A stretch of DNA of 64,000 nt, taken from assembly GCF_000186865.1 (NCBI RefSeq), contig NW_008705570.1, positions 512,941-576,940 of the forward strand, read 5' to 3'. The DNA is from Aureococcus anophagefferens (taxonomy: Eukaryota > Sar > Pelagophyceae > Pelagomonadales > Pelagomonadaceae). The notes below the pieces were generated by a model. The model was not told the DNA's origin, ran no database searches, and saw nothing but the letters and a program-made list of their open reading frames with translations. The position numbers and the translations under genes were made by a program. Below are positions 1 to 64,000 of the stretch, piece after piece (position 1 is the first letter of the stretch; each line of letters begins with the position of its first letter).

Positions 1-63
1 AGCGCACCTGGCTCGTGCGTTGGCGTCGTATGCTTTCTGGACCTTCACTCCCCTCGGTCGTAG

Positions 64-372
64 GCGTGGATGCGGACGGCGCTGTCGCTCGTGAGCTGCG
101 CGTTCACGATCCTGGACTACGCGGACGACCAGTCGGGCGGCTGGTACGCGACGTACTTCGTCGTCGGCTGCCTCTTCGTCGGCTGCGTGGACCTGACCTG
201 GCTCACGGGCTACATGCGCTACAAGCGCACGAAGGAGATCCTCGCCATCCCGAAGGACGCGCTCCCCGCGAAGTTCTCCCGGTTCCGCATGAAGTACCAG
301 GCCCAGCTCCTCGGCGTCCTCCTCCTCGCGACCATGGTCATCTACATCTCCTCGGGCTGGCGCGAGATCTAA
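64..372 (+). CDS. 3' exon of a membrane protein (5' partial)
   Basis: The reading frame ends at 372 and encodes a short polypeptide with two hydrophobic segments, one around 'ATYFVVGCLFVGCVDL' and one near the C-terminus ('QLLGVLLLATMVIYIS'), separated by a basic loop rich in Lys and Arg. A 3' splice site ending TAG lies at 61-63. The sequence before it (about 11-63) looks like a small intron with a GC donor after CACCTG, so the gene begins upstream of the window. An ATG at 70 is in frame, but I regard it as internal. I do not recognise the family. The next gene (393-881) is convergent, 20 bp away. Confidence 0.5.
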   Translation, partial: AWMRTALSLVSCAFTILDYADDQSGGWYATYFVVGCLFVGCVDLTWLTGYMRYKRTKEILAIPKDALPAKFSRFRMKYQAQLLGVLLLATMVIYISSGWREI

Positions 373-392
373 CGAAAAACGGGGGGCGCGCG

Positions 393-881
393 TCATCGGT
401 GCCGCTCGAGGAGCCCCCGGACCTTCGCCGCGAGGCGGACGGCCTCGACGGCGTGGAGCCCGAGGCCCTCGAGCTCCGCGGCTCTCAGCCCGGCGAGCTC
501 GTCGGCGTCCCAGTGCGACACGTCGATGGGCAGGCTGTGCTTCTTCGCGTAGGCGGCGAGCTCCGCGGCGAGGCCGCCGTCCGCTGGAGGCGCGGCGGGC
601 GGCGCCGCGGCCGCGGGCGGCGCCGCGGCCGCGGCCGCGTCCGCGGCGGCGTCCTCGCCGTGTCGGCGGCGGCGGTGCAGGCTCTCGGACCAGGAGATCT
701 GCTCCTCGGCGTCGGCGAGGAGCGTGCCCACGCGCCGCGCGTCGCTGAGCCGCGCGCTGTCGCGAAAACTGTTCCTCGCGTACGCCGTCATCGTCGCGCG
801 CTGCGACGGGTCCGGGCAGAGGAACGCGGCGCGCAGCGCGCGCCGGTAGAGCGACAGCGCGTAGGCGCGCCCGGCGGGCAT
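393..881 (-). CDS. LYR-motif (Complex1_LYR-like) protein
   Basis: The 162-residue product starts 'MPAGRAYALSLYRRALRAA', which carries the LYR tripeptide followed by the helical pattern of the LYR family (Phe-Arg and Arg-rich helices, 'ARNSFRDSARLSD', up to about residue 65). LYR proteins are small mitochondrial factors for iron-sulfur cluster delivery or respiratory-complex assembly. Residues 75-105 are a low-complexity Ala/Pro linker. The last 60 residues form a separate helical segment ('LAAYAKKHSLPIDVSHWDADELAG') that I do not recognise and that is unusual for the family, whose members are typically 80-120 residues. The ATG at 881 places the motif near the N-terminus as expected. The member identity within the family cannot be assigned. 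Confidence 0.7.
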   Translation of the reverse strand: MPAGRAYALSLYRRALRAAFLCPDPSQRATMTAYARNSFRDSARLSDARRVGTLLADAEEQISWSESLHRRRRHGEDAAADAAAAAAPPAAAAPPAAPPADGGLAAELAAYAKKHSLPIDVSHWDADELAGLRAAELEGLGLHAVEAVRLAAKVRGLLERHR

Positions 882-1282
882 CGTTCGTCTTGGCGGCGGC
901 GTGCTCGACGCGGCGGCGGCGCAGGTGGTGCTGGCCTCGGCGACGGCGGCTGGAGTCGTCCGACGGGAGTGCTCGCTCGCGCTGCCGCTGCGCGCGAAGC
1001 TCCGTGCAGCGCTGCGACGCTCACGTGCACGGTGCAGCGCGCGCGCGCCGCGCCGCTGCGGTCGTGGCGCGCGACGCCGCCGAAGCCGTCGAGCCGGTCC
1101 CGAGCGCCGCCTCGGACGCCTCCGCCGGCGCGCCGTGCGCGTACGTACCCGCGACGCATGAGACGGGTCCCCACGACGCGTCTGGCTAGAGGGAGGTGCT
1201 TACGCGAGCCACCTGGTGGTGTGAGTCCGCGCGGCCGTGGACGCCGGCGCCACGGGCGCGCGCCTTCGCCGTCGCATCGCGC
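882..1282. other. intergenic region without a recognisable gene
   Basis: About 400 bp between the start of the LYR gene and the 3' end of the Rieske-like gene. All six frames give only Arg/Ala/Pro-rich open stretches of the kind expected from GC-rich non-coding sequence. It presumably holds the promoter of the LYR gene. I see no tRNA or repeat in it. Confidence 0.4.
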
Positions 1283-1629
1283 TCAGTAGTAGCCGCCGTC
1301 GGTCTTGCCCTGGGCGTCGAGGATGCCCTTCCAGTAGCCCGACTCGAAGTTGGTCTTCGCGTTGACGTCGACCTCGACGGAGACGGCGCCGCCGCCGGTC
1401 TTGCATTTGAAGACGGGGAGCGTCGTCGGCTCGATGATGCTGAAGAGGATGCTGAAGGGGAAGTTGGGGCACCAGGGGCCGACGAGCTCGCCGGTCTTGA
1501 CGTCGAAGGACGAGCCCGTGAGGGGGTCGCGGATGAGGCCGTTGGCGACGCTGCCCGCGGCCATGGGCGTGCCGAGGACCGGCGACTTGTTTCCCAAAGC
1601 GTACACGGACCCGTCCGTGTCGACGGCGA
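1283..1629 (-). CDS. Rieske-fold-like protein lacking cluster ligands (5' partial at gap)
   Basis: The frame runs from the N gap to a TGA at 1283 and gives about 115 residues. The pattern 'GSVYALGNKSPVLGTPM...GLIRDPLTGSSFDVKTGELVGPW' follows the layout of the NirD/Rieske fold, in which CPHxG and CPxHG boxes are followed by FDxxTG. Here the positions of the cluster-binding Cys and His pairs read SPV and DPLT, so no [2Fe-2S] cluster is expected. The C-terminal part ('FSIIEPTTLPVFKCKTGG') is unassigned. The start lies in or beyond the gap. Homology is judged by eye only. Confidence 0.45.
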
Positions 1630-1679
1630 NNNNNNNNNNNNNNNNNNNNNNNNNNNNNNNNNNNNNNNNNNNNNNNNNN
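1630..1679. other. assembly gap (50 N)
   Basis: Exactly 50 N bases, a placeholder length for a gap of unknown size. It removes the 5' ends of the two divergent genes on either side. Confidence 0.99.
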
Positions 1680-3399
1680 GCGGCAACGTCGTCCCTTCGT
1701 CAGGCCGCGGCCGTGGGCATGCTCCGGGCCGCGTCGGCCGACGGCCGCGTCGCCGACCTGGCCGCGGCGCTGACGTCGTCGGGCCTCAGCGACGTCGACT
1801 TCTACTGCCTGTTGGACTACGAGGCGGACCCGGCCCTCAAGGACCCGGCGACCTTCGAGGCCGCGCACGCCGCGGCGCGCGAGGCCGCCAAGCGCGCGCT
1901 GCGGCGCGTCGCGCTGCCGGCGTCCTGGTCGTCGCGCGCGGACTCGGGCGCCGCGCTCGCGGCCGCCGCGGCCGCGCTCCTCGGCGAGCTCGAGGACGCG
2001 AAGCGCCACTACGGCCTCGACGACCCGCCGTCCCTCGCGCTCGTCGCCGCGCTCGCCGCGCCCGGCGCGCTCGCGGCCGTGCCCTGCGCGCGGCGCGACG
2101 TCGACATCCGCCAGACGGCCGCCGGCGTCGCGCTCCGCTTTTGCGGCGAGTCGCGCGCGGCCTACGTGTCGGACAACGCGTCCGTGGCTGTGTGGAATTC
2201 AACCACTGGTTTGGGTGGTCCTGACCAAACTTCAGAATTCTCTATCTCGGTCAAATCGAAGTCGATTCGGCTGATTTTTGGACGAATCGATTGCTCTCGT
2301 CGAGTTCTCGAAGCACAGCCGAAGAGCTTGCGTCGAAACTGTCGCATATGCGCACATTGAAGTCGGGTTGAAGATTTGAATTCCACACAGGTCCGTGGAG
2401 CACCGCGACGCGCGCTGCGTGGCCGCCGACGACGTCTGCGCCTTTTCGCTCGTGCGCCTCCTGTGCGGCTTCCGCGTGACGCCCGCGCGGGGCGCGGCCG
2501 CGGCCGCGCTCGCGGCGCTCCGGGGCGCGGACGCGAGCTGGGACGAGGACCGCGACGACGGGTCCGTGCTCTGCAAGGGCGAGGGCGTGGATGTTTCTTT
2601 CCCGAAGCGCCTGGACGTGAACCTCGCGCTCTGGGCCGAGGGCGAGCGCGACGCGCCGGGCTCCTTCGTCTCGCGGGCGACGCTCGCGGCGGGCGGGCGC
2701 GCGACTTCGATCCTCTGCGAGTCGCTCGACGCGCTCATCCTCGAGCAGCGCGATCTTACGTTCGGGAAGCGCGCCCAGCACCTCGTCATCTGGCGCGTCG
2801 CCAAGTCGGCGAAGCGCCTGCGGCGCCTCGTGGAGCTGTTGGGCGTGAAGCTCTTGGCGGCGCCGGGCTTCGCGCCGCGGACCAAGGCCCAGGCGCTCCG
2901 CGTGCTCCACGCGACGCTCGCGGGCTTCTGCGACCGGAGCTTCCGGGCGAGCGCCGCGGCGGACAAGAAGACGCGCAAGTCCGCCGGCGGCGGCGCCGAG
3001 CCGTTGCGGGAAGCGAACGGGCCCCCGCGGACGGCCGTCAAGGCGCGGCGGCCCGCGCACCGCGACGCGCACCGGCCGCGCGCGGCCGTGGACGCCGCGG
3101 ACCGCGTCGGCTTGGACGCCGCGGAGCTCGCGCGCTGCGACGCGCTTTTTGCGGCGGCGCTCGTCGACGCGTCGCTCGTGCGGCCCCTGGAGCACCTCGC
3201 GCTCCGCGCCTTCGGCGACGCCGCGGACCTCGCGCTGCCGCCGAACTTCGCCGCCAAGTGGGACGCGGTGTTGGCGCCGTTGGTGTCGCTCGTCGACACG
3301 TTCGCGGGCGCCGCGGAGGCCCTCGCGGACGCCAACGCGACGGCCCTCGCGGAGCACCGCCTCTACGACTTCGACCTCGGGACCGCGTGGGCCGCTTAA
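1680..3399 (+). CDS. unknown protein split by an introner (5' partial)
   Basis: The coding sequence enters from the gap at 1680, is interrupted by the intron 2180-2390, and continues 2391-3399 (stop TAA). Splicing at GT of the first duplication copy and AG of the element restores the frame (...SDNAS-VEHRDARC...). The product is helix-rich, with many Ala, Leu and Arg residues, no membrane segment, and a basic Pro/Arg stretch near 3030-3100 that looks disordered. I do not recognise a domain. The stop is 33 bp from the convergent glutamate receptor-like gene. Confidence 0.65.
2188..2390 (+). mobile_element. introner element, family A copy 1
   Basis: A 203-bp insertion with terminal inverted repeats CTGTGTGGAATTCAA and TTGAATTCCACACAG (perfect 15 bp). 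It is flanked by the 8-bp duplication GTCCGTGG at 2180-2187 and 2391-2398. The intron is 2180-2390, phase 2. The interior is clearly more AT-rich than the exons. It lies in the sense orientation to the host gene, and I use it as the reference orientation of family A. Confidence 0.93.
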
Positions 3400-3432
3400 A
3401 GGAGGTTACTGCCCATCGTCCACGGAGTACTA

Positions 3433-5421
3433 CTAGTAGTAGGCGGCGCCGAGGCCGCAGTACGCGTCCGGCGACGATTCGGTGCCCTCCGCGTCGCGCG
3501 TGACGACGGCGTCGAGCGGCGTTGGCGCGGCCAGGATCGCGTCGAGCTTCGCCTCGACGCGTTGGAGCGCCGCGGCCGTCGACTCGGGCCCGGCCCGCGG
3601 CACCTTCGCGCGCCGCTTCCTCCGCTCCCGCGGCGACTCGGGGCTCGGCGGCGCGGGCTTCTCGGGCAACGCGGGCGGCTCCGGCGGCGCGACGCGGTCG
3701 TCCGGGGCGCCGCGGCGGCGGCGCCGCTCGAACGCCGCCCACAAGAGCGACGCCGCCGCGATCGCCGCGAAGATGTAGAAGACCTACGGTGTTTTTTCGC
3801 GCGCCGTACTTCTCGTAAGAACAAGGAGACACCGGGTACGCGCCCCGGCCATGTCGCCCATCTTGATCTGCGTCGTCTCGCCGACCTCGGCCTCGCCGCA
3901 CGACTCCGCGCGGCGGAAGCGCTCGTCGAAGACGGCGTAGATCGACGCGTAGGAGTAGAGCGCGTCGATGGTCGAGGAGATGTTCCGCGCGAGCGCCGCG
4001 TCGTTCGCGAAGACGTGCGTGTGGAGCATCATGAGCCGGATGCCCGCGGCCGGGTGCAGGTCCTCGCAGTGGTCGAGGCCTGTGTGGAAATCAAATCTTC
4101 AACCCGACTTCAATGTGAGCGTATTCGAATGTTTTGACACACGAACTTCCGCTGTGCTTCGAGAACTCGATGAGAGCAATCGATCCGTCCAAAAATCAGC
4201 CGAATCGACTTCGATTTGAGCGAGCTAGAGAATTTCAAAGTTTGGTCGGGACGTCCCAAACCAGTGGTTGATTTGCACACAGGTCGAGGCCGACGAGGTG
4301 GAGGCCGACGTCGTTGGAGATGAAGATGTCCGCGGCGCCGCCGAGCACCGCGTCGACGCACCACGCGGTCCGCGCGCCGAGCTCGTCGTAGCCGTAGGCG
4401 ACGCCGTCCGCCGCGTGCGTGTCCGGCGAGATCGTGCCCGCGACGAGGCTCCCGAGCATGGCGACGAGGGACCCGTACTCGACGCACGCGACGGACGTCG
4501 CCAGGTCGTCCATGGTCTGCGGGCCCAGGACCTTGACGTTGGGCCGCGTGAGGAACGCCGCGAGGTTCGCCGTGTACGTCGCCGACGTCACGAGCGCGAA
4601 GAACAAAAAGCCGAGGCGGAACGCGCGGCCGGGACCGCGGAGCCACTCGAAGTCGTCGCCGGCGAGGAGCAGCGCCGTCGCGTGGTAGAGCTGCGTCGCC
4701 GCGGACTCGACGCCCGCCGACAGGGTGCGCGGCGCGCCGTCCGCGGCGACGGCGATGGCGAACGCGACGACGCCGCCGACGACGACCGTCGCCGCGACCG
4801 CGAGCCAGAGCCGCCAGTGGAACCTGGGGATGATGCAGCGTGAGTGTTCCGCGCGCGCGCGTTCCGGAAAAAAGCATCCACGCGTCGAGAGCGCTCCGAG
4901 AGATGATCGCTCGTCCACAAATCAGCCGAAACGAGTTGAAAACGGCCGAGATCGGAAGTTGGGAATTTCGCACCCTTTTCCTGCCCTGAGTGGAACGGGT
5001 CGAAGATGGACCAGGCGCCCGACCGCGTGTTCGTCTTCCTCGTCAGCCCCGTGAACGTGTAGGACACGAACGGCGTGCGCGCCATGGAGACGCCGTCCTC
5101 CTCCGTCGAGAACTCGAAGATGACGTCGCAGGTGCCGTTTCGCAGGAGCTCGGCCCAGTCGCTCGTCGAGGGGACCACCACGTCCTGGATCTGGAAGTCC
5201 ATCTCCGCGGCCAGGAGGTCCATGAGGTCCGGGTAGAGGCCGACGATCTGGCCGCCGTCGTCCGTGCCGTAGTAGGGCTCGGCGCTCGTCCCGAGATAGC
5301 CCACCCTCACCGTCGTGCCCGCGCAGCAGCCGCGCGCCGGGTTGTAGCCCTCGTATAAATTGATGTTCGTGTCCGCGCCGGCGGACGCGGCCAGCAGCGC
5401 GACGGTGGCAGGAAGCCGCAT
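3433..5421 (-). CDS. ionotropic glutamate receptor-like ligand-gated channel
   Basis: Four exons (5421-4997, 4823-4291, 4079-3844, 3783-3433) give 514 residues. A signal peptide ('MRLPATVALLAASAGA') is followed by the S1 half of a periplasmic-binding-type ligand domain ('GLYPDLMDLLAAEMDF'). Membrane helix M1 is at about 147-170, followed by a pore segment, then M3 with 'SATYTANLAAF' at about 221-231, matching the hallmark SYTANLAAF gate of ionotropic glutamate receptors. S2 follows, then M4 at about 399-418 and a basic, Pro-rich tail. There is no large amino-terminal domain, so it resembles the minimal plant/bacterial-like layout. Introns 1 and 2 are introners. Intron 3 (3784-3843, 60 bp) appears to use a GC donor, because only that choice joins 'MGDMAG' to 'VFYIFAA'. 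Confidence 0.88.
4080..4282 (-). mobile_element. introner element, family A copy 2
   Basis: 203 bp. On the gene strand the duplication is GCCTCGAC (plus-strand 4283-4290 and 4072-4079), the element begins CTGTGTGC and ends CCACACAG. The intron spans 4080-4290 with a GC donor, phase 1. Excision joins 'HLVGLD' to 'HCEDLHPAAG' in frame. The element is sense to the channel gene. Confidence 0.92.
4824..4988 (-). mobile_element. introner element, family B copy 1 (short)
   Basis: 165 bp. Duplication GTTCCACT on the gene strand (4989-4996 and 4816-4823). The donor-side end reads CAGGGCAGGAAAAGGG. The acceptor-side end is shortened and diverged, ending CATCATCCCCAG, against the 192-bp full-length copies, but it keeps the AG. 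Intron 4824-4996, GT donor, phase 2. Excision joins 'FDP' to 'FHWRLW' at the start of M1. Confidence 0.88.
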
Positions 5422-5542
5422 TATTCCATAAACGAGAGCTGCCCCGTAGTTCAAGTTAACTTTGTCATTTTGATTGACCAGCAACATCAAGGCTGCGAGG
5501 ACATGGGCATCGATTTGGCTGATTTGTGCTAGCGGCTTTCAG

Positions 5543-5630
5543 ACCCACCGCGCGCAATGATCGCTTGCACGCACCGCATCGTTCATACCCACCGCGCGCA
5601 ATGATCGCTCGCACGCGCCGCATCGCGACC
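5543..5630 (+). repeat. 44-bp tandem duplication spanning a start codon
   Basis: Two adjacent 44-bp units (5543-5586 and 5587-5630) beginning ACCCACCGCGCGCAATGATC, differing at a few positions toward their ends. Each contains an ATG: 5557 in unit 1 and 5601 in unit 2. The period is not a multiple of three, so the two ATGs are in different frames. Confidence 0.85.
5557..5604 (+). promoter_or_regulatory. upstream ORF overlapping the main start (ATGA)
   Basis: The ATG in the first duplicate opens a 15-codon frame whose TGA (5602-5604) overlaps the main ATG at 5601. Such an arrangement can modulate initiation. Transcription start is unknown, so whether it lies in the mRNA is not shown. Confidence 0.4.
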
Positions 5631-6488
5631 GCGCTCGCGTTCGCCGCCGTCGCTTCCTCTACAACACTGTCGCAGACGCAGTTCGCGCGGCTCTGCGGCG
5701 CGGCGATGCGGTGCCGGCGGCCGCTCGAACTCAAGAACCGCACGGTGATCCTCGACGCGCCGCACAAGGTCGGCGCCGGCGACGCGCTCGCCATCCGCGG
5801 CCCGGGCGCCGTCGTCGGCAGCGGGCACAGCGTCTTCCAGGTCGGCGGCTCCGCGCGGCCCTTCGGCCTCCGGGTGAGCGGCGTGCGGCTGCGCCACGTC
5901 GCGAGCGGCGACCGCGCGGAGCAGCGCGCCCTCGGCGCCTGCGTCTTCGCGCGCGGCAAGGGCGCCGTGGCGCTCGAGCGCTGCGCGATCTCGTCCGAGG
6001 CCGGCTTCGGCGTTTGGCTGGCGCAGCGCGCGTCCGCGTCGCTGACGGACTGCGAGGTCGCGGGGACGGGCCGCAGCGCCGTCACGCTCTTCAACGACGC
6101 GGCCCTGACCATGGACGGCTGCCGCGTCGCCGACGCGGCGCCCCACGGCATCTGCGCGCGAGGCTCGACGGCCGTGACGCTCCGCCGGTCCGTCGTGGCG
6201 AACGCGGCCGTCCGCGGCATCTACTGCTACCTGTCGCCGGCCGTCGCGCTCCACGACGTCGTCGTCTCCGGCACGCGCGACGCGACGGCCGCGGCGATCC
6301 AGGTCGAGGCGCTCCGGCCGGGCGACGCGGCGACGCTCGTCGTCGACGGCGTCGGCCTCGACGACGGCAACCGCGGGCGGGGGCTCTCCGTGGCGGGCAA
6401 CGTCGAAATACGCCTCGTCGGCGCGAACGACCGCCTCGGGCCCGTCGACGACGCGCCGGCGGCGGCCCGCCCGGATAAGACTCGTTGA
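5601..6488 (+). CDS. secreted right-handed beta-helix repeat protein
   Basis: 295 residues from the ATG at 5601, which gives a signal peptide ('MIARTRRIATALAFAAVASS'). The mature part has repeating short strands with Gly and Asn turns typical of the parallel beta-helix (pectate-lyase/NosD-like) fold: 'GACVFARGKGAVALERC', 'SASLTDCEVAGTGRSAV', 'ALTMDGCRVADAAPHGI', 'AVTLRRSVVANAAVRGI', 'AVALHDVVVSGTRDA'. Such folds are common in polysaccharide-binding or -cleaving enzymes, but no catalytic residues are evident here. An in-frame extension upstream to 5526 exists but would bury the signal peptide. The chitobiase gene starts 47 bp downstream on the same strand. Confidence 0.7.
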   Translation: MIARTRRIATALAFAAVASSTTLSQTQFARLCGAAMRCRRPLELKNRTVILDAPHKVGAGDALAIRGPGAVVGSGHSVFQVGGSARPFGLRVSGVRLRHVASGDRAEQRALGACVFARGKGAVALERCAISSEAGFGVWLAQRASASLTDCEVAGTGRSAVTLFNDAALTMDGCRVADAAPHGICARGSTAVTLRRSVVANAAVRGIYCYLSPAVALHDVVVSGTRDATAAAIQVEALRPGDAATLVVDGVGLDDGNRGRGLSVAGNVEIRLVGANDRLGPVDDAPAAARPDKTR

Positions 6489-6535
6489 AGTCGATTCTTG
6501 AAGTCTGGGAATCGCCGAGCTTCTGAACTGAGAGC

Positions 6536-7732
6536 ATGATGATGGGCTGCCCCACGCTCGCGCTGCTGCTCGCCGCCGCTTCTGCTTCTGCGCAGTACGT
6601 GCCTCCCGACGAGTCGCAGGCGCTGCTGGACCCGAACGCGAAATATCCCGGCGAATGCCCCTGCAAGGACAAGGCCCTCTGCGAGCTCCAGGCGGCGCCG
6701 CGCTTCGAGAAGGAGCTCTTCGCCTTCCACGTCGCAGGCGAGGGATACAACATGCAGCAGTGGCGCCGCTACGACTGGAGCCGCCTCACGACCGTCGCCC
6801 TCTGGGAGTTCCTCGACTCGTCCGCGGAGCTCTACTGCTACGCCAAATCGAAGCGCGTCCGCGTCGTCGTGCCCGCGTCGCCGGAGGTCGCCGTCTACGG
6901 CGGGACCAACGAGTCCGCCAAGGCCGCGTGGACGGCGGGCGTCGCGGAGAACGTGCGGCGCTACTTCGCCGACGGCGTCAACATGGACACGGAGGACGCG
7001 ATCGCGCCGGGAAACCGGACGTCGCGCGACGGCCTCACGGACATGGTCAAGCGCGTGCGCGAGGCGCTGCCCGAGGGTGCCGTCGTCGGCTACGACGTGG
7101 GGTGGATGCCGGGCATCGACGGCCGCTTCTACGACGTCGCCGGCATCGCCGAGCACGCGGACTATTTGTTGATCATGGCCTACGACATGGCTTCCTACAT
7201 CTTCGGCGCGTGCCTCGCGACCCCGAACAGCCCGCCGCCCCAGGTCCTCCAGGGCGTGTTGAACTACCTCGCGCTCGTGGACCCGTCGCAGCTCGTGCTC
7301 GCCGTGCCCTGGTACGGCCGCGAGTACCCCTGCGTGTCCGGCACGGCCAAGGACGCGCGCTACTGCCCCATCGCGGCCGCGCCCTGGCGCGACGCCAACT
7401 GCACGGACGCGAAGGCGAATGCCGTGGATTTCAGCTCCATGCCCGCGAAGACGGCGGCGTCCGTCGACGGCGCGCACGCCGACGCGATCCTCGAGCAGTC
7501 CTGGATGAACTTCGTCGACAAGGACGGCAACGTGTCGCAGCTGTGGTACGACGACCTCGCGAGCCTCGAGGCCAAGTACCGCATCGTCAAGGACAAGGGG
7601 CTCCGCGGCGTCGGGGTCTGGACCGCGAACATGCTCGACTACGGGCCCGCGCCGAGCTTCAACGACTCGTCGAAGGTGCCCCAGGCCACGCGGGACATGT
7701 GGACGTCGATCTCGACGGTGCCCTTTGACTAA
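6536..7732 (+). CDS. CTBS: di-N-acetylchitobiase (GH18), lysosomal/secreted type
   Basis: 398 residues starting with a signal peptide after two further Mets. 'GECPCKDKALCEL' and 'RRYDWSRLTTVALW' match the N-terminal signature of chitobiase. The GH18 active-site strand reads 'DGVNMDTED', conserving the DxxDxDxE pattern with the acid/base Glu. 'LLIMAYDM', 'LAVPWYGREYPC' and the C-terminal 'GVGVWTANMLDY' complete the barrel. Chitobiase removes the reducing-end GlcNAc of N-glycan cores in the degradation of glycoproteins. No introns are needed. The stop lies 50 bp from the convergent SPFH-like gene. Confidence 0.9.
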   Translation: MMMGCPTLALLLAAASASAQYVPPDESQALLDPNAKYPGECPCKDKALCELQAAPRFEKELFAFHVAGEGYNMQQWRRYDWSRLTTVALWEFLDSSAELYCYAKSKRVRVVVPASPEVAVYGGTNESAKAAWTAGVAENVRRYFADGVNMDTEDAIAPGNRTSRDGLTDMVKRVREALPEGAVVGYDVGWMPGIDGRFYDVAGIAEHADYLLIMAYDMASYIFGACLATPNSPPPQVLQGVLNYLALVDPSQLVLAVPWYGREYPCVSGTAKDARYCPIAAAPWRDANCTDAKANAVDFSSMPAKTAASVDGAHADAILEQSWMNFVDKDGNVSQLWYDDLASLEAKYRIVKDKGLRGVGVWTANMLDYGPAPSFNDSSKVPQATRDMWTSISTVPFD

Positions 7733-7782
7733 CGCACCATTCCATTTTGACATTTTAACTTCACTCGGCGCACACAAAGCTC

Positions 7783-9633
7783 TCACGCGCGCGTCTCGAT
7801 GGTGAGCTGGGCCTGGTCCGGCGTGAAGTAGACGTGGGCCGAGCCGCTCGCGACGGCCTCGAGGGCGTCCTTGCGCCGCAGTTCGCGCCAGAGGGCCTCG
7901 CCGTCGGTGACGCGGCCGTCGAGGGTCTCGAGGAACGACAGGAGCCGCTGCGCCTCAGCTTCGCCCTCGGCCCGCGCGGCCGCGACGTCGCGCGCCTCCC
8001 GGATCTCGTTGAGCTCGGCCTTGCCCTTCTCCTGGGCCACGGCGCCGTCGATCTTCGAGAGGGCGATCTCGTTCTCCGAGTCCTGCTGCGAGAGGCGGCA
8101 CATGCGGTTCGTCGTCTCGGAGATGATCTGGGCTAGAATCGCGGACGTCGACGCGTCCGCGCACGCGTAGCGCGTGACCTCCAAGGAGTGGACGTCGATG
8201 CCGCGGTTCCGGTAGAAGGCGTCGTCGCCGTCGGACGCGCGCTTGGCCAGATCGTTGAAGGACGCCATGAACTCGGCGAGCGTGACCTTGGAGATCAACG
8301 CGATGAACGACGACCGCGCGTGCGAGCACACGTCTCCCGGGGCGTCCGAGGTGAACTCGAGCATCTTCGGAATGCTCGCGACCTCCCAGAAGAAGGTCCC
8401 CTCGAGCACGAGCTCGACGTTGTCCGACGTGCGGCAGTTGAACTCGAAGGACATGTACTGCGGGCGGCAGTCGAAGACGGAGATGACGAGGTCGCGCGTC
8501 TCGCGGCGCCGGCCCCGCGACCACTTCAGCGACACGATCTCCCAGGTCGGGGGCACGAAGAAGCAGCCGTCGGGCGTCTTGCCGTAGCGGTAATGGAATT
8601 TGCCGGAGCCGTCCCGCAGGATCACGGCCTCGTGCTCCGCGAGGCGCACGAGGTCCCGCACCTCGACGATCTCTTCGCCCGCCTTCGGCACGAAGACGAA
8701 GCTCGCGTCGCGCTCGCAGGTCACGAGCCGCTCCGCGCCCGTGGACCGGTCGCGCACGAGCGCCGCGTGCAAAGCGTCGACCGTCGCGCCGGTCTTGCGC
8801 GCGGAGAGGAAGACGTCCTCGGGGCCGAGGCGGATCAGCGCCGGCCCCCGCTCGACGCGCCGCGCGCCGTCCGGCGCCTGGATGACGCTGTACTCCCAGG
8901 CCTTGAGCGCGACGGCGGCGAGCGGCTCGGGCCCGTCGACGGCGTCCTCCGTCGCCTTCGGGACACAGACGCCGGGACCGCGGACGACGCGCACGGAGCC
9001 GGACGCGCCATCGCGGAGCCGCACGTAGTCGTTCGCGCCGAGGGTCCAGGCGTTTGCGATCTTCCCTACCAGCGCCTCGTGCGGCTCCAAGAAGAAGCGG
9101 CACTCGCCGGCGACGACGCGCACTTTGCCCGTGCGGGCGTCCTGGACGCGGACGTACTCCGAGGCCTTTAGCGTCGTCGCGGCGACGTGGCGCTCGAGCA
9201 CCTCGTGGGCCGTCCGCGGCGCGTAGACGAGCGGGCCCGCGAGGAGCTCGCGCGTCCCGGACGCGCGGTCGAGCACGACGACGCCCTCGGCCTCGGAGAG
9301 CGACCGCGACTCCGTCGCCGCGGCCGCGGCCTCGTAGGGCCCGAGGAAGAGCGCGCAGGGGCCCTCGACGACGCGCTGCTCGCCCGTGCGCTCCTCGGTG
9401 ACGACGCAGTGCTGCGCCGTCGCGAGCGTGAGCGCGGGGCGCTTCTTGTAGGAGAGCGTCTTGAACAGGGGCGGGAAGTAGACGGCGGGACCGTTGACGA
9501 CGATCTTCGAGGTGAGCAGCTTCACGAGCAGCTGTTCCTTGGGGTTCAGGTACTGGATGCGCCGGAGGCCGAAGCGGGCCGCGAGGCCGACGACGAGCAA
9601 GCCAGCGACGAGGAACCACATGATGTGCTCCAT
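7783..9633 (-). CDS. membrane-anchored SPFH/Band-7-like (MVP-shoulder-like) protein
   Basis: 616 residues. An N-terminal membrane helix ('MWFLVAGLLVVGLAARFG') is followed by about 330 residues of repeating beta units with the pattern 'GPxxxFLGPYE / VVAGECRFFLEPHE / VVRGPGVCVPKATE'. These resemble the repeat domains of major vault protein-type and SPFH proteins. Residues about 360-480 form the SPFH core ('FNCRTSDNVELVLEGTFFWEV'). A C-terminal helical, Glu/Ala-rich segment ('AEGEAEAQRLLSFLETLDG') would form the usual oligomerising coiled coil. A scaffold role at a membrane is inferred from the family. The start may be the first or the fifth codon Met. Confidence 0.65.
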   Translation of the reverse strand: MEHIMWFLVAGLLVVGLAARFGLRRIQYLNPKEQLLVKLLTSKIVVNGPAVYFPPLFKTLSYKKRPALTLATAQHCVVTEERTGEQRVVEGPCALFLGPYEAAAAATESRSLSEAEGVVVLDRASGTRELLAGPLVYAPRTAHEVLERHVAATTLKASEYVRVQDARTGKVRVVAGECRFFLEPHEALVGKIANAWTLGANDYVRLRDGASGSVRVVRGPGVCVPKATEDAVDGPEPLAAVALKAWEYSVIQAPDGARRVERGPALIRLGPEDVFLSARKTGATVDALHAALVRDRSTGAERLVTCERDASFVFVPKAGEEIVEVRDLVRLAEHEAVILRDGSGKFHYRYGKTPDGCFFVPPTWEIVSLKWSRGRRRETRDLVISVFDCRPQYMSFEFNCRTSDNVELVLEGTFFWEVASIPKMLEFTSDAPGDVCSHARSSFIALISKVTLAEFMASFNDLAKRASDGDDAFYRNRGIDVHSLEVTRYACADASTSAILAQIISETTNRMCRLSQQDSENEIALSKIDGAVAQEKGKAELNEIREARDVAAARAEGEAEAQRLLSFLETLDGRVTDGEALWRELRRKDALEAVASGSAHVYFTPDQAQLTIETRA

Positions 9634-9816
9634 ATAACTGCGGCTGCGGGCGCCTCGGCAGCTTGAGCGTGAACGATGTGGATGCCTAGTGCTTTGACAA
9701 TGCCATGATCAAGAAGCTGCCCCGACTCGAGACCATTCCTTGATTGTTCGAGAACAACAAGGTGAACCGACCTTGAGGGCTAGGTTGACGCGCACGTGCG
9801 GGCTGCCGGCAAAGCA

Positions 9817-10544
9817 ATGCGGGCTGCACTGATTACCGTTCTGCTCGGCGCCGGCGCCGGCGCGATGGTGCGCACCATCACGACGCCCACGGGCGAACAG
9901 AGCTGGACGACGCTGTGCTCGAGCGGCACGGAGAACACGTGCCAGCTGTACTACGAGGAGATGGGCACGTCCGTCGACGGCGTGTCCCAGTACGACGCGA
10001 CGAACACGACCTACAACGGCATCGTGCGCGTCGGCCACACGATTCGCTTCCTCTTCGACGCGGGCCACGACGTCATCAAGATGGACGACGCCTCCTGCGA
10101 TACGCGGGCGAGTTCCTCAGCGGAAGTCACGACGGCGAGTACGACTACGCGGTGACGGAGGCCGACGCGGCCGCGGGCTACATCTACTTCTCCTGCTCGA
10201 CGAGCAACTACGGCCACTGCCTGCGGGGCCAGCGCGTCGCCGTCGAAGTGTCCGACGCCTGCGCCGGCGAGGGCTGCGCGAACGTGTGCAGCGTGGCCGC
10301 GAACGAATACACGTGCTGGACCTGCGAGGACGGCTACGAGATCGAGGACTACGAGTATCGCTGCCTGTGGTACGACTGCGCGGGCAAGTGCATCGAATCG
10401 CCCCCGGCGCCCGCGCCGACGCCGCGGCCGGCGGAGCGCGCGGACGACGACGCGGCGTCGCCCGAGGACGAGGTCGGCGCCGCGGCCGCCGCCCGCGCGG
10501 GCGTCGCGGGGGCGCTCGCGGCCCTGCTGCTCGCGGCCTCGTAA
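9817..10544 (+). CDS. phytocyanin/cupredoxin-like cell-surface protein with Cys-rich domain; apparent frame break
   Basis: A signal peptide ('MRAALITVLLGAGAGA') is followed by a cupredoxin-like domain. 'GHTIRFLFDAGHDV' supplies a first His ligand. 'YIYFSCSTSNYGHCLRGQ' parallels the Cys-(x)n-His-(x)-Gln/Met ligand loop of phytocyanins. Next is a Cys-rich EGF-like stretch ('CTCEDGYEI'-type spacing), a Pro-rich stalk and a hydrophobic tail compatible with a GPI signal. The reading frame breaks at 10099-10101: codons before are in the frame of 9817, and codons from TAC at 10101 continue in the -1 frame. There is no room for an intron, so a missing base in the assembly is the simplest explanation. 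A pseudogene is possible. The stop is 6 bp from the next, convergent gene. Confidence 0.6.
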
Positions 10545-10550
10545 GCGCCC

Positions 10551-11654
10551 CTACAGCGCCGTTCGCGCCTCGCGGCGGCCGAAGGTCGCGCGGGCGGCGG
10601 CGGCCAGGCGCCGCGCGAGGGCCGCGGGCAGCGCGGGGCCGCACGCGGCGCGGTCCCCCCCGCGCGGCGCGTCGACGTCGAGGAGGGCCGCGAGGGTGCG
10701 CGCGAGGTCGTCGGACGGCGCCGCGAGGTAGCGCGCGAGCGTCCCCCGGAGCAGCGCGACGCGCGACTCCTCGGCGGCGAGGCGCGCCTGCTGCGTCTGC
10801 GCGTCGAGGACGGAGAGCCGCTTCTTCGTCGCGTCCTTGGTCTCGCGGAGCGTCTTCAGCTCCGCCTCGAGCTGCGTCGCGCGCCAGTTGCTGTCGAGCG
10901 TGGCCTTGCGCGCGTCCTGCAGTTCGGCGGCGCGCCGCTGGAGCTCCGCGGCGCGGCGCGCGCACTCGCCTTCGAGGCGCTCCAGGAGGCCGTCCTTGTC
11001 CGGCGACTCCGGTTCGACGGAGACGCAGCGGGGCGGCGGCGACGTCCGCAGCCCGTCGAGCTCCGCCTCGGCGGCGGCGGCGCGCGCCTCCGCGGCGGTC
11101 GAACGCTTCGTCGCCGCCCGCGCCTCGGCGGTGCCGTCGGCGGCCGCGCGCCGCGCCTGGACGAGCTCCGCCTTGGTCGCCGCGTGGGCCTCGGCGTCCG
11201 CGGCCGCGGCGGCTTCGAGCTCGGCGACGGCCGCGAGACGCGCCGCCTCGAGCTCGGCGACGGCCGCGAGGTGCGCCGCCTCGAGCGCGCGGCGCTCGAC
11301 GGCCGCGCGCGCGCGCTCGTCGGCGACGGCCGCGGCGACCTCCGCGGCGCCGGCGTCGAGCAGCTGGTCCTCGGCCTCGGACGACTTCGCGTCGCGCGCC
11401 GTCGCGGCGTCCTCGAGCTCCTCGACGCGCGCGGCGGCCTCGGCGTTGACGAGCTCGAGCTCCCAGAGCTGCTGGCGCAGGCCGTCCATGGCGCCGCTGA
11501 TCTCCACCACGCGCGCCTGGAGCTTCTCGTTCTCGCGCTTCTTCTCCTTGAGCTCCTTGTTGACCTTATTGATGGCGCTCCAGCCCTTCTCCCGCTTCGG
11601 CGCGCCGTCGCCGGACTTGGCGGACTTGGGCGACGTGTTCTCCACGTCCTCCAT
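10551..11654 (-). CDS. coiled-coil protein, unknown function
   Basis: 367 residues. A charged N-terminus with a possible phosphorylated Ser/Pro stretch ('MEDVENTSPKSAKSGDG') leads into an uninterrupted coiled coil rich in Ala, Glu and Leu ('LEAAHLAAVAELEAARLAAV' contains near-repeats). A break with Pro and Ser ('RTSPPPRCVSVEPESPDK') at about residue 205 is followed by more coiled coil. No motor or other domain is seen. It diverges from another coiled-coil gene 159 bp away. The two are similar only in general composition, so paralogy cannot be claimed. Confidence 0.7.
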   Translation of the reverse strand: MEDVENTSPKSAKSGDGAPKREKGWSAINKVNKELKEKKRENEKLQARVVEISGAMDGLRQQLWELELVNAEAAARVEELEDAATARDAKSSEAEDQLLDAGAAEVAAAVADERARAAVERRALEAAHLAAVAELEAARLAAVAELEAAAAADAEAHAATKAELVQARRAAADGTAEARAATKRSTAAEARAAAAEAELDGLRTSPPPRCVSVEPESPDKDGLLERLEGECARRAAELQRRAAELQDARKATLDSNWRATQLEAELKTLRETKDATKKRLSVLDAQTQQARLAAEESRVALLRGTLARYLAAPSDDLARTLAALLDVDAPRGGDRAACGPALPAALARRLAAAARATFGRREARTAL

Positions 11655-11813
11655 TGCGACGCTCGTGGGCCGCCGGCGCGCGAGCTGTGGCGGCGGGCGG
11701 GCGGGCAGCCTCCGCGAGTTTTTAAGCGCGCTCGTTTCCGTTAGGTGCAGCTTCTCAAGGAGCAGCGTTGCTTGAACTTATTATCCCTAACTGCCGCGGG
11801 CTGGGCGGCCACG

Positions 11814-13466
11814 ATGGAGGACGAGGCGCGGGCGAAGCTCGCGAGGAAGCTCCTCATGGAGAAGATCGCGGCGAAGATGCAGACGGCGCAGCGCGCGCTG
11901 AAGCTCGACCGCGCGGTGCTCGAGGAGATCCGGAGCGAGGTCTCCGATTTCGGGCGCCACTTCCGGCGCCTCAAGGCCGTCGCCCTCGAGGGCGCGTCGC
12001 GCCTCGCCGACGACCACGACCTCCTCGTCGAGGACGAGCGGCGGCGCGCCGACGTCGCGCACCTCGAGGCGCGCGCGGCGCGCGACAAGGCCGACGAGCG
12101 CGCGGCGGCCGCCGCGGCCGCGGAGGAGGCGGAGCGCGCCGCGCGCGTCGACCTCGAGGCCGCGGCGCGGAGCCTGGCGTCGGCGGAGGCGGCGCTCGCG
12201 GAGAACGCCGAGGACCGCGCGCGGCTCGCGAGCGCGCGGGACCTGGCCGTGGACCGCTGCGAGGCCGCGGCGCGCGAGGGCGTCGACGAGCGGCAACAGC
12301 TCCAAAAGGACCTCGAGGCCGCGCGGCGCCTCGCCACGGAGCAGGTGCGCGCCGCGCGGGCCGAGACGGACGCCGAGCGGCGCCAGGCCGCCGACGCGCT
12401 GCGCCGGAGCGAGGCCGCGCGCGAGGCCGCGCTCGCGGAGGCGCGGAAGACGCGCGGCGCCGTCGACGACGTTCGACGACGAGCCGACGAGGCCGACGCG
12501 GCGCGGGAGCAGGCCAACGACGACTGGCGCGCCGTGCTTCTCCAGAAGGAGCGGGAGCTCGCCGCGGCGAAACGGTCCCTCGAGGAGCAGGTGCGGTCGT
12601 GCGAGACCGTGACGCGCCTGGCCGCGAGCGAGGTCGACGCGCGCGCGGCGTCGGAGGCCGCCGGCGCGGCCCTGACGGCCCTCCTCGACGCGTCGCGGGA
12701 GCACGCCGCGGAGGTCGGCGCCGAGCTCGCGTCGAGCCGGTCGGCGCTGGAGAAGTCGGCGGACGCGGAGCTGCGCGCGAGCCGCCACGCCGTCGCCGCC
12801 GCGCGAGACAAGGCGGACGACGCGCTCGCGCGGCTGGCCAAGGCCGAGGCGGACCTCCGCGCCGTCCGGGCCAAGGCCGAGAACGACGGCCGCGAGCTCG
12901 CGGAGGCCTGGACGACGGCGCGCCTCGAGCACGAGGCGGAGCTGCGGCAGCTCCGGGCGGACCGCGACGGCGCGGCGGCGAACCTCGCGGACGAGCGCGA
13001 CGCGCTAAAAAGCGAACGCGACGCGCTGCAAAGCGAGCGCGACGCGCTGGCAAGCGACCGCGACGCTTGGAAGCGCCAGTGCGACGGCCTCCGCCTCGAG
13101 GCGTCGCTCCGCGGCCGCGAGGCCGACGAGATGACGCGCGAGCTCGCGGATCTCAAGGCGGAGCTCGCGCGCGCGGCCGCGGCGCCCCCTCCACCGGACG
13201 CGGGCGCGCTCGCCAAGGCCCAGGCCGACGTCCTCGCGCTCCAGGCCCACGTCCACGCGCAGGCCGAGGAGCGCGTCACGCTCCTCGCGCGCATCGGCGG
13301 CCTCGAGCGCGCGTCGCCGCGGTCCCAGCCGGCCGCGCCCCTCGCGGACGCGAACAAGCTGCCGGACATCCGCCACTCGCAGACCGACGACGACGCCCAC
13401 GAGTGGAAGTACATCCAGAACTCGAAGAAGCGCGGCTCCCAGCGCCGCCGGTCGTCGCGACGGTAA
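11814..13466 (+). CDS. long coiled-coil protein, unknown function
   Basis: 550 residues from the ATG at 11814 ('MEDEARAKLARKLLMEKIAA'). Almost the whole chain is predicted coiled coil by its heptad-like Ala/Leu spacing and Glu/Arg richness. Near residues 394-420 there is a perfect seven-residue repeat ('ERDALKSERDALQSERDAL'). The C-terminus has a basic tail ('KKRGSQRRRSSRR'). Its stop is 5 bp from the convergent small membrane protein gene. An in-frame upstream extension to 11745 starts with a possible ATG-lacking leader, and I consider it 5' UTR. Cytoskeletal or scaffolding roles are only a guess. Confidence 0.7.
   Translation: MEDEARAKLARKLLMEKIAAKMQTAQRALKLDRAVLEEIRSEVSDFGRHFRRLKAVALEGASRLADDHDLLVEDERRRADVAHLEARAARDKADERAAAAAAAEEAERAARVDLEAAARSLASAEAALAENAEDRARLASARDLAVDRCEAAAREGVDERQQLQKDLEAARRLATEQVRAARAETDAERRQAADALRRSEAAREAALAEARKTRGAVDDVRRRADEADAAREQANDDWRAVLLQKERELAAAKRSLEEQVRSCETVTRLAASEVDARAASEAAGAALTALLDASREHAAEVGAELASSRSALEKSADAELRASRHAVAAARDKADDALARLAKAEADLRAVRAKAENDGRELAEAWTTARLEHEAELRQLRADRDGAAANLADERDALKSERDALQSERDALASDRDAWKRQCDGLRLEASLRGREADEMTRELADLKAELARAAAAPPPPDAGALAKAQADVLALQAHVHAQAEERVTLLARIGGLERASPRSQPAAPLADANKLPDIRHSQTDDDAHEWKYIQNSKKRGSQRRRSSRR
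12993..13070 (+). repeat. 21-bp in-frame tandem repeat inside coiled-coil gene
   Basis: Three and a half 21-bp units (12993, 13014, 13035, 13056) encoding ERDALxS heptads. Differences are mainly silent or at one residue, indicating recent slippage-type expansion of one coiled-coil heptad. Confidence 0.8.
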
Positions 13467-13471
13467 CAGAG

Positions 13472-13778
13472 TCATTCGAGATTATCGAGCTTCGTCGCCA
13501 GCAGCTCGGGGAGGCGCGCCTTGTGCGCCTTGAGCGCGTCGACGAGCGCGGCCGGCGGCGCGCCCCAGAGCGACGACACGGCCGCGCCCCAGATGAGCGG
13601 CGGCCAGACGGCGGAGACCGCCGCGACGGCCACGCCGCCCGCGGACAGCTGCCTGCGGGCGCCGCAAGATGTTTCGCGTCGCGCGGCGGGGGACGCGGCG
13701 CGCGCGCAGCTCCTTGCGCAGGAGCGTCGCCGAGTAGAGCACGCTCGCGCTGCCCAGCGAGACGTACATCCCGCCCAT
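13472..13778 (-). CDS. small two-helix membrane protein, two exons
   Basis: Exon 1 13778-13702 and exon 2 13652-13472 give 85 residues. The join uses a GC donor at 13701 and an AG acceptor at 13653-13654 (49-bp intron). I chose it because it links 'YSATLLRKELRA' to the clearly coding 'QLSAGGVAVAAVSAVWPPLI' in frame. One hydrophobic segment lies in each exon, followed by a hydrophilic tail ending 'ELLATKLDNLE'. The family is not recognised. The donor could be shifted by a few GC dinucleotides. The gene ends 5 bp from the preceding coiled-coil gene. Confidence 0.45.
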
Positions 13779-14268
13779 CAGCAGCAGACAACAACCGCCG
13801 ATGGGCGGCCTGTGAACGATCGTGTGAACCGTGGGCTGCGTTCCGGGCGGGCGGCGCGACGCGGCCACGCCTAAAAGAATGAGACGCTGACGGCGGCTTG
13901 TCGTCCGAATGCCGCCGGAACTCGATGAAGGCCGCGCCGACGCCCGTGGCAGAGAGGGCGTTTCTCGTGTAGTTGAGCCAGGTGTTTTCCAGCCTACATG
14001 CGATGGTTGCACCGGCGCGCAGCGGAGCGCAGCCCCCTCAGCGAGGGGGGCAGCCAGGTGCGGGAGCACAGATCACACGGACGCTGCCCCAAACGAGATC
14101 CAAAGCGAGATGGCGGCCATCGTATTGTTCCTTAGTTGAACTCATGTTGAACCTCAACATTACCGCAGCCGTTGCCTGCTCGAGGCTGCCCCGCCCCGCG
14201 CCGCTGCCCGCAACCGCAGCCGCGCTCGACGTCGACCGCACCGTCGCGTGCGAGACGGGAGCTCGAGC
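13779..14268. other. intergenic, divergent promoter region with a GC hairpin
   Basis: 490 bp between divergent genes, with no convincing coding frame. It contains an inverted repeat, CCCCCT-CAGCG-AGGGGG, at 14033-14049. AT content rises toward 14100-14160. No RNA gene recognised. Confidence 0.4.
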
Positions 14269-15687
14269 ATGCCCTTCTTCCTCGAGAGCGACGACGCGGA
14301 CGAGGTCGAGACCTGGCTCGACGCGCTGACGACCCTGCGCGGCTGCGCCGCGGGCGTCTACGACGCCTTCCGCCTCTACCAGCAGGGCCTCAAGGAGAAC
14401 CCGTCGCAGGCGCGGTCGCCCCAGCTCGCCGACGCGCTCGCGGCCGTCGCCGGTGCGCGGAGGCGGCTGCCCGTGTCCGCGGAGTACGACGAGTTCGTCC
14501 ACAACATGGAGCGCTACAGCGACCCGAAGCTCAGTGACCGCGTGAGCGACGCGTCGGGCAAGGTCCGCGCCGCCTGCGAGGGCCTCGAGGACCGGTGCCG
14601 CCGCGACGAGAAGCGCCTGAGGGGCGTCCGGCGCGACCTCGCGGCGAAGACGAGCGTCCAGTGGTGCGTCGAGGGCAAGGACGACGAGGCGGCGCTCGAC
14701 GTCGACGACGCGGCGGCCACGGGCGACGAGCGCTACTTCGGGTCCCTCGCGCGCGGCGTCCTGGGCCTCGCGGACGACGACGACCGGGAGGTGCTGGAGC
14801 AGGAGCTGCACCGCGACCTCGAGGACGCCGAGGCGCGCGCGAACCGGCGGCCGGACGCGGAGGAAGCGAAACCGGCGGCGCTGCCGGCGGGCCCCCGCGG
14901 CCGCGTGGGCATGATCGACGACGGCGGCGCCTTCGACGACGCCGCGGACGCGCCCGGGAGCCCCCTGTCGCCCGTCGCGTCGCTCGAGACGCTGGCGAAG
15001 CACCTCGACCGCGTGGCCTCCGCGCTCGGCGCCGCCGCCGCCTGGCGCGCGAAGCTCGAGCGGTCCAAGTCCATGCCCAAGTTCGCGCGGAAGGAGATCG
15101 TCGCGAAGGCCAAGCTCGAGTTCGCCAAAAGCGCGCGCGACGCCGCGGACGCGGGCCTCGCGCTCGCCGGCGTGCGCGCGCGGGGCCACTTCGACCCGGA
15201 GACGAGCGAGGAGGACGACGTGTTCCTGGAGCTCCTGGACGACGGCGTCGCCCTGGCCGCGCGGCCCGAGTGCTACGGGCCGCGCGAGCTCCACCCGGAG
15301 ACCCAGGGCGAGGTCGACGAGTTCGCGGAGCGCGTCGGCGACCTGCGGGAGCGCGTCTGGAACGACGCGACGGCGCGGCGCTTCGACGACGCCGTCGAGC
15401 GCGAGCGCAAGCGCGGCGAGCAGAAGGCGGCTCTCGAGGAGGCGAAGCAGCGCATGATGCCCGCGGCGCGCTGCAGCGACCGCGAGCGGCGCGTGACGCG
15501 GTCCCACGCGCGCTGCGTCGACGGCCGCGGCGGGCGCACGGCCGCGCGCGCGCGCGCGGCCGCGGCGAACCCGGGCGAACGCGACGCGGAGCTCGCCGCG
15601 GAGCAGCGGGCGACGTTCCTCACGGCCGAGGAGGACGCGCCCGCGCGGCGCGGGCTCCGGGGCGCGACGCCCCTGAAGAACCTGTAA
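14269..15687 (+). CDS. unknown helical protein
   Basis: 472 residues from the first ATG of the frame at 14269 ('MPFFLESDDADEVETWLDAL'). The protein is soluble, rich in Ala, Arg, Asp and Glu, and largely helical. It has a disordered Pro/Gly stretch near residues 200-240 and a very basic C-terminal region ('RTAARARAAAANPGERDAEL'). I recognise no domain. The upstream in-frame GTG at 14248 is not a likely start in a nuclear gene. The 3' end is convergent with the small gene at 15859-16110. Confidence 0.65.
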   Translation: MPFFLESDDADEVETWLDALTTLRGCAAGVYDAFRLYQQGLKENPSQARSPQLADALAAVAGARRRLPVSAEYDEFVHNMERYSDPKLSDRVSDASGKVRAACEGLEDRCRRDEKRLRGVRRDLAAKTSVQWCVEGKDDEAALDVDDAAATGDERYFGSLARGVLGLADDDDREVLEQELHRDLEDAEARANRRPDAEEAKPAALPAGPRGRVGMIDDGGAFDDAADAPGSPLSPVASLETLAKHLDRVASALGAAAAWRAKLERSKSMPKFARKEIVAKAKLEFAKSARDAADAGLALAGVRARGHFDPETSEEDDVFLELLDDGVALAARPECYGPRELHPETQGEVDEFAERVGDLRERVWNDATARRFDDAVERERKRGEQKAALEEAKQRMMPAARCSDRERRVTRSHARCVDGRGGRTAARARAAAANPGERDAELAAEQRATFLTAEEDAPARRGLRGATPLKNL

Positions 15688-15818
15688 TCGCTCTCGTGCT
15701 TCGGTGTACTCTCGCATGCTAGGGTCTCTCCGAGTCTTGCGGCGGCGGCGGAACCTGTAGTTCCGTGCTACGGCCTACGCTCGCATGCGAGGGTCGCTTC
15801 GAGTCTTACGGCGGCCGC
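15678..15818 (+). repeat. imperfect ~70-bp tandem duplication over a stop codon
   Basis: Two adjacent units, 15678-15750 and 15751-15818, both begin GAACCTGTA and share CTCGCATGC, AGGGTC and CGAGTCTT blocks with scattered substitutions. The first unit contains the last codons and TAA of the preceding gene, so the 3' UTR holds a decayed copy of the gene's end. Confidence 0.65.
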
Positions 15819-15858
15819 GCGGGGCCGCGGCGGCGGCCGCGGCCGCGCGCGCGGTCTT

Positions 15859-16110
15859 TCACATGGAGTCGAAGACCTCGGGATATCGAGACGCCATGTC
15901 GATGCGGTTCACGAAGTCCTCGATGTTCACGCAGCCGTCGACGTTGATGCTCAGGCGCTTCGCGAGCTTCTTGAGCTCGAAGCGGCCGCCCTTCTTCTCC
16001 CCCATCTCCATCATGGCATCCTTGTCGTCGCGCAGCTTCTTGTCCGCCTTGCTGATGCCCGAGGGCTCCTCGCGCCAGGGCTGGCCCGGGTACTGATCCT
16101 GCCACGGCAT
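15859..16110 (-). CDS. small acidic/basic protein, unknown
   Basis: 83 residues ('MPWQDQYPGQPWREEPSGIS' onward) with a Lys-rich middle ('KKGGRFELKKLAKRLS') and a short C-terminal helix. Codon use and composition look coding rather than like a shadow frame, and the ATG has no upstream in-frame Met. No family recognised. It diverges from the glycosyltransferase gene 183 bp away. Confidence 0.55.
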   Translation of the reverse strand: MPWQDQYPGQPWREEPSGISKADKKLRDDKDAMMEMGEKKGGRFELKKLAKRLSINVDGCVNIEDFVNRIDMASRYPEVFDSM

Positions 16111-16293
16111 GGCGCGTCGGGGCGCGCGCGGGGCTGCCTCCCACCTCGTTTTTTCCGAGCGCTAGATTGAAGTTCACTTTGCAGTGCAAGCCCTCTGTGG
16201 CAAACAAGCCATCGTGCTGGGCCGCCGCGCACGAAGCGCCGCAGGTCGTCGAGGAACGACCCGCGCGACGGCGCGGCGCGCTCCGCGAAGGCT

Positions 16294-17916
16294 ATGGCCG
16301 CGCCGTCGCGCAGGAAGAAATGGTCCTTCATCAACATCCTCTTGACGGTGCTCGCGCTGCTCATCGGAGGCGTTACCTGGCTCACGCTGAGCCACCACCG
16401 CGACGCCGTCGCCGCGCAGGGCGACCGCGGCCACGGCGTGCACCGGCTCATGGGCGCCGGCGCGGATCCCGCCGAGCTCGAGTGGGAGCCGCGGGTCTAC
16501 GAGTCGGAGACCTTCCCGCCGCCGAAGCCGCGGCCGCCGGCGCCGCTGTCGGCGAAGATCCGCGGCGCCGAGAAGGCGCTCGAGGCCGCGATCGCCGCGG
16601 CGAAGCAGCGCATCGAGGCGGCCGCGGCGCCGGACGACGGCGACCGGAGCCGGCGCGTGCACGTCGTCTTCTCCACGGACTGCACGCCGTACCAAGATTG
16701 GCAGAGCGAGGTCGTCTTCAACTCCGCGGACGTCGTCGGCCACAAGGGGCCGGTGACGCGCATCGCGTCCGGCTGCAAAGACGGCCGCGAGGAGAAGCTC
16801 CGGGCGCGCTACGCGCAGCTCTACGGCGAGCACTCGCGCTTTTCCATGCACGTCACGCCGGAGTTCAACAAGGACGAGAAGACGGGCAAGGCCTACCACT
16901 TCTACAACAAGCCGCGGGGCATCGAGCATTTCCTCGAGAGCGGCGGCGTCGACTTCGCCGGCGCGCCCATCGTCGCCCTCATCGACCCCGACTTTGCGTT
17001 CCTGCGGCCGTTGACGGACGTCGTCGAGAGAGAGAACGCGCTGCTCATCAAGCCCTGGACGAAGGAGGAGCTGCCGGCGTTCGTGGACGAGGGACACCCC
17101 GTCGGCCAGCAGTACGGCCTGGGCACGCACTGGCTCACCTTCGACCGCGAGAAGATCTGCGGCGCGGGGTCGCCGTGTCTGACGACGGATTCGAAGGACG
17201 CCTACAAGTACTACCCCGTGGGCCCGCCCTACGTCATGCACCACGCGGACTGGCGGCGGCTCGCGCCCGTCTGGCGCGACTTCGCCCCGAAGGTCTACGC
17301 GCAGTACCCGGACCTGCTCGCGGAGATGTACGCGTACTGCATGGCCGCGGCGCACCTCCGGCTCCGGCACGCGCGCGTGAACCACATGATGCTCAGCAAC
17401 GTCCACGTCCAGGACGAGGGCTGGGCGCACCTCGACGCGCGGCCCCTCGAAGACGCGTGCCCGGCGCGGCGCTACGACGCGCCCAGGATCGTCGCCGACG
17501 CGCTCGACGGCACCGCGGGGCCCGCGCCGAGGCTGCCGACCTTCCTCCACTACTGCCAGAACTACCGCCTCGGCGAGTACATGTTCGCGAAGCGCCGCGT
17601 GCCGCCGAAGCTCTTCACGGACTGCGCGCACCCGTTCCTCGAGGAGCCGACGCTGGCCATCCACGCGCTCGACTACGAGCTCCACCCGCCGGGGAACCCC
17701 TGCCGCGAGCAGCCCGCGCGCCACGACGTGCCGAAGCGCGTGCGCAACCGCACGGCGGCCGTCGTCTGCCTGGCGACGTGGCACGCGAACGCCGCGGCGA
17801 AACGGGCGCGGGAAACGACGTGCGCCGCGGCGCCGCCGCCGCCGGACCCCGTCCGCATCTTCACCCTCGCGACGACGTGCGCAAAAGGGGTGGCAGCTTT
17901 CCACAGTAACGGCTAG
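16294..17916 (+). CDS. hydroxyproline/serine O-glycosyltransferase-like type II membrane protein
   Basis: 540 residues. A short basic N-terminus and one membrane helix ('FINILLTVLALLIGGVTWL') make a type II Golgi topology. The luminal domain has 'VHVVFSTDCTPYQDWQSEVV' and a DPDxxFLRPL-like metal-site strand ('ALIDPDFAFLRPL'), as in the plant hydroxyproline O-arabinosyltransferase and peptidyl-serine galactosyltransferase group. Conserved His, Trp and Cys residues continue through 'HHADWRRLAPVW' and 'LPTFLHYCQNYRLGEYMF'. A role in O-glycosylation of cell-surface proteins is inferred from that family. The last stop codon uses the same CTAG tetranucleotide as the convergent GH3 gene. Confidence 0.75.
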   Translation: MAAPSRRKKWSFINILLTVLALLIGGVTWLTLSHHRDAVAAQGDRGHGVHRLMGAGADPAELEWEPRVYESETFPPPKPRPPAPLSAKIRGAEKALEAAIAAAKQRIEAAAAPDDGDRSRRVHVVFSTDCTPYQDWQSEVVFNSADVVGHKGPVTRIASGCKDGREEKLRARYAQLYGEHSRFSMHVTPEFNKDEKTGKAYHFYNKPRGIEHFLESGGVDFAGAPIVALIDPDFAFLRPLTDVVERENALLIKPWTKEELPAFVDEGHPVGQQYGLGTHWLTFDREKICGAGSPCLTTDSKDAYKYYPVGPPYVMHHADWRRLAPVWRDFAPKVYAQYPDLLAEMYAYCMAAAHLRLRHARVNHMMLSNVHVQDEGWAHLDARPLEDACPARRYDAPRIVADALDGTAGPAPRLPTFLHYCQNYRLGEYMFAKRRVPPKLFTDCAHPFLEEPTLAIHALDYELHPPGNPCREQPARHDVPKRVRNRTAAVVCLATWHANAAAKRARETTCAAAPPPPDPVRIFTLATTCAKGVAAFHSNG

Positions 17917-20488
17917 AGGTCTAGGCGCTGGCCGAGGGCGTAGAACGCCGCGAGCGCGACCGCGAACGTCGTCGCGTCGAACGCGCGCGGCGCCGCGGCG
18001 CGCAACGCGGCCAGCAGCCCCTCGTTCACGGCCACCAGCAGCCGCGTCTCGAGCCACGCCTCGCTGAGCTTGCCGCACGTGTGGAGGGCCAGGTGCGAGA
18101 TGGGCAGGCCCATCGCGCCCTCGTGGCAGAACGCCTGGAGCAGCGGCAGGTCGTCGCCCTGGAGCACCTCGGCCCCGAAGTCCATGAGCGGCGCGGCCCG
18201 GGCGAGGACCTTGATGGCCTCGAGGAGGAGCCGGCCGCACCAGGTCGCCTGGGCGAGGTCGCGCATCGGGCTCCGCAGCGTGAGCGGCAGCACGGGATCC
18301 GGCGGCGGCACGTAGGCGTCCATGAAGAAGGTCTCGTCCGGCGGCGGCGGCGCGGACCGCGGCGTCGCGCCCGCCACGGTCCACGTCGCCCGGCTCCGGA
18401 CGTCCGCGGACGACGCGCCCACGAGAAGGTCGAACGCGCCGTCGTCCGCGCGCCATTTTTCGAGGCGCGAGTCCCAGTAGGCGAAGCAGCGGAAGTCGAG
18501 CGCGAAGGTCGCCGTCTTCGTCTCCCCGGGCCTACCAAGCACGTCGGTCACGATTTCAAATTCCCGGTCAAAATCTCTCGAAAATCGTCGCCGCCACGGG
18601 ACGCCGGCCCGGGCTCCAGAAACAGCTTCGCGAAGCGCTTCAGCTCGAAGAGCGGCCGCCGGAGCCTCGGGTTCCGCTCGGAGACGTACAATTGGACGAC
18701 CTCGCTTCCGGCGACGGCGCCCGCGTTCGCCACGGCGACGCGCAGCTCGGGGTCGCACGCGCCGGCGCCCGGCGTCAGGGCGATCTCGCCGTACGTAAAG
18801 GTCGTGTAGCTGAGGCCGTGGCCGAAGGGGAAGAGCACGTCGCGCGCGTGGCGCGGCCGCGCGAAGTGGCGGTAGCCCACGTCGAGCCGGTCGTCGTAGA
18901 CGACCTGGCGCATCTTCCCAAAGGTCCGCGCCGACGGGTGCGCCGCGGCGGACCTGGCGAAGGTCTCCGCGAGTTTGCCGCCCGGGTTCGCGGCGCCGAA
19001 GAGGAGATCCGCGAGCGCCGAGCCGCCCGCTTCGCCCGCGAGGTACATCTCCAGGACGGCCGCGACGTCGCCGACCCAGGGCATGGCGACGGGCGACCCG
19101 TTCTGGAGCACGACGACGACGTCGCGCCGCGTCGCCGCGACGGCCGCGATGAGCGCGTCCTGGTCCGGCGGCAGGTCCAAACCGAGGCGGTCGTAGCACT
19201 CCGACTCGTACGCCTGCGGGAGGCCGGCGACGACGACGACGGCGTCCGCGCCCTCCACCAGCGCCAGCGCCTCGTCCCGGAGCCGCGCCCGCCGGCGCCG
19301 CGCCCGGAAGCCGCCGTCGACGACGCGCGACGTCGTCAATTCGTAGCCCGCCGCGTGCGAGATCGTCGCGTAGGCCCCGAGCGCCGCCAGCGGCGCGTCA
19401 GGGGAGCAGTTGACGCCCGAGGACCCGTTGCCCTGGACCCGCGGCCGCGCGGCGAGCGCCCCGAGCACGGCGACGCGCCGGCCCCGGACGAGCGGCAGCG
19501 CGCCGTCGTTCTTGAGGAGCACGGCGCCGCCGACGGCCGCGCGCCGCGCGAGCGCGCGCGCGGCGCCGTCGTCCACGGGCGCGTCGCCGGGCCCCGACGC
19601 CGCCGCGAGGGCGAGCGCGACGACGCGCGCCGCGCAGGCGTCGACGGCGCTCGACGGCAGCGACCCGTCGGCGACGGCGCGCTTCAGCGCGGCGCCGCGG
19701 ATGCCGTGGCTCGTCGGCATCTCGAGGTCCATGCCCGCGGCGACGCCTTTGACGCGGTCGCGCACGGCCCACCAGTCGCTGACGACCAAACCCTCGAACC
19801 CCCACTCGTCGCGGAGCACGCGCCGCAGGAGCCAATCGTGCTCGCTGCAGTAGGCGCCGTTGAGGCGATTGTACGCCGTCATGACCGTCCAGGGCTTCGC
19901 CTCCCGCACGACCATCTCGAAGGCCGGCAGGTACAACTCCCGCAGCGTCCGCGCGTCGACGCGCGAGTCGCAGAACATGCGGTTCGACTCCTGGTTGTTC
20001 GCCGCGAAGTGCTTCACCGACGCGCCGACGCCCGCGTTGCGCTGGCAGCCCCGGACCCAGGCCGCGCCGAGGGACCCGGACGCGTAGGGGTCCTCGGAGA
20101 GGTACTCGAAGTTGCGCCCGCAGAGGGGCGACCGCTTGAGGTTGACGCCGGGGCCCAGCACGACGCCGACGCCGCGGTACCGCGCCTCGGCGCCGATGCT
20201 TTCGCCGACGGCCTCCGCGAGGTCGACGTCGAAGGACGACCCGAGCGTCACGGCCGTGGGGTAGCAGTGCGCTTCCGTCGTCAAACTTAAACCGCCGCCG
20301 ACGACGGCGCTGCTCTTGCACTTGCGCAGGCCGTGGGGGCCGTCGGAGAGCCAGACGCTCTGCACGCCCAGCCGCGCGCAGCCCACGGTCGTCCACCAGT
20401 CGCGGCCGGACACGGCGGCGACGCGCTCGTCGAGGCTCATGCGCGCCACGATCGCCTCCGCCTCGGCGCGCAAGTCGGCCGGCGCCAT
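17913..20488 (-). CDS. glycoside hydrolase family 3 beta-glucosidase
   Basis: Exons 20488-18615 and 18531-17913 give 830 residues. The N-terminal barrel has 'SDGPHGLR' and 'GPGVNLKRSPLCGRNFEYLS', then 'KHFAANNQE', and the nucleophile region 'GLVVSDWW'. The second alpha/beta domain has 'VVVVAGLPQAYESECYDR'. The fibronectin-like C-terminal domain is bridged by the introner: 'LKRFAKLFLEPG' before and 'ETKTATFALDFRCFAYWDS' after, a continuous family motif. About 130 further residues beyond the domain are unassigned. No signal peptide is obvious, so a cytosolic or vacuolar site is possible. Its start diverges from the 2OG oxygenase gene. Confidence 0.9.
18532..18606 (-). mobile_element. introner element, family C copy 1
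   Basis: 75 bp on the gene strand, starting CGGCGTCCCG and ending GTGCTTGGTAG. Duplication GCCCGGGC at 18607-18614 (intron side) versus GCCCGGGG at 18524-18531 (exon side), one mismatch. Intron 18532-18614, GC donor, phase 2. Sense orientation. Confidence 0.87.
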
Positions 20489-20530
20489 GGTGCGACGTGT
20501 GGGCTCCGCGATTCGGACGGTGGTGGGCAG

Positions 20531-20692
20531 CTACGATGTGAATGCATCGTAAAGGCACGGCATCGTCAAGGCATCAATCGGAGGCGTTTGCTCGACCAAG
20601 GTCTTGAAGGCCTGAAAAGCCTCTGTGTCCTTGTCCGAGCCGTCGTCCGGCATCCAGGCCGCCGCCAACGAGGTTCCGGGACGGCCGCGCAT
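20531..20692 (-). CDS. possible small ORF of 53 codons
   Basis: ATG at 20692 to TAG at 20531, in the region between the divergent GH3 and 2OG oxygenase genes. The residue mix ('EAFQAFKTLVEQTPPIDALT') is balanced and unlike the Arg/Ala-rich shadow frames elsewhere. There is no homology I recognise. It could be an unrelated short gene, the last exon of a longer one, or chance. Confidence 0.22.
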   Translation of the reverse strand: MRGRPGTSLAAAWMPDDGSDKDTEAFQAFKTLVEQTPPIDALTMPCLYDAFTS

Positions 20693-20809
20693 AGACGCGC
20701 AGCGCACACAACAGGTTCCTGAAAGACAACAACAGCTGCTGATCGCGCGCTTGAAACGAGCACCGACCCCCCGCGAAAAATAGAAAAGAAGCTCTCCGAA
20801 GAAAAGATC

Positions 20810-21793
20810 ATGGCCGCCGTCCTCGACGACGTCAACCTCGAGCGCGGCCTGCGCGCGACGATGACGCGCGACGCCAGCACGGGCCGCGTGCCCGTCATCG
20901 ACATGCGCGCGGACGACGCCGGCGCGCGCATGTGGGACGCGGCGACGACGGTGGGATTCTTTACGGTCGTGAACCACGGCGTCGACGAGGAGACCATCTC
21001 CGCGGGCTTCGCCGCGTCGCGGGCCTTCTTCGCCCAGGACCAGGGCGAGAAGGAGCGCCAGTCGCCCTTCGCGCCGCGGCTCAACTCCGGCTACGAGTAC
21101 ATGACGCAGGTCCGGCCGAGCACGGGGACGGCGGACCGGAAGGAGTCGCTGCAGATCACGGCGCGCGAGGGCGCCATGGACGGCCGCTGGCCGGCGACGC
21201 CGGCGACCTTCGAGGCCGACGCGCGGGCGCTGCTCGGCGCGTCGCGGGGCCTGGCCGCGCGGATCCTCGACCTGCTCGAGCCGCGCGCGTGCCCGGACCT
21301 CGCGCCGGGCACGCTGAGCGGCTCGCACGCGCTCTGGGGCGCCGGCGGCCAGTGCTGCCTGCGCCTGCTCCACTACCCGCCGGCGGACGCCGTCGCGGCC
21401 GACGACGCGACGACGTGGCGCGCGGGGCCTCACACGGACTGGTGCTGCGTGACGCTGCTCTACCAGCGGCCGGGCAACGAGGGCCTCGAGTGCGCGGCGA
21501 ACCCGCGCGGCGGCGCGGCCCAGGCCTCGTGGCTCCGCGTGGACCCCGTCGCGGGCGGCGTCGCCGTGAACGTCGGCGACATGCTGAGCCGCTGGGCCGA
21601 CGGCCGCGTGCTCTCGAACCTGCACCGCGTGCGCATGCCCGCGACGGCCGCGGAGTGCGGTCGGTCCCGCTACAGCGTCGCCTTCTTCATGCAGGCCGAC
21701 AAGGAGGCCGTCATCGCGTCCAAGGGCGGCGCGATCACCGCGGGCGACTACATCCTCGGCCGGATCAAGTCGAACTTCGCCAAGGCGAACTAG
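20810..21793 (+). CDS. 2-oxoglutarate/Fe(II) dioxygenase (isopenicillin-N-synthase-like)
   Basis: 327 residues. The N-terminal DIOX_N-like part ('VPVIDMRADDAGARMWDAAT', 'GFFTVVNHGVDEE') is followed by the double-stranded beta-helix. The metal site is 'PHTDWCC' (His-x-Asp) with a distal His in 'SNLHRVRMP', and the 2OG-binding Arg-x-Ser is 'RYSVAFF'. This is the layout of plant-type and fungal small-molecule oxidising dioxygenases. The substrate cannot be told. The ATG at 20810 follows an A-rich leader. Confidence 0.87.
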   Translation: MAAVLDDVNLERGLRATMTRDASTGRVPVIDMRADDAGARMWDAATTVGFFTVVNHGVDEETISAGFAASRAFFAQDQGEKERQSPFAPRLNSGYEYMTQVRPSTGTADRKESLQITAREGAMDGRWPATPATFEADARALLGASRGLAARILDLLEPRACPDLAPGTLSGSHALWGAGGQCCLRLLHYPPADAVAADDATTWRAGPHTDWCCVTLLYQRPGNEGLECAANPRGGAAQASWLRVDPVAGGVAVNVGDMLSRWADGRVLSNLHRVRMPATAAECGRSRYSVAFFMQADKEAVIASKGGAITAGDYILGRIKSNFAKAN

Positions 21794-21844
21794 GCTAACT
21801 TGACTGTGTGTACGCTTCGAACTTACGCCCCGCCTCGCCCGCGC

Positions 21845-22948
<1,104 letters not shown>

Positions 22949-22963
22949 TTACGCGCGGAGAGT

Positions 22964-25201
22964 TCAGGACAGTATCTTGTCGATGGCCGCGTCGACGTCG
23001 CGTTTTGAGGCAGTCGCACCCAAGGAGAGGGCTTGCGCGACCACGGCTCGGGACTCGGCGGCGCTCGCGAGGTTTTTCAAAGCCAGCGCGGCGTTCTTCT
23101 TGATCCCGTCGGTCCCGGTCCGGAGGAGACCGAGGAGTGGGTCCACGGCGCCGGCCTTGACGATGGCGACCTTGTTGTCGTTGTTATTTACAGCCAAGTT
23201 CGCCAAAGCCGCCGCGGCGTTCTTCTTGATCCTGTCGGTCCCGGTCCGGAGGAGGCCGACGAGCGGGTCCACGGCGCCGGCCTTGGCGATGGCGATCTGG
23301 TTGTCGGCGTTCGCAGCCAAGCCCCACAAAGCCCCCGCGGCCTTCTCCTTGGCGCCGTCGGTGCCGGTCCGGAGGAGGGCGACGAGCGGGTCCGCGGCGC
23401 CGGCCTTGGCGATGGCGACCTTGTTGTCGGCGTTCTGAAAAGCCAAGTTCGACAAAGCCCCCGCGGCCATCTCCTTGATGCGGTCGGTGCCGGTCCGGAG
23501 GAGGGCGACGAGCGGGTCCGCGGCGCCGGCCTTGGCGATGGCGACCTTGTTGTCGGCGTTCAGAGCCAACCATCGCAAAGCCCCCGCGGCCTGCTCCTTG
23601 GCTTTGTCGGTGCCGGTCCGGAGGAGGGCGACGAGCGGGCCGAAGTCGCCTCGAGACGCCGCCGCGTCGGCCTCGGCGGCGGTCGGTGTCCCGTGGGCCG
23701 TCGACCCGGCGCTCGTCGCCGACGCACGCACCTTGCCGGGGCCGTTCTCGCTCGGCGCGTCGCCCGAAGGTTCAACACCGACGACCTCCGCATACGGAAC
23801 ATCGTCCAAAGCATCAGACGTTGCATCGTCGTCCTCCTCCTCGAAGATCGTGCCGTCGCGCGCCGCGGCCGCGAGCGACTTCCCGCTTCGCAGCGCGAGC
23901 TCGATGATCTCGGCCGCCGGTCGCGCGATCGGGTTGATCTCGAGCGTGGCCGCGACGAGCTCGCCGAAGGTGCTCGACGCGGACACGGCTTCGTCGACGA
24001 GGCTCTTGACCTCCTCGCGGTCGAGCGCGAAGACGCCCGCGCCGCTCTCGCTCCGGGCCTCGAGCGACTTGCCCGTCGCCGCGCCGGCGACCATGCAGCC
24101 CAGAGCCCAGATGTCGTCTTTCGCGTCGTAGGCGCGGCCGAGCGCTTTCTCCGGCGAGCGGTAGAGCTCGGCGCCGACCGCGTTCTTGGACGAGACCTTG
24201 GACTTGGCGACGACGATCTGCGCGAGCCCGAGGTCGATGAGGCGCGCGTCGCCGCGCGCGTCGAAGAGGACGTTGTCCGGCTTGAGGTCGCGGTGCTGCA
24301 TGCGTTGCGCGTGCATGTGCGCGAGCGCGGACGCGATCTGGATCGTCCACCGCTTGATCTGGCCGGCCGGGAGCGGGCCGGCGGCGTCGTCGATGCGCTC
24401 GAGCAGCGAGCCGCCGGTCAGGAGCTCCGTGACGATCGCGAAGAACTTCTTCTTCGTGAAGGACGTGTAGTAGCGGACGATGTTCGGATGATTGAGTTTC
24501 GCCAGGCGCGACGCCTCCTGCCGCAGGCTCTCGATGGGGACGCCCGCCTTCTTGATCTTGATCAGCTTGACCGCGTACAGGTGGCCGTCGTCGACGTTGC
24601 GCATCGTGTGCGTCGCTCCAAAGGAGCCCTCGCCGAGAAGGGACGCTTCCTGATCCGAATCGGAGTCGTAGGGATCGTACTTGAAGCTGTCCTCCGTCGC
24701 GAGCGACTCGAGCGACTTGCGGATCTCGTCGTGCGAATCTTCCGCCAGCTTCGCGTTCGCCGTCGCCAACGCCACTTGCAGGTGCTGCATGTAGCCGTCG
24801 ATGTCGGCTTCCGAAGAACGGCGTCCATCATCGCTGCCGGCGGCCTTCAAGGCGCGCTCGAGAGAGGAGCGCAAATTGTCGAGAGCCGTCTTCACCGAGT
24901 CGTCCTCGACGGCCCGCGACGACGCCACGCTCTGTAACACGTCGCTCAGTGCTTCGAGGCGACACGAGAAGCGGAGCCGCTCGTCGCGATCCGGCCCGGC
25001 GAGCTTAGCTTCCGCGGCCTTCCATGCCTTATCTGCGGCCTTGTCTGCGAGGGCGTGGCCCATGTACTCGGCGCCGATGCCCAGCACATTAGCCCGGAGG
25101 CGGTTGACGGCGATGCCGCAGTGCTGTAGGATGCTCTTCCCCGTCACAGCCTTGACAACACCGTTCACGCCCGCAAATCCCGCCCCCGCGAGGACCTCCA
25201 T
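22964..25201 (-). CDS. protein kinase with C-terminal armadillo repeats
   Basis: 745 residues from the first in-frame ATG at 25201. The frame stays open to 25276 but has no ATG there before an upstream stop, so an upstream exon is possible. An N-terminal helical region is followed by a kinase domain at about 187-455: 'GEGSFGATH' loop, 'AVKLIKIK' Lys, catalytic 'HRDLKPDN', 'DLGLAQ' in place of DFG, 'ELYRSPE', 'DDIWALG'. An acidic, Ser-rich linker precedes five tandem 41/42-residue ARM repeats ('NKVAIAKAGAADPLVALLRT' type). The combination suggests a signalling kinase with a protein-binding tail. Subfamily NEK-like by eye only. Confidence 0.85.
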   Translation of the reverse strand: MEVLAGAGFAGVNGVVKAVTGKSILQHCGIAVNRLRANVLGIGAEYMGHALADKAADKAWKAAEAKLAGPDRDERLRFSCRLEALSDVLQSVASSRAVEDDSVKTALDNLRSSLERALKAAGSDDGRRSSEADIDGYMQHLQVALATANAKLAEDSHDEIRKSLESLATEDSFKYDPYDSDSDQEASLLGEGSFGATHTMRNVDDGHLYAVKLIKIKKAGVPIESLRQEASRLAKLNHPNIVRYYTSFTKKKFFAIVTELLTGGSLLERIDDAAGPLPAGQIKRWTIQIASALAHMHAQRMQHRDLKPDNVLFDARGDARLIDLGLAQIVVAKSKVSSKNAVGAELYRSPEKALGRAYDAKDDIWALGCMVAGAATGKSLEARSESGAGVFALDREEVKSLVDEAVSASSTFGELVAATLEINPIARPAAEIIELALRSGKSLAAAARDGTIFEEEDDDATSDALDDVPYAEVVGVEPSGDAPSENGPGKVRASATSAGSTAHGTPTAAEADAAASRGDFGPLVALLRTGTDKAKEQAAGALRWLALNADNKVAIAKAGAADPLVALLRTGTDRIKEMAAGALSNLAFQNADNKVAIAKAGAADPLVALLRTGTDGAKEKAAGALWGLAANADNQIAIAKAGAVDPLVGLLRTGTDRIKKNAAAALANLAVNNNDNKVAIVKAGAVDPLLGLLRTGTDGIKKNAALALKNLASAAESRAVVAQALSLGATASKRDVDAAIDKILS
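23108..23650 (-). repeat. tandem 123/126-bp ARM-encoding repeats
   Basis: Five units starting near 23108, 23234, 23357, 23483 and 23606 (spacing alternating 126, 123, 126, 123). Nucleotide identity between units is high, including at third positions, so they expanded or were homogenised recently by unequal exchange or conversion. Confidence 0.85.
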
Positions 25202-25664
25202 TACTTCACTCGCCCACTGCTCGAAATGCTCGCGACCGGGAAGCGGCGAGAAGCGGCGACTCAGCTGATCAGGCACGAGACGCTCTGGAGCACCACGAGG
25301 CGCCTACTCAAGTAGGCGTCACACGCCTCCGCCCGGTCACAGGTCCCTGCGACCCTTACCGGGCCTAGGCTAGGCCCCCGGATAAGCGCCCCCCACCCCG
25401 AGGCGCCCCCCGTCACAGGTCTCCGAGTGTCGCCGCGGACGGCGGGGACGGGCCCGCGCGAGTAATCGAACCTCCGCCGCCCGAGTCGCTTGCTGTTGTG
25501 GGTTGCGCCCGAGACCTCGGACCTCCCGAGCCGCAGTGTGTTTAGATTCATATGCTCCGGGCAGCCATGTTCTTGGGCCGCGCCAGGCAAAGTGCATCAT
25601 CGATGCTTGCCGCCCAAGTTGAATCTAAGTTGAATCGATGCCAGCCGCTCCGCAACAACACTGG
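25202..25664. other. intergenic region with inverted repeats
   Basis: About 460 bp between the kinase and JmjC genes (same strand), no credible coding frame. It contains a perfect inverted repeat CGCCTACT-CA-AGTAGGCG at 25301-25318 and a second, GGGCCTA-GGC-TAGGCCC, near 25364-25380. Function unknown. Confidence 0.5.
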
Positions 25665-26710
25665 TTAATTCAGGAACGACGCCCCGACCGACCCGAGCGC
25701 CTTGACGGCGAGGTAGTCCGCGAAGGCGTCGGAGAACGCGTCGTAGTTCGACGCGTCGACGTAGTTGCCGCCGAGCGTGACGGACGGCGCCTCGGAGACG
25801 CAGCGCGCGGTGTGCCACCAGCCGTCGGGCACGAAGAGCGCGTCGCCCGGGCCGATGGTCACCGTCGACCTCGCCGCGAGCTGGAAGAGGGGGAACTTCT
25901 TGGCGACGTCCGGGTCGCGGACGTCGACCGCGCTCCGGTTGCCCGAGAAGCCCGCCTGCGCGTTGACGTAGATGTAGCGCGCGTCGTCGGGCGGGAAGAG
26001 CGTGAACTCCTTGGAGCCCTGGATCTGCAGCGAGTACCTGCGATACGTTGGGTTTTAAAAGGTTTCCGAAGCTTCGACGACGCCGGCGAAACTGACGCGT
26101 GCGTGTGGCAGATGTCGCGATGCAAGAACGGGAAGCCGGCGCAGTCCTCGAAGCAAATGAATAATTCGAGCCACGTGCGCCAGGTCCGCGGGCAGCCCCG
26201 CACCCTCTCCTCGTCCGCCAAAAGATTCTCGCCCATGACCGGCGGCAAACCGACGTCGTCCGCCGCGCCCGGGAACCAGTCGCCCAAATGCAGATTCCGC
26301 AGGTAGCGCGTCCGCAGTTTGCCCGCTAAGAAGTCGCGCAGCGGCGCTTTCACGGCGCCGCCCGTGTTCACGTCGAGCGGCACCTCGCGGTCGCCGTGGT
26401 GCTGTCGCCACCAGTCCGCGGTCAGGTGCGTCGGCACGCCCTCGCAGTTGGAGAGCACCACCGGCGCGTTGCGCCGGCTGAAGCGCTCCAAAAACTCGCC
26501 CGGCGCCAGCGACGCGGCGTCGACGCGCGGGATCTCCGCGCCGACGCGCCGCTTGGGGACGTGCGGCGCGCAGTCGCCGTCGCTCTCCTCCTCGCTGTCG
26601 TCGCATACAACGATGCCGTTGAAATCGAAGCCGAACAAGTCCTCGACGGCCTCGTCCTCGCTGTCCGGCGCGTCGCAGGGCGCGACAGAGGCTGCGATTT
26701 GCGCCGCCAT
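25665..26710 (-). CDS. JmjC / cupin_8 domain hydroxylase or demethylase-like protein
   Basis: Exons 26710-26097 and 26037-25665 give 328 residues. The 59-bp intron (26038-26096) has GT and AG ends and joins 'HRDICHTHA' to 'YSLQIQGSKEFTLFPPDD'. An acidic N-terminus is followed by 'APVVLSNCEGVPTHLTADWW', typical of JMJD6/cupin_8 proteins. The Fe site is His-x-Asp in 'HRDICH' with a distal His in 'DGWWHTARCV'. 'KEFTLFPPDDARY' and 'GDALFVPDGWWH' are classic JmjC strands. It probably hydroxylates protein side chains. The neighbouring sulfotransferase gene diverges, 107 bp away. Confidence 0.82.
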
Positions 26711-26817
26711 CGCCTCGGTGCAGTCGAGGCAAGTCGGAGTTTGCTTCCCGATGCGCTTGTGGCAAAGGCCTTGGCCCGCCAGCCGCGGTGCCGCACCAGC
26801 CGCCAACACTCGCAGCG

Positions 26818-28599
26818 ATGATGCCGGCGGTGTCCTTCGCCGGCGACCCGAAATCCAAATGCGTCATGGCCGTGCGGAGCCGCGGCTGCGTCGTGCGGAG
26901 CGGTGTGGAGAAGACGAGCGCCCAGGTCGCCGAGGTGCGCGAGGGCACGTTCCTCGTCTGCGAGTCCATGGGCTTCGCCGAGGCGAGCGACGGCACGGTG
27001 CGCGTGCGCGTCGCGGCGCCCGCCGAGGGCTGGGTCTCCGCGAAGACGCTCGGCCACGACCACGCGGAGGTCGTCTTTCCGAAAAGCTCGAAAAGGCCCG
27101 AGGCCGTCGACGACGTCGACCGCGACCTGCTCGAGTTCCTGGCGCTCGCGCGCACGGCGGAGACGGCCGCCGCGGCGGCCGCGGCCCTCGACGCCGCCGC
27201 CGCCGTGCACGCGCGCGACACGGGCGGCCCGTCCGCGGACGGCTACGACGGCTTCCTGAGGCGCGCGTACGCGGCGAACGACGCGGACCTCGCGGCCGTG
27301 GGCCTCGCGGCGCGCGCGCGGTGCCTGCTCGCCTGCGGCGTCCGGTCCCGCGAGGCCGCGGCCGACGCCATGCGCGCCGTGAGCCTCTTCGGCGGCGGCG
27401 CGCGCCGCTTCGCGGGCGACCGCGACCGCGTCAAGAGCTGCGCCGCGCGGCTCGCGCGGACCTGCGCCGCGGCGCTCGCGGCCCACGAGGCGTCGCGGCC
27501 GCCGGCGGCGCCGCGCGGCGCGGGCTGCCGCCTGGGCGCGGCCTACGCGCACCTCGCGGCCAAGTACGAACCCGACCTCAAGGCCGCGGCCGCGGACGAG
27601 GCGCGGCGCGACGCCTTGCTGGCCGCCGCGGGCGTGACGGCGGTGCCGGCGCTGGACTGGCGGCGCCAGCTCTGCCACCCCGACGACGTCGCCGAGGCGG
27701 CTTCGGGCGCGACGGCGGGCCCCGCGCGGGTCGTCGTCGTCGGTTTAGGCTGCGGCCGCTGCGGCACGCTGTGTGGAAATCAAATCTTCAAACCGACTTC
27801 AATGTGCGCGTAATCGAACGGTTTGGACCAGACTCTTTCGCTCTGCTTCGAGAACTCGACGAGAGCGATTGATTCGTCCAAAAATCAGCCGAATCGACTT
27901 CGATTGGCCGAGCTAGAGAATTTCAAAGTTTGGTCGGGACGTCCCAGCTCACTGGTTGATTTGCACACAGGCGGCACGTCGTCGCTCGCGGAGCTGCTCC
28001 GGGCCTGCGGCGGCCGCGTCACGCACGAGTCGAACCAGCCGGACTGCCGCGTCACGCTCTGGGACCCGGACGAGGCGCGCGAGCCGGTCGTCGCGCGGCG
28101 CCTCGCGCACTGGCGGGCCCGCGCGGGCCCCGCGGGCCTCGCGGGCGACGTCAACTACGCGCACCTCCCGCGCGCGGGCGCCTACCTCGCCGCGGGCGAC
28201 GACGTCCGCGTCGTCGCCGTGCGCCGGGACCGCGCGGCGACGGTCAAGTCCTACGCGGCGTGGACCGAGCCCGGCGGCGCGGGCGGGTCGCTCCGGAGCC
28301 GCGACCACTGGACGCCCCACGACGGCGGCGACCGCCAGCTCGACGAGTGGGACCTGACCTTCCCCAAATTTCCCGGCGCGACGTCGAAAGTCGGCGCCAT
28401 CGGCGCCTACTACGACGCCTACGACGCGGGGCTCGAGCAGCTCCGCGCGCGCCACGGCGACGGCCGCGTCCTCGTGCTCGAGTCGCCGAAGCTCTTCGAC
28501 GACGCGGGTCTCCAGCGGAAGCTCTTCGCCTTCCTCGGGCTCCGCGGCGCCGCGCCCGTCACGGGCCTCCACGCGAACGCCCAGGCCTACGGCGCCTAA
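26818..28599 (+). CDS. sulfotransferase-like protein with N-terminal SH3-like module
   Basis: Exons 26818-27760 and 27971-28599 give 523 residues. Residues about 10-85 look like an SH3-like beta barrel ending 'AEGWVSAKTLG'. A helical middle region follows. The P-loop 'VVVVGLGCGRCGTSSLAELL' is split by the introner inside the loop and matches the PAPS-binding 5'-phosphosulfate loop of sulfotransferases. Downstream 'VVAVRRDRAATVKSYAAW' fits the 3'-phosphate-binding Arg/Ser region. Acceptor substrate unknown. A second gene with a similar N-terminal module occurs at 44962-46608. Confidence 0.72.
27769..27970 (-). mobile_element. introner element, family A copy 3
   Basis: 202 bp, antisense to the host gene. 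Duplication GCGGCACG at 27761-27768 and 27971-27978. Ends CTGTGTGGAAATCAA and TTGATTTGCACACAG. Intron 27761-27970, GC donor, phase 1. It interrupts the sulfotransferase P-loop codons, and excision restores 'GCGRCGTSSL'. Confidence 0.93.
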
Positions 28600-28888
28600 G
28601 GTTTTGAGTGCATTTTTCAATATCTTTCCGAGTTGAAAAAACAGTTATGGGGAAACATCATGAGCTCCATCAAATAAAACTCATCCGTGCCCCGTCGAGG
28701 TGTGGCATCGCCTGCCCCGCGCCGACACAGTTTTTCCGCGTCGACGCCCGCCGCCGGGGGCGCGGCTGCCCCGGCCGCCGCCGCGGCGCGTCTCTGGCCG
28801 CGCCGGTGCGCTCCGCGCGCCGCCGCCCGCGGCGGCGAAGGTCCGCGGAGACCGTTTCGAAGGGCGAAGAAGCGCGCGCCCGACGACC

Positions 28889-30892
28889 ATGGTCGAGGAG
28901 TTCAAGGAGGTGCAGACGGGCGCCGACGAGGTGCTGAGCTACGACATCGACCCCGAGGGCGTCGAGGAGGAGGAGCCCAAGGGCCTGAAGCGCCTCTTCC
29001 GCGCGGGTCCCCTGGTCAAGGCGTTCCCGTCCTGGGTCGGCCTGAGCCACGTCGCGAAGCGGGAGGCCGAGCGCGACAAGAAGGACGGCAAGACCTTCGG
29101 GTGCTCCTACGAGGACATCATGAAGTCCCACGAGGTCGCCAAGCAGAAGTCGCCCTACCCGCTGCCGCGGAGCCGCGTGACGGGCAAGGAGGGCGGCCCG
29201 CAGTCCGTCCTGCCGCCGACGCCGAAGAAGCTGGCCATGGACGACGTCGCCCTCGAGGAGCAGGACGTCAACTTCGAGGACATGGTCTTCGAGGACGCCG
29301 ACGCGACGCAGGGCGACGCGCAGACCCTCGACGAGAACGACTTCTGCTTCGAGGAGCTGCCCGGCGACGCCGCGCAGGACGGAGCGAACGGCGCGCCGCC
29401 GCCGCAGACGCCGGAGCCCGTCGCCCTCGAGGGCCTGGACATGAGCGACCTGAGCTTCGAGGAGTGCGCCGACGAGACGCCCGCGCGCGAGCCGCCGAGC
29501 CACAAGGAGGACATGAAGTGGACGGACGACGACTTCGCGGCGTCGCGCGAGGCGCCGCCCGGGGAGGCCGCCGAGAAGGCGCAGCCGTCGACGACGAGCA
29601 CGCCCCGGAGCAGCTTCACGCGCGGGAGCGTCTGCCTGCCGCGGCCCGGCGAGTCCGAGGGGTCCGGGCTCGGCGACGTCCGCGCGCGGCTCGCCGCGGC
29701 GGAGGACGCGGCGACGCCCGAGAAGCCGCCGCTCCCGACCCCCGAGCCGCCGAGCACCATGGGCCGCGTCTTCCGGAGCCCCAACGACGACGAGGACTTC
29801 GAGGCCGACGAGGAGCTCGCGCGGCTCCGGGCCGCGGAGGCGCGCCTCGACCGCGCGATCGCGGCCGCGCCGAAGCCGCCGCCGCCGCCGCCGCCGCCGC
29901 CGCCCGGCCGCGTCGCCGAGGAGTCGCGGAGCACGGGCCGCGTCGCCGAGGAGTCGCTCGCGCGCTTCGTCAAGCAGAGCGACGTCGACACCTTCTTCCG
30001 CGGCGCCGGCGCCGACGCCGTCCGCAGCCGCGTCCACGCGGTGCTCACGTCCGCCGACGAGGAGACGGTCGTCGAGGCGCTCGCGTCCTTGAGGGCGCTC
30101 GCGCGGACCCAGGCGCGCGTGCGCCGCGACGTCGCGGCCGCCGGCGTCGTCGGCACCGTCGTGTCGCTCCTCCGCGACGCGTCCGCGGACCTGCGGCGCG
30201 GCGCCGCGGGGCTGCTCTGGACGCTGAGCGTCGACGAGCCGCGGAACAAGGTGCTGGTCGTCGCCGCGGGGTGCCTCGACCCGCTCGTCGCGCTATTGAA
30301 CGACGGCGACGCGCCCGTCGCCGAGGAGGCCGCGGGCTGCCTCTGGAGCCTGGCCATCGACGACCGGAACAAGGTCGCCATCGTCGCCGCGGGCGCGCTC
30401 CCGAAGCTCGCCATGCTACTCCGCGAATCGGGCGACGAGCCGACGAAGACGGTGGAGCACGCGGCGGGCGTCTTACAGAACCTCGCCATGCTCGACGAGC
30501 ACCAAAAGCCGATCTACGACGCGGGCTGCCTGCCGGCGCTCGTCGCGCTGCTGAGCGCCGCCGGCGACGTCGGCCGGGAGAACGCCGCGGGCTGCCTGCG
30601 GAACCTGGCGACGGCCGACGATTTGGAGCTCGAGGTCGCGGCCGCGGGCGCGCCGGAGCCGCTCTGCGCTTTGCTCTTCCACGGCACGCCGCTCTGCGCC
30701 GCGAACGCCCACGGCGCGCTCCAGAACATGACGTTCCAGGCCGAGAGCCGCCTGAAGGTGGCGGAGGCTTTTGGCCGGCCGGACCTCGCGGACGACGCGG
30801 CGACGCTCCGGAGGAAGCTCCAGCTCTCCGTCGCGCCGCCGGCGAAGAGCGGCGGCAAGGGGCTCCCCTTCGTCGGGGACTGCGTGTGCTAA
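28889..30892 (+). CDS. armadillo-repeat protein with long disordered N-terminus
   Basis: 667 residues from 'MVEEFKEVQTGADEVLSYDI'. Residues 1-340 are acidic and probably disordered, with several short acidic-hydrophobic motifs ('DVNFEDMVFEDAD', 'DMSDLSFEE', 'ENDFCFEELPGD') that look like repeated linear interaction motifs, and a poly-Pro run. Residues about 360-640 form ARM repeats ('AAGVVGTVVSLLRDASADLR', 'AAGCLDPLVALLNDGDAPVA', 'AGALPKLAMLLRESGD', 'AGCLPALVALLSAAGD'). It is distinct from the kinase-ARM gene, with much less uniform repeats. Function unknown. Confidence 0.75.
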   Translation: MVEEFKEVQTGADEVLSYDIDPEGVEEEEPKGLKRLFRAGPLVKAFPSWVGLSHVAKREAERDKKDGKTFGCSYEDIMKSHEVAKQKSPYPLPRSRVTGKEGGPQSVLPPTPKKLAMDDVALEEQDVNFEDMVFEDADATQGDAQTLDENDFCFEELPGDAAQDGANGAPPPQTPEPVALEGLDMSDLSFEECADETPAREPPSHKEDMKWTDDDFAASREAPPGEAAEKAQPSTTSTPRSSFTRGSVCLPRPGESEGSGLGDVRARLAAAEDAATPEKPPLPTPEPPSTMGRVFRSPNDDEDFEADEELARLRAAEARLDRAIAAAPKPPPPPPPPPPGRVAEESRSTGRVAEESLARFVKQSDVDTFFRGAGADAVRSRVHAVLTSADEETVVEALASLRALARTQARVRRDVAAAGVVGTVVSLLRDASADLRRGAAGLLWTLSVDEPRNKVLVVAAGCLDPLVALLNDGDAPVAEEAAGCLWSLAIDDRNKVAIVAAGALPKLAMLLRESGDEPTKTVEHAAGVLQNLAMLDEHQKPIYDAGCLPALVALLSAAGDVGRENAAGCLRNLATADDLELEVAAAGAPEPLCALLFHGTPLCAANAHGALQNMTFQAESRLKVAEAFGRPDLADDAATLRRKLQLSVAPPAKSGGKGLPFVGDCVC

Positions 30893-30909
30893 TCGGCGGC
30901 ACCTCGTCA

Positions 30910-30929
30910 GGGGGGGGGAGGGGGGGGGG
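30910..30929 (+). repeat. G9-A-G10 purine tract between convergent genes
   Basis: Two long G runs separated by one A, 17 bp after the stop of the ARM gene and 14 bp from the stop of the next gene on the other strand. Candidate G-quadruplex. Homopolymer length may be unreliable. Confidence 0.7.
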
Positions 30930-30943
30930 CAACAACGGCGCGC

Positions 30944-33900
30944 CTAGGCGCCCTCCTGCTGGTCGAGCTTGGATTCGATGTTGCTGATCTTCGAGGCCAT
31001 CTTGACGAGGGCGTTCTCGAGCTGGACGAGGAGGTCGGCCTCGGCCTCGTCGTCCTGGGGCGGCGGCGGCGGCCGCGGCGGCAGCGGCGTCTGGCGGCCG
31101 CGGGCGGGCGGCGCCTTCGCGCGCGCGGGCGCGGGCGGCGGCGCGTCGCGCTTGGCGCAGGGCGCTCGCGGCGTCGGGCGCCGCGCCGCGGGGCTTGGCC
31201 GCGGGCCGCGCGCCGCGCTTCAGCGGCTTCTTCAGCAGCCGCTTCTTCGCCTCGACAAAGGGGTCGACGCGCGCGCGCGCGGCGCGCGGCCGCGCCTGCT
31301 TCCGCGACGCGGGCCGCTCCTGGGACGCCGGCGCCGGCGCCGGCGCCCGGTCCACGGGCCGGGGCTCGCCGATGAAACGCGCGTAGTCCGCGGCCTCGCC
31401 CGCGTCGGCGATCTCGAACAGCCGCCACGCGCGCAACGCCCGGCACAGCGCGCGCGGCGTCGCCTTGGCCGAGTCGACCTTCTCCGCGCCCTCGGGCACG
31501 TCGTCGAACTTGGACGCCTCGGCGAGCAAGTCGTGGACGCGCCAGCCCCGGCGGCGGAGCAGGCCGTCGACGCGCCGCGCGACTTTAAACACGACGCCGT
31601 CGCGGCGGTCGGAAGCAAAGTCCACGAGGTCCGCGTCGGACGGCCGCGCGTGGGCCACCTCACCCGCCACGGCCGCAGCCCGCGCGTTCGCCGCGCGCAG
31701 CTCGCGGAGCTCCAAAGCGCCGAAATCCGCGGGCTCGCGCGCGAACGCCGCCAACGCGGACGACGCGGCCTCGACGACGGACCGGAGCCGCGCGGCGTCC
31801 GCGTCCTCCTCGGCGCGCAGGAGCCCCTCCAAGCCCACGCGGAGCTCCCCGGCGCTCAGCGTCGCCGGCGCGCTCAGGTTGCCGTCGTGCGACGGTTTTT
31901 TGAGCGGCACGACGCGCTCCGCGGCCTCGAGCCACGCGTCCAGCTCGACGCCGCGGCTCCGCAATTCGTAGCGGAGCTGCTCCAGGTCCGCGGCGCCCTC
32001 CCGCAGGCGCGCGGCCGTCACGGCCGACCGCCGCGACCGCCGCACGGCGTCGTCGAGGCGCGACGCGCTGACGGCCGCCGCGTCGTCGTCCGCGACGCGC
32101 CGCGCGAACGCCAGAACGTCGCCCAGGCACAGGTCCTCGCCCTCGCCGGGCCCGCCGTCGTCGTAGGACGCGTCGTCCTCGGCCTTGGGCGCCGCCAGCC
32201 GCTTCTCGACGCGTTTTTTGGCCGCGGGCTTGCGGGCTGTCTTCTTGCCCCGCGCGGCCGCGCGCGCGTCGACGGCGTCGAGCGCCGCCTCCAACGCCGA
32301 CTCGTCCGCGAGCGGCGGCGCCGCGCCCGCGGCCGCGAGGCGCCACTCGTCGAGGGCCAAGCGCAGCGCCGCGACGGACACGACGCGCACCGTCGTCGTC
32401 GGCGTCATCGCGGGCTCGGCCGTGCGGCCGCGCGGCGGCGGGCCCGCGCGCTTCGCGTGCGCGGACCGAATTTGCCGCGCGACCTCGGCCGCGGTCCAGC
32501 GCCGCGCGCGGGCGAAGTCCAGGATCGCGCCCGCCGTCGACCCGTGGTGCGCGATCCGCAACACCGCCGCGCCCCGCTCGCCGAGCGCCGCCGCCAGCGC
32601 GCCGAGCGCCTCGCCCGCGGCGATTCCGTCGCTTTCCGCGTCCGCGAACTTGAAGACCGCGTCGGCCCGGGCCGCGCCCAGCGCCGCCGCCGCGTCCTCG
32701 GCGCCGTCGCCGCCGGCGAGGCGCGCGAGCCCGCCCGCCAGGTGCCGCTTCATGAGCACGCCGCCGTCGCAGAGGCCCGCGACCCACCGCTCCGGGTCCT
32801 CGTCGAACGCGGCCAACCGCGCGCACGCGCCCCGCAGCGCGAGGGCGCCCCGCGCGTCGCCGGCGGCGGCCTCGCCCTTGGTCCGCGCGGCCACCAGCGC
32901 CCGCTCCAGGGCCAGCGGGTCGAGGCCCGGCGCGCCGTCGTCCGCGGCCAGCTGCGCGGCGTAGCCCGCGAAGTCGAGGCCGGCGTCCGCCGCCGCCGGC
33001 GGCGGCCGCGCCTCGACGAATTTCGCGCCGCCGAGGCCCCGCCGCGCTTTGTCGCTCTTGAGGAAGGCCCGCTCGTCGCCGGCGTCGCGCGCGCCCGCGG
33101 CCTCGAGCAGCTTCGACTCGTCGCGCTCGAAGGCGAGCGCCCCCGAGGCGATCCAAGATTCCAACGCGTCGCGCGCGTCGGACACCCGCAACCCCTCGGC
33201 GGCGTGGAGGCCCGCCGTCGCCGTCGCGTGGGCCGCCAGGTCGTGGAAGAGGTGGCGGCAGCGGCGGCCCCGCGCCGCCATGAAGCCGTCCAAGGCGTCG
33301 AGGACCGCGCCGACGCCGTCCTGCCGCGCGCGGTCCGCGGGCTCCGGCTCCGTCGCCGCGGCCTCGGCGACGGCGGCCGCGTAGACCTTCGGCGGCCGCC
33401 GCGCCGTCGCCTTCTCGAGGAACTCCTTCGGCTGGAGGTGTTTTTGGCCGTCCGCGAGGTCGTCCAAGCGGCGCATCGCGGCGTCCAAGAGCGCGGACGC
33501 GCCGCGCGCGGTCGCGTCCTCGGGCGAGAAGAGGGCCATGCCCAATCGTTTCCGCAGCTCCACGCGGCTCACGTCGCCGTCCGCCGCCGCCGCCGCCGCG
33601 ACCCAGGCGTCCAGGCTGAGCCCGTCGGCCTCGAGGTCGCGCAACGCGCGGCGCAGCGCGGCCGCGACGGCCCGCGCGGACCGCCAGCCGTCGACGTCGA
33701 CGCGCACGGCCCTTAAGCACGCGTCGAGCTCCTCGCAGGACCGCACGCGGCCCGTCGGCGCCTGGGCCGCGAGGCGCCGGCAGAAGAGCTCGACGGCGCC
33801 GCCGGCCTTGTCGGTTTGGGAACTCGCGTTCGAGAGGGCCAGCTCCGTCGGCGGCGGCGTGCGCGCGTCGGCGCGCCAGAGGGCGAGGAGCGCTTTGGCG

Positions 33901-35075
33901 GCGCGCGTCCCCTGGCCCCGGGCGAAGTAGCCCGCGGCCTCGCGCGCGGCCAATCGCGCGTCGAGCTTTTGCGAGACGAACGTCTCCGCCGCCTTTCCAA
34001 AGGCCGCGCAGTCCTCGAGGCGCAGGGACAGCATGGCGCCGTCCGTCTTCGTCATGTTCTCGTGGCGCGTCAACACGCGGTCGTAGAAGAGGGCCTTTTT
34101 TAACGCCGCGGCGCCCGCGTCCGAGATTTCGCCGTTGCCCGACATGTTGCAGCCCAGCAAGTAATCATCGCCGGCGAGCGCGGCGCCGAGCTCCTCGGCC
34201 AGGCCATCCCCGAAGGCGTTGTCGGACACGTCCAGGCACAGCAGCCCCTGCTCCCGCGCCTCGACGGGCACGTGGTCGAAGTACGACGGGTCCCGGGGGA
34301 ACGACCGCGGCGCGCCCGTCGCGATGCGCGCGCCGCCGCCGACGCCCGCGCCCGCGTAGGGGAAGGTGTAGGCCAGATTCTTCCGCAGGTTCTTCGCCCA
34401 GACGGCCTCGTCGCGCCGCGCGCCGTGCGCGCGGCAGACCGCCGCGACCGCGGACGCGGATCGATCGTCCAACCCGCAGGACCGGAGCGCGAGCGTGTTC
34501 ACGCGGCTCGCCGCCAGGGCGCGGCAGAGCTCCAAGGCCGGCGCGGGGCTCAACGGGCAGTGGCTCAAAACGAAGTGGCGCAGGGGGCTGCCCTTGCCGC
34601 CGAGGCCCTTGGCCAACGCCGCCACGGAGCCGGACCCGAAGCCCCGCGGCGACCCGGAGAGCTCGAGCGTGACCAGGGACCCGGAGAGCTCGAGGGTGAC
34701 GGCGCGGAATAATCGCGCGACGACGCGGCGCTCCTTGAGCGTCGAGCCGGCCTCCGCGGCCGCGCGCCGCGGGAAGCTCAACGCGGCGGCCTTCAGCTTC
34801 GAGGCGGTCGCGTCGTCGGACGCGAAGGCGCTGAGCTGCGCGAGCTTGCGCGCGCCCAAATCCCCGGGCTCGACGTGCGCCCGCAGCTCGCCGCAGCGCG
34901 CCAGGCCGCAGACGATGCCCTCCTCGGGCGCCGCGCCGCCGGCGGCGCGGCAGGCCTCGACGTAGACGCGGTCGAGCGTCGGCGACTTCGTCTTCCGCGG
35001 CGCGGTCTTCGCGCGGCGCTTCGTCGTCGAGCCCTTGGGCACGTAGGCGCTCCGGGGGCGCGCGAGCACGACCAT
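30944..35075 (-). CDS. large LRR-like, helical multidomain protein; one apparent frame break
   Basis: About 1,377 codons from the ATG at 35075 ('MVVLARPRSAYVPKGST'). Residues about 60-330 resemble ribonuclease-inhibitor-type leucine-rich repeats ('LRHFVLSHCPLSPAPALELC', 'NTLALRSCGLDDRSASAV', 'GLLCLDVSDNAFGDGLAEEL', 'LLGCNMSGNGEISDAGAAAL'). The long remainder is helical, Ala/Arg-rich with some EF-hand-like stretches ('AADGDVSRVELRKRL') and several KKR-rich linkers. The true C-terminus ('DDEAEADLLVQLENALVKMA', stop 30944-30946) is in a different frame from the body. One base appears to be extra at about 31160-31167, so an assembly error or an unrecognised small intron must lie near there. Function unknown. 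Confidence 0.6.
34651..34703 (-). repeat. 27-bp tandem duplication in LRR-like gene
   Basis: Two nearly identical 27-bp units (34651 and 34678) encode a repeated 'LVTLELSGS' nonapeptide, a minor in-frame expansion in the LRR-like part. Confidence 0.75.
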
Positions 35076-35251
35076 CGTTTCCGCGAACCGCGCTGCCACA
35101 GACGCGGCGCCAACGATTGCCTTCTTGTGGACAAACGACGAGATTTTACGGCGGCGGACAAAGTGTTGAGGTCTGCAATGCCGCGGTAACATCGTGGGTT
35201 AGCGGCGCTGGGACGAGGCGGGGCTGCGTGCCGGCGGCGGCGCCCGGTGCC

Positions 35252-38200
35252 ATGGCGCCGTCGACGTTCAGCACGTCGTGGAACCTGCAGGTCGAGAGCC
35301 GGGCGCGCTGGGACGACGACGCGCCCCTCGTCGCCGCGGCCATGGACGAGGAGAAGGAGCTCGGGCTCACCTGCGACCGCGAGGGCGTGCTCAAGCTCTG
35401 GCGCTGGCCCTTGAGCGACGGGCGCGACGCCCAGGGCGCGACGCGGAGCGACCCCGTCGTCGAGCTGAGCCGCGCCTACACGCCCAACGGGAAGCTGCCG
35501 CTGCAGTTGGTCAGCGTCCCGCGGCAGGGCGCGTTTCTGGCCGTCTTCGCGACGCTCGTGTCCGCGGCCGACGACGCGGAGCCCCCGGGGGACGACGACT
35601 CCGACGACGGCATCGTCGATCTATCACAGTTCGCCGGCGGCGAGATCCACGCCTACGCGCGCGACGCGGACGGCGAGCTCGTGCACGTGCCGCTCCTCCG
35701 GACGTCGCACGGCGTCCTGACGGCGTGTTGCGTCAACGCGTCGCTGTCCGAGGTCATCGTCGCGTCGCCGAAGCGCGTCTGCTCCCACACGCTGCGCGTC
35801 CTGGACGGCGACGGCGCGGGCTTCGGCGACGGCAAGTACGCCTTCGACGCGAAGGTGCACACGTTCCGCATCCCCCAGCGCCTCATGATCAAGTTCGCGG
35901 TCAAGACGGAGGTCTGCGCGTTGGCCACGTCCGACGAGAGCGGCGTCTTGGTGGCCGTGCTGCGCAAGGGCGGCTTCTGGGTCTGGGACGCCTACACGGG
36001 CGCGCCGCTCGTCAAGGGCACGCAGCTCATCGCCGCGGGGTTCCTCAAGCACGCGGGCTACCACGCGCCGTCGCGGCTCCTCGCGGCCATGGAGCAGGCG
36101 GGCACGGGGCCGCCGCTGCCCGGCGCGCCGGGCCCGTCGACGCCGACGCGGGGCAAGAAGCCCAAGGTCCAGGTGTCGAAGAAGACGGTCACGCGCGTCT
36201 GGCGCCTCGACCGGCGGCACGGCGTCGTCGTCCGGTGCACCGTGGACCACGCGGGCTACGTGCCCCTGGCGCTCCTGTTGACGGACGCGCCGGAGCAGCG
36301 CACGCGGAACCGGGACCGGGAGCGCGACGACCAGGGCGCGGCGCCCCGGGCCGCGCTCTTGGTCTTCGACTCCGCGGGGACGGTCCGCGGCTGGATCGTC
36401 GACCACGAGGGCGCCTACGCGGTCTGCTCCGTGCGCCTGCCCCAGCTCCTACCGCTGGCGAACGACTCGGCCTGCGCGTTGTACGCGTCGAACTTCTCCT
36501 CGAAGGCCGGCGCGGTGTCGCGGATCGTGGTGGTGGCGGAGAAGGGCGCGGCGGCCGTCGCCGCGCACCACTGGGCGACGCAGCGCGTCGTCGCGGGCTT
36601 CGAGTCGGGGTCCGTCGTCGTCGGCTTCGAGCGGGACGCCGACTCCAACGGTTTAGTGGTCGTCGGCCACACGCCCGCGGTCATCCAGACCGTCGACGAC
36701 GGCGCGCGCGCCGTCGCGAATTTACGGGACGCGCCGCGGCCGCCGCCCGTCGCCGCGTCGCCGTCGAAGCCGCGGCAGAAGCGCGACGACGACGACTCGA
36801 GCGACGACGACGGTTTTGATGATGAGGCGGCGCACCAGGGGCCCTGCGTGCCGACGTGCCTCGCGTACTTCCCCGCGAAAGTCGGCGCGACGCCGTCGGC
36901 GTTGGTCGGCTACAGCGACGGCTGGGTCGACGAGTACAGCGGCCCCTTCGACGCGCCGCGGGACCGCTGCGAACTCTTCGGCGCGGAGCGCGCGCGCGTG
37001 ACGTGCCTCGCCGCCGTGCCGACGGCCCACGGCAAGGAGAACGCGCGGCTCATCGTCGCGGGCCACGGCGACGGCACGGTCGCCGCGTGGGACGTCATCG
37101 ACCCGCGGGGCGGCTCCGCGCGCTGCGACGCGGGGCCGCGGTTCCACCTCCCCGCCCACGCGGCGCCCATCCTGCTCGTGCGCGATCTGGCGGGCCCCAC
37201 GCCGGGCGTCGCCGTCGTGTCGTCCGACGGCGAGGTCCGCGTCTGGAGCGGCGCGCGGCTCGCGCCGCCGCCCGGCGACGACGACGACCCGGGCGACGAC
37301 CCGGACATCGGCGACTTCGCGCTGCTGGGGCGCCTCGACGCGGGCGTCGTCGCGCACGCGGAGCCGCCGGATTTGGGCGAAGACGCGCCGCTGAAGCCGC
37401 AGCGGTTCACGGCGGCCGCGCTCGTGCCGCCGCGGAAGCGGCGGCGGCGCGTCGACGCGCGGACGCTCCGGGAATTGCAGGAGCTGGTGCTGGGGACTTT
37501 TGATGGGGACGTCGAGGTCTGGGCGCTGCCGCGCGACGACTTGGACGAGCGCGCGGGCGGCCGCGGCGGCGACGCGGCGGTCCTCCCGACGGCCGAGGAT
37601 GTTTTACGGCCCAAGCCCCTGGTGTCGACGAAGGTGCACGGCGGCGCCGTGACGCGCGTCACCGTGACGCCCGCGCCGACCTTCGTGAAGGGCGCCGTGC
37701 CGCACGCGTGCGCTCTGTGCTCCGTCGCGAACGACGGCGTCGTGCGCTGGATCTTGGACACGGACGGCCTGAGCCCGCGGGAGCGCTACGCCATGGCGCG
37801 GCCGCCGGCGCTCGCCCTCGTGCTCCCGCCGAAGCGGCCGGGCGACCCGAACTGGCGCGTGTGCTGCGCGACGGGAACTATCGTCTCCGCGTTGGCGACG
37901 CGGCCCCAGAAAGTCCTGTTCTACCGGGGCCCGGAGACGGCGCTGGCCGCGAGGCCGCCGACGCCGCCGCGCCAGCGGCACATCCCCGTGGACATCGAGG
38001 CCCACTTTATTCCGTCGTCCTTCGAACCCGTCGACGAGATCTATTTGGGAGACGACGCGAAGCCCCAAAAGTCCAAGTCGCTCATCCTCGGCGGGCGCAA
38101 CCTGTCGAAGCTGCCCTACGCCGCGGCCGACGCGCCCCCGCGCGACGCGTCGCCGGAACGGCGGCCGCACCGGCGGCCGGGCGACCCGAACGCGCCGCGG

Positions 38201-41200
38201 ACGCATCTGGTGCTCTCCCGGACGACCTACGAGGACCCGCACCTCGCCGAGGGCGAGTCCCTGCCGCCGCCCTACCTCGAGCTGCCGGATCTCGCCGGCG
38301 TCGTCACGCTGCGGAGGCCGCGGGGCCCGCGCGTCGACTACCCGGCGCACCTCGCCCCCGACCGCGCGAACCCGCGCCAGGCCGCGGAGACCGCGGAGCA
38401 GCGGCTCCAGGCGGAGTACGAGGCGGCCATGGCCGCAGGGCCGCCCGGGCGGCGCACGCCGACCCAGCAAGTCCACACGGACTACGACGCGGGCGACGTC
38501 GAGCGCGTCGGCGGCGCCGCGGGCCTGCGGACCGTCGCGGACCGCACCGCGCCGGCGTTGCCCGGGTCCAACGCCTACCGCCACATCCTCATGCGCGAAA
38601 AACGATTGGGCCCGCCGGACCCGCCGCCCGCGACCGTCCGAACCGACGCCCGAGGCGTCGCTGCAGCAGACCTCCTCCGACCCCGCGTCGACGTACCGGC
38701 CCTTGATGACGCCCGAGCCGTCGCACGTCGAGGAGGAGAAGCTGAGGCGCCGGTCGAGGCACCGGTCCAAGCCCGAGCAGGCCGAGGACGGCACGGTGAT
38801 CCACCGCCTGCCGCCGCTGCCCGCGGGCGCCAAGGACCCGTCGTTCGGCGACGCGTCCCTGGATTCGTGGGCGACGGACGACCGCGACGAGCCGTTCCTA
38901 CGGGAGGCGGCGCAGGACAGCGACGACGCGCCGCCGAACCTGAGCCGGCCGGGCACGTCCGACGGCGCCGACGACGACCGCGAGCCGCGGACGCGGAAGA
39001 AGAACAAGAAGCAGGTCTTCGTGCGCGCCGCGCGCGGCGACGACGACGGCTCGAGCGCGGGGCCTCTCATGTCCGTGCTCGACCCCCACTTCGACTGGAC
39101 GCCGCCCGTGGAGCTGAGCGCCTACGACCCGGGCCGGCGGCCCACGTTCCACGCGAATCGAGGGACCTTGGGCGTGTCCAAGTCCATCACGATGGCCGGC
39201 ACGTGCACCATGGTCATCGACCCCACGGAGAAGTTCACGGCGTCCTCCACAAAACGCACGCGGTCCGCCAAGGACCCCAAGGTCTGGGTCGTCCGCGCGC
39301 CGCTGACGCTCACGCGCGTCGGCTCGCTCGGCGACGAGCTCTTCGACCGGGGGCTCGTGTCGACGAGCGGCGCCACGACGGCGAAGCGGCGCAACTCGAG
39401 CGCGCCCGCGGAGCTCATGGACGGCGAGGAGGCCGCGGCCATGCGCGAGCTCATCCAGGAGAAGCGCGACGCCAAGGCCAAGAACGACCGGAACCCCGTG
39501 CGGGGCATCCGCGGCTACGGCTGGGGCACGGGCCCCGGCGACGACGGCGACGACGAGGAGGCGCGGCGGCTGCGCAAGATGGCCCAGCTCGAGGCCATGG
39601 CCCGCGCGCGCCACGCGGCGGAGCAGGCCGCGCGGCAGCGCGAATTGGACGACTACGAGGAGTGGCTCCGGCGGAAGGCGCTGCTCGACGAGGCGAAGAA
39701 GCAGGTCACGGCGGAGATCTCCGACGAGGTCACAGAAGAAGAAAAAGAGGCGCAGTACGTCGCGTCCCTGTCCGAGAACATGCAGGGCCTCTACCGCATC
39801 TTCAAGGGCCTGCTCGCGCCCGACGCGCAGCGCAACTCGAAAGGGCAGCTGCTCCTGCCGTACCCGCGCGCGGCGGCCTGGGAGCCCGCGGTCAAGTGCG
39901 ACGCGCTGGGCCTGAGCCGCAACGAGGTCCGCACGATCTGGCGCCACGCGCACCAGAACCGCCAGGGCGGCGACCGCGGCGACTTCTCGGACTTTGTTGA
40001 GTTCGCGACGCAGCTCGACCACGTCATCACGAAGGTGCGCCTGGGCCCCCAGATCTCCGAGGTCATCATGCTCAAGACCGTCTTCGACGAGATTCAAGTG
40101 TTGATCTCCTGGGCGCGGCTCCACGACCTCGAGGCGAAGAGCCACGCGGACGCGGACGTTTTGCGTTTAGTCCGCGAGGACCGGGGCACGATGGAGGGCG
40201 GCAAGAACGCCATGGAGCTGCACGTCTGCGCCTACTTGAAGGAGCAGCAGCAGCCGTCCTACGCCGACGTCGTCGGCCACCGCAACTGCGTCTCCAGCGC
40301 GACGTATCGGGGCTTCGAGACGTCCGGCACGTTCAAGATCAAGGGCCTCGAGCCCGAGGTGCAGTACTACGTCTACGCCGCCTGCGTCGAGGTGCCGGCC
40401 ATCGAGTCCGTCAAGAACCGCGAGGCCGAGGAGGCCTACGCGGCACGCGCGGCGAAGCGCGAGGCGCGGCGCCTCGCGCGCGCCGAGGACCGGCGGGCGC
40501 GCGAGGCCGCGGGCGAGGAGCTGTCGTCCGACGACGACGACGACGAGGACGACGAGGAGGAGAAGCCTTATGTGACGGGGCGCAACTGCCTGCTCTACGA
40601 GAAGCTGACCAAGGACGCGCTCGCGCACCTCGTCGAGAAGCGCATCGCGTTCAGCACGCCCCCGAAAAGAGAGCGAGAAGAAGAGGGCCAGGAGGACGAG
40701 GTCGTCGAGATCTCCTGGAGCTCCCTGAGCCCCGAGATGCAGCAGACCGAACTCCTGGCCGCCCTCAAGGACAAGACGGTCTGCGCGGCCATCAAGGCCG
40801 CGGGCATGGAGGTCTGCAAGGCCGCGGACGCGCGCAAGTCGAACCAAAGTAGAGATCCCAAGATCAAGGCGCGCTGGGACGCCTGGGAGTCGTGGTGGCC
40901 CACGTCCGGCGAGGTGCGGCGCAACTTCCTCCACCGCGAGATGGCCTTCGCCGCGAAGAACGAGGCCATCATCGCGGCCGCGCGCGCGGACGGCGTCGTC
41001 ATCGAATCCGGCGATTGGAACGTCGCGACGTCCGCGTCCGAGACCATGGACGCGGACAAGCTCGCGCGCTGGAACGACTTCCAGAAGTGGTACTGCGGCC
41101 TGGAGACCCAGGGCACGGTCGACGTCTACGACGAGGACGTGGAGGTCTACGACGACTCGTCGCACGTGACCTTCGATTCCGCGACGACGGACCCGGCCGC

Positions 41201-44200
41201 GGCCGCGGCGCCGAAGAAGGAGTCCCGGGAGGAGCGCAAGAAGCGCCGCAAGCGCGAGAAGGAGGCCGCGAAGAAGGCCGCCGCGGAGAAGGAGCAGGCG
41301 CCCGCCATGGACGCGCTGGGCGCGGCCATGGCCAAGGTCGCGACGACGGACCGCGCGCGGAAGCGCCTCAAGGCCGCGGCCGACGCCAAGGTCGAGGACG
41401 ACAAGATCATCAAGGAGATCTCCCAGACGTCGAACTTCAACCTGTCGCGCAAGAAGCCGAAGACGCCCGACCTGTTGCTCGCGAAGGCCGCCCGGAAGGC
41501 GAGTTTAGCGGAGGGCGCGGCGAAGCGCATGCGCGCGCGGACCATGTTCCTCAACGGCCGCACGGCCAAGGTCGAGGAGCTGCGCGATAAAGTCGAAAAA
41601 TCGCTGGCGAACCACAAGCCGCGGAAGCGCAAGCACCTCCGCGCGTACGTCAAGATGGTCATGTTCAGGGCAGCAAAAGAGAGCGAAATTCCCAACTTCA
41701 AAGGCTCCGATCTCGGCCGTTTTCCACTCGTTTCGGCTGATTTTTGGACGAGCGATCATCTCTCGCAACGGTCTCGAAGCGTGGATGCTTTTTATGGAAC
41801 GCGCGCACGCGGAACACTCACGTTGAAGCGACGTTGAATCACCCTTGTCCTGCCCAGGTCATGTTCCAGCTCAAGATGAACAAGGCGATGAAGTCGACGC
41901 AGCTCAAGAAGGCCGCGGGCAACGACGACGACTTAGATCCCGAGGACATCGACATCTTCGGCGACATCGACGAGGACGCCATCCTGAAGAAGATCGCGGA
42001 GAAGGAGGAGGAGGCGAACGCCGCGCCGGACCAGGCGCCGCCGGATCCGCCGGACTGGAAGGCCATGAGCGACACGGACAGGACCTACGAGCTCATGGTC
42101 GCCTGCCTCGACCCCGACGTCATCGGCCTCGCCATCGCCGAGGACCCCATGGTCGTCACGCCGGACCCGGAGGACTGGGCGGACGTCGGCGGCTACCGGA
42201 AGTCGCGGATCCGCGCGTTCTCCAAGTGGTACGGCCGCACCGTCGCCAACGGCGGCGCGTCCGAGGCGCGCAAGATGTTCTTCAGCGCCGAGGCGACCTA
42301 CGCCTACCACGAGCCCACGGTGCGCAACAAGGCCCTCGAGGACAAGGTGCCGAAGATGGTCCGGGGCATCTCGAACACGTTCCGGCGGTGGTACGCGGAG
42401 CACGGCGAGATCCGGTCCGCGTTCCTGAAGCGCCACGCGGAGAAGCTCCACATGCGCCGCCGCGCCCACGTCGCCGACCTGGTGATCCCCTGGCCCGCGG
42501 CGCCCCTCGTGCTCAACGACCTGCCGCCGCTGGCCGTGCTGGCGCGGCAGCCGGACCCGCCCATGCGCTACCACCTCTTCCCGAGCCGGTCCAAGGAGAC
42601 CTGGAGCGTCGTCGAGATTTTGAAGTGGTACGCGGACAACCCGGGGGCGCTCGCGGAGGACCGGCGCGCCGTCGGCGACCTGGCGACGTCCGCGGTGCGC
42701 AAGTGGCGCCGCGAGGAGTGGATGCGCCACGAGGCGAGCCGCCAGGTCCAGAGCCGGCGCGAGATGCAGTGGGAGGACCAGCGCGGCGAGGCCGTGCGCA
42801 AGAGCGATAGAGAGTTGGCGGAGGCCGAGGCGCGCGTCGCCGCCTTAGTCGGCGGGCGCGACGCGTCGTCCGCGGAGCGCGTCGTCGAGTCCCTGCTCAA
42901 CCCCGCCGAGGACGACGTCGCCGAGGACGACGCGACGAACGCGCTCGACGCCGCGCCGCCGCCGGAGGCCGCGCCCGCGCCCGAGGCCGCGCCGCCCGGC
43001 GAGGGCGACGCGGCGGACGCGCCGCACGACCTCGTGCTCGCGTCGCTGCTGGGCGAGGACTTCCAGAGCGCGCTGGAGCCGCCGCGCTACGTCGCCGGCA
43101 GCGGCCTCGACAACGGCGACGAGCTCATCGACGCGCGGGACCGGGCCCGGTGGGAGAAGGACGAAGCGGAGCGCGCGCACCGCGAGGAGGCGCTGCGGAA
43201 ATCCGAGGAGAAGCGGCGCAAGGAAGAGGAGGAGCGGAAGAAGAAGGAAGAGGAGGACCGCCAGCGGCGCGTGCGCCAGACCGCGGAGGAGCGCGCGCGC
43301 ATCGAGGCGCACCTCCGCGAGATCAAGCAGAAGCGCGTCGCCAAGGCCCACTCCGAGGAGCTGCGGAAGCTGCGGCTCGAGAAGGAGGAGGCGGAGCGCG
43401 TCGCCACCGACGTCGCGCTGGCGATCAAGTCCATCCACGCGTGCTGGCGCGCGGAGGCCGACGACGCGATCCGGCCCCTCCTGCGGGAGAAAGCGTTGAA
43501 GGACGCCGCGGAGGCCAAGCTCCGGGAGCAGGAAGCCGCCGCGGACGAGGAGGCCCGCCGCGAGGAGAACTACGTCGAGTCGGAGGAGGAGCGCGCCGTG
43601 CGCGTGTTGCGGGAGGAGCAGCAGGCGCTGCTCGAGTTGGTCTACACGCCGTACGAGCCCATGTTCGAGGACGACGACGACGTGCTCGCCTTCGCTAGGG
43701 GCGAGACGGACAAGTTCAAGCTGCCCGAGTCGGCCATCCTGGGCAAGGCCGTGGGCGGCGTCAAGAAGCGGAGCCGGAACCGCGACGTCCTCTCGTACGC
43801 CGAGGCTCTGGTCTACGACAAGCCGTCGATCCCCAAGTTCGTCGAGACGCGGTCCACGGACCGCCTCGACCGCATCATGCGCCTCCCGCGGCGCCAGTCC
43901 CTCGCCACGTCGGCGTCGGGCCCGCTGCCGCGCGACGGCGCGGGCGTCGTCGACGCGCTCCGCGTGCGGCGCACGTTCTCGCCAGGGCAGCAAAAGGGTG
44001 ATTCAACGTCGCTTCAATGTGAGTGTTTCGCGCGCGCGCGTTCTAGGAAAAGCATCCACGCTTCGAGAGCGCTCCGAGAGATGATCGCTCGTCCAAAAAT
44101 CAGCCGAAACGAGTGGAAATCGGCCGAGAAAGGAGCCTTTGAAATTGAGAATTTCGCACCCTTTTCCTGCCCAGGTTCTCGCAGCACGTGTCGCTCGCGG

Positions 44201-44845
44201 ACCTCGACCGCTTCGCCGCGGAGATGGAGGCGACGTTCCCGCGGCCCGAACACGGCCCGCTGCCTTTCGACGACCACAAGTCGAGGAGCCTGTCCCAGCA
44301 GTCGAAGTTCGACGCGTCGACGCTCCGGTCGCGCGCTGTGTGGAATTCAACCACTGGTTTGGGTGGTCCTGACCAAACTTGAGAATTCTCTAGCTCGATC
44401 AAATCGGAGTCGATTCGGCTGATTTTTGGACGAATCGATTGCTCTCGTCGAGTTCTCGAAGCACAGCCGAAGAGCTTGCGTCAAAACTGTCGCATATGAG
44501 CACATTGAAGTCGGGTTGAAGATTTGAATTCCACTCAGGTCGCGCGCGGCGTCCGGCGACGTCGAGGTCGACGACGACGTGCTCGAGGCCGTGCCCCTCT
44601 TCCCGAAGCGCGACGAGTCGCCGGTCCACGCGGCCATGAACGCGGCGCGCCGCCGCGTCGCCGCGGCCCAGGCCGCGCACGCGCGGAACCGCCGCGACGA
44701 CCCGCTGCCCTTCGCGTCGACGGCGTCCGGCGCGGCCTTTGCGCTGGGCGGCAACACCATGTCCATCCACCAGCCCGTGCCCAAGCCCAAGGTCGTCGTC
44801 GCGCTGCCCCTCGCGCCCCGCCGGCGCCGGAGGGAGGACGATTAA
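35252..44845 (+). CDS. giant WD40-like / FN3-like / coiled-coil protein with three introners
   Basis: Exons 35252-41657, 41858-43974, 44175-44327 and 44539-44845 total about 2,994 codons. Residues 1 to about 950 contain WD40-type blades ('TCDREGVLKLWRW', 'VLRKGGFWVWDAYTG', 'VAGHGDGTVAAWDV', 'VVSSDGEVRVWSGARL', 'VLGTFDGDVEVWALP'). A disordered linker follows, then helical segments, one fibronectin-III-like stretch ('SGTFKIKGLEPEVQYYVYA'), Asp/Glu-rich loops and long charged coiled coils. The frame changes once at about 38620-38640 (one extra base) between 'MREKRLGPPDPPP' and 'PTPEASLQQTSSDPASTYRP', with no stop. The gene could alternatively be two genes meeting there, but the frame upstream of the Met at 38706 reads as coding. 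A large scaffold is inferred. Confidence 0.65.
41666..41857 (+). mobile_element. introner element, family B copy 2
   Basis: 192 bp, sense. Ends CAGGGCAGCAAAAGAG and CCCTTGTCCTGCCCAG. Duplication GTCATGTT at 41658-41665 and 41858-41865. Intron 41658-41857, GT donor, phase 0. Excision joins 'AYVKM' to 'VMFQLKMNKA'. Confidence 0.93.
43983..44174 (-). mobile_element. introner element, family B copy 3
   Basis: 192 bp, antisense to the host gene. Duplication GTTCTCGC at 43975-43982 and 44175-44182. Plus-strand ends CAGGGCAGCAAAAGGG and CCCTTTTCCTGCCCAG. Intron 43975-44174, GT donor, phase 2. Excision joins 'RVRRTFS' to 'QHVSLADLDRF'. Confidence 0.93.
44336..44538 (+). mobile_element. introner element, family A copy 4
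   Basis: 203 bp, sense. Duplication GTCGCGCG at 44328-44335 and 44539-44546. Ends CTGTGTGGAATTCAA and TTGAATTCCACTCAG (one change in the right repeat). Intron 44328-44538, GT donor, phase 2. Only 153 bp of exon separates it from family B copy 3. Confidence 0.93.
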
Positions 44846-44961
44846 CTTGAGTTAAAACTTGAGCACCGTGTGTTGCATGCGCTGTTGCAGTGCACCAACG
44901 GCCGGCGCCGCGACTAGTGGTCTATGCGACCGCACACACCGAAAAGGGCTGCAGCTGGTGA

Positions 44962-46608
44962 ATGGGCGCGCTCCACCCGCCCGTGCGGCTGCGCTGCATC
45001 GGCCGCCAGGGCGCCCGCGTGCGCACGACGGAGGATCTCGCGTCGGCCTACGTCTGCGACATCGCCAAGGGCGACGTCGTCGTCGGCGTGCGCGAGGCCT
45101 CCATCGTGACCAAGGGCAGGCGCGAGACGCGCGTGCTCATCGAGTCCCAGGGCTGGGTGTCGCGCAAGTGCTTCGTCGCCGAGGCCGCCGCGCTGCCGCC
45201 GCCGCGGCCGCCGTGCCACGCGCGGTACCACGTCGTCGTAATAGGCGCGGGCCCGCTCGGCCTCGCCTGCGCGGCCCTGTGCAAGCGGCGGGGGCTCGGC
45301 GTGACCGTGCTGGAGAAGCAGGCGTCCCTCGGCGGCGACTGGCGCAAGCACGGCAACGCCTGGAGCGAGCTCCAGACCCACAAGGCCGGCTACCTCATCG
45401 GCGAGCCGCGCGACCCGGCCTGGTCGGGCCTGCCGTCCTACCCGGGCCGGAGCGACATGCTCAAGTACTTCGCCGACTTCGCGTCGCTGAACGGCCTCGA
45501 CGACGACATCGTCTTCGACGCCGAGTACGTCGAGCGGTCGCGCGTCGACAATCGCGGCACGATGGACGTCCGCTACTCCCAGGGCGGCCGCGAGCTGCGC
45601 ACGTTGGAGGCGACGCACGTCTTCGCGGCGCCCGGGCGCGTCAACGTGCGGCGGGACGTGACCCTGCCCGGCGAGGACGACTTCGGCGGCGTCGTGGCCT
45701 ACGGCAACGGCGGCGACCTCTCGGGTGTGGCGCTCGAGAACCGGCGCGTCGTCATCCTCGGCGCGGGCTCCTTCGCCCTCGAGAACATGCGCCACGCGCT
45801 GCTCGCCAAGGCGCGCGCCGTGACGCTCGTCGCCCGCGACGACCAGCTGGTGTTGAGCAAGGCCGCGAGCTACATGATCGACAGGAACGCGGACGCGGGC
45901 GTCCCCCGCGACGCGGTCATCGCCGGGCTCGCGCCGGCCTACGCGCTCCTGGGCCGCGGCGAGGCCTGGCTGCGGGATCTCGTGAACCGGTCCTCGCGGC
46001 GGCGCACGACGACGCCGACGTCGGACCTCTACTTCCTCGCGCTCGCGACGGGCGCGGCCTCGCAGCGCAAGAACGCGGTGAGGCGGCTCGAGCCGGGCGT
46101 CGTCGTGCTGGAGAACGGCGAGCGCCTCGCCGCCGACGTCGTGCTCAAGTGCTTCGGCTTCGGCCGCGACACGGACCTCGACGCGCGCGTCGTCTGGCCC
46201 GCGGGCGAGCGCGACGGGCGGACCGTGGAAGACGGCTGGTGGAACCGCTTCGTCGACGACGGCAGGCGCGTCTTCCTCACGTCGAGCACGGCGAACGAGT
46301 CCTTCGTCCCCAAGCCGGGGGACCACTGGCCGGGCAACGTCTTCATGCCCGCGGGCACCGCGGAGATCTTTCTGAGCGGCGCGGCGGGCTTCGGCGAGCC
46401 GGGCTCGCCGCGGGGCGTGCCGACGGCGTGGGACCGCGCGGCGCGGCGCCACGGCGACCGGACGCGGACCCTGGGCCCGACGGACGCGGCCCTGCTCGCC
46501 GAGCTCGCGGCCGCGTGGGACGACTACGCGGCGCGGCTCGGCGTAGCGCCGCCGCGCTACCCCTACGCCGCGGTCCCCGGGGCCGACGGAGACACACGAG
46601 CTCTGTAA
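44962..46608 (+). CDS. flavin-dependent monooxygenase-like protein with N-terminal SH3-like module
   Basis: 548 residues. Residues 1-80 form an SH3-like module ('LHPPVRLRCIGRQGARVRTT' to 'SQGWVSRKCFV'). The FAD Rossmann motif is 'VVVIGAGPLGLACAALCKRR', followed by 'LEKQASLGGDWRKHGNAWSE', typical of flavin-containing monooxygenases. A second Rossmann motif, 'RVVILGAGSFALENM', would bind NADPH. 'VLKCFGFGRDTDLD' is the FAD-closing ATG-like strand. Substrate unknown. The same kind of N-terminal module occurs in the sulfotransferase at 26818-28599. No introns required. Confidence 0.82.
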   Translation: MGALHPPVRLRCIGRQGARVRTTEDLASAYVCDIAKGDVVVGVREASIVTKGRRETRVLIESQGWVSRKCFVAEAAALPPPRPPCHARYHVVVIGAGPLGLACAALCKRRGLGVTVLEKQASLGGDWRKHGNAWSELQTHKAGYLIGEPRDPAWSGLPSYPGRSDMLKYFADFASLNGLDDDIVFDAEYVERSRVDNRGTMDVRYSQGGRELRTLEATHVFAAPGRVNVRRDVTLPGEDDFGGVVAYGNGGDLSGVALENRRVVILGAGSFALENMRHALLAKARAVTLVARDDQLVLSKAASYMIDRNADAGVPRDAVIAGLAPAYALLGRGEAWLRDLVNRSSRRRTTTPTSDLYFLALATGAASQRKNAVRRLEPGVVVLENGERLAADVVLKCFGFGRDTDLDARVVWPAGERDGRTVEDGWWNRFVDDGRRVFLTSSTANESFVPKPGDHWPGNVFMPAGTAEIFLSGAAGFGEPGSPRGVPTAWDRAARRHGDRTRTLGPTDAALLAELAAAWDDYAARLGVAPPRYPYAAVPGADGDTRAL

Positions 46609-46695
46609 ATTGCGGCACCGAGGGGGGGTGCGGGGGACGCGACGGCGGGAGGAGCCCGGTGTCGAGAAAGCAAAAAGCGAAAGCAGGGCGAATCA

Positions 46696-47097
46696 TCACG
46701 AGCCGGGGCCGAGGCGCCGCGGCGGCAGCTCCGGCGTCAGCGTCGCCGGCAGGTTGGGGTAGCAGGGCGTGCAGGGCGCGCTGGGCTTCCGCTCGGCGGC
46801 GTCGAGCTCCGGCGGCAGCCGGAGGCCCTGCACGAAGGGCCCGCGCTTCTCCTCGAAGAACGACTTCTGCGCCGACGGCGCGCCGCCCGCGGCGGGCCGC
46901 GCGTCGCGCGTCGTCATGTCGGCGAGCTGGCGGTGGAGGGTCTCGGGCGACTCGTTCTGGGTCGCCAGCGACGCGCGGTCCGCCCGGCCCACGGCGACGC
47001 ACTCGGGCACGTAGACCGCGTCCTTGCACTCGGGGGGCAACCTCATGTTCGCGAGCCCCGGCCGGTCGCCGGGGTAGCTCGCCGCGGGGCGCGACAT
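46696..47097 (-). CDS. small Pro/Cys-containing protein, unknown
   Basis: 133 residues from 'MSRPAASYPGDRPGLANMRL'. Two related segments are visible, 'MRLPPECKDAVYVPECV' and 'LRLPPELDAAERKPSAPC', each with the LRLPPE core, suggesting an internal repeat or two copies of a docking motif. The composition is hydrophilic and probably disordered, with no known domain. The ends are approximate to a base or two at the stop. Confidence 0.5.
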   Translation of the reverse strand: MSRPAASYPGDRPGLANMRLPPECKDAVYVPECVAVGRADRASLATQNESPETLHRQLADMTTRDARPAAGGAPSAQKSFFEEKRGPFVQGLRLPPELDAAERKPSAPCTPCYPNLPATLTPELPPRRLGPGS

Positions 47098-47124
47098 GGT
47101 GGGGCGCACGCCCCGCCCGCGCTC

Positions 47125-47139
47125 GGGGGGGGGGAGGGG
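47125..47139 (+). repeat. G9-A-G5 purine tract
   Basis: A second long G run with the same single-A interruption as the tract at 30910-30929, here just upstream of the start of the minus-strand gene ending at 47097. Confidence 0.65.
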
Positions 47140-47356
47140 GCCAGGCGCGGGTGTTAGGCCCCGCGGGGCTGCCCCGCTTCGACGCCGAGTGCGAATGCTC
47201 GCAGCCAGACACCGGGTTTCAGAGCCTTGATGCTGACGAAAATGGTTTTACAATGCCGTTCCCGCGGTGTTCCCTAGCCATCCGTGCGCCGAACCGGGGC
47301 CATCCGTCGCCAAGATCGCCGATGGTGCCGGACCGGCATGCCGATGGTGCCTATTG

Positions 47357-48490
47357 ATGGCGAGCACGATGCGTCGCGCGACTCTCGCGGCGCTGCTGCT
47401 GCTGCGCGTCGCCGCGCCGCGGCCGCTGGGTTCGAAGGCGGCGCGCGTCGCCGCGCCGCGGCCGCCGCCGAAACGTGCGCTGCCGGAGGACTGCGCCAAC
47501 AACACGCTCATCTTCGGCGTCGGGCTGCCCAAGTCCGGCACGCGCAGCCTCGGGGCAGCCGCGAGCGCATTGGGCATCACGTCGGCGAAGGGCATGACGA
47601 GGGGCGAGCACGGCGTCGAGTACGGCTTCCGCAAGCACCTGATCCCCTTCGCCGCGGGCTCCGCGAACGCGTCGAACCCGCTGCGCCGGCTCGACGAGCA
47701 CGCCTGGGCGACGTCGACGCTCTACACGGACTTTCCCTTCTACGCGCTGAGCTGCGCGCTGGCGGCCGCGTACCCTCGGGCGCTCTTCGTCGACGTCCGC
47801 CGCGACTGCGACGCCTGGGCCCAGTCGGCCCTGAGCCAGCTCTTCTGCGTCTGGCTCCGGGCCGGGTGCATGCGCGCGGAGACCTTTTGCGCGAAGCGCG
47901 CGACGAACGTCCCGAAGACGCACATCGCGGTTGGGTTTTGCACGACCAAGTGGTGCGTCGCCCGGCGTCGACGATCGCCGCGAGACCCTCGCGCAGGTAC
48001 TTCGACCAGTTCGAGCCCGGCCTCGTCGGAGACGACTTCTGCCCGCGGCGCAAGGAGATCTGCGGCGTCGGCGCGTCCGGGCAGAAGACGTACAACGGGG
48101 ACCGACCCGGCGACGCCGGGCCTGCTCCGGCGGCTCGAGCGCGTCTGCCGGGCGCACCCGAAGCGCGTCGAATCCTGCGTGCCGCCGGAGCGGCTCCTGT
48201 CGATCCGGCTCGCGGCCGACGCGGGCGAGGTCGCCAAGCTCGCGCCCTTCGTCGGCTGTCCCAATTCGTCCGCTGCGATCGCCGACGCCTGGGCCGCGAA
48301 CGGGCCCCAGGGCCACCAGCATGGGAATCGCGGCGAGGCGCTCGCGCGCGCGCCGGTGGGCGTCTGGGACTGGTCGGGGCGGAGCCGGCGAGACGCGACG
48401 GACGACCCGGCCGCGGCGCCGGGACGACCGTCGCCCCGGAACGCCTCCAAGCGCCACCGCTTCGAGCGGGGGCACGAGCGCCGAGTGTAG
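47357..48490 (+). CDS. sulfotransferase-like type II membrane or secreted protein; intron and frame break
   Basis: The ATG at 47357 gives a hydrophobic N-terminus ('MRRATLAALLLLRVAAP'). The P-loop is 'FGVGLPKSGTRSLGAAASAL', and 'ALFVDVRRDCDAWAQSAL' contains the PAPS 3'-phosphate Arg/Ser motif, as in the Sulfotransfer_4-like family. The coding frame moves at about 47950-48010. A 53-bp intron, 47957-48009 (GT...CAG), or a shorter one, 47953-47996, would restore it, and 'FEPGLVGDDFCPRRKEICGV' follows. A second shift at about 48096-48099, in GGGG, needs one G fewer to reach 'DPATPGLLRRLERVCRAHP' and looks like a homopolymer error. The TAG lies in the first unit of the hairpin array. Confidence 0.6.
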   Translation: MASTMRRATLAALLLLRVAAPRPLGSKAARVAAPRPPPKRALPEDCANNTLIFGVGLPKSGTRSLGAAASALGITSAKGMTRGEHGVEYGFRKHLIPFAAGSANASNPLRRLDEHAWATSTLYTDFPFYALSCALAAAYPRALFVDVRRDCDAWAQSALSQLFCVWLRAGCMRAETFCAKRATNVPKTHIAVGFCTTKWCVARRRRSPRDPRAGTSTSSSPASSETTSARGARRSAASARPGRRRTTGTDPATPGLLRRLERVCRAHPKRVESCVPPERLLSIRLAADAGEVAKLAPFVGCPNSSAAIADAWAANGPQGHQHGNRGEALARAPVGVWDWSGRSRRDATDDPAAAPGRPSPRNASKRHRFERGHERRV

Positions 48491-48732
48491 ACTCGCTCGC
48501 GGCGCCGAGTGTAGACTCGCTCGCGCCGAGTGTCGACTCGCTCGCGCCGAGTGGCGACTCGCTCGCGCCGAGTGTCGACTCGCTCGCGCCGAGTATAGAC
48601 TCGCTCGCGCCGAGTATAGACTCGCTCGCGCCGAGTATAGACTCGCTCGCGCCGAGTGTCGACTCGCTCGCGCCGAGTGTCGACTCGCTCGCGCCGAGTG
48701 TCGACTCGCTCGCGCCGAGTATAGACTCGCTC
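48478..48732 (+). repeat. 12-unit, 21-bp tandem array with 5-bp stems and variable loops
   Basis: Twelve units of GCGCCGAGTnnnnACTCGCTC at 48478, then 48502 and every 21 bp to 48732, with 3 extra bases after unit 1. CGAGT and ACTCG can pair around the 4-base centre. All differences between units fall in that centre, in order GTAG, GTAG, GTCG, GGCG, GTCG, ATAG, ATAG, ATAG, GTCG, GTCG, GTCG, ATAG. A degenerate thirteenth unit starts at 48733. The array separates two convergent genes, and the upstream gene's stop codon lies in the first loop. Confidence 0.9.
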
Positions 48733-48793
48733 GCGCCGCGCGTCGAGGGCAGTTTAGTTACGAGCTTGCGCGCGCCGCGCCGCTGCCGCCGCG

Positions 48794-49336
48794 TCACTTG
48801 TTCGCGCTGCCCTGCTTGATGAGCCAGGAGAGGACCTGGTCGATGTTGATGACCTTGAGGGCGGAGACGGGGATGACGATCCAGGGGTTCTCCGTGATGT
48901 AGTCGAGGTTCAGTTCTCTGATCAGGTCGGGCTCCGAGATGTGCGGATCGAGGTCGATCTTGTTCGCGATGACGAGGAGCGGCGTCGTCGCGAGCTCGCG
49001 GTCCTCCAACAGCCGGTGGAGCTCCTTGCGCGCGAGGGGGATGGAGTCGAGCGCGTTCGCGTCGACGACGTAAATAATCACGTCGCAGCCGCGCGTGTAC
49101 CTTCCCCACTCGGACCGGTACTGGGCCTGGCCCCCGATGTCCCAGCACTTCATCTGCACGCCCCCCTTGCGCACGAGCTTCACGTTTAACCCGATGGTCG
49201 GGCACGTCTCCACGGGGCGGCCCGCCGCGAGGACGTTGAGGAGCGTCGTCTTGCCGCTGTTCTCGAGGCCCACGAGGACGACCTCGAGCTTCTTGTTGTA
49301 GAAGGCGTCGAGGAGCTTCGTGAAGATGGCGCCCAT
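48794..49336 (-). CDS. ARL8: ARF/ARL-family small GTPase, ARL8-like
   Basis: 180 residues from 'MGAIFTKLLDAFYNKKLEVV'. G1 is 'GLENSGKTT', the switch I Thr lies in 'TCPTIGLNV', G3 is 'WDIGGQAQYRSEW', G4 is 'ANKIDLD', G5 is 'VSALK'. The N-terminal amphipathic segment and the 'GRYTRGCDVIIYVVDAN' strand fit ARL8 better than other ARLs. There is no Gly2 followed by a clear N-myristoylation context, which is also true of ARL8. ARL8 recruits effectors to lysosomes/vacuoles for transport. An upstream in-frame extension has no ATG before it, so 49336 is the start. Confidence 0.9.
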   Translation of the reverse strand: MGAIFTKLLDAFYNKKLEVVLVGLENSGKTTLLNVLAAGRPVETCPTIGLNVKLVRKGGVQMKCWDIGGQAQYRSEWGRYTRGCDVIIYVVDANALDSIPLARKELHRLLEDRELATTPLLVIANKIDLDPHISEPDLIRELNLDYITENPWIVIPVSALKVINIDQVLSWLIKQGSANK

Positions 49337-49523
49337 GGTCTCTCCGGCGGGCGCGGACCGGTCCCCGGCCCTGGCACGCGCGCGCCGCGACGGTCGATCG
49401 AAATGGCGGGCGTCGACGCGGCCTCGAGTTTTTGACACAAGCGATTTGTGAAGCGATGGTGAAGAGCTTGCTCGCAAAGCATGGACGCGCCATCACGCAG
49501 TTGACGCGCGTCCAGTGCAAGCC

Positions 49524-50952
49524 ATGAGCGCGCTCGACGCCGCGACGAACGACCTCGCGACCATCACACTAAACGCGCGACCGCAAAACGCCGCCCTCGA
49601 GAACCTCGAAAACAGCGGCGACGCGCGCATCGGCTGGCCCGACGAGAAACCGCCCGTCCCGACCAACAGCGACGGCTGGTTCCTCCCCGCGAACCAGCAG
49701 GTGCTGCGCGACCTCGTGAAGCCCGACGCGCTCGTCCTGGAGCTCGGCAGCTACATCGGGAAAAGCACGCGCTTCATCGCCGGCCTCCTGCACGAGGGCG
49801 GCCACCTCCTCACGTGCGACGCCTGGGACAACGACCTGCTCGAGGGCGCCCTCGGCCACAACTACCTGCGCAGCGACGACGAGAAGCGGAGCTTCGAGCT
49901 CTACGAGACGTTCCTCGTCGGAGACTCGGCGTCCGACGGCGCGCGGAAACAAGTGCCAACCCCGTCGATCTCCGTAGGTGAACCTCTGGGACCTGCGCCG
50001 CACGGTGACGCCGATGAAGATGCTCACGGTCGACGCGATCCGAGCAACAAAGGCCGCGGGCCTCGCGCCGGATTTGATATACGTCGACGCGGACCACGAC
50101 TACGCGGGCGTGCGCCGCGACGTCGAGCTCTGCTCCCGGCTCTTCCCGGACGCCGTCTTGGTCGGCGACGACTGGGACTACGCGGGCGTGCGCGAGGCCG
50201 CGCAGGAGCTCCGGGGGTCCCGCCCGCTGCACGTCGGCGGCTTCAAGTGCTGGGCCTACGCGGAGCTGCCGCGGTCCGCCCGCGCCGTCGTCGTGCCGCC
50301 CCACGACAACCCGATCGCCATGGGCGGCGTGACCTTCTGGCCCGACGCGCGCAAGCAGGAGCGGCGCGACGTGCTGCTCTTCCGCTGCGTCTTCGACCAG
50401 CTCCAGGCCTGGGACAACGCCGAGGCGCTCGAATACCTGCTCGAGGCGACGGCCTGCGCGCCGGACGCGTCGTCGCCGAGCCACAAGCACCGGACGCTGC
50501 TCATGGTCGCCGCGCTCTTCGGGCGGGTCCGAGGCATCCGCGCGCTGGCGGCGCGCGGCGCGGACGTGAACCGCCAGGCGCCGGGCTCGGGCGAGCACGC
50601 GTTGCAGCTCGCGGCCTACGGCGGCCGGCTCGACGCCGTCGCGGAGCTCCTGCGCCTCGGCGCGGATGCGACCCTGCGCACGAAGTACGACGAGACGGCC
50701 GAGGACGCCGCGCGCGCGAACGGCCAGGACGCCTGCGCGGAGCTGCTCCGCACGGGCGCGGCGCCCGCGCGGCGCGACGCGGCGACAAGGACGGTCCGGG
50801 CCGACGCGGCCAAGGGCGAGAAGGCGCCCTGGTTCGACGCGGCCGCGACGGCGGTCTACGCGCGGACGCCGCCCGCCGCCACGCCGGCGCCGGCGCCCTG
50901 GCGCCGCGGCGGCGGCTCGCGGCCGCGCGCGCGCGGCGGCTATCGAAGGTAA
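49524..50952 (+). CDS. SAM-dependent methyltransferase fused to ankyrin repeats
   Basis: Exons 49524-49916 and 49978-50952 give 455 residues. The 61-bp intron (GT...TAG) joins 'LYETFL' to 'VNLWDLRRTVTP' in phase 0. The methyltransferase part has 'LVLELGSYIGKSTRFIAGLL' (motif I, SAM binding), 'LLTCDAWDND', and 'PDLIYVDADHDYAGVRRDVE' with 'AVLVGDDWDY', the Methyltransf_24-type pattern. Residues about 300-400 form two to three ankyrin repeats ('TLLMVAALFGRVRGIRALAA', 'HALQLAAYGGRLDAVAELLR', 'TAEDAARANGQDACAELL'). A basic, Pro/Ala-rich tail ends the protein. Substrate unknown; the ankyrin part may recruit it. Confidence 0.78.
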
Positions 50953-51010
50953 CATTTACTGCACCACTTCAAGCATTTTCGTAATTGAAGGAGTTACGAT
51001 TTCTGGCACG

Positions 51011-51025
51011 ATGTTCCACTTATAA
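51011..51025 (+). promoter_or_regulatory. mini upstream ORF directly before a start codon
   Basis: ATG TTC CAC TTA TAA ends two bases before the ATG at 51027. The same stretch holds TATAAA (51021-51026), too close to the start to be a normal TATA box. Whether it is transcribed is unknown. Confidence 0.3.
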
Positions 51026-51026
51026 A

Positions 51027-52523
51027 ATGACGATGCTCTCGACGACCGGCGAGCATGTCGTCTACGTCATCATGTTCTGGCTCGTCCAGCTCGAGGTGTC
51101 GCTCTGCGAGGACATGTTCGGCTCCCTCGACGGCAAGACGTCCCTGGCCTACCCCGCGATCTGGCCGCGGCCGCCGACGGAGGCGCTCCGGAGGCTGCTG
51201 CCCAACGTCGCCCACGAGTGGTGCCGGAAGACGGGCGTGCGCTGGCTCGTCGCCCGCGCGGGCCTCGCCGCGGGCGTCGTCGCGGCGGCCGCGCCGCCGC
51301 TCCGGCCCGCGGCGACGCCCGCGTTCCTGGTAATATACGCCGTCGAGTGCTACTGCTTCTTCGTCAAGTTCGGCGCCCACATGCACTTCGCGCCCCTGCT
51401 CCTCGCCTGGGGCACGCACGTCGTCGACCGGCGCGCGAGGTACCGGGGTTTGTTTTTGTTGTGCGTCGCGGCGCAGACCTACGCGTCGTCCGGGTTCTGG
51501 CGCGGCCTCCAGTTCTACCGCACGGGCGTCCCCGGCGACGTCGTCGAGGGCACCTACGGCGTGTCCCTGAAGCACTTCACGACGAACCTCTTCGGCATGG
51601 CGCCGCGGCTGCGGGCCCGGGTCCTCGCGTGCTCGGAGCGATTCCTCGGCGCTTCGTTCCTCGCCGTGACCCTGGCCTTCGAGGGCCTCGTCTGGGTGCT
51701 CGTCGTCGGCCTCGAGGTCGCCCTGGTCGCCCTGCCGCCGGGCGGACGCCGCGACGCCGCGGCGGCGTGCCAGGCCTGGGTGCGGCTGGGCCTCGCGGGT
51801 TGCGTCGTCGCGTTCCACCAGACGAACTTCATGGTCCTCGGCATGTTCTTCGGGGCCATGAGCTTCGTCGTGGCCGTGGTGCTGCTGTACAGCCCGTCGG
51901 CCCTCGACGACGCCGTGGACGAGGCGAGCCCCGGGTCCCACGCGTACGCGCTGGCCAACGTGTTGGCGCTCGCCGTCGCGTCGTACCACTGCCGCGAGGT
52001 CTTCCCCTTCAACGCGAACGGCCTCTTCTCCTACGCAACGTGCCACGCGACGCTCCTCTCGACGGCCTGGGCGCTGACGGATGCGACGACGGATTCGACG
52101 GAGCTCGCGCTGCTCATCGTCGGGCCGGGCCAGAGCCTCGAGGCCGCGGCGCGCGAAAACCGGCGGCCGTGCCCGCTGGGCGTGTCGCCCGTGGGCGGCT
52201 GGGTCGCGGGCCGGCTGCCGTCGCCGCCGGCGCGCGCGTTCTGCGACGAGGTCTACCGCCGAGCCGCCGCGGCGGCGCTCCTCGACGACCCCAAGGACGC
52301 GCGCGGCGGGCCGAGGCGCCTCGCCGGCTACCCGGGCGTCGCGGACATCGTCCTCGGGAGCCCCGAGCTCCTCGCCATGATCTCGGCCATGAAGCGTGAT
52401 CTCGCGGCGACGAAGCCCTTCTACGACGTCGTCGCCCAGTCCGACGACTTCACGATGATATTGGCGGAGGTCGGCCGGAAGGACGGGGTCCAGCGCGTCG
52501 TCCGCGTCATCGAGACGCCCTAA
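51027..52523 (+). CDS. multi-pass membrane protein, unknown (HTTM-like by eye)
   Basis: 498 residues from 'MTMLSTTGEHVVYVIMFWLV'. At least six hydrophobic segments are visible ('VVYVIMFWLVQLEVSL', 'FLVIYAVECYCFFV', 'GLFLLCVAAQTYASS', 'LVWVLVVGLEVALVAL', 'LGMFFGAMSFVVAVVLLY', 'YALANVLALAVASY'). 'FWRGLQFYRTG' near the second helix group recalls HTTM/vitamin-K carboxylase-like membrane domains, but this is weak. The soluble C-terminus is hydrophilic. It starts 74 bp after the previous gene on the same strand. It ends 28 bp from the convergent JMJD8-like gene. Confidence 0.68.
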   Translation: MTMLSTTGEHVVYVIMFWLVQLEVSLCEDMFGSLDGKTSLAYPAIWPRPPTEALRRLLPNVAHEWCRKTGVRWLVARAGLAAGVVAAAAPPLRPAATPAFLVIYAVECYCFFVKFGAHMHFAPLLLAWGTHVVDRRARYRGLFLLCVAAQTYASSGFWRGLQFYRTGVPGDVVEGTYGVSLKHFTTNLFGMAPRLRARVLACSERFLGASFLAVTLAFEGLVWVLVVGLEVALVALPPGGRRDAAAACQAWVRLGLAGCVVAFHQTNFMVLGMFFGAMSFVVAVVLLYSPSALDDAVDEASPGSHAYALANVLALAVASYHCREVFPFNANGLFSYATCHATLLSTAWALTDATTDSTELALLIVGPGQSLEAAARENRRPCPLGVSPVGGWVAGRLPSPPARAFCDEVYRRAAAAALLDDPKDARGGPRRLAGYPGVADIVLGSPELLAMISAMKRDLAATKPFYDVVAQSDDFTMILAEVGRKDGVQRVVRVIETP

Positions 52524-52551
52524 GTGTTTTTGTGAGCCGCGAAACCGTCGC

Positions 52552-54499
52552 TTACTCCGCCTGCTTAAACTCCGGGACCTGGGCCGGCGCCTCCGTCGCC
52601 TCCTCCTCCGTCGCCTCCTCCTCCTCCTCCTCCTCGGGTTCCGTGCGCACCTGGAGCGTCTTCCAGTTGAACTCCCACGCCGCGCCGCTCTCCGGGTCGC
52701 CGTGCTGGCTCCAGTCGCGGTCCAGCGGCACGTGCGTCGGCGTCGCCAGCTGCACGTTGAGCGCGGCGCTTTCCGCCAAATTCACGTGCGCCTGGTGCCA
52801 GCCCGTGGGGACGTAGAGCACCTCGCCCGGCCGCTGGACGCACTCGAGGGGCTTCGGGAAGGGCCAGTTGCCGGCGTCGAGGCGGTCCGCGAAGGCGTGG
52901 ACGCCGCCCTCGGGGTAGTGCGAGACCGGGGGAAATAGGAACCAGCGCGTCGCGCCGTAGGCGAGCGCGTGGTACGCGGCGCCCTGGACGTGGAACGTCG
53001 CGCCCGAGCCCGGACCCCCAACCGCCACGAGTGCCATGGCCGCCCGCTCCTCCTCGGCGATGTCGTGGCGCTCGTGGCGCTCCGATTCGACCATGAGCGC
53101 GTCGAGCTCCGGCGACTCCGTGTTCAGCAGCTCGACGAGCTCCTCGTTGCGCTCGAGCACGTAGGGCGCCTCGCCCGCCAGGACGTCCATCTTGAAGTGG
53201 ACGAAGTCGCGCAGCGTCGTGAAGGGCTGCTCCTCGACCCAGCCCATGAAGCTGTAGGCCCGGCGCGCGGCCGTCATCGAACTGTCGTGCACGAAGACGG
53301 ACTCGTCGCCGAGCGGCGCCGCGGCGAGCGCCTCCTTCGTCCAGCCGGGCTGCATGGCCCCGAGGAGGCCGCCGAGGAGCACGGGCTTCTCCGGGACGAC
53401 GTACTCGCTCGTGAAGGACTCGAGGGTGAGCCCCGCGCGCCGGTCGACGGTCTCGGGCGTCTCGTTCAGCTTCGGCGTCGCCCAGCCGCCGGAGTCGCCC
53501 GCGGGCGGCGCGTAGTCCGCCGCGGGCGGCGGCGCGTCCCCCGTGCCCGCGCGGGCCCGCGCCAGCACCGCCGCGTAGGCGCCGGCGCCGCCCCACGCGA
53601 GCGCCTGGTCCGCGACGGACCACGAGCTATGCGCCTTGACCATCTCGAACTCGTCCGCGCCGTCCCCGCCGGCCTCCTGGGCGGCGACGCCGCGGCAGAT
53701 CGCGGCCAGCATCTCCGTGCGGCCGCCGCCGAGCTCCTCGGGCAGGAACGGGAGGCCCTCCGCCGCGCGGCCCAGCGTCGCCAGCGTGAAGCAGAGCGTC
53801 GACGCGAGCTTGGGCGCGTCGTCGCCGTCCGCCGGGAGGGCGAGCGCCTTCTTGAGCACGGCGGCGGCCTCTTCCAGCTTTTCGAGCTTGAGCAGGGCGT
53901 TGACGTAGGCGTCGAGGCCCGCCTCGCCGAGGTCGACGCGGTCCTCGTCGCCGACGGCCGACCACATGTCGTCGAAGAGCGCCACGGCCTCGGCGTGCTC
54001 GCCGCCGCGCGCGCGGAAGAGGGCCGTGTTCACCTTGACCTCGCCGACGTTTCGCGGCGAGCACTCGATGGTTTCGGTCAGCTTCGCGAAGGCCGCGGGG
54101 CGGTCCGTTTTCAGCAATTCGGACGCGTCCTTGATGACCTACCAAATGCGTCGGTGACGATTATTCGTCGTTTTCCCGGTCCGAAGCTCTCAAAAATCGT
54201 TCCGGGACGCTGTTGATGACCTGGCGCGCGTCCATGATCGACAGCTGGCACTCGCCCTCGGGCGGCTTCTGGTATTCGTAGGGAATCTCGTACTTGGCGC
54301 GCTTCGTCGGCGTGGCCTTTTTGCTCCGCAGCTTGCTCTTCGGTGGGCCGCCCGTCGGCCAGAACACGCTGGCGAGGAGCGCGACCGCGACCGCGGCGCC
54401 GGCGCCGAGCATCTTCTTGTCCATTGGCTTGCCCCGCTTCTTGATAGTCATCTTTGGCTTCGGCTTCGCCGCGATGACGGTCGACTTCTTCGGCCCCAT
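52552..54499 (-). CDS. ER-type JmjC (JMJD8-like) protein with TPR-like region
   Basis: Exons 54499-54221 and 54138-52552 give 621 residues. 'MLGAGAAVAVALLASVFW' is a single membrane anchor. After the introner, residues about 95-300 form TPR-like helices ('VNTALFRARGGEHAEAVALF', 'AYVNALLKLEKLEEAAAVLK'). The C-terminal half is a cupin_8/JmjC domain: 'GGPGSGATFHVQGAAYHALA', 'TRWFLFPPVSHYPEGG', 'GEVLYVPTGWHQAHVNLAES'. The proximal Fe motif reads His-Val-Gln, so the second ligand is not Asp or His. An acidic tail ends the chain. The luminal location is inferred from the anchor and similarity to JMJD8. Confidence 0.8.
54139..54212 (-). mobile_element. introner element, family C copy 2
   Basis: 74 bp, sense. 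Duplication GTCATCAA on the gene strand (54213-54220 and 54131-54138). Begins CAGCGTCCCG and ends CATTTGGTAG. Intron 54139-54220, GT donor, phase 0. Excision joins 'IMDARQ' to 'VIKDASELLKTD'. Confidence 0.9.
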
Positions 54500-54668
54500 G
54501 GTTGCCAGCGAGCGCGAGTGGCTGCCACAGCGAGTTTGCGAGAGCGTGCGATCGAGATTCGGGGGCAGCATCGAGGTCAATGTTATGTGCAACGTTACAA
54601 TTCGGGCAGCGTATGGTCCGTCCCTCTGACACTCTCGCGGTAACGGTGTAGCTTCGCCGTTCGTGCTG

Positions 54669-55096
54669 ATGGGTCGCGGCGCCGGCTCTGGACGCGGCAA
54701 GGGCGGGCGCGGCGGCGGCGGGCACCACGTGTGCGTGCTTGGTTTCGCATCCGACGCGTCCAACCTGATGTCTCTGGTAGGTGGACGGGCCCGCCGCAGC
54801 CGCGGCAGTGCCCCATGGGCACCATCGTCGCCGTCAAATGCGCCGCGTGCGGCGAGCCGAACAACGTCGCCGTCAAGTTCGGCAAGACGGGCCAGTTCGA
54901 GTGCGGCAAGTGCGACGCGACGACGGCCTGGCCCATCCGCGACTATTGGGAGGCGTACGAATGGGCGGGAGGCAAGCCCATGCCCAACCCGGACCGCGTC
55001 GACCCGCACCCGCTCGGGGACCCCGTCGCGATCCAGGGCGCGGTCGACGGCAAGAACCAGCGCGCCCAGGTCATGGGCTGCTGCGTCGTCATGTGA
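54669..55096 (+). CDS. small zinc-ribbon protein with C-terminal CAAX box
   Basis: In a two-exon model (54669-54721 and 54781-55096; 59-bp intron with GC donor and TAG acceptor) the product has 122 residues with a Gly/Arg-rich start. The ATG at 54815 is an alternative start giving 93 residues. The core has two CxxC pairs ('CAACGEPNNV' and 'CGKCDATTAW') forming a zinc ribbon. The last residues are Cys-Cys-Val-Val-Met, where CVVM is a CAAX-type prenylation signal, preceded by a Cys available for palmitoylation. A membrane-tethered regulator is inferred. No close family is recognised. Confidence 0.62.
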
Positions 55097-55352
55097 TCGC
55101 CGCCGTGCTTCCGTACCGCCTCGCCCTGGTCGTGCGCTCTCCGTGCCCCCCTTGCATCTCCTCCCCTTCGATTCTTCCCTTTGCTAAGGCTGTGCTACTA
55201 GAGTCTAGTAGAGTCTCTATCTAGAGAGGCCTCGCGAGTCCTCTGTCGAGTGGCTGTGGACAGCTTCTGCCTTCGCCGAGATCTCGAGGTCGCGAGAGCG
55301 CGAGCGTGAGCTTTGCCGTACCCGACGCGTCCAGACCTCAGGATCAATCGCG

Positions 55353-56183
55353 ATGTCTCACTCACTTGAGGGAACCGGTAAACTCGCACCATCTCTTGAG
55401 AACATGATTGCCGAGGTCCGTTCGATGCGGATCAGCGAGCTCAAGGCGGCGCTTCGCGCAAATGGCGTAACCGATACTGCGACCTTCCGTGAGAAGCGAG
55501 ATCTCGAGGATGCCCTGATCAGCAAGCTCTCGGACGCCATGATCAACAGCGTCGCGGCCGGCTTGCCCACGGGAGTTTCCAAAGAGGAGCAACTCGAGAC
55601 GGCCCAAAAGCCGTCGGACGTCCCCGCACACCTCCGCGTCCCGGGCGTCGAGGCGCCGACGGTGCTCGGCATGTTCGCGAAACTCGCGCCGACGAATCCC
55701 GGTCCGACGCCTGCGACGTTGGACGCCTTCAACGAGGTGCTCTCCGGCGCGCCCGCGCCCGCGGAGATCCGCGCCGATTGGCCGTTCCCGGCGGACGCGG
55801 CGGACCCCGTCGCGCGCCTCGAGATGATCGAATCGCACCTCGTCTTCAAGTTCGAGTCGCCGCTCGCGGCGCACGTCTGGGTCTGGAAGATCAACTACCA
55901 GATCTTCGCCGGAGAAGGCGCGATGATGCTCGGGACTCAGAACATGCCTCCCGAGAAGTGCGGGTTTCGTATCACCTCGACGCTTTTCTACCTCGTGCGC
56001 TACATCGCATTTCTCGGCCTCGTCTACGAGGACGGGGCGTGGCGCCTGACGTGCGAGAACAAGGTCGGCCGCTACGAGCCCGGGCGCGGCGAGAAGGAGC
56101 CGCTCCTCCAGTGGTGCCTCCGGACCATCGACCGCCTCGCGGGCCGCCTCACGTACGAGACGCCCCACGGCCAGACGCCGTGA
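55353..56183 (+). CDS. protein with N-terminal SAP-like helix pair, unknown
   Basis: 276 residues from 'MSHSLEGTGKLAPSLENMIA'. Residues about 25-60 ('MRISELKAALRANGVTDTAT') match the SAP-motif pattern of two helices with a Leu/Ala core, often found in DNA- or RNA-associated proteins. The C-terminal part is globular with several aromatic residues ('HVWVWKINYQIFAGEGAMML', 'STLFYLVRYIAFLGLVYEDG'). Codons of the first 80 residues are less GC-biased than in neighbouring genes. No further family recognised. The stop is 40 bp from the convergent recombinase gene. Confidence 0.65.
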   Translation: MSHSLEGTGKLAPSLENMIAEVRSMRISELKAALRANGVTDTATFREKRDLEDALISKLSDAMINSVAAGLPTGVSKEEQLETAQKPSDVPAHLRVPGVEAPTVLGMFAKLAPTNPGPTPATLDAFNEVLSGAPAPAEIRADWPFPADAADPVARLEMIESHLVFKFESPLAAHVWVWKINYQIFAGEGAMMLGTQNMPPEKCGFRITSTLFYLVRYIAFLGLVYEDGAWRLTCENKVGRYEPGRGEKEPLLQWCLRTIDRLAGRLTYETPHGQTP

Positions 56184-56223
56184 AAGCGCCCGCCGGCACC
56201 CTACTAGGCACTACGTCTCGCTG

Positions 56224-57212
56224 TTACGAACCGTCACCCCCATCGCCCTCGTCCGCGCCGACGACGCCCGCGGCGCCGACGGCGTAGGCGAAGGGTGCGG
56301 GCGCGACCGCGGGCGACTTGACGACGGACGCGCTGCGCGCGCGGCGCTCGACGCCCGCCCGCGGCGGCGCGGCGTCGAGGAGCACGCGCGTCGTCACCGC
56401 GTGGTGCCACGTGAGCCCGAGCGCGGGCGTCACCGCGTCCTCGGCCGACGCGCCGTCGGCCTTGAAGTCGGCCATGACGTGGTTCGAGACGACGACGGCG
56501 ACGTCCGCCTCGACGGCGACGCGCTTGAGCGCCGCGGCGGCGCGCGCGAGCCACTTCTGGCGGTCGACAAGTCCGCGCGCCCCGCGAAGTCGCCGCGCGC
56601 GATCGCCGCGACGGAGTCGAGCACGCAGAGCCGCGCGCCGCTCTCTGCCGCGCGCTGGAGCACGTCGCCGCGCTCGAGGACGGCGAGGAGCTCCGCCGCG
56701 GACCCGGGCCGCAGCACATGCACGCGGCGCAGCAGGTCCGTCGCGGTGCCGGCGGCGCCGCGCGCCTCCGCGATCTGCCAGAGGCGCTTGCCGCGGAACG
56801 TCGACTCCGTGTCCACGTAGACGACGGCGTGGCCCGCCGCCGCGCAGGCCGCCGCCAGCGCGAAGCAGCACTGCGTCTTGCCCGCGCCCGCGCGGCCCAC
56901 GAACTCCGTGAGCGACCCGCGCCGCGCGCCGCCGCCGAGCGCGCGGTCGAGCGGGCCGCAGCCGCTGGCCACGTGGCGCTCGGCCGTCGCCAGCAGCGCG
57001 CGCGCGCTCGTCGGCGCGAGGCGCTGCGCCGCCGCCGCGCGCAGGCGCTTCACGCGCGCCGGGCTGCAGCCCAGGAGCTGCATCAGCTGGGCGTCGCAGC
57101 GCTCGACGACGTCGACGTGCGTGCGCACGCCGTCCTGGGCCAGTATGCGTGCTTCCTCATCGCTGGGGGGCTCGGGTGCCGCCGGCGGCAAATTGTCCGC
57201 CCAGCTGCTCAT
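56224..57212 (-). CDS. RAD51B: RAD51-family recombinase, RAD51B-like; one apparent frame break
   Basis: About 329 residues from 'MSSWADNLPPAAPEPPSDEE'. Walker A is 'GRAGAGKTQCCFALA', preceded by 'GSLTEFVG'. 'VVYVDTESTFRGKRLWQIAE' and Walker B 'LCVLDSVAAIARGDF' follow. The end has 'PALGLTWHHAVTTRVLL' and 'KSPAVAPAPFAYAV'. The TE, LGxTWxHxVxTR and KSPxxP features favour RAD51B over other paralogues. The frame breaks near 56570 ('FAGRADL' versus 'VDRQKWLARAAAALKRV'); one base appears missing. Role: homologous recombination repair within the BCDX2-type complex, inferred. It diverges from the next gene only 67 bp away. Confidence 0.78.
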
Positions 57213-57279
57213 CGCGCAAAGGGGTCTGGCCGCCGCCGCCCATTTGCTTTGATCGGCTGTGGCAAAGCGCGCGCAAAGC

Positions 57280-58556
57280 ATGGCGCCCAAGCGCTCGCGC
57301 AGCGGGCGGCGCAGCGGACGCGGCGGCGGCGGCGGCGGCGCCGGCGGAGGCAACAGCGGCAAGCCCACGGCGCCAGCGCGCCGCCGCGGCCGCGACGAGG
57401 TCAAGCGCTTCGTGCCGACGCGGGCGCGCGGCGGCGACAACACGAGCACACAGCCCTCGACCGCGCACAACAACGACGACGACGACGCCGACGACGACGC
57501 CGACGACGAGGACGAGGAGCCGCCGCGGAAGCGCGCGGCGACGAAGCTGGACGTCGCCGGGCTCGACGACGACGACGCGTCCGACGACGACGCCGCGGAG
57601 GCGCCGCCGGCGCCGCCGCCGAAGCGGGCGCCGCCGCCGAGGAAGGCGCCGCCGCCCGCGAAGCCGGCGCCGCCCAGGGCGCCGCCGCCCGCGAAGCCGC
57701 CGAAGCCGCCGTCGCCCGTCGCGGTCTGGCGCGGCGGCGCGAAGCCGCCGCGGAGGCTCGGTCCGGCGGCGATGGCCGAGCTCGCGTCGGCGCTGCAGAG
57801 CGACGCCCGCGGCGCGCCCTTCGGCGCCTTCGCGCCGTCGAAGCCCAAGGCGCCGCCGCCGCCGGGCGACCAGTACCGCGTCGACGTCGACCCGCGGCCC
57901 CACCCGCCGCCGCCGCCGCCGCGCGCCGCGCCGGTCGACGCCGCGCCGGCGGACGCCGCGCCCGAGCCCGAGGCGGACGACGAGCCCGCCGAGGGCGGCC
58001 GCGAGTCGCCCTGCGCGGCGGCGCGGGCGCGCACGCCCCGCGCGGCGCCGCCGCCGGCCGCCGCCGCCGAGGCCCGCGACGCGCGGGGCAGGAAAAGAGT
58101 GCGAAATTCCCAACTTCAAAGGCTCTTATCTCGGCCGGTTTCCACTCGTTTCGGCTGATTTTTGGACGAGCGATCATCTCTCGGAACGGCCTCAAAGCGT
58201 GGATGCTTTTTCTGGAACGCGCGCGCGCGGAACGCTCACGTTGAAGCGACGTTGAATCACCCTTTTCCTGCCCAGGCGACGCGTCGAAGCCGCTCTTCGG
58301 GCTCGTCGCGAAGCCGTCCGCGTTCGAGACGGCCGACGCGTCGCCGCTGTCGCCCTGGTGGCTCGGCGGCGGGCCGCCGTCGCTGGCCAAGAAGCACGCG
58401 CCCCCGGCCTGGCTCGCGCCCGCGGCGAAGCCGGCGTCGCCGCCGAAGCCGCCCGCCGAGGCCGCGCGCGACGCGCGCGCGCGATTCGCCGCGGAGGGCG
58501 CCGAGTCCGCGAGCTTCGACGCGTTCCTCCTCGGCGCCCTCGACCCGGCGACGTAA
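57280..58556 (+). CDS. low-complexity Pro/Ala/Asp-rich nuclear-type protein, unknown
   Basis: Exons 57280-58075 and 58276-58556 give 358 residues. The N-terminus is basic and Gly-rich ('MAPKRSRSGRRSGRGGGG'), followed by an acidic Asp run, basic 'PPRKRAATK', and long Pro/Ala stretches. After the introner the sequence becomes more ordered ('SPWWLGGGPPSLAKKH'), ending with 'AESASFDAFLLGALDPAT'. Basic clusters could act as nuclear localisation signals. No domain recognised. It shares a 67-bp divergent promoter with the RAD51B-like gene. Confidence 0.6.
58084..58275 (+). mobile_element. introner element, family B copy 4
   Basis: 192 bp, sense. Duplication GCGACGCG at 58076-58083 and 58276-58283. 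Ends CGGGGCAGGAAAAGAG and CCCTTTTCCTGCCCAG. Intron 58076-58275, GC donor, phase 1. Excision joins 'AAEARDA' to 'SKPLFGLVAKP'. By eye it is over 90% identical to family B copy 2. Confidence 0.92.
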
Positions 58557-58582
58557 CCCTCGATCGATTCTTAAGTGACAAA

Positions 58583-60404
58583 CTACGTGTTCCGCTTGAG
58601 CCCGACGAACGAGAGGACGCGGAAGCCCGCGGCGAAGGCGAGCAGCGCGAGCACGTCGACGTAGAGCGGCTTCTGGAGCACCTGCACGTTGAGGCCCGTG
58701 TGGTCGCCGACGTCGCGGCGCTCGCCGCCGTCGACGTAGGACGCGCCGCGGAACTCGACCTTCAGCATCGCCGAGAACGAGTACTTGGTGAAGGACAAAT
58801 AGCCGAGCCAGTCGAGCCAGGCGGGCACGTTGGCGACGTAAAACCCGCCGCACATCATCGTCGTCAACATGAACACGGTCTCGAAGGTCGCCGCGCGTTT
58901 CAGGTCCGCGATCCACGCGCCGATGGCCAACCCCGCGGACTGCGCCGCGAGGCCGTTGCAGAAGAGCACGAGGCAGTGCCACGGGAGCTTCGCGGGCCGC
59001 AGACCCACGGCGAAGTAGTAGAGCAGGGCGAAGAGCGGCGACACGAGGCACGCGGACACCGTGTCCACCGTCGTCCGCGCGCAGAAGAACGCCGACACGG
59101 AGTACAGGCCCGCCGCGCGCTCCTTGACGAGCACGTCGTGCGCGGGCGGGAACGCGAAGAGCGCCTGGATCATCATCTGGAACCCCCAGTACACGGGCTG
59201 CAGGAAGAGCAGCCCCACCGTGTCCTCCACGGACGCGTCCGTGCGCGGGCGCACGGCCGCGCGGCCGCTCCAGAGCGCCGCGCAGAGCAGCGTGATGGAG
59301 CCGATGTTCGCGAGGAACATGGGGTCGATCAAGTCGAGGCGGTGCGCGAGCCAGCTCCGGCGGAAGAGGATCGCGTACTGCGCCGTCCAGGGGAGCACGC
59401 CGCCGTCCGCCGCGGGCGCCGCGACCGCGACGGCGACCGCCGCGGCCGCCGGCGCCTTCGCGACGGCGTCGAAGTCGCCCGTGCACAGCACGTCCAGCAG
59501 GTGGTCCGCGCAGGGCGTGCCGCGGGGCCGCGCGCGCTTCGCGCAGAGCGCGTCGATCGCGCCGTCCGCGGGGCCGGCGTAGGCCGCGGCGCCGTCCAAT
59601 AACAAGTGGAGCTCGTCGAAGGCGTAGAACATGGCGTCCGTCGGCTGGTGCAAAGTGGCCAGCACCGTCCGGCCGTCGCGGACCATGGTCTTGAGCAGCT
59701 GGAAGAGGCGCGCGGCCGCGAACGAATCCAAGCCTACCACGCACGACGGTGACGATTGCTCAGTGTTTTCCCACCCCACATCTCTCGAAACTCGTTGCGG
59801 GACGCCGATCCGAGCCCGACGTCGGCTCGTCGAGCAGGACGAGGTCCGGGTCGAGGAGCAGCTCGTGGCCGATGGACACGCGGCGCCGCTGGCCGCCGGA
59901 GATCTCGCGCTGGATGTTCGCGCCGCCGATGGGCTGGTCCGCGCAGGACTCGAGCCCGAGCGCGGCGACGGCCGCGGCCGCTCGCGCCGCCGGGTCCGCG
60001 GCGCCGCGGAGCTCCGCCGCGAAGCGCAAAGTCTGCCGCACCGTGAGGTCGCCGAGGAGCGTGTCCTCCTGCTCCACGAAGGCGAGGCGGCGCTTGTGCG
60101 CGCTCCGCGACCACGCCGCGCCGTCGTAGCGCAGGGACCCGCCCGTGACGACTACTTTCCGCTCGAAGCGCGACGAGATCGCCGCAAGGAGCGTGCTCTT
60201 GCCGGACCCGGAGGGCCCGAGCACGGCCGTGAGCGCGCCGCGGTCCGCGCGGCCCGTGAGCCCGTGGAGCACCTCCGCGCGCTTCGGGCCCACGCAGACC
60301 GTCAGGGCGCTCCACTCGACGCTGAGGCCGCTGACGGCCGTGGCGACGGCGTCCTTGCTCGGCGCCGCGCCGGCGACGACCTCGACGTAGCCGGGGTTGC
60401 ACAT
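58583..60404 (-). CDS. ABCG/White-type half ABC transporter
   Basis: Exons 60404-59816 and 59733-58583 give 579 residues. The nucleotide-binding domain is first, as in ABCG: Walker A 'GPSGSGKSTLLAAI', Q-loop 'LAFVEQEDTLLG', signature 'ISGGQRRRVSIGHE', Walker B 'LVLLDEP' with 'TSG-LDSFAA' rebuilt across the introner, and 'LATLHQP' with the H-loop. The ABC2-type membrane domain follows, with about six helices ('YAILFRRSWLAHRLDLIDPM' at its start). Lipid or sterol-like export is typical of the family, but the substrate is not deducible. Half-transporters dimerise. Confidence 0.93.
59734..59807 (-). mobile_element. introner element, family C copy 3
   Basis: 74 bp, sense. Duplication GCTCGGAT (59808-59815, intron side) versus GCTTGGAT (59726-59733, exon side). 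Begins CGGCGTCCCG and ends GTGCGTGGTAG. Intron 59734-59815, GC donor, phase 1. It interrupts the D-loop, and excision rebuilds the invariant 'DEPTSGLDS'. Confidence 0.93.
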
Positions 60405-60652
60405 CGTTTTTGTCGCTACTACGGTGCGCGCGTGCTGTGTGTCGCGTGGGTTTCCAGCGGCGCGAGTTTGTCTGACTAGCACATCGGTGCGCGCCACGGT
60501 GGTTTGCTTCACCGGAGCGCACGGTCACATCACGGTCCGTCAAACATCGCGTCGTTGAGATGCCCCAAAGCTGTCGAACAATCGAGAGGCCAAGGCTGGC
60601 ACGCCCCGGGCGGGGCAGCCGCCGGGAGCGCATCCGTCGACCACAGACACCC

Positions 60653-62616
60653 ATGGCGGCCGTCGACGTGTCCGACGAACCGCCGCCGCCCGCGCCCAAG
60701 GAGCGGAGCGGGCTCCTCGAGTTTCTCATTTGCGGCGACGAGGAGGTCGCCGTCTGGGACCGCATCCGCCCCGACGCGCCGTCCGCGGCGAGCCCGGCGC
60801 GGCGCATCGAGGAGCTCGAGAACACGGTCAAGGAGCTGTCGCGCCTCGTGAAGCCCCACCTGCGGCACAAGCACAGCAAAAAGCACCCGAAGAAGAAGGA
60901 AAAAGAAGTCGAGTTCGAGGCCGTCGACGACGACGAGGAGTGCAAGGACTCGTCGTCGTCGTACAGCGAACCCCACGGCACCGGCGGCATCGTCGACATC
61001 CTCACGCACAAGCACCACGAGGCCGCCCCCGCACGGCCGGGCGTCGACCGCGCGTCGAGCGTCGGCGAGGACGACGAGGGTACGACGCCCGGGGGCTCGC
61101 GGCGCCACTCGAAGCGGACGTCGACGGTGCTCCGCGAGGGCTTCGAGGCGGTCACGGGCGTCCACATCGACGCGCCTGTGTTGAAGAAGCAGGAGTCGCT
61201 CGTCGGGCGCGAGCGGGAGGAGTACCTGACGATGATCCAGGGCGAACTCGCCGACCGTGCGTTCGGCTCTTCCTACTGCTACACGCAGTTCAAGCTCGTC
61301 CACCTCACGCTGAGCTTCTCGTCGCTCACGTCCGCGGCCTGGACCTACACGGGCCTCTGGCTCCAGGCCTACGTATTGTGCACGGTCATCGACGCCAAGT
61401 ACATGAACTGGGACAACCGCAACGTGACGCCGCTCAACTACGAGTCCGCGTCGAACTACTACACGACGAACCCCATGCGCGACGGCTCGGAATACTCGGA
61501 GAACTGGTACGAGCTCACGCGCAAGGGCCACGTCTGGGACATCCCCTTCATCATCATCGGGCCCCTCATGTTCGCGTCTTTGATGATCGCGCTGAGTTTG
61601 CGCCAGGAGATCCACGAGTTGGTGGTGGGCGCGCTGCTGGTGATGCCCAAGTGGGAGGAGTTCCAGCTCTGCGAGACGAGGCTGCAGCGCGCGGGCTGGC
61701 TCATCGGCCGGGGCCTCGCCTACGGCATCCACATTATGAGGCTCTTCGTCGTGTTTCTCTACTTCCAGGCGACGATGTGCGTGCTCGGCACGTCGAACGG
61801 GCCCTTCGCGATCATTTTGGACTGCCTCACGCTCATGTTCATCCTCGAACTGGACAACATGATCCGCTTCGACTCGAAGCACACGCTCTTCGGCCAGGCG
61901 GGCCTCGTCTCCGACAAGAAGGTCGTGCTCTCGAAGCAGCTCCGGGAGATCGCGACGGCCGTCCTCGACTCGGGGACCGCGTGGCGCAGCGTCCTGTGGC
62001 CGTGACGATTTTCGAGAGATTTCGGCCGGGGAAACGATGAGAAATCGTCACCGTCGTGCTTGGTAGGCGTGGCGCTACTACCAGGCGAATATGGAGAACT
62101 TCCTGGTCCTGGCCGTGGCCGTCTTCATGTGCTCCGGCACGGCGCGCATGCAGCGCATCACGTCGCACGGCGAGATCACGATGGCCGACGACCCGGACCA
62201 CGACGAGATGCAGCGCATCTTCTGGGCCATGCAGTTCCTGCTCGTGGCGTCCATCGTCATCCTCATCGTCGGCACGCGGCGCTTCGCTTTGCGCACGGAC
62301 CTGCTGACCTGCACCCTGCTCTTCGTCGTCGACTGCGTCTGCGTCGTCCACATCAACTTTTACGCGGGCGCGGCTCCCCCGCGCCTCCTTTTTTCGTCCG
62401 TCCCCCCGACACCGTCTCCTAGGCTACTACCTGCTGTCCGAGGTCGGCATCTACGGCGAGACGTCCTTCGCCGCCTTCTCCGGGTACGCGAACTGGAAGC
62501 GCGGCATCGCGTTCTACCTCACGAACGACGACGACGGCTGGATCGTCGACGACCAGCTCGTCGACGCGCAGCCCGCGGGCGGCGTGGCCGGCATGGGCAA
62601 GGGCGGCCGCTTCTAA
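60653..62616 (+). CDS. multi-pass membrane protein with cytosolic coiled N-terminus, unknown
   Basis: Exons 60653-61978, 62067-62367 and 62423-62616 give 606 residues. An in-frame ATG at 60560 is an alternative start. The N-terminal 190 residues are hydrophilic with a Lys/His-rich stretch and acidic clusters. At least six hydrophobic segments follow ('HVWDIPFIIIGPLMFASLMI', 'FVVFLYFQATMCVL', 'FAIILDCLTLMFIL', 'FLVLAVAVFMC', 'FLLVASIVILIVG', 'LLTCTLLFVVDCVCVVHI'). The layout resembles channel-like or transporter-like proteins, but no family is recognised. Intron 1 is a family C introner. Intron 2 (62368-62422, 55 bp) has a GC donor. The stop is 9 bp from the convergent gene. Confidence 0.7.
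61987..62066 (+). mobile_element. introner element, family C copy 4
   Basis: 80 bp, sense. Duplication GCGTGGCG at 61979-61986 and 62067-62074. Begins CAGCGTCCTG and ends GTGCTTGGTAG, with inner inverted repeats GTGACGATTT and AAATCGTCAC. Intron 61979-62066, GC donor, phase 0. Excision joins 'DSGTAWR' to 'YYQANMENF'. Confidence 0.92.
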
Positions 62617-62625
62617 ATTTTTTGT

Positions 62626-64000
62626 TTACTTGAAGGTCGCCTTGAGCTTCTCGCCCGCGGCGTTGCGTTTGAAGCCCGCGGCGAGCGACTCGCCCGTCGG
62701 CAGCGCGTCGGACAGCTCGAAGGCGTAGCCGACGGCCTTCAGACGCGCCAGGATGTCGCCGCCGCCCGCGAAGGCCGTCAGCGGCGTCAGCCCCGCCCCG
62801 GCCGTCGCCGGGTGGCGCAGCGCGGCCATGCCGCAGACGAGCATGCAGTAGGCCGAGCCGACGTAGCCGCACGCGGCGCCGTGGCCGAGGCCCGGCTCGC
62901 CGATGATGGAACAGACGGCGACGTCGCCGTCGCGCGACGTCGTCGACGCGTCGGAGCCGTGGGCGATGACGACGTCCGTGAAGGCGCTGCCGTAGGACTG
63001 GGCCGCCGTCGGGCCCTCGCCGCGCTTCGGCCTGTGTGGAAACCAACCACTGGTTTGGGTGGTCCTGACCAAACTTGAGAATTCTCTAGCTCGGTCACAT
63101 CGAAGTCGATTCGGCTGATTTTTGGACGGATCGATCGCTCTCGTCGAGTTCTCGAAGCCAAGTCAAAGAGCTTGCGTCGAAACTGTCGCGTATGCTCACA
63201 TTGAAGTCGAGTTGAAGATTTGAATTCCACACAGGCTTCGGCAGCCGGCCCTGCTCGACGGCCTTCAGGGTCTGCTGCGGCGGCGCCGTGACGGAGTAGA
63301 CCATGAACTTCGCGCTGCGCTCGTTCTCGAAGATGGTGTACATCTTCACGCCCGCGGCCCGGGACCCGTTCCATCGCAGCGCGTGCGCCGTGCGCCGGAG
63401 GATCCGACAGTCGCCCGTCGCGAGCGGCGCGGGCCCCAAGTGGACGGCGCCGCCCCAGCGGCCGTCCGTCCAGGCCTCCTTGACGTCGGCCGTCCACCCG
63501 GCGGGCACGTCGTCGCGGCCCTCGACGGCCGCCTGGTCGAGCGTCAGCCCCCAGGGGTCGTCGAGCTTTTCTCGCTTCTCTTCCAGCTGCATCATCGTCC
63601 CGGACGCGACGGACCCGCCGGACATGGCCCCGTTGGCGCAGGTCAGGATCTCCAGGAACGGCGCCTCGCGGCCCGTCCGCTCCTTGAGCCGCGCCACGGC
63701 CAGGGACGCGCCGAACTCCGTCGTCAAAATCTCCTGGGGCCCGACCATCTGGACGAGCGAATTTCCTTTTTCCGCGGCCTCCGTCGCGTGCTTCTTGACG
63801 ACGTCGCCCACGAGCAGGTACTCGCCCGTGAGGTCGAAGTAGACGACCCCGTGGGCCGCGCGCGCGCAGGCGGCGAGGAGCATCCGCGGGCCCTTCTGGC
63901 GGTAGGGGCCCGCGGCGGCGAGGACGACCCTGGCCGCGTCGACCGCGCGGTCGAAGCTCGCGGCTTCCTTCTCGTCGACGACGAAGGCCTTGACGCCGTA
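62626..64000 (-). CDS. saccharopine dehydrogenase-like oxidoreductase (5' partial)
   Basis: Exons 64000-63243 and 63031-62626 are present; the start lies beyond the window. 'VVLAAAGPYRQKGPRMLLAA' and 'VVYFDLTGEYLLVGDV' match the saccharopine dehydrogenase-like (SCCPDH/trans-acting enoyl reductase) family, whose N-terminal Rossmann fold would precede the visible part. 'AMSGGSVASGTMMQLEE' is also typical. The introner joins 'EQGRLPK' to 'RGEGPTAAQSYG' in frame. The C-terminus has a hydrophobic segment ('GYVGSAYCMLVCGMAALR'), as in the lipid-droplet-associated members. Enzymatic activity of this family is poorly defined. Confidence 0.8.
63032..63234 (+). mobile_element. introner element, family A copy 5
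   Basis: 203 bp, antisense to its host gene. On the gene strand the duplication is GCCGAAGC (63235-63242 and 63024-63031), the element begins CTGTGTGGAATTCAA and ends CCACACAG. Intron 63032-63242, GC donor, phase 2. Confidence 0.93.

Follow-up and report, generated by a model that had tools for sequence, protein, structure and literature searches.

Thirteen short insertions lie in coding frames within a 64,000-nucleotide stretch of the Aureococcus anophagefferens genome (the whole analysed stretch, hereafter the window). In all probability they belong to three short-element families, A, B and C, whose members are flanked by 8-bp target-site duplications (TSDs), are likely non-autonomous and hAT-like, and are predicted from their sequence to act as complete introns (introners) in the genes of this species. 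The core finding is already known, and the earlier note named Aureococcus among the hosts of such introners: they have been published for A. anophagefferens (Huff, Zilberman and Roy 2016, here through citing papers), and the window is an independent recovery of that case from raw sequence. Added here are a common core of families A and B, a CAGGG end of probable hAT type in family B, a T at position 2 of one end only in the aligned B copies, and a sibling element with CA...TG ends. Introners are a leading explanation for bulk intron gain in genomes, and from the terminal bases comes a specific proposal, open to testing, for the way in which an ordinary transposon could become one. In the proposed mechanism, a presumed hAT-type transposase would insert the element, the spliceosome would excise duplication copy 1 together with the element from the transcript, and selection would eliminate insertions that resist removal; one substitution at terminal position 2 would turn a CA...TG element into an introner.

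Insertions in the window and their predicted removal

All 13 insertions were found at the starts previously reported. The earlier description of each as carrying an 8-bp duplication is slightly overstated, as the duplication is exact in 11 of the 13 and reaches only 7/8 at 18532 and 59734. On the coding strand, the duplication starts with G[T/C] and the element ends in AG in 13/13, just as had been claimed; at 4080 and 63032 this pattern can be read on both strands. The view that the three short-element families bring the AG acceptor and that the GT/GC donor comes from the duplicated target is supported: AG closes the element and GT or GC opens the duplicated target, so that one splice site is element-borne and the other gene-derived. 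The GTAAGT donor pattern was uninformative (148 matches vs 217 in the control). The predicted introns are listed below with their sense strand, followed by a region collinear with a named protein of the species.

2180..2390, +: duplication copy 1 and family A element 2188-2390 (203 bp), phase 2; TSD GTCCGTGG, 8/8; basis, TSD comparison and frame continuity
4080..4290, -: family A element 4080-4282 and duplication, phase 1; TSD GTCGAGGC, 8/8; host a ligand-gated-channel-like gene, frame continuous; Lig_chan PF00060 (Pfam, E 1.7e-9) runs across the junction
4824..4996, -: shortened family B element 4824-4988 (165 bp) and duplication, phase 2; TSD AGTGGAAC, 8/8; same host gene as the 4080 insertion, frame continuous
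18532..18614, -: family C element 18532-18606 and duplication, phase 2; TSD 7/8, CCCCGGGC/GCCCGGGC; host a GH3-type gene, FLEPGET junction; Fn3-like PF14310 (Pfam, E 1.1e-22) runs across the junction
27761..27970, +: duplication and family A element 27769-27970, phase 1; TSD GCGGCACG, 8/8; P-loop-like junction GLGCGR/CGTSS; protein P0054, without the insertion, reads through
41658..41857, +: duplication and family B element 41666-41857, phase 0; TSD GTCATGTT, 8/8; frame continuous
43975..44174, +: duplication and family B element 43983-44174, phase 2; TSD GTTCTCGC, 8/8; inner orientation reversed relative to the 41666 copy; inverted arms I5
44328..44538, +: duplication and family A element 44336-44538, phase 2; TSD GTCGCGCG, 8/8; frame weak on one side
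54139..54220, -: family C element 54139-54212 and duplication, phase 0; TSD TTGATGAC, 8/8; P0052 and P0053, proteins without the insertion, run across the junction
58076..58275, +: duplication and family B element 58084-58275, phase 1; TSD GCGACGCG, 8/8; frame less clear
59734..59815, -: family C element 59734-59807 and duplication, phase 1; TSD 7/8, ATCCAAGC/ATCCGAGC; host an ABC transporter gene, DEPTS/GLDS junction; ABC_tran PF00005 stops at the junction
61979..62066, +: duplication and family C element 61987-62066, phase 0; TSD GCGTGGCG, 8/8; frame continuous
63032..63242, -: family A element 63032-63234 and duplication, phase 2; TSD GCTTCGGC, 8/8; both strands spliceable, frame points to -
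26866..30889, +: region collinear, in order, with A. anophagefferens protein JL722_13241 (P0060; tblastn)

The coding frame was assessed with a codon model trained on the open reading frames (ORFs) of the window, after removal of duplication copy 1 plus the element. The best sense-strand frame was the same on both sides in 13/13, which bears out the placement of every insertion in a coding frame; at 44336 and 58084 the antisense strand scored about equally on one side. Choosing the longest ORF across the junction instead picked wrong frames in this DNA of 71% GC and was abandoned for the codon model. If kept in the transcript, the insertion is computed to cause a frameshift in 12 of the 13 cases and an in-frame stop in that at 27769 (210 bp). 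Of the motifs reported to be rebuilt, LLDEPTS/GLDS, FAKLFL/EPGET and GLGCGR/CGTSS (the slash marks the junction) do rejoin, but the sulfotransferase call for the 27769 junction product falls under the Pfam cut-off (PF17784, E 0.0095). The Pfam scan took in eight junction products, covering 9/13 junctions, and no family was found in three of these eight products. Insertion-less database proteins cross 2/13 junctions, those at 27769 (P0054) and 54139 (P0052 and P0053); they fit splicing but may be either spliced products or empty alleles.

Element families across the genome

Genome-wide, the terminal patterns matched 1668 times for family B, 821 times for A and 40 times for C. The reversed patterns yielded only 16, 1 and 1 matches, which excludes a chance origin, and the full-length family B pattern gave 1,220 matches against 0 for its reversed control. 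Outside the window, the splice rule (an AG end and a G[T/C] target) extends to most of the genome ends listed, namely 100 of the 1668 B ends, 100 of the 821 A ends and 40 of the 40 C ends. Among these, G[T/C] comes directly after the AG end in 58/58 cases in B and 39/40 in C (the remaining one has GA), and in family A, 89/90 AG ends have G[T/C] on at least one side; the rule is broken by 6/42 non-AG ends in B and 3/10 in A.

The flanking 8-bp repeats that the earlier note expected of genome copies were recovered in part. Among pattern-picked loci, a TSD of at least 7/8 is present in 14/20 A, 33/39 B and 16/20 C, and the rest fail; in best-match loci, the match is 8/8 in 27/30 A and 27/30 B. 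One locus, L087, has an exact duplication whose start is not G[T/C]. The same strand and frame continue, on a spliceable strand, at 55 of the 60 best-match loci (a set that includes two copies from the window, L010 and L039) and at 66 of the 79 pattern-picked loci, leaving 13/79 that fail the frame-and-splice test; 1929/2662 and 519/840 control positions read as coding. As expected of introners, many near-identical copies occupy predicted intron positions in unrelated genes, and exact removal restores the frame at most of these genome loci as it does in 13/13 window insertions. Bulk intron gain by DNA transposition, the broader proposal of the earlier note, is supported; that the genome may be gaining introns now is suggested by the high similarity of the copies.

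Orientation, phase and the shortage of unspliceable copies

Coding-continuous copies that are spliceable on one strand only comprise 115 in sense orientation (114 without window copies) and 0 in antisense. Phases (48/29/44) agree with the availability of G[T/C] (0.40/0.254/0.346 in 16 window ORFs). For AG ends, copies with an unfiltered-looking duplication make up no more than 6.3% in B, 8.1% in A and 14.2% in C; for all 100 listed ends the upper bounds are 14.4% (B) and 13.9% (A). Such rarity of unfiltered copies (bounds of about 6-14%) is not easily explained by selection alone.

This shortage bears on whether the gene-only distribution of the same elements arises mainly because insertion is targeted to transcribed genes, selection playing a lesser part, a reading that we consider a real possibility, albeit on the unlikely side. 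The low bounds (6.3-14.4%) agree with it when set against the 27-38% of control positions that lack a coding signal, but UTRs and introns are counted among these positions, which puts the intergenic share below that range. Gozashti et al. 2022 (PMC9860276) likewise report gene enrichment in 161 of the 175 introner genomes of their survey across eukaryotes. However, a filter is also required to account for the strict sense orientation and the G[T/C] starts, and the DNA around the canonical-ended sibling L153 does not score as coding. The 115:0 sense bias and the scarcity of unspliceable copies make selection and insertion targeting separable by experiment.

Reverse splicing, by which intron copies spread through RNA and no DNA transposition takes place, has been proposed for fungal introner-like elements and would be compatible with scorable copies lying mostly in genes in the spliceable sense orientation (115:0). 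It is nevertheless highly improbable here: reverse splicing would carry 8 bp of the donor gene, whereas the first 8 bp of the intron equal the target's own next 8 bp (8/8 in 27/30 A and 27/30 B best-match loci), and inverted terminal repeats exist. That these are ordinary unspliced MITEs disrupting genes or pseudogenes, with G[T/C]...AG as a target-site preference, accords with the hAT-like ends and duplications but is very hard to credit given that retention yields a frameshift or stop in 13/13, that antisense copies number 0/115, contrary to what a symmetric target preference would produce, and that insertion-less proteins exist for 2/13 sites.

Terminal bases and probable hAT-type ends

Under the reading that we prefer, in which transposed elements are removed from RNA as introns, the elements are likely, on the evidence of their ends, non-autonomous hAT-like DNA transposons with inverted or partly inverted termini. 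The hAT superfamily, to which maize Ac/Ds belongs, has the terminal consensus CA(G/A)NG, and the 8-bp TSD found here fits a hAT element. CAGGG stands at both ends of two elements, L153 and L092; at one end, family B has CAGGG or CGGGG and family C has CAGCG or CGGCG, and the family A terminus starts CTGTG. According to the consulted part of PMC3260210, Ac/Ds has ends of C/TAGGG... and an 8-bp duplication.

In families B and C, read inward, one end opens with C-[A/G], or rarely with C-C, whereas the splice end opens with C-T, giving AG in sense. All 69 aligned copies of family B carry T at position 2 at exactly one end, the right in 44 and the left in 25, and the T end is the acceptor end in 68/69. 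Positions 9 and 11 of the terminal inverted repeat (TIR) mostly agree between the two ends; position 2 never does. No association of internal SNPs with TIR positions 9 and 11 was found once the 20 tests made for each were allowed for (lowest p values, 0.08 and 0.009). Most family A loci carry T at both ends (13/18 pattern-picked and 25/30 best-match loci), which leaves A outside the one-end account. The sibling element L153, CAGGGCAG...CTGCCCTG, has CA...TG at both ends and an 8/8 TSD (CGCGCGAC), and no frame in its surroundings scores as coding.

These terminal sequences suggest that a hAT-like MITE turned into an introner through one base change, and that this happened at both ends of one family. 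It is quite conceivable, if short of probable, that family B derives from a CA...TG hAT MITE in which a change of position 2 to T turned ...CTG into the acceptor ...CAG. The change would have happened at each end and been kept at one end only, with the spliceosome claiming one end and transposition or acceptor access forbidding the change at the other.

Comparison with known introners and spliced transposons

In the excerpts of citing papers, A. anophagefferens introners are described as having direct repeats, constant-length terminal inverted repeats and canonical splice motifs (PMC7789003) and a length of about 210 bp (PMC9481584), compared with 210-211 bp for the family A introns here. The introners of Huff 2016 come from the same host species and enter this comparison by description through citing papers. 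In the consulted portions of PMC9860276, PMC9481584, PMC7789003 and PMC3260210, we found no description of the position-2 asymmetry, the A-B kinship or the canonical-ended sibling.

Figure legends in Gozashti et al. 2022 (PMC9860276) give a 4-bp duplication for a Symbiodinium introner (Fig. 2B) and an Aureococcus sp. example in which both splice sites are element-borne, with +12 bp (Fig. 2F), whereas the 13 insertions here restore the length exactly. As excerpted, the introner elements of Amoebophrya resemble the present ones in having direct and inverted repeats at intron ends and differ in that their direct repeats are 3-5 nt long and their splice sites mostly non-canonical (PMC7789003). Maize Ds1, as described in part of PMC3260210, is likewise short, non-autonomous, flanked by an 8-bp duplication and spliced from an exon, but it is known from single mutant alleles, whereas here exact predicted introns occur in bulk.

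Search for a transposase and other sources

The PF05699 profile gave no match to a hAT transposase, and the control for the same search was also silent. For an autonomous partner of family B, the exclusion pattern, which also misses L092-type ends (S position), gave 0 matches vs 1 in the control. The corresponding family A pattern gave 22 matches vs 7 in the control, several of them resembling A indel variants, and no opposed pair of family A ends 1-10 kb apart was present among the matches listed. A horizontal source was considered and rejected: the A/B core 19-mer had one match in viral contigs (L072), and the 541 bases around it show no element, so that the match is taken as chance. The L092 element has one further copy. 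Candidate ends for flanking a transposase are CAGGGCAG or CTGTGTGG.

Insertions in the window

The earlier note had described 13 introner insertions in coding frames. All 13 are real, each being recovered by a search around its start for an upstream 8-mer that is repeated downstream, and they belong to three families of short elements:

Family A, starts 2188, 4080, 27769, 44336 and 63032: elements of 202–203 bp
Family B, starts 4824, 41666, 43983 and 58084: elements of 165–192 bp
Family C, starts 18532, 54139, 59734 and 61987: elements of 74–80 bp

The 8-bp duplication claimed at every insertion is exact in 11 and matches at 7 of 8 positions in the other two. The claimed splice motifs, a G[T/C] start of the duplication and an AG end of the element, are present on one strand at all 13 sites; for 4080 and 63032 such a reading is present on both strands. 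The elements have a GC content of 46–59%, compared with 71% for the window, which also contains a run of 50 N at 1630–1679.

When duplication copy 1 and the element were deleted, the best sense-strand frame under a codon model that had been trained on the window's ORFs was identical on both sides at 13/13 junctions, in agreement with the claim of coding frames. The evidence is weaker for 44336 and 58084, where the opposite strand scores similarly on one side, and 58084 (locus L039) does not pass the stricter genome-wide frame test described below. Retention in RNA would cause a frameshift for 12 insertions and an in-frame stop for the thirteenth, 27769. The motifs said to be rebuilt, DEPTS/GLDS, FLEPGET and GLGCGR/CGTSS (slash, junction), were indeed seen in the joined products. 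In a Pfam search of eight junction products, together covering 9 of the 13 junctions, the 18532 junction (residue 200) lies inside an Fn3-like PF14310 match (residues 172–242), the 4080 junction (residue 200) inside a Lig_chan PF00060 match (residues 25–279), and the 59734 junction at the end of an ABC_tran match. The sulfotransferase match of the 27769 product is weaker than the Pfam cut-off, and three of the eight products have no Pfam family.

The introner finding is correct, and it is already known for A. anophagefferens: direct and inverted repeats together with canonical splice motifs are described in PMC7789003, and a length of about 210 bp is given in PMC9481584, citing Huff et al. 2016. 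The present analysis adds two things, an asymmetry in the terminal bases and a distribution of copies that is confined to the sense orientation.

Copy number, orientation and phase across the genome

A genome search with the family end patterns, the check that the earlier note had suggested, used exact terminal patterns plus the adjoining 8 bases and gave 1668 B, 821 A and 40 C ends, compared with 16, 1 and 1 for the reversed patterns that served as control. A pattern spanning the whole B element, which required T at terminal position 2 of one or both ends, had 1220 genome matches and none in the control. The end rule was scored on the matches listed (100/1668 B, 100/821 A and 40/40 C). Among these, G[T/C] follows the AG end in 58/58 cases for B and in 39/40 for C, with GA in the remaining one (counted by eye), and for A it is found on one or the other side in 89/90 AG ends. 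Among the non-AG ends listed, 42 for B and 10 for A, a matching [A/G]C across the duplication is present in 36 and 7, respectively, and absent from the others. One family C copy whose duplication starts with GA (L130, genome G000, C6:1379343) lies in a coding-continuous place and is a possible GA-AG intron. Three variant A-type ends, CTGTGTGGAATCATTTGAAG among them, are clustered at C13:46453-46781 of the same genome and possibly represent an additional introner subfamily.

Among 60 best-match A and B loci, which include two window copies (L010 and L039), the spliceable strand has continuous strand and frame in 55 (A 27/30, B 28/30). A further 79 loci were picked by pattern, as the first listed on contig C1 for A and B and as 20 of 40 for C; C1:327290, already present as L040, was left out, and the L092 pair was handled separately. 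Of these, 66 passed the strand, frame and splice test (A 18/20, B 32/39, C 16/20). Their 8-bp repeats hold only in part, matching at ≥7 of 8 positions in A 14/20, B 33/39 and C 16/20, with the remainder below. The 13 failing loci include L087, whose exact duplication lacks a G[T/C] start, and L077, L089, L095 and L152, which are spliceable without coding continuity.

Control positions scored as coding at 1929/2662 in the window, at 519/840 in locus flanks and at a rate of 0.137 in shuffled stretches. The copies exceed control positions in coding continuity by a moderate margin. The strong result is their orientation: of the coding-continuous copies that can be spliced on one strand only, all 115 lie in sense and none in antisense (114 to 0 once window copies are set aside). 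Intron phases 0/1/2 (48/29/44) are as expected from the placement of G[T/C] in the codons of 16 window ORFs (0.40/0.254/0.346).

Terminal asymmetry

Families A and B can be aligned through a common core, TCGGCTGATTTTTGGACGA, and flanking blocks, and on this alignment they are therefore related families with different terminal repeats. One end of a B copy begins CTGGGCAG (AG in sense, with T at terminal position 2; T end) and the other begins C[A/G/C]GGGCAG. Exactly one T end is present in 69/69 aligned B copies, at one internal end in 44 and at the other in 25. The alignment comprises 29 best-match, 36 of 39 pattern-picked and 4 window copies; L075, L090 and L104, whose second end is not clear, were excluded. 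The T end is the acceptor adjoining the G[T/C] duplication in 68/69, the exception being L087. A copy with two T ends should match the full-length pattern on both strands, provided that the search lists both, and none of the 100 full-length B places among the matches listed did so (by eye, far end not shown).

Which end has the T is associated with one internal site (p 4.6e-8; p values on B copies are not independent tests, because the copies are related) and weakly with a few others. Because of this linkage, together with identities of 0.939 within and 0.935 between sides, we read T-left and T-right copies as two sublineages of a single family. Terminal repeat positions 9 and 11 are equal at both ends in 58/69 and 57/69 copies (Fisher p 4e-8 and 2e-8, equally non-independent), with no clear linkage to internal SNPs. 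Both B terminal repeats seem to change together, position 2 remaining different.

Family C has the same pattern of one T end and one non-T end: position 2 of its 5' end is A in 11, G in 6 and C in 1 (among the 18 copies, out of 20, whose duplication was usable), and its 3' end is TAG in 40/40. Unlike B and C, family A has T at both ends in 13/18 pattern-picked copies, and 25/30 best-match loci start with CT and end with AG.

A rare canonical-ended relative, seen in two copies, carries a B-type terminal repeat with CA...TG at both ends and an interior unlike B:

L092, C1:618576-619054, 479 bp
L153, C32:77547-78048, 502 bp

Both elements are bounded by CAGGGCAG...CTGCCCTG. The 8-bp duplication of L153 is exact, and no frame at its site reaches a coding score (best 0.01). 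For L092 no matching duplication is present, and only one of the two flanks is coding-like (0.34). The two are compatible with spliceable ends that would have derived from CA...TG ends.

The abstract of Huff et al. 2016 reportedly has one splice site carried and one co-opted. No paper on the terminal-base pattern was found by titles and abstract openings, a search outside which Huff et al. 2016 and supplements lie, and we do not claim that the pattern is unpublished.

Scarcity of unfiltered copies

Where splicing is irrelevant, copies should have random duplications, with a G[T/C] start expected at 0.198, or 0.357 on either strand. Among the matches listed, the upper bound on the unfiltered share is 6.3% for B, 8.1% for A and 14.2% for C with AG ends only, and 14.4% for B and 13.9% for A with all 100 ends. 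As many as 27–38% of control positions, UTRs and introns included, read as non-coding, and for this reason the missing copies are probably not due solely to selection against deleterious insertions. Insertion into genes may add to the gene-bound distribution; section 9 of PMC9860276 reports introner enrichment in genes.

Database proteins without the insertions

Insertion-free proteins were found for 2 of the 13 sites, 54139 and 27769. With 528 aa of the 54139 gene product as query, matches were obtained to P0052 and P0053 (both 97%), which begin upstream of the junction and read IMDARQ/VIKD and IMDARQ/IIKD there. The rejoined 27769 protein matched P0054 (523 aa) at 98% identity over the full length, with the junction GLGCGR/CGTSS. 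These three proteins are products either of spliced RNA or of alleles without the insertion. The longest contig of P0054 (1,678 bases) would fit a transcript, and that of P0052 (5,751 bases) may be genomic DNA.

P0060, 'hypothetical protein JL722_13241 [Aureococcus anophagefferens]', is collinear with 26866–30889 in three pieces (identity 100, 95 and 88%), and its alignment with the opening portion of the rejoined 27769 gene, across one long gap, has 106/108 identical residues. It is listed with PF00514 (armadillo repeat). Another named match of the rejoined 27769 protein is from Chrysophaeum taylorii (42%). On the single protein P0060, the window is assigned to A. anophagefferens or a strain very close to it. 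Three minor features were also seen:

23036–23650: tandem 123/126-bp units, whose minus strand matches part of P0060 at 39–45% identity
51353–51460, minus strand: match to the C-terminal 36 residues of P0053, the remainder of which matches 52840–54499
48460–48780: a 111-nt stretch with copies in register at 21-bp spacing, at least 11 among the matches listed
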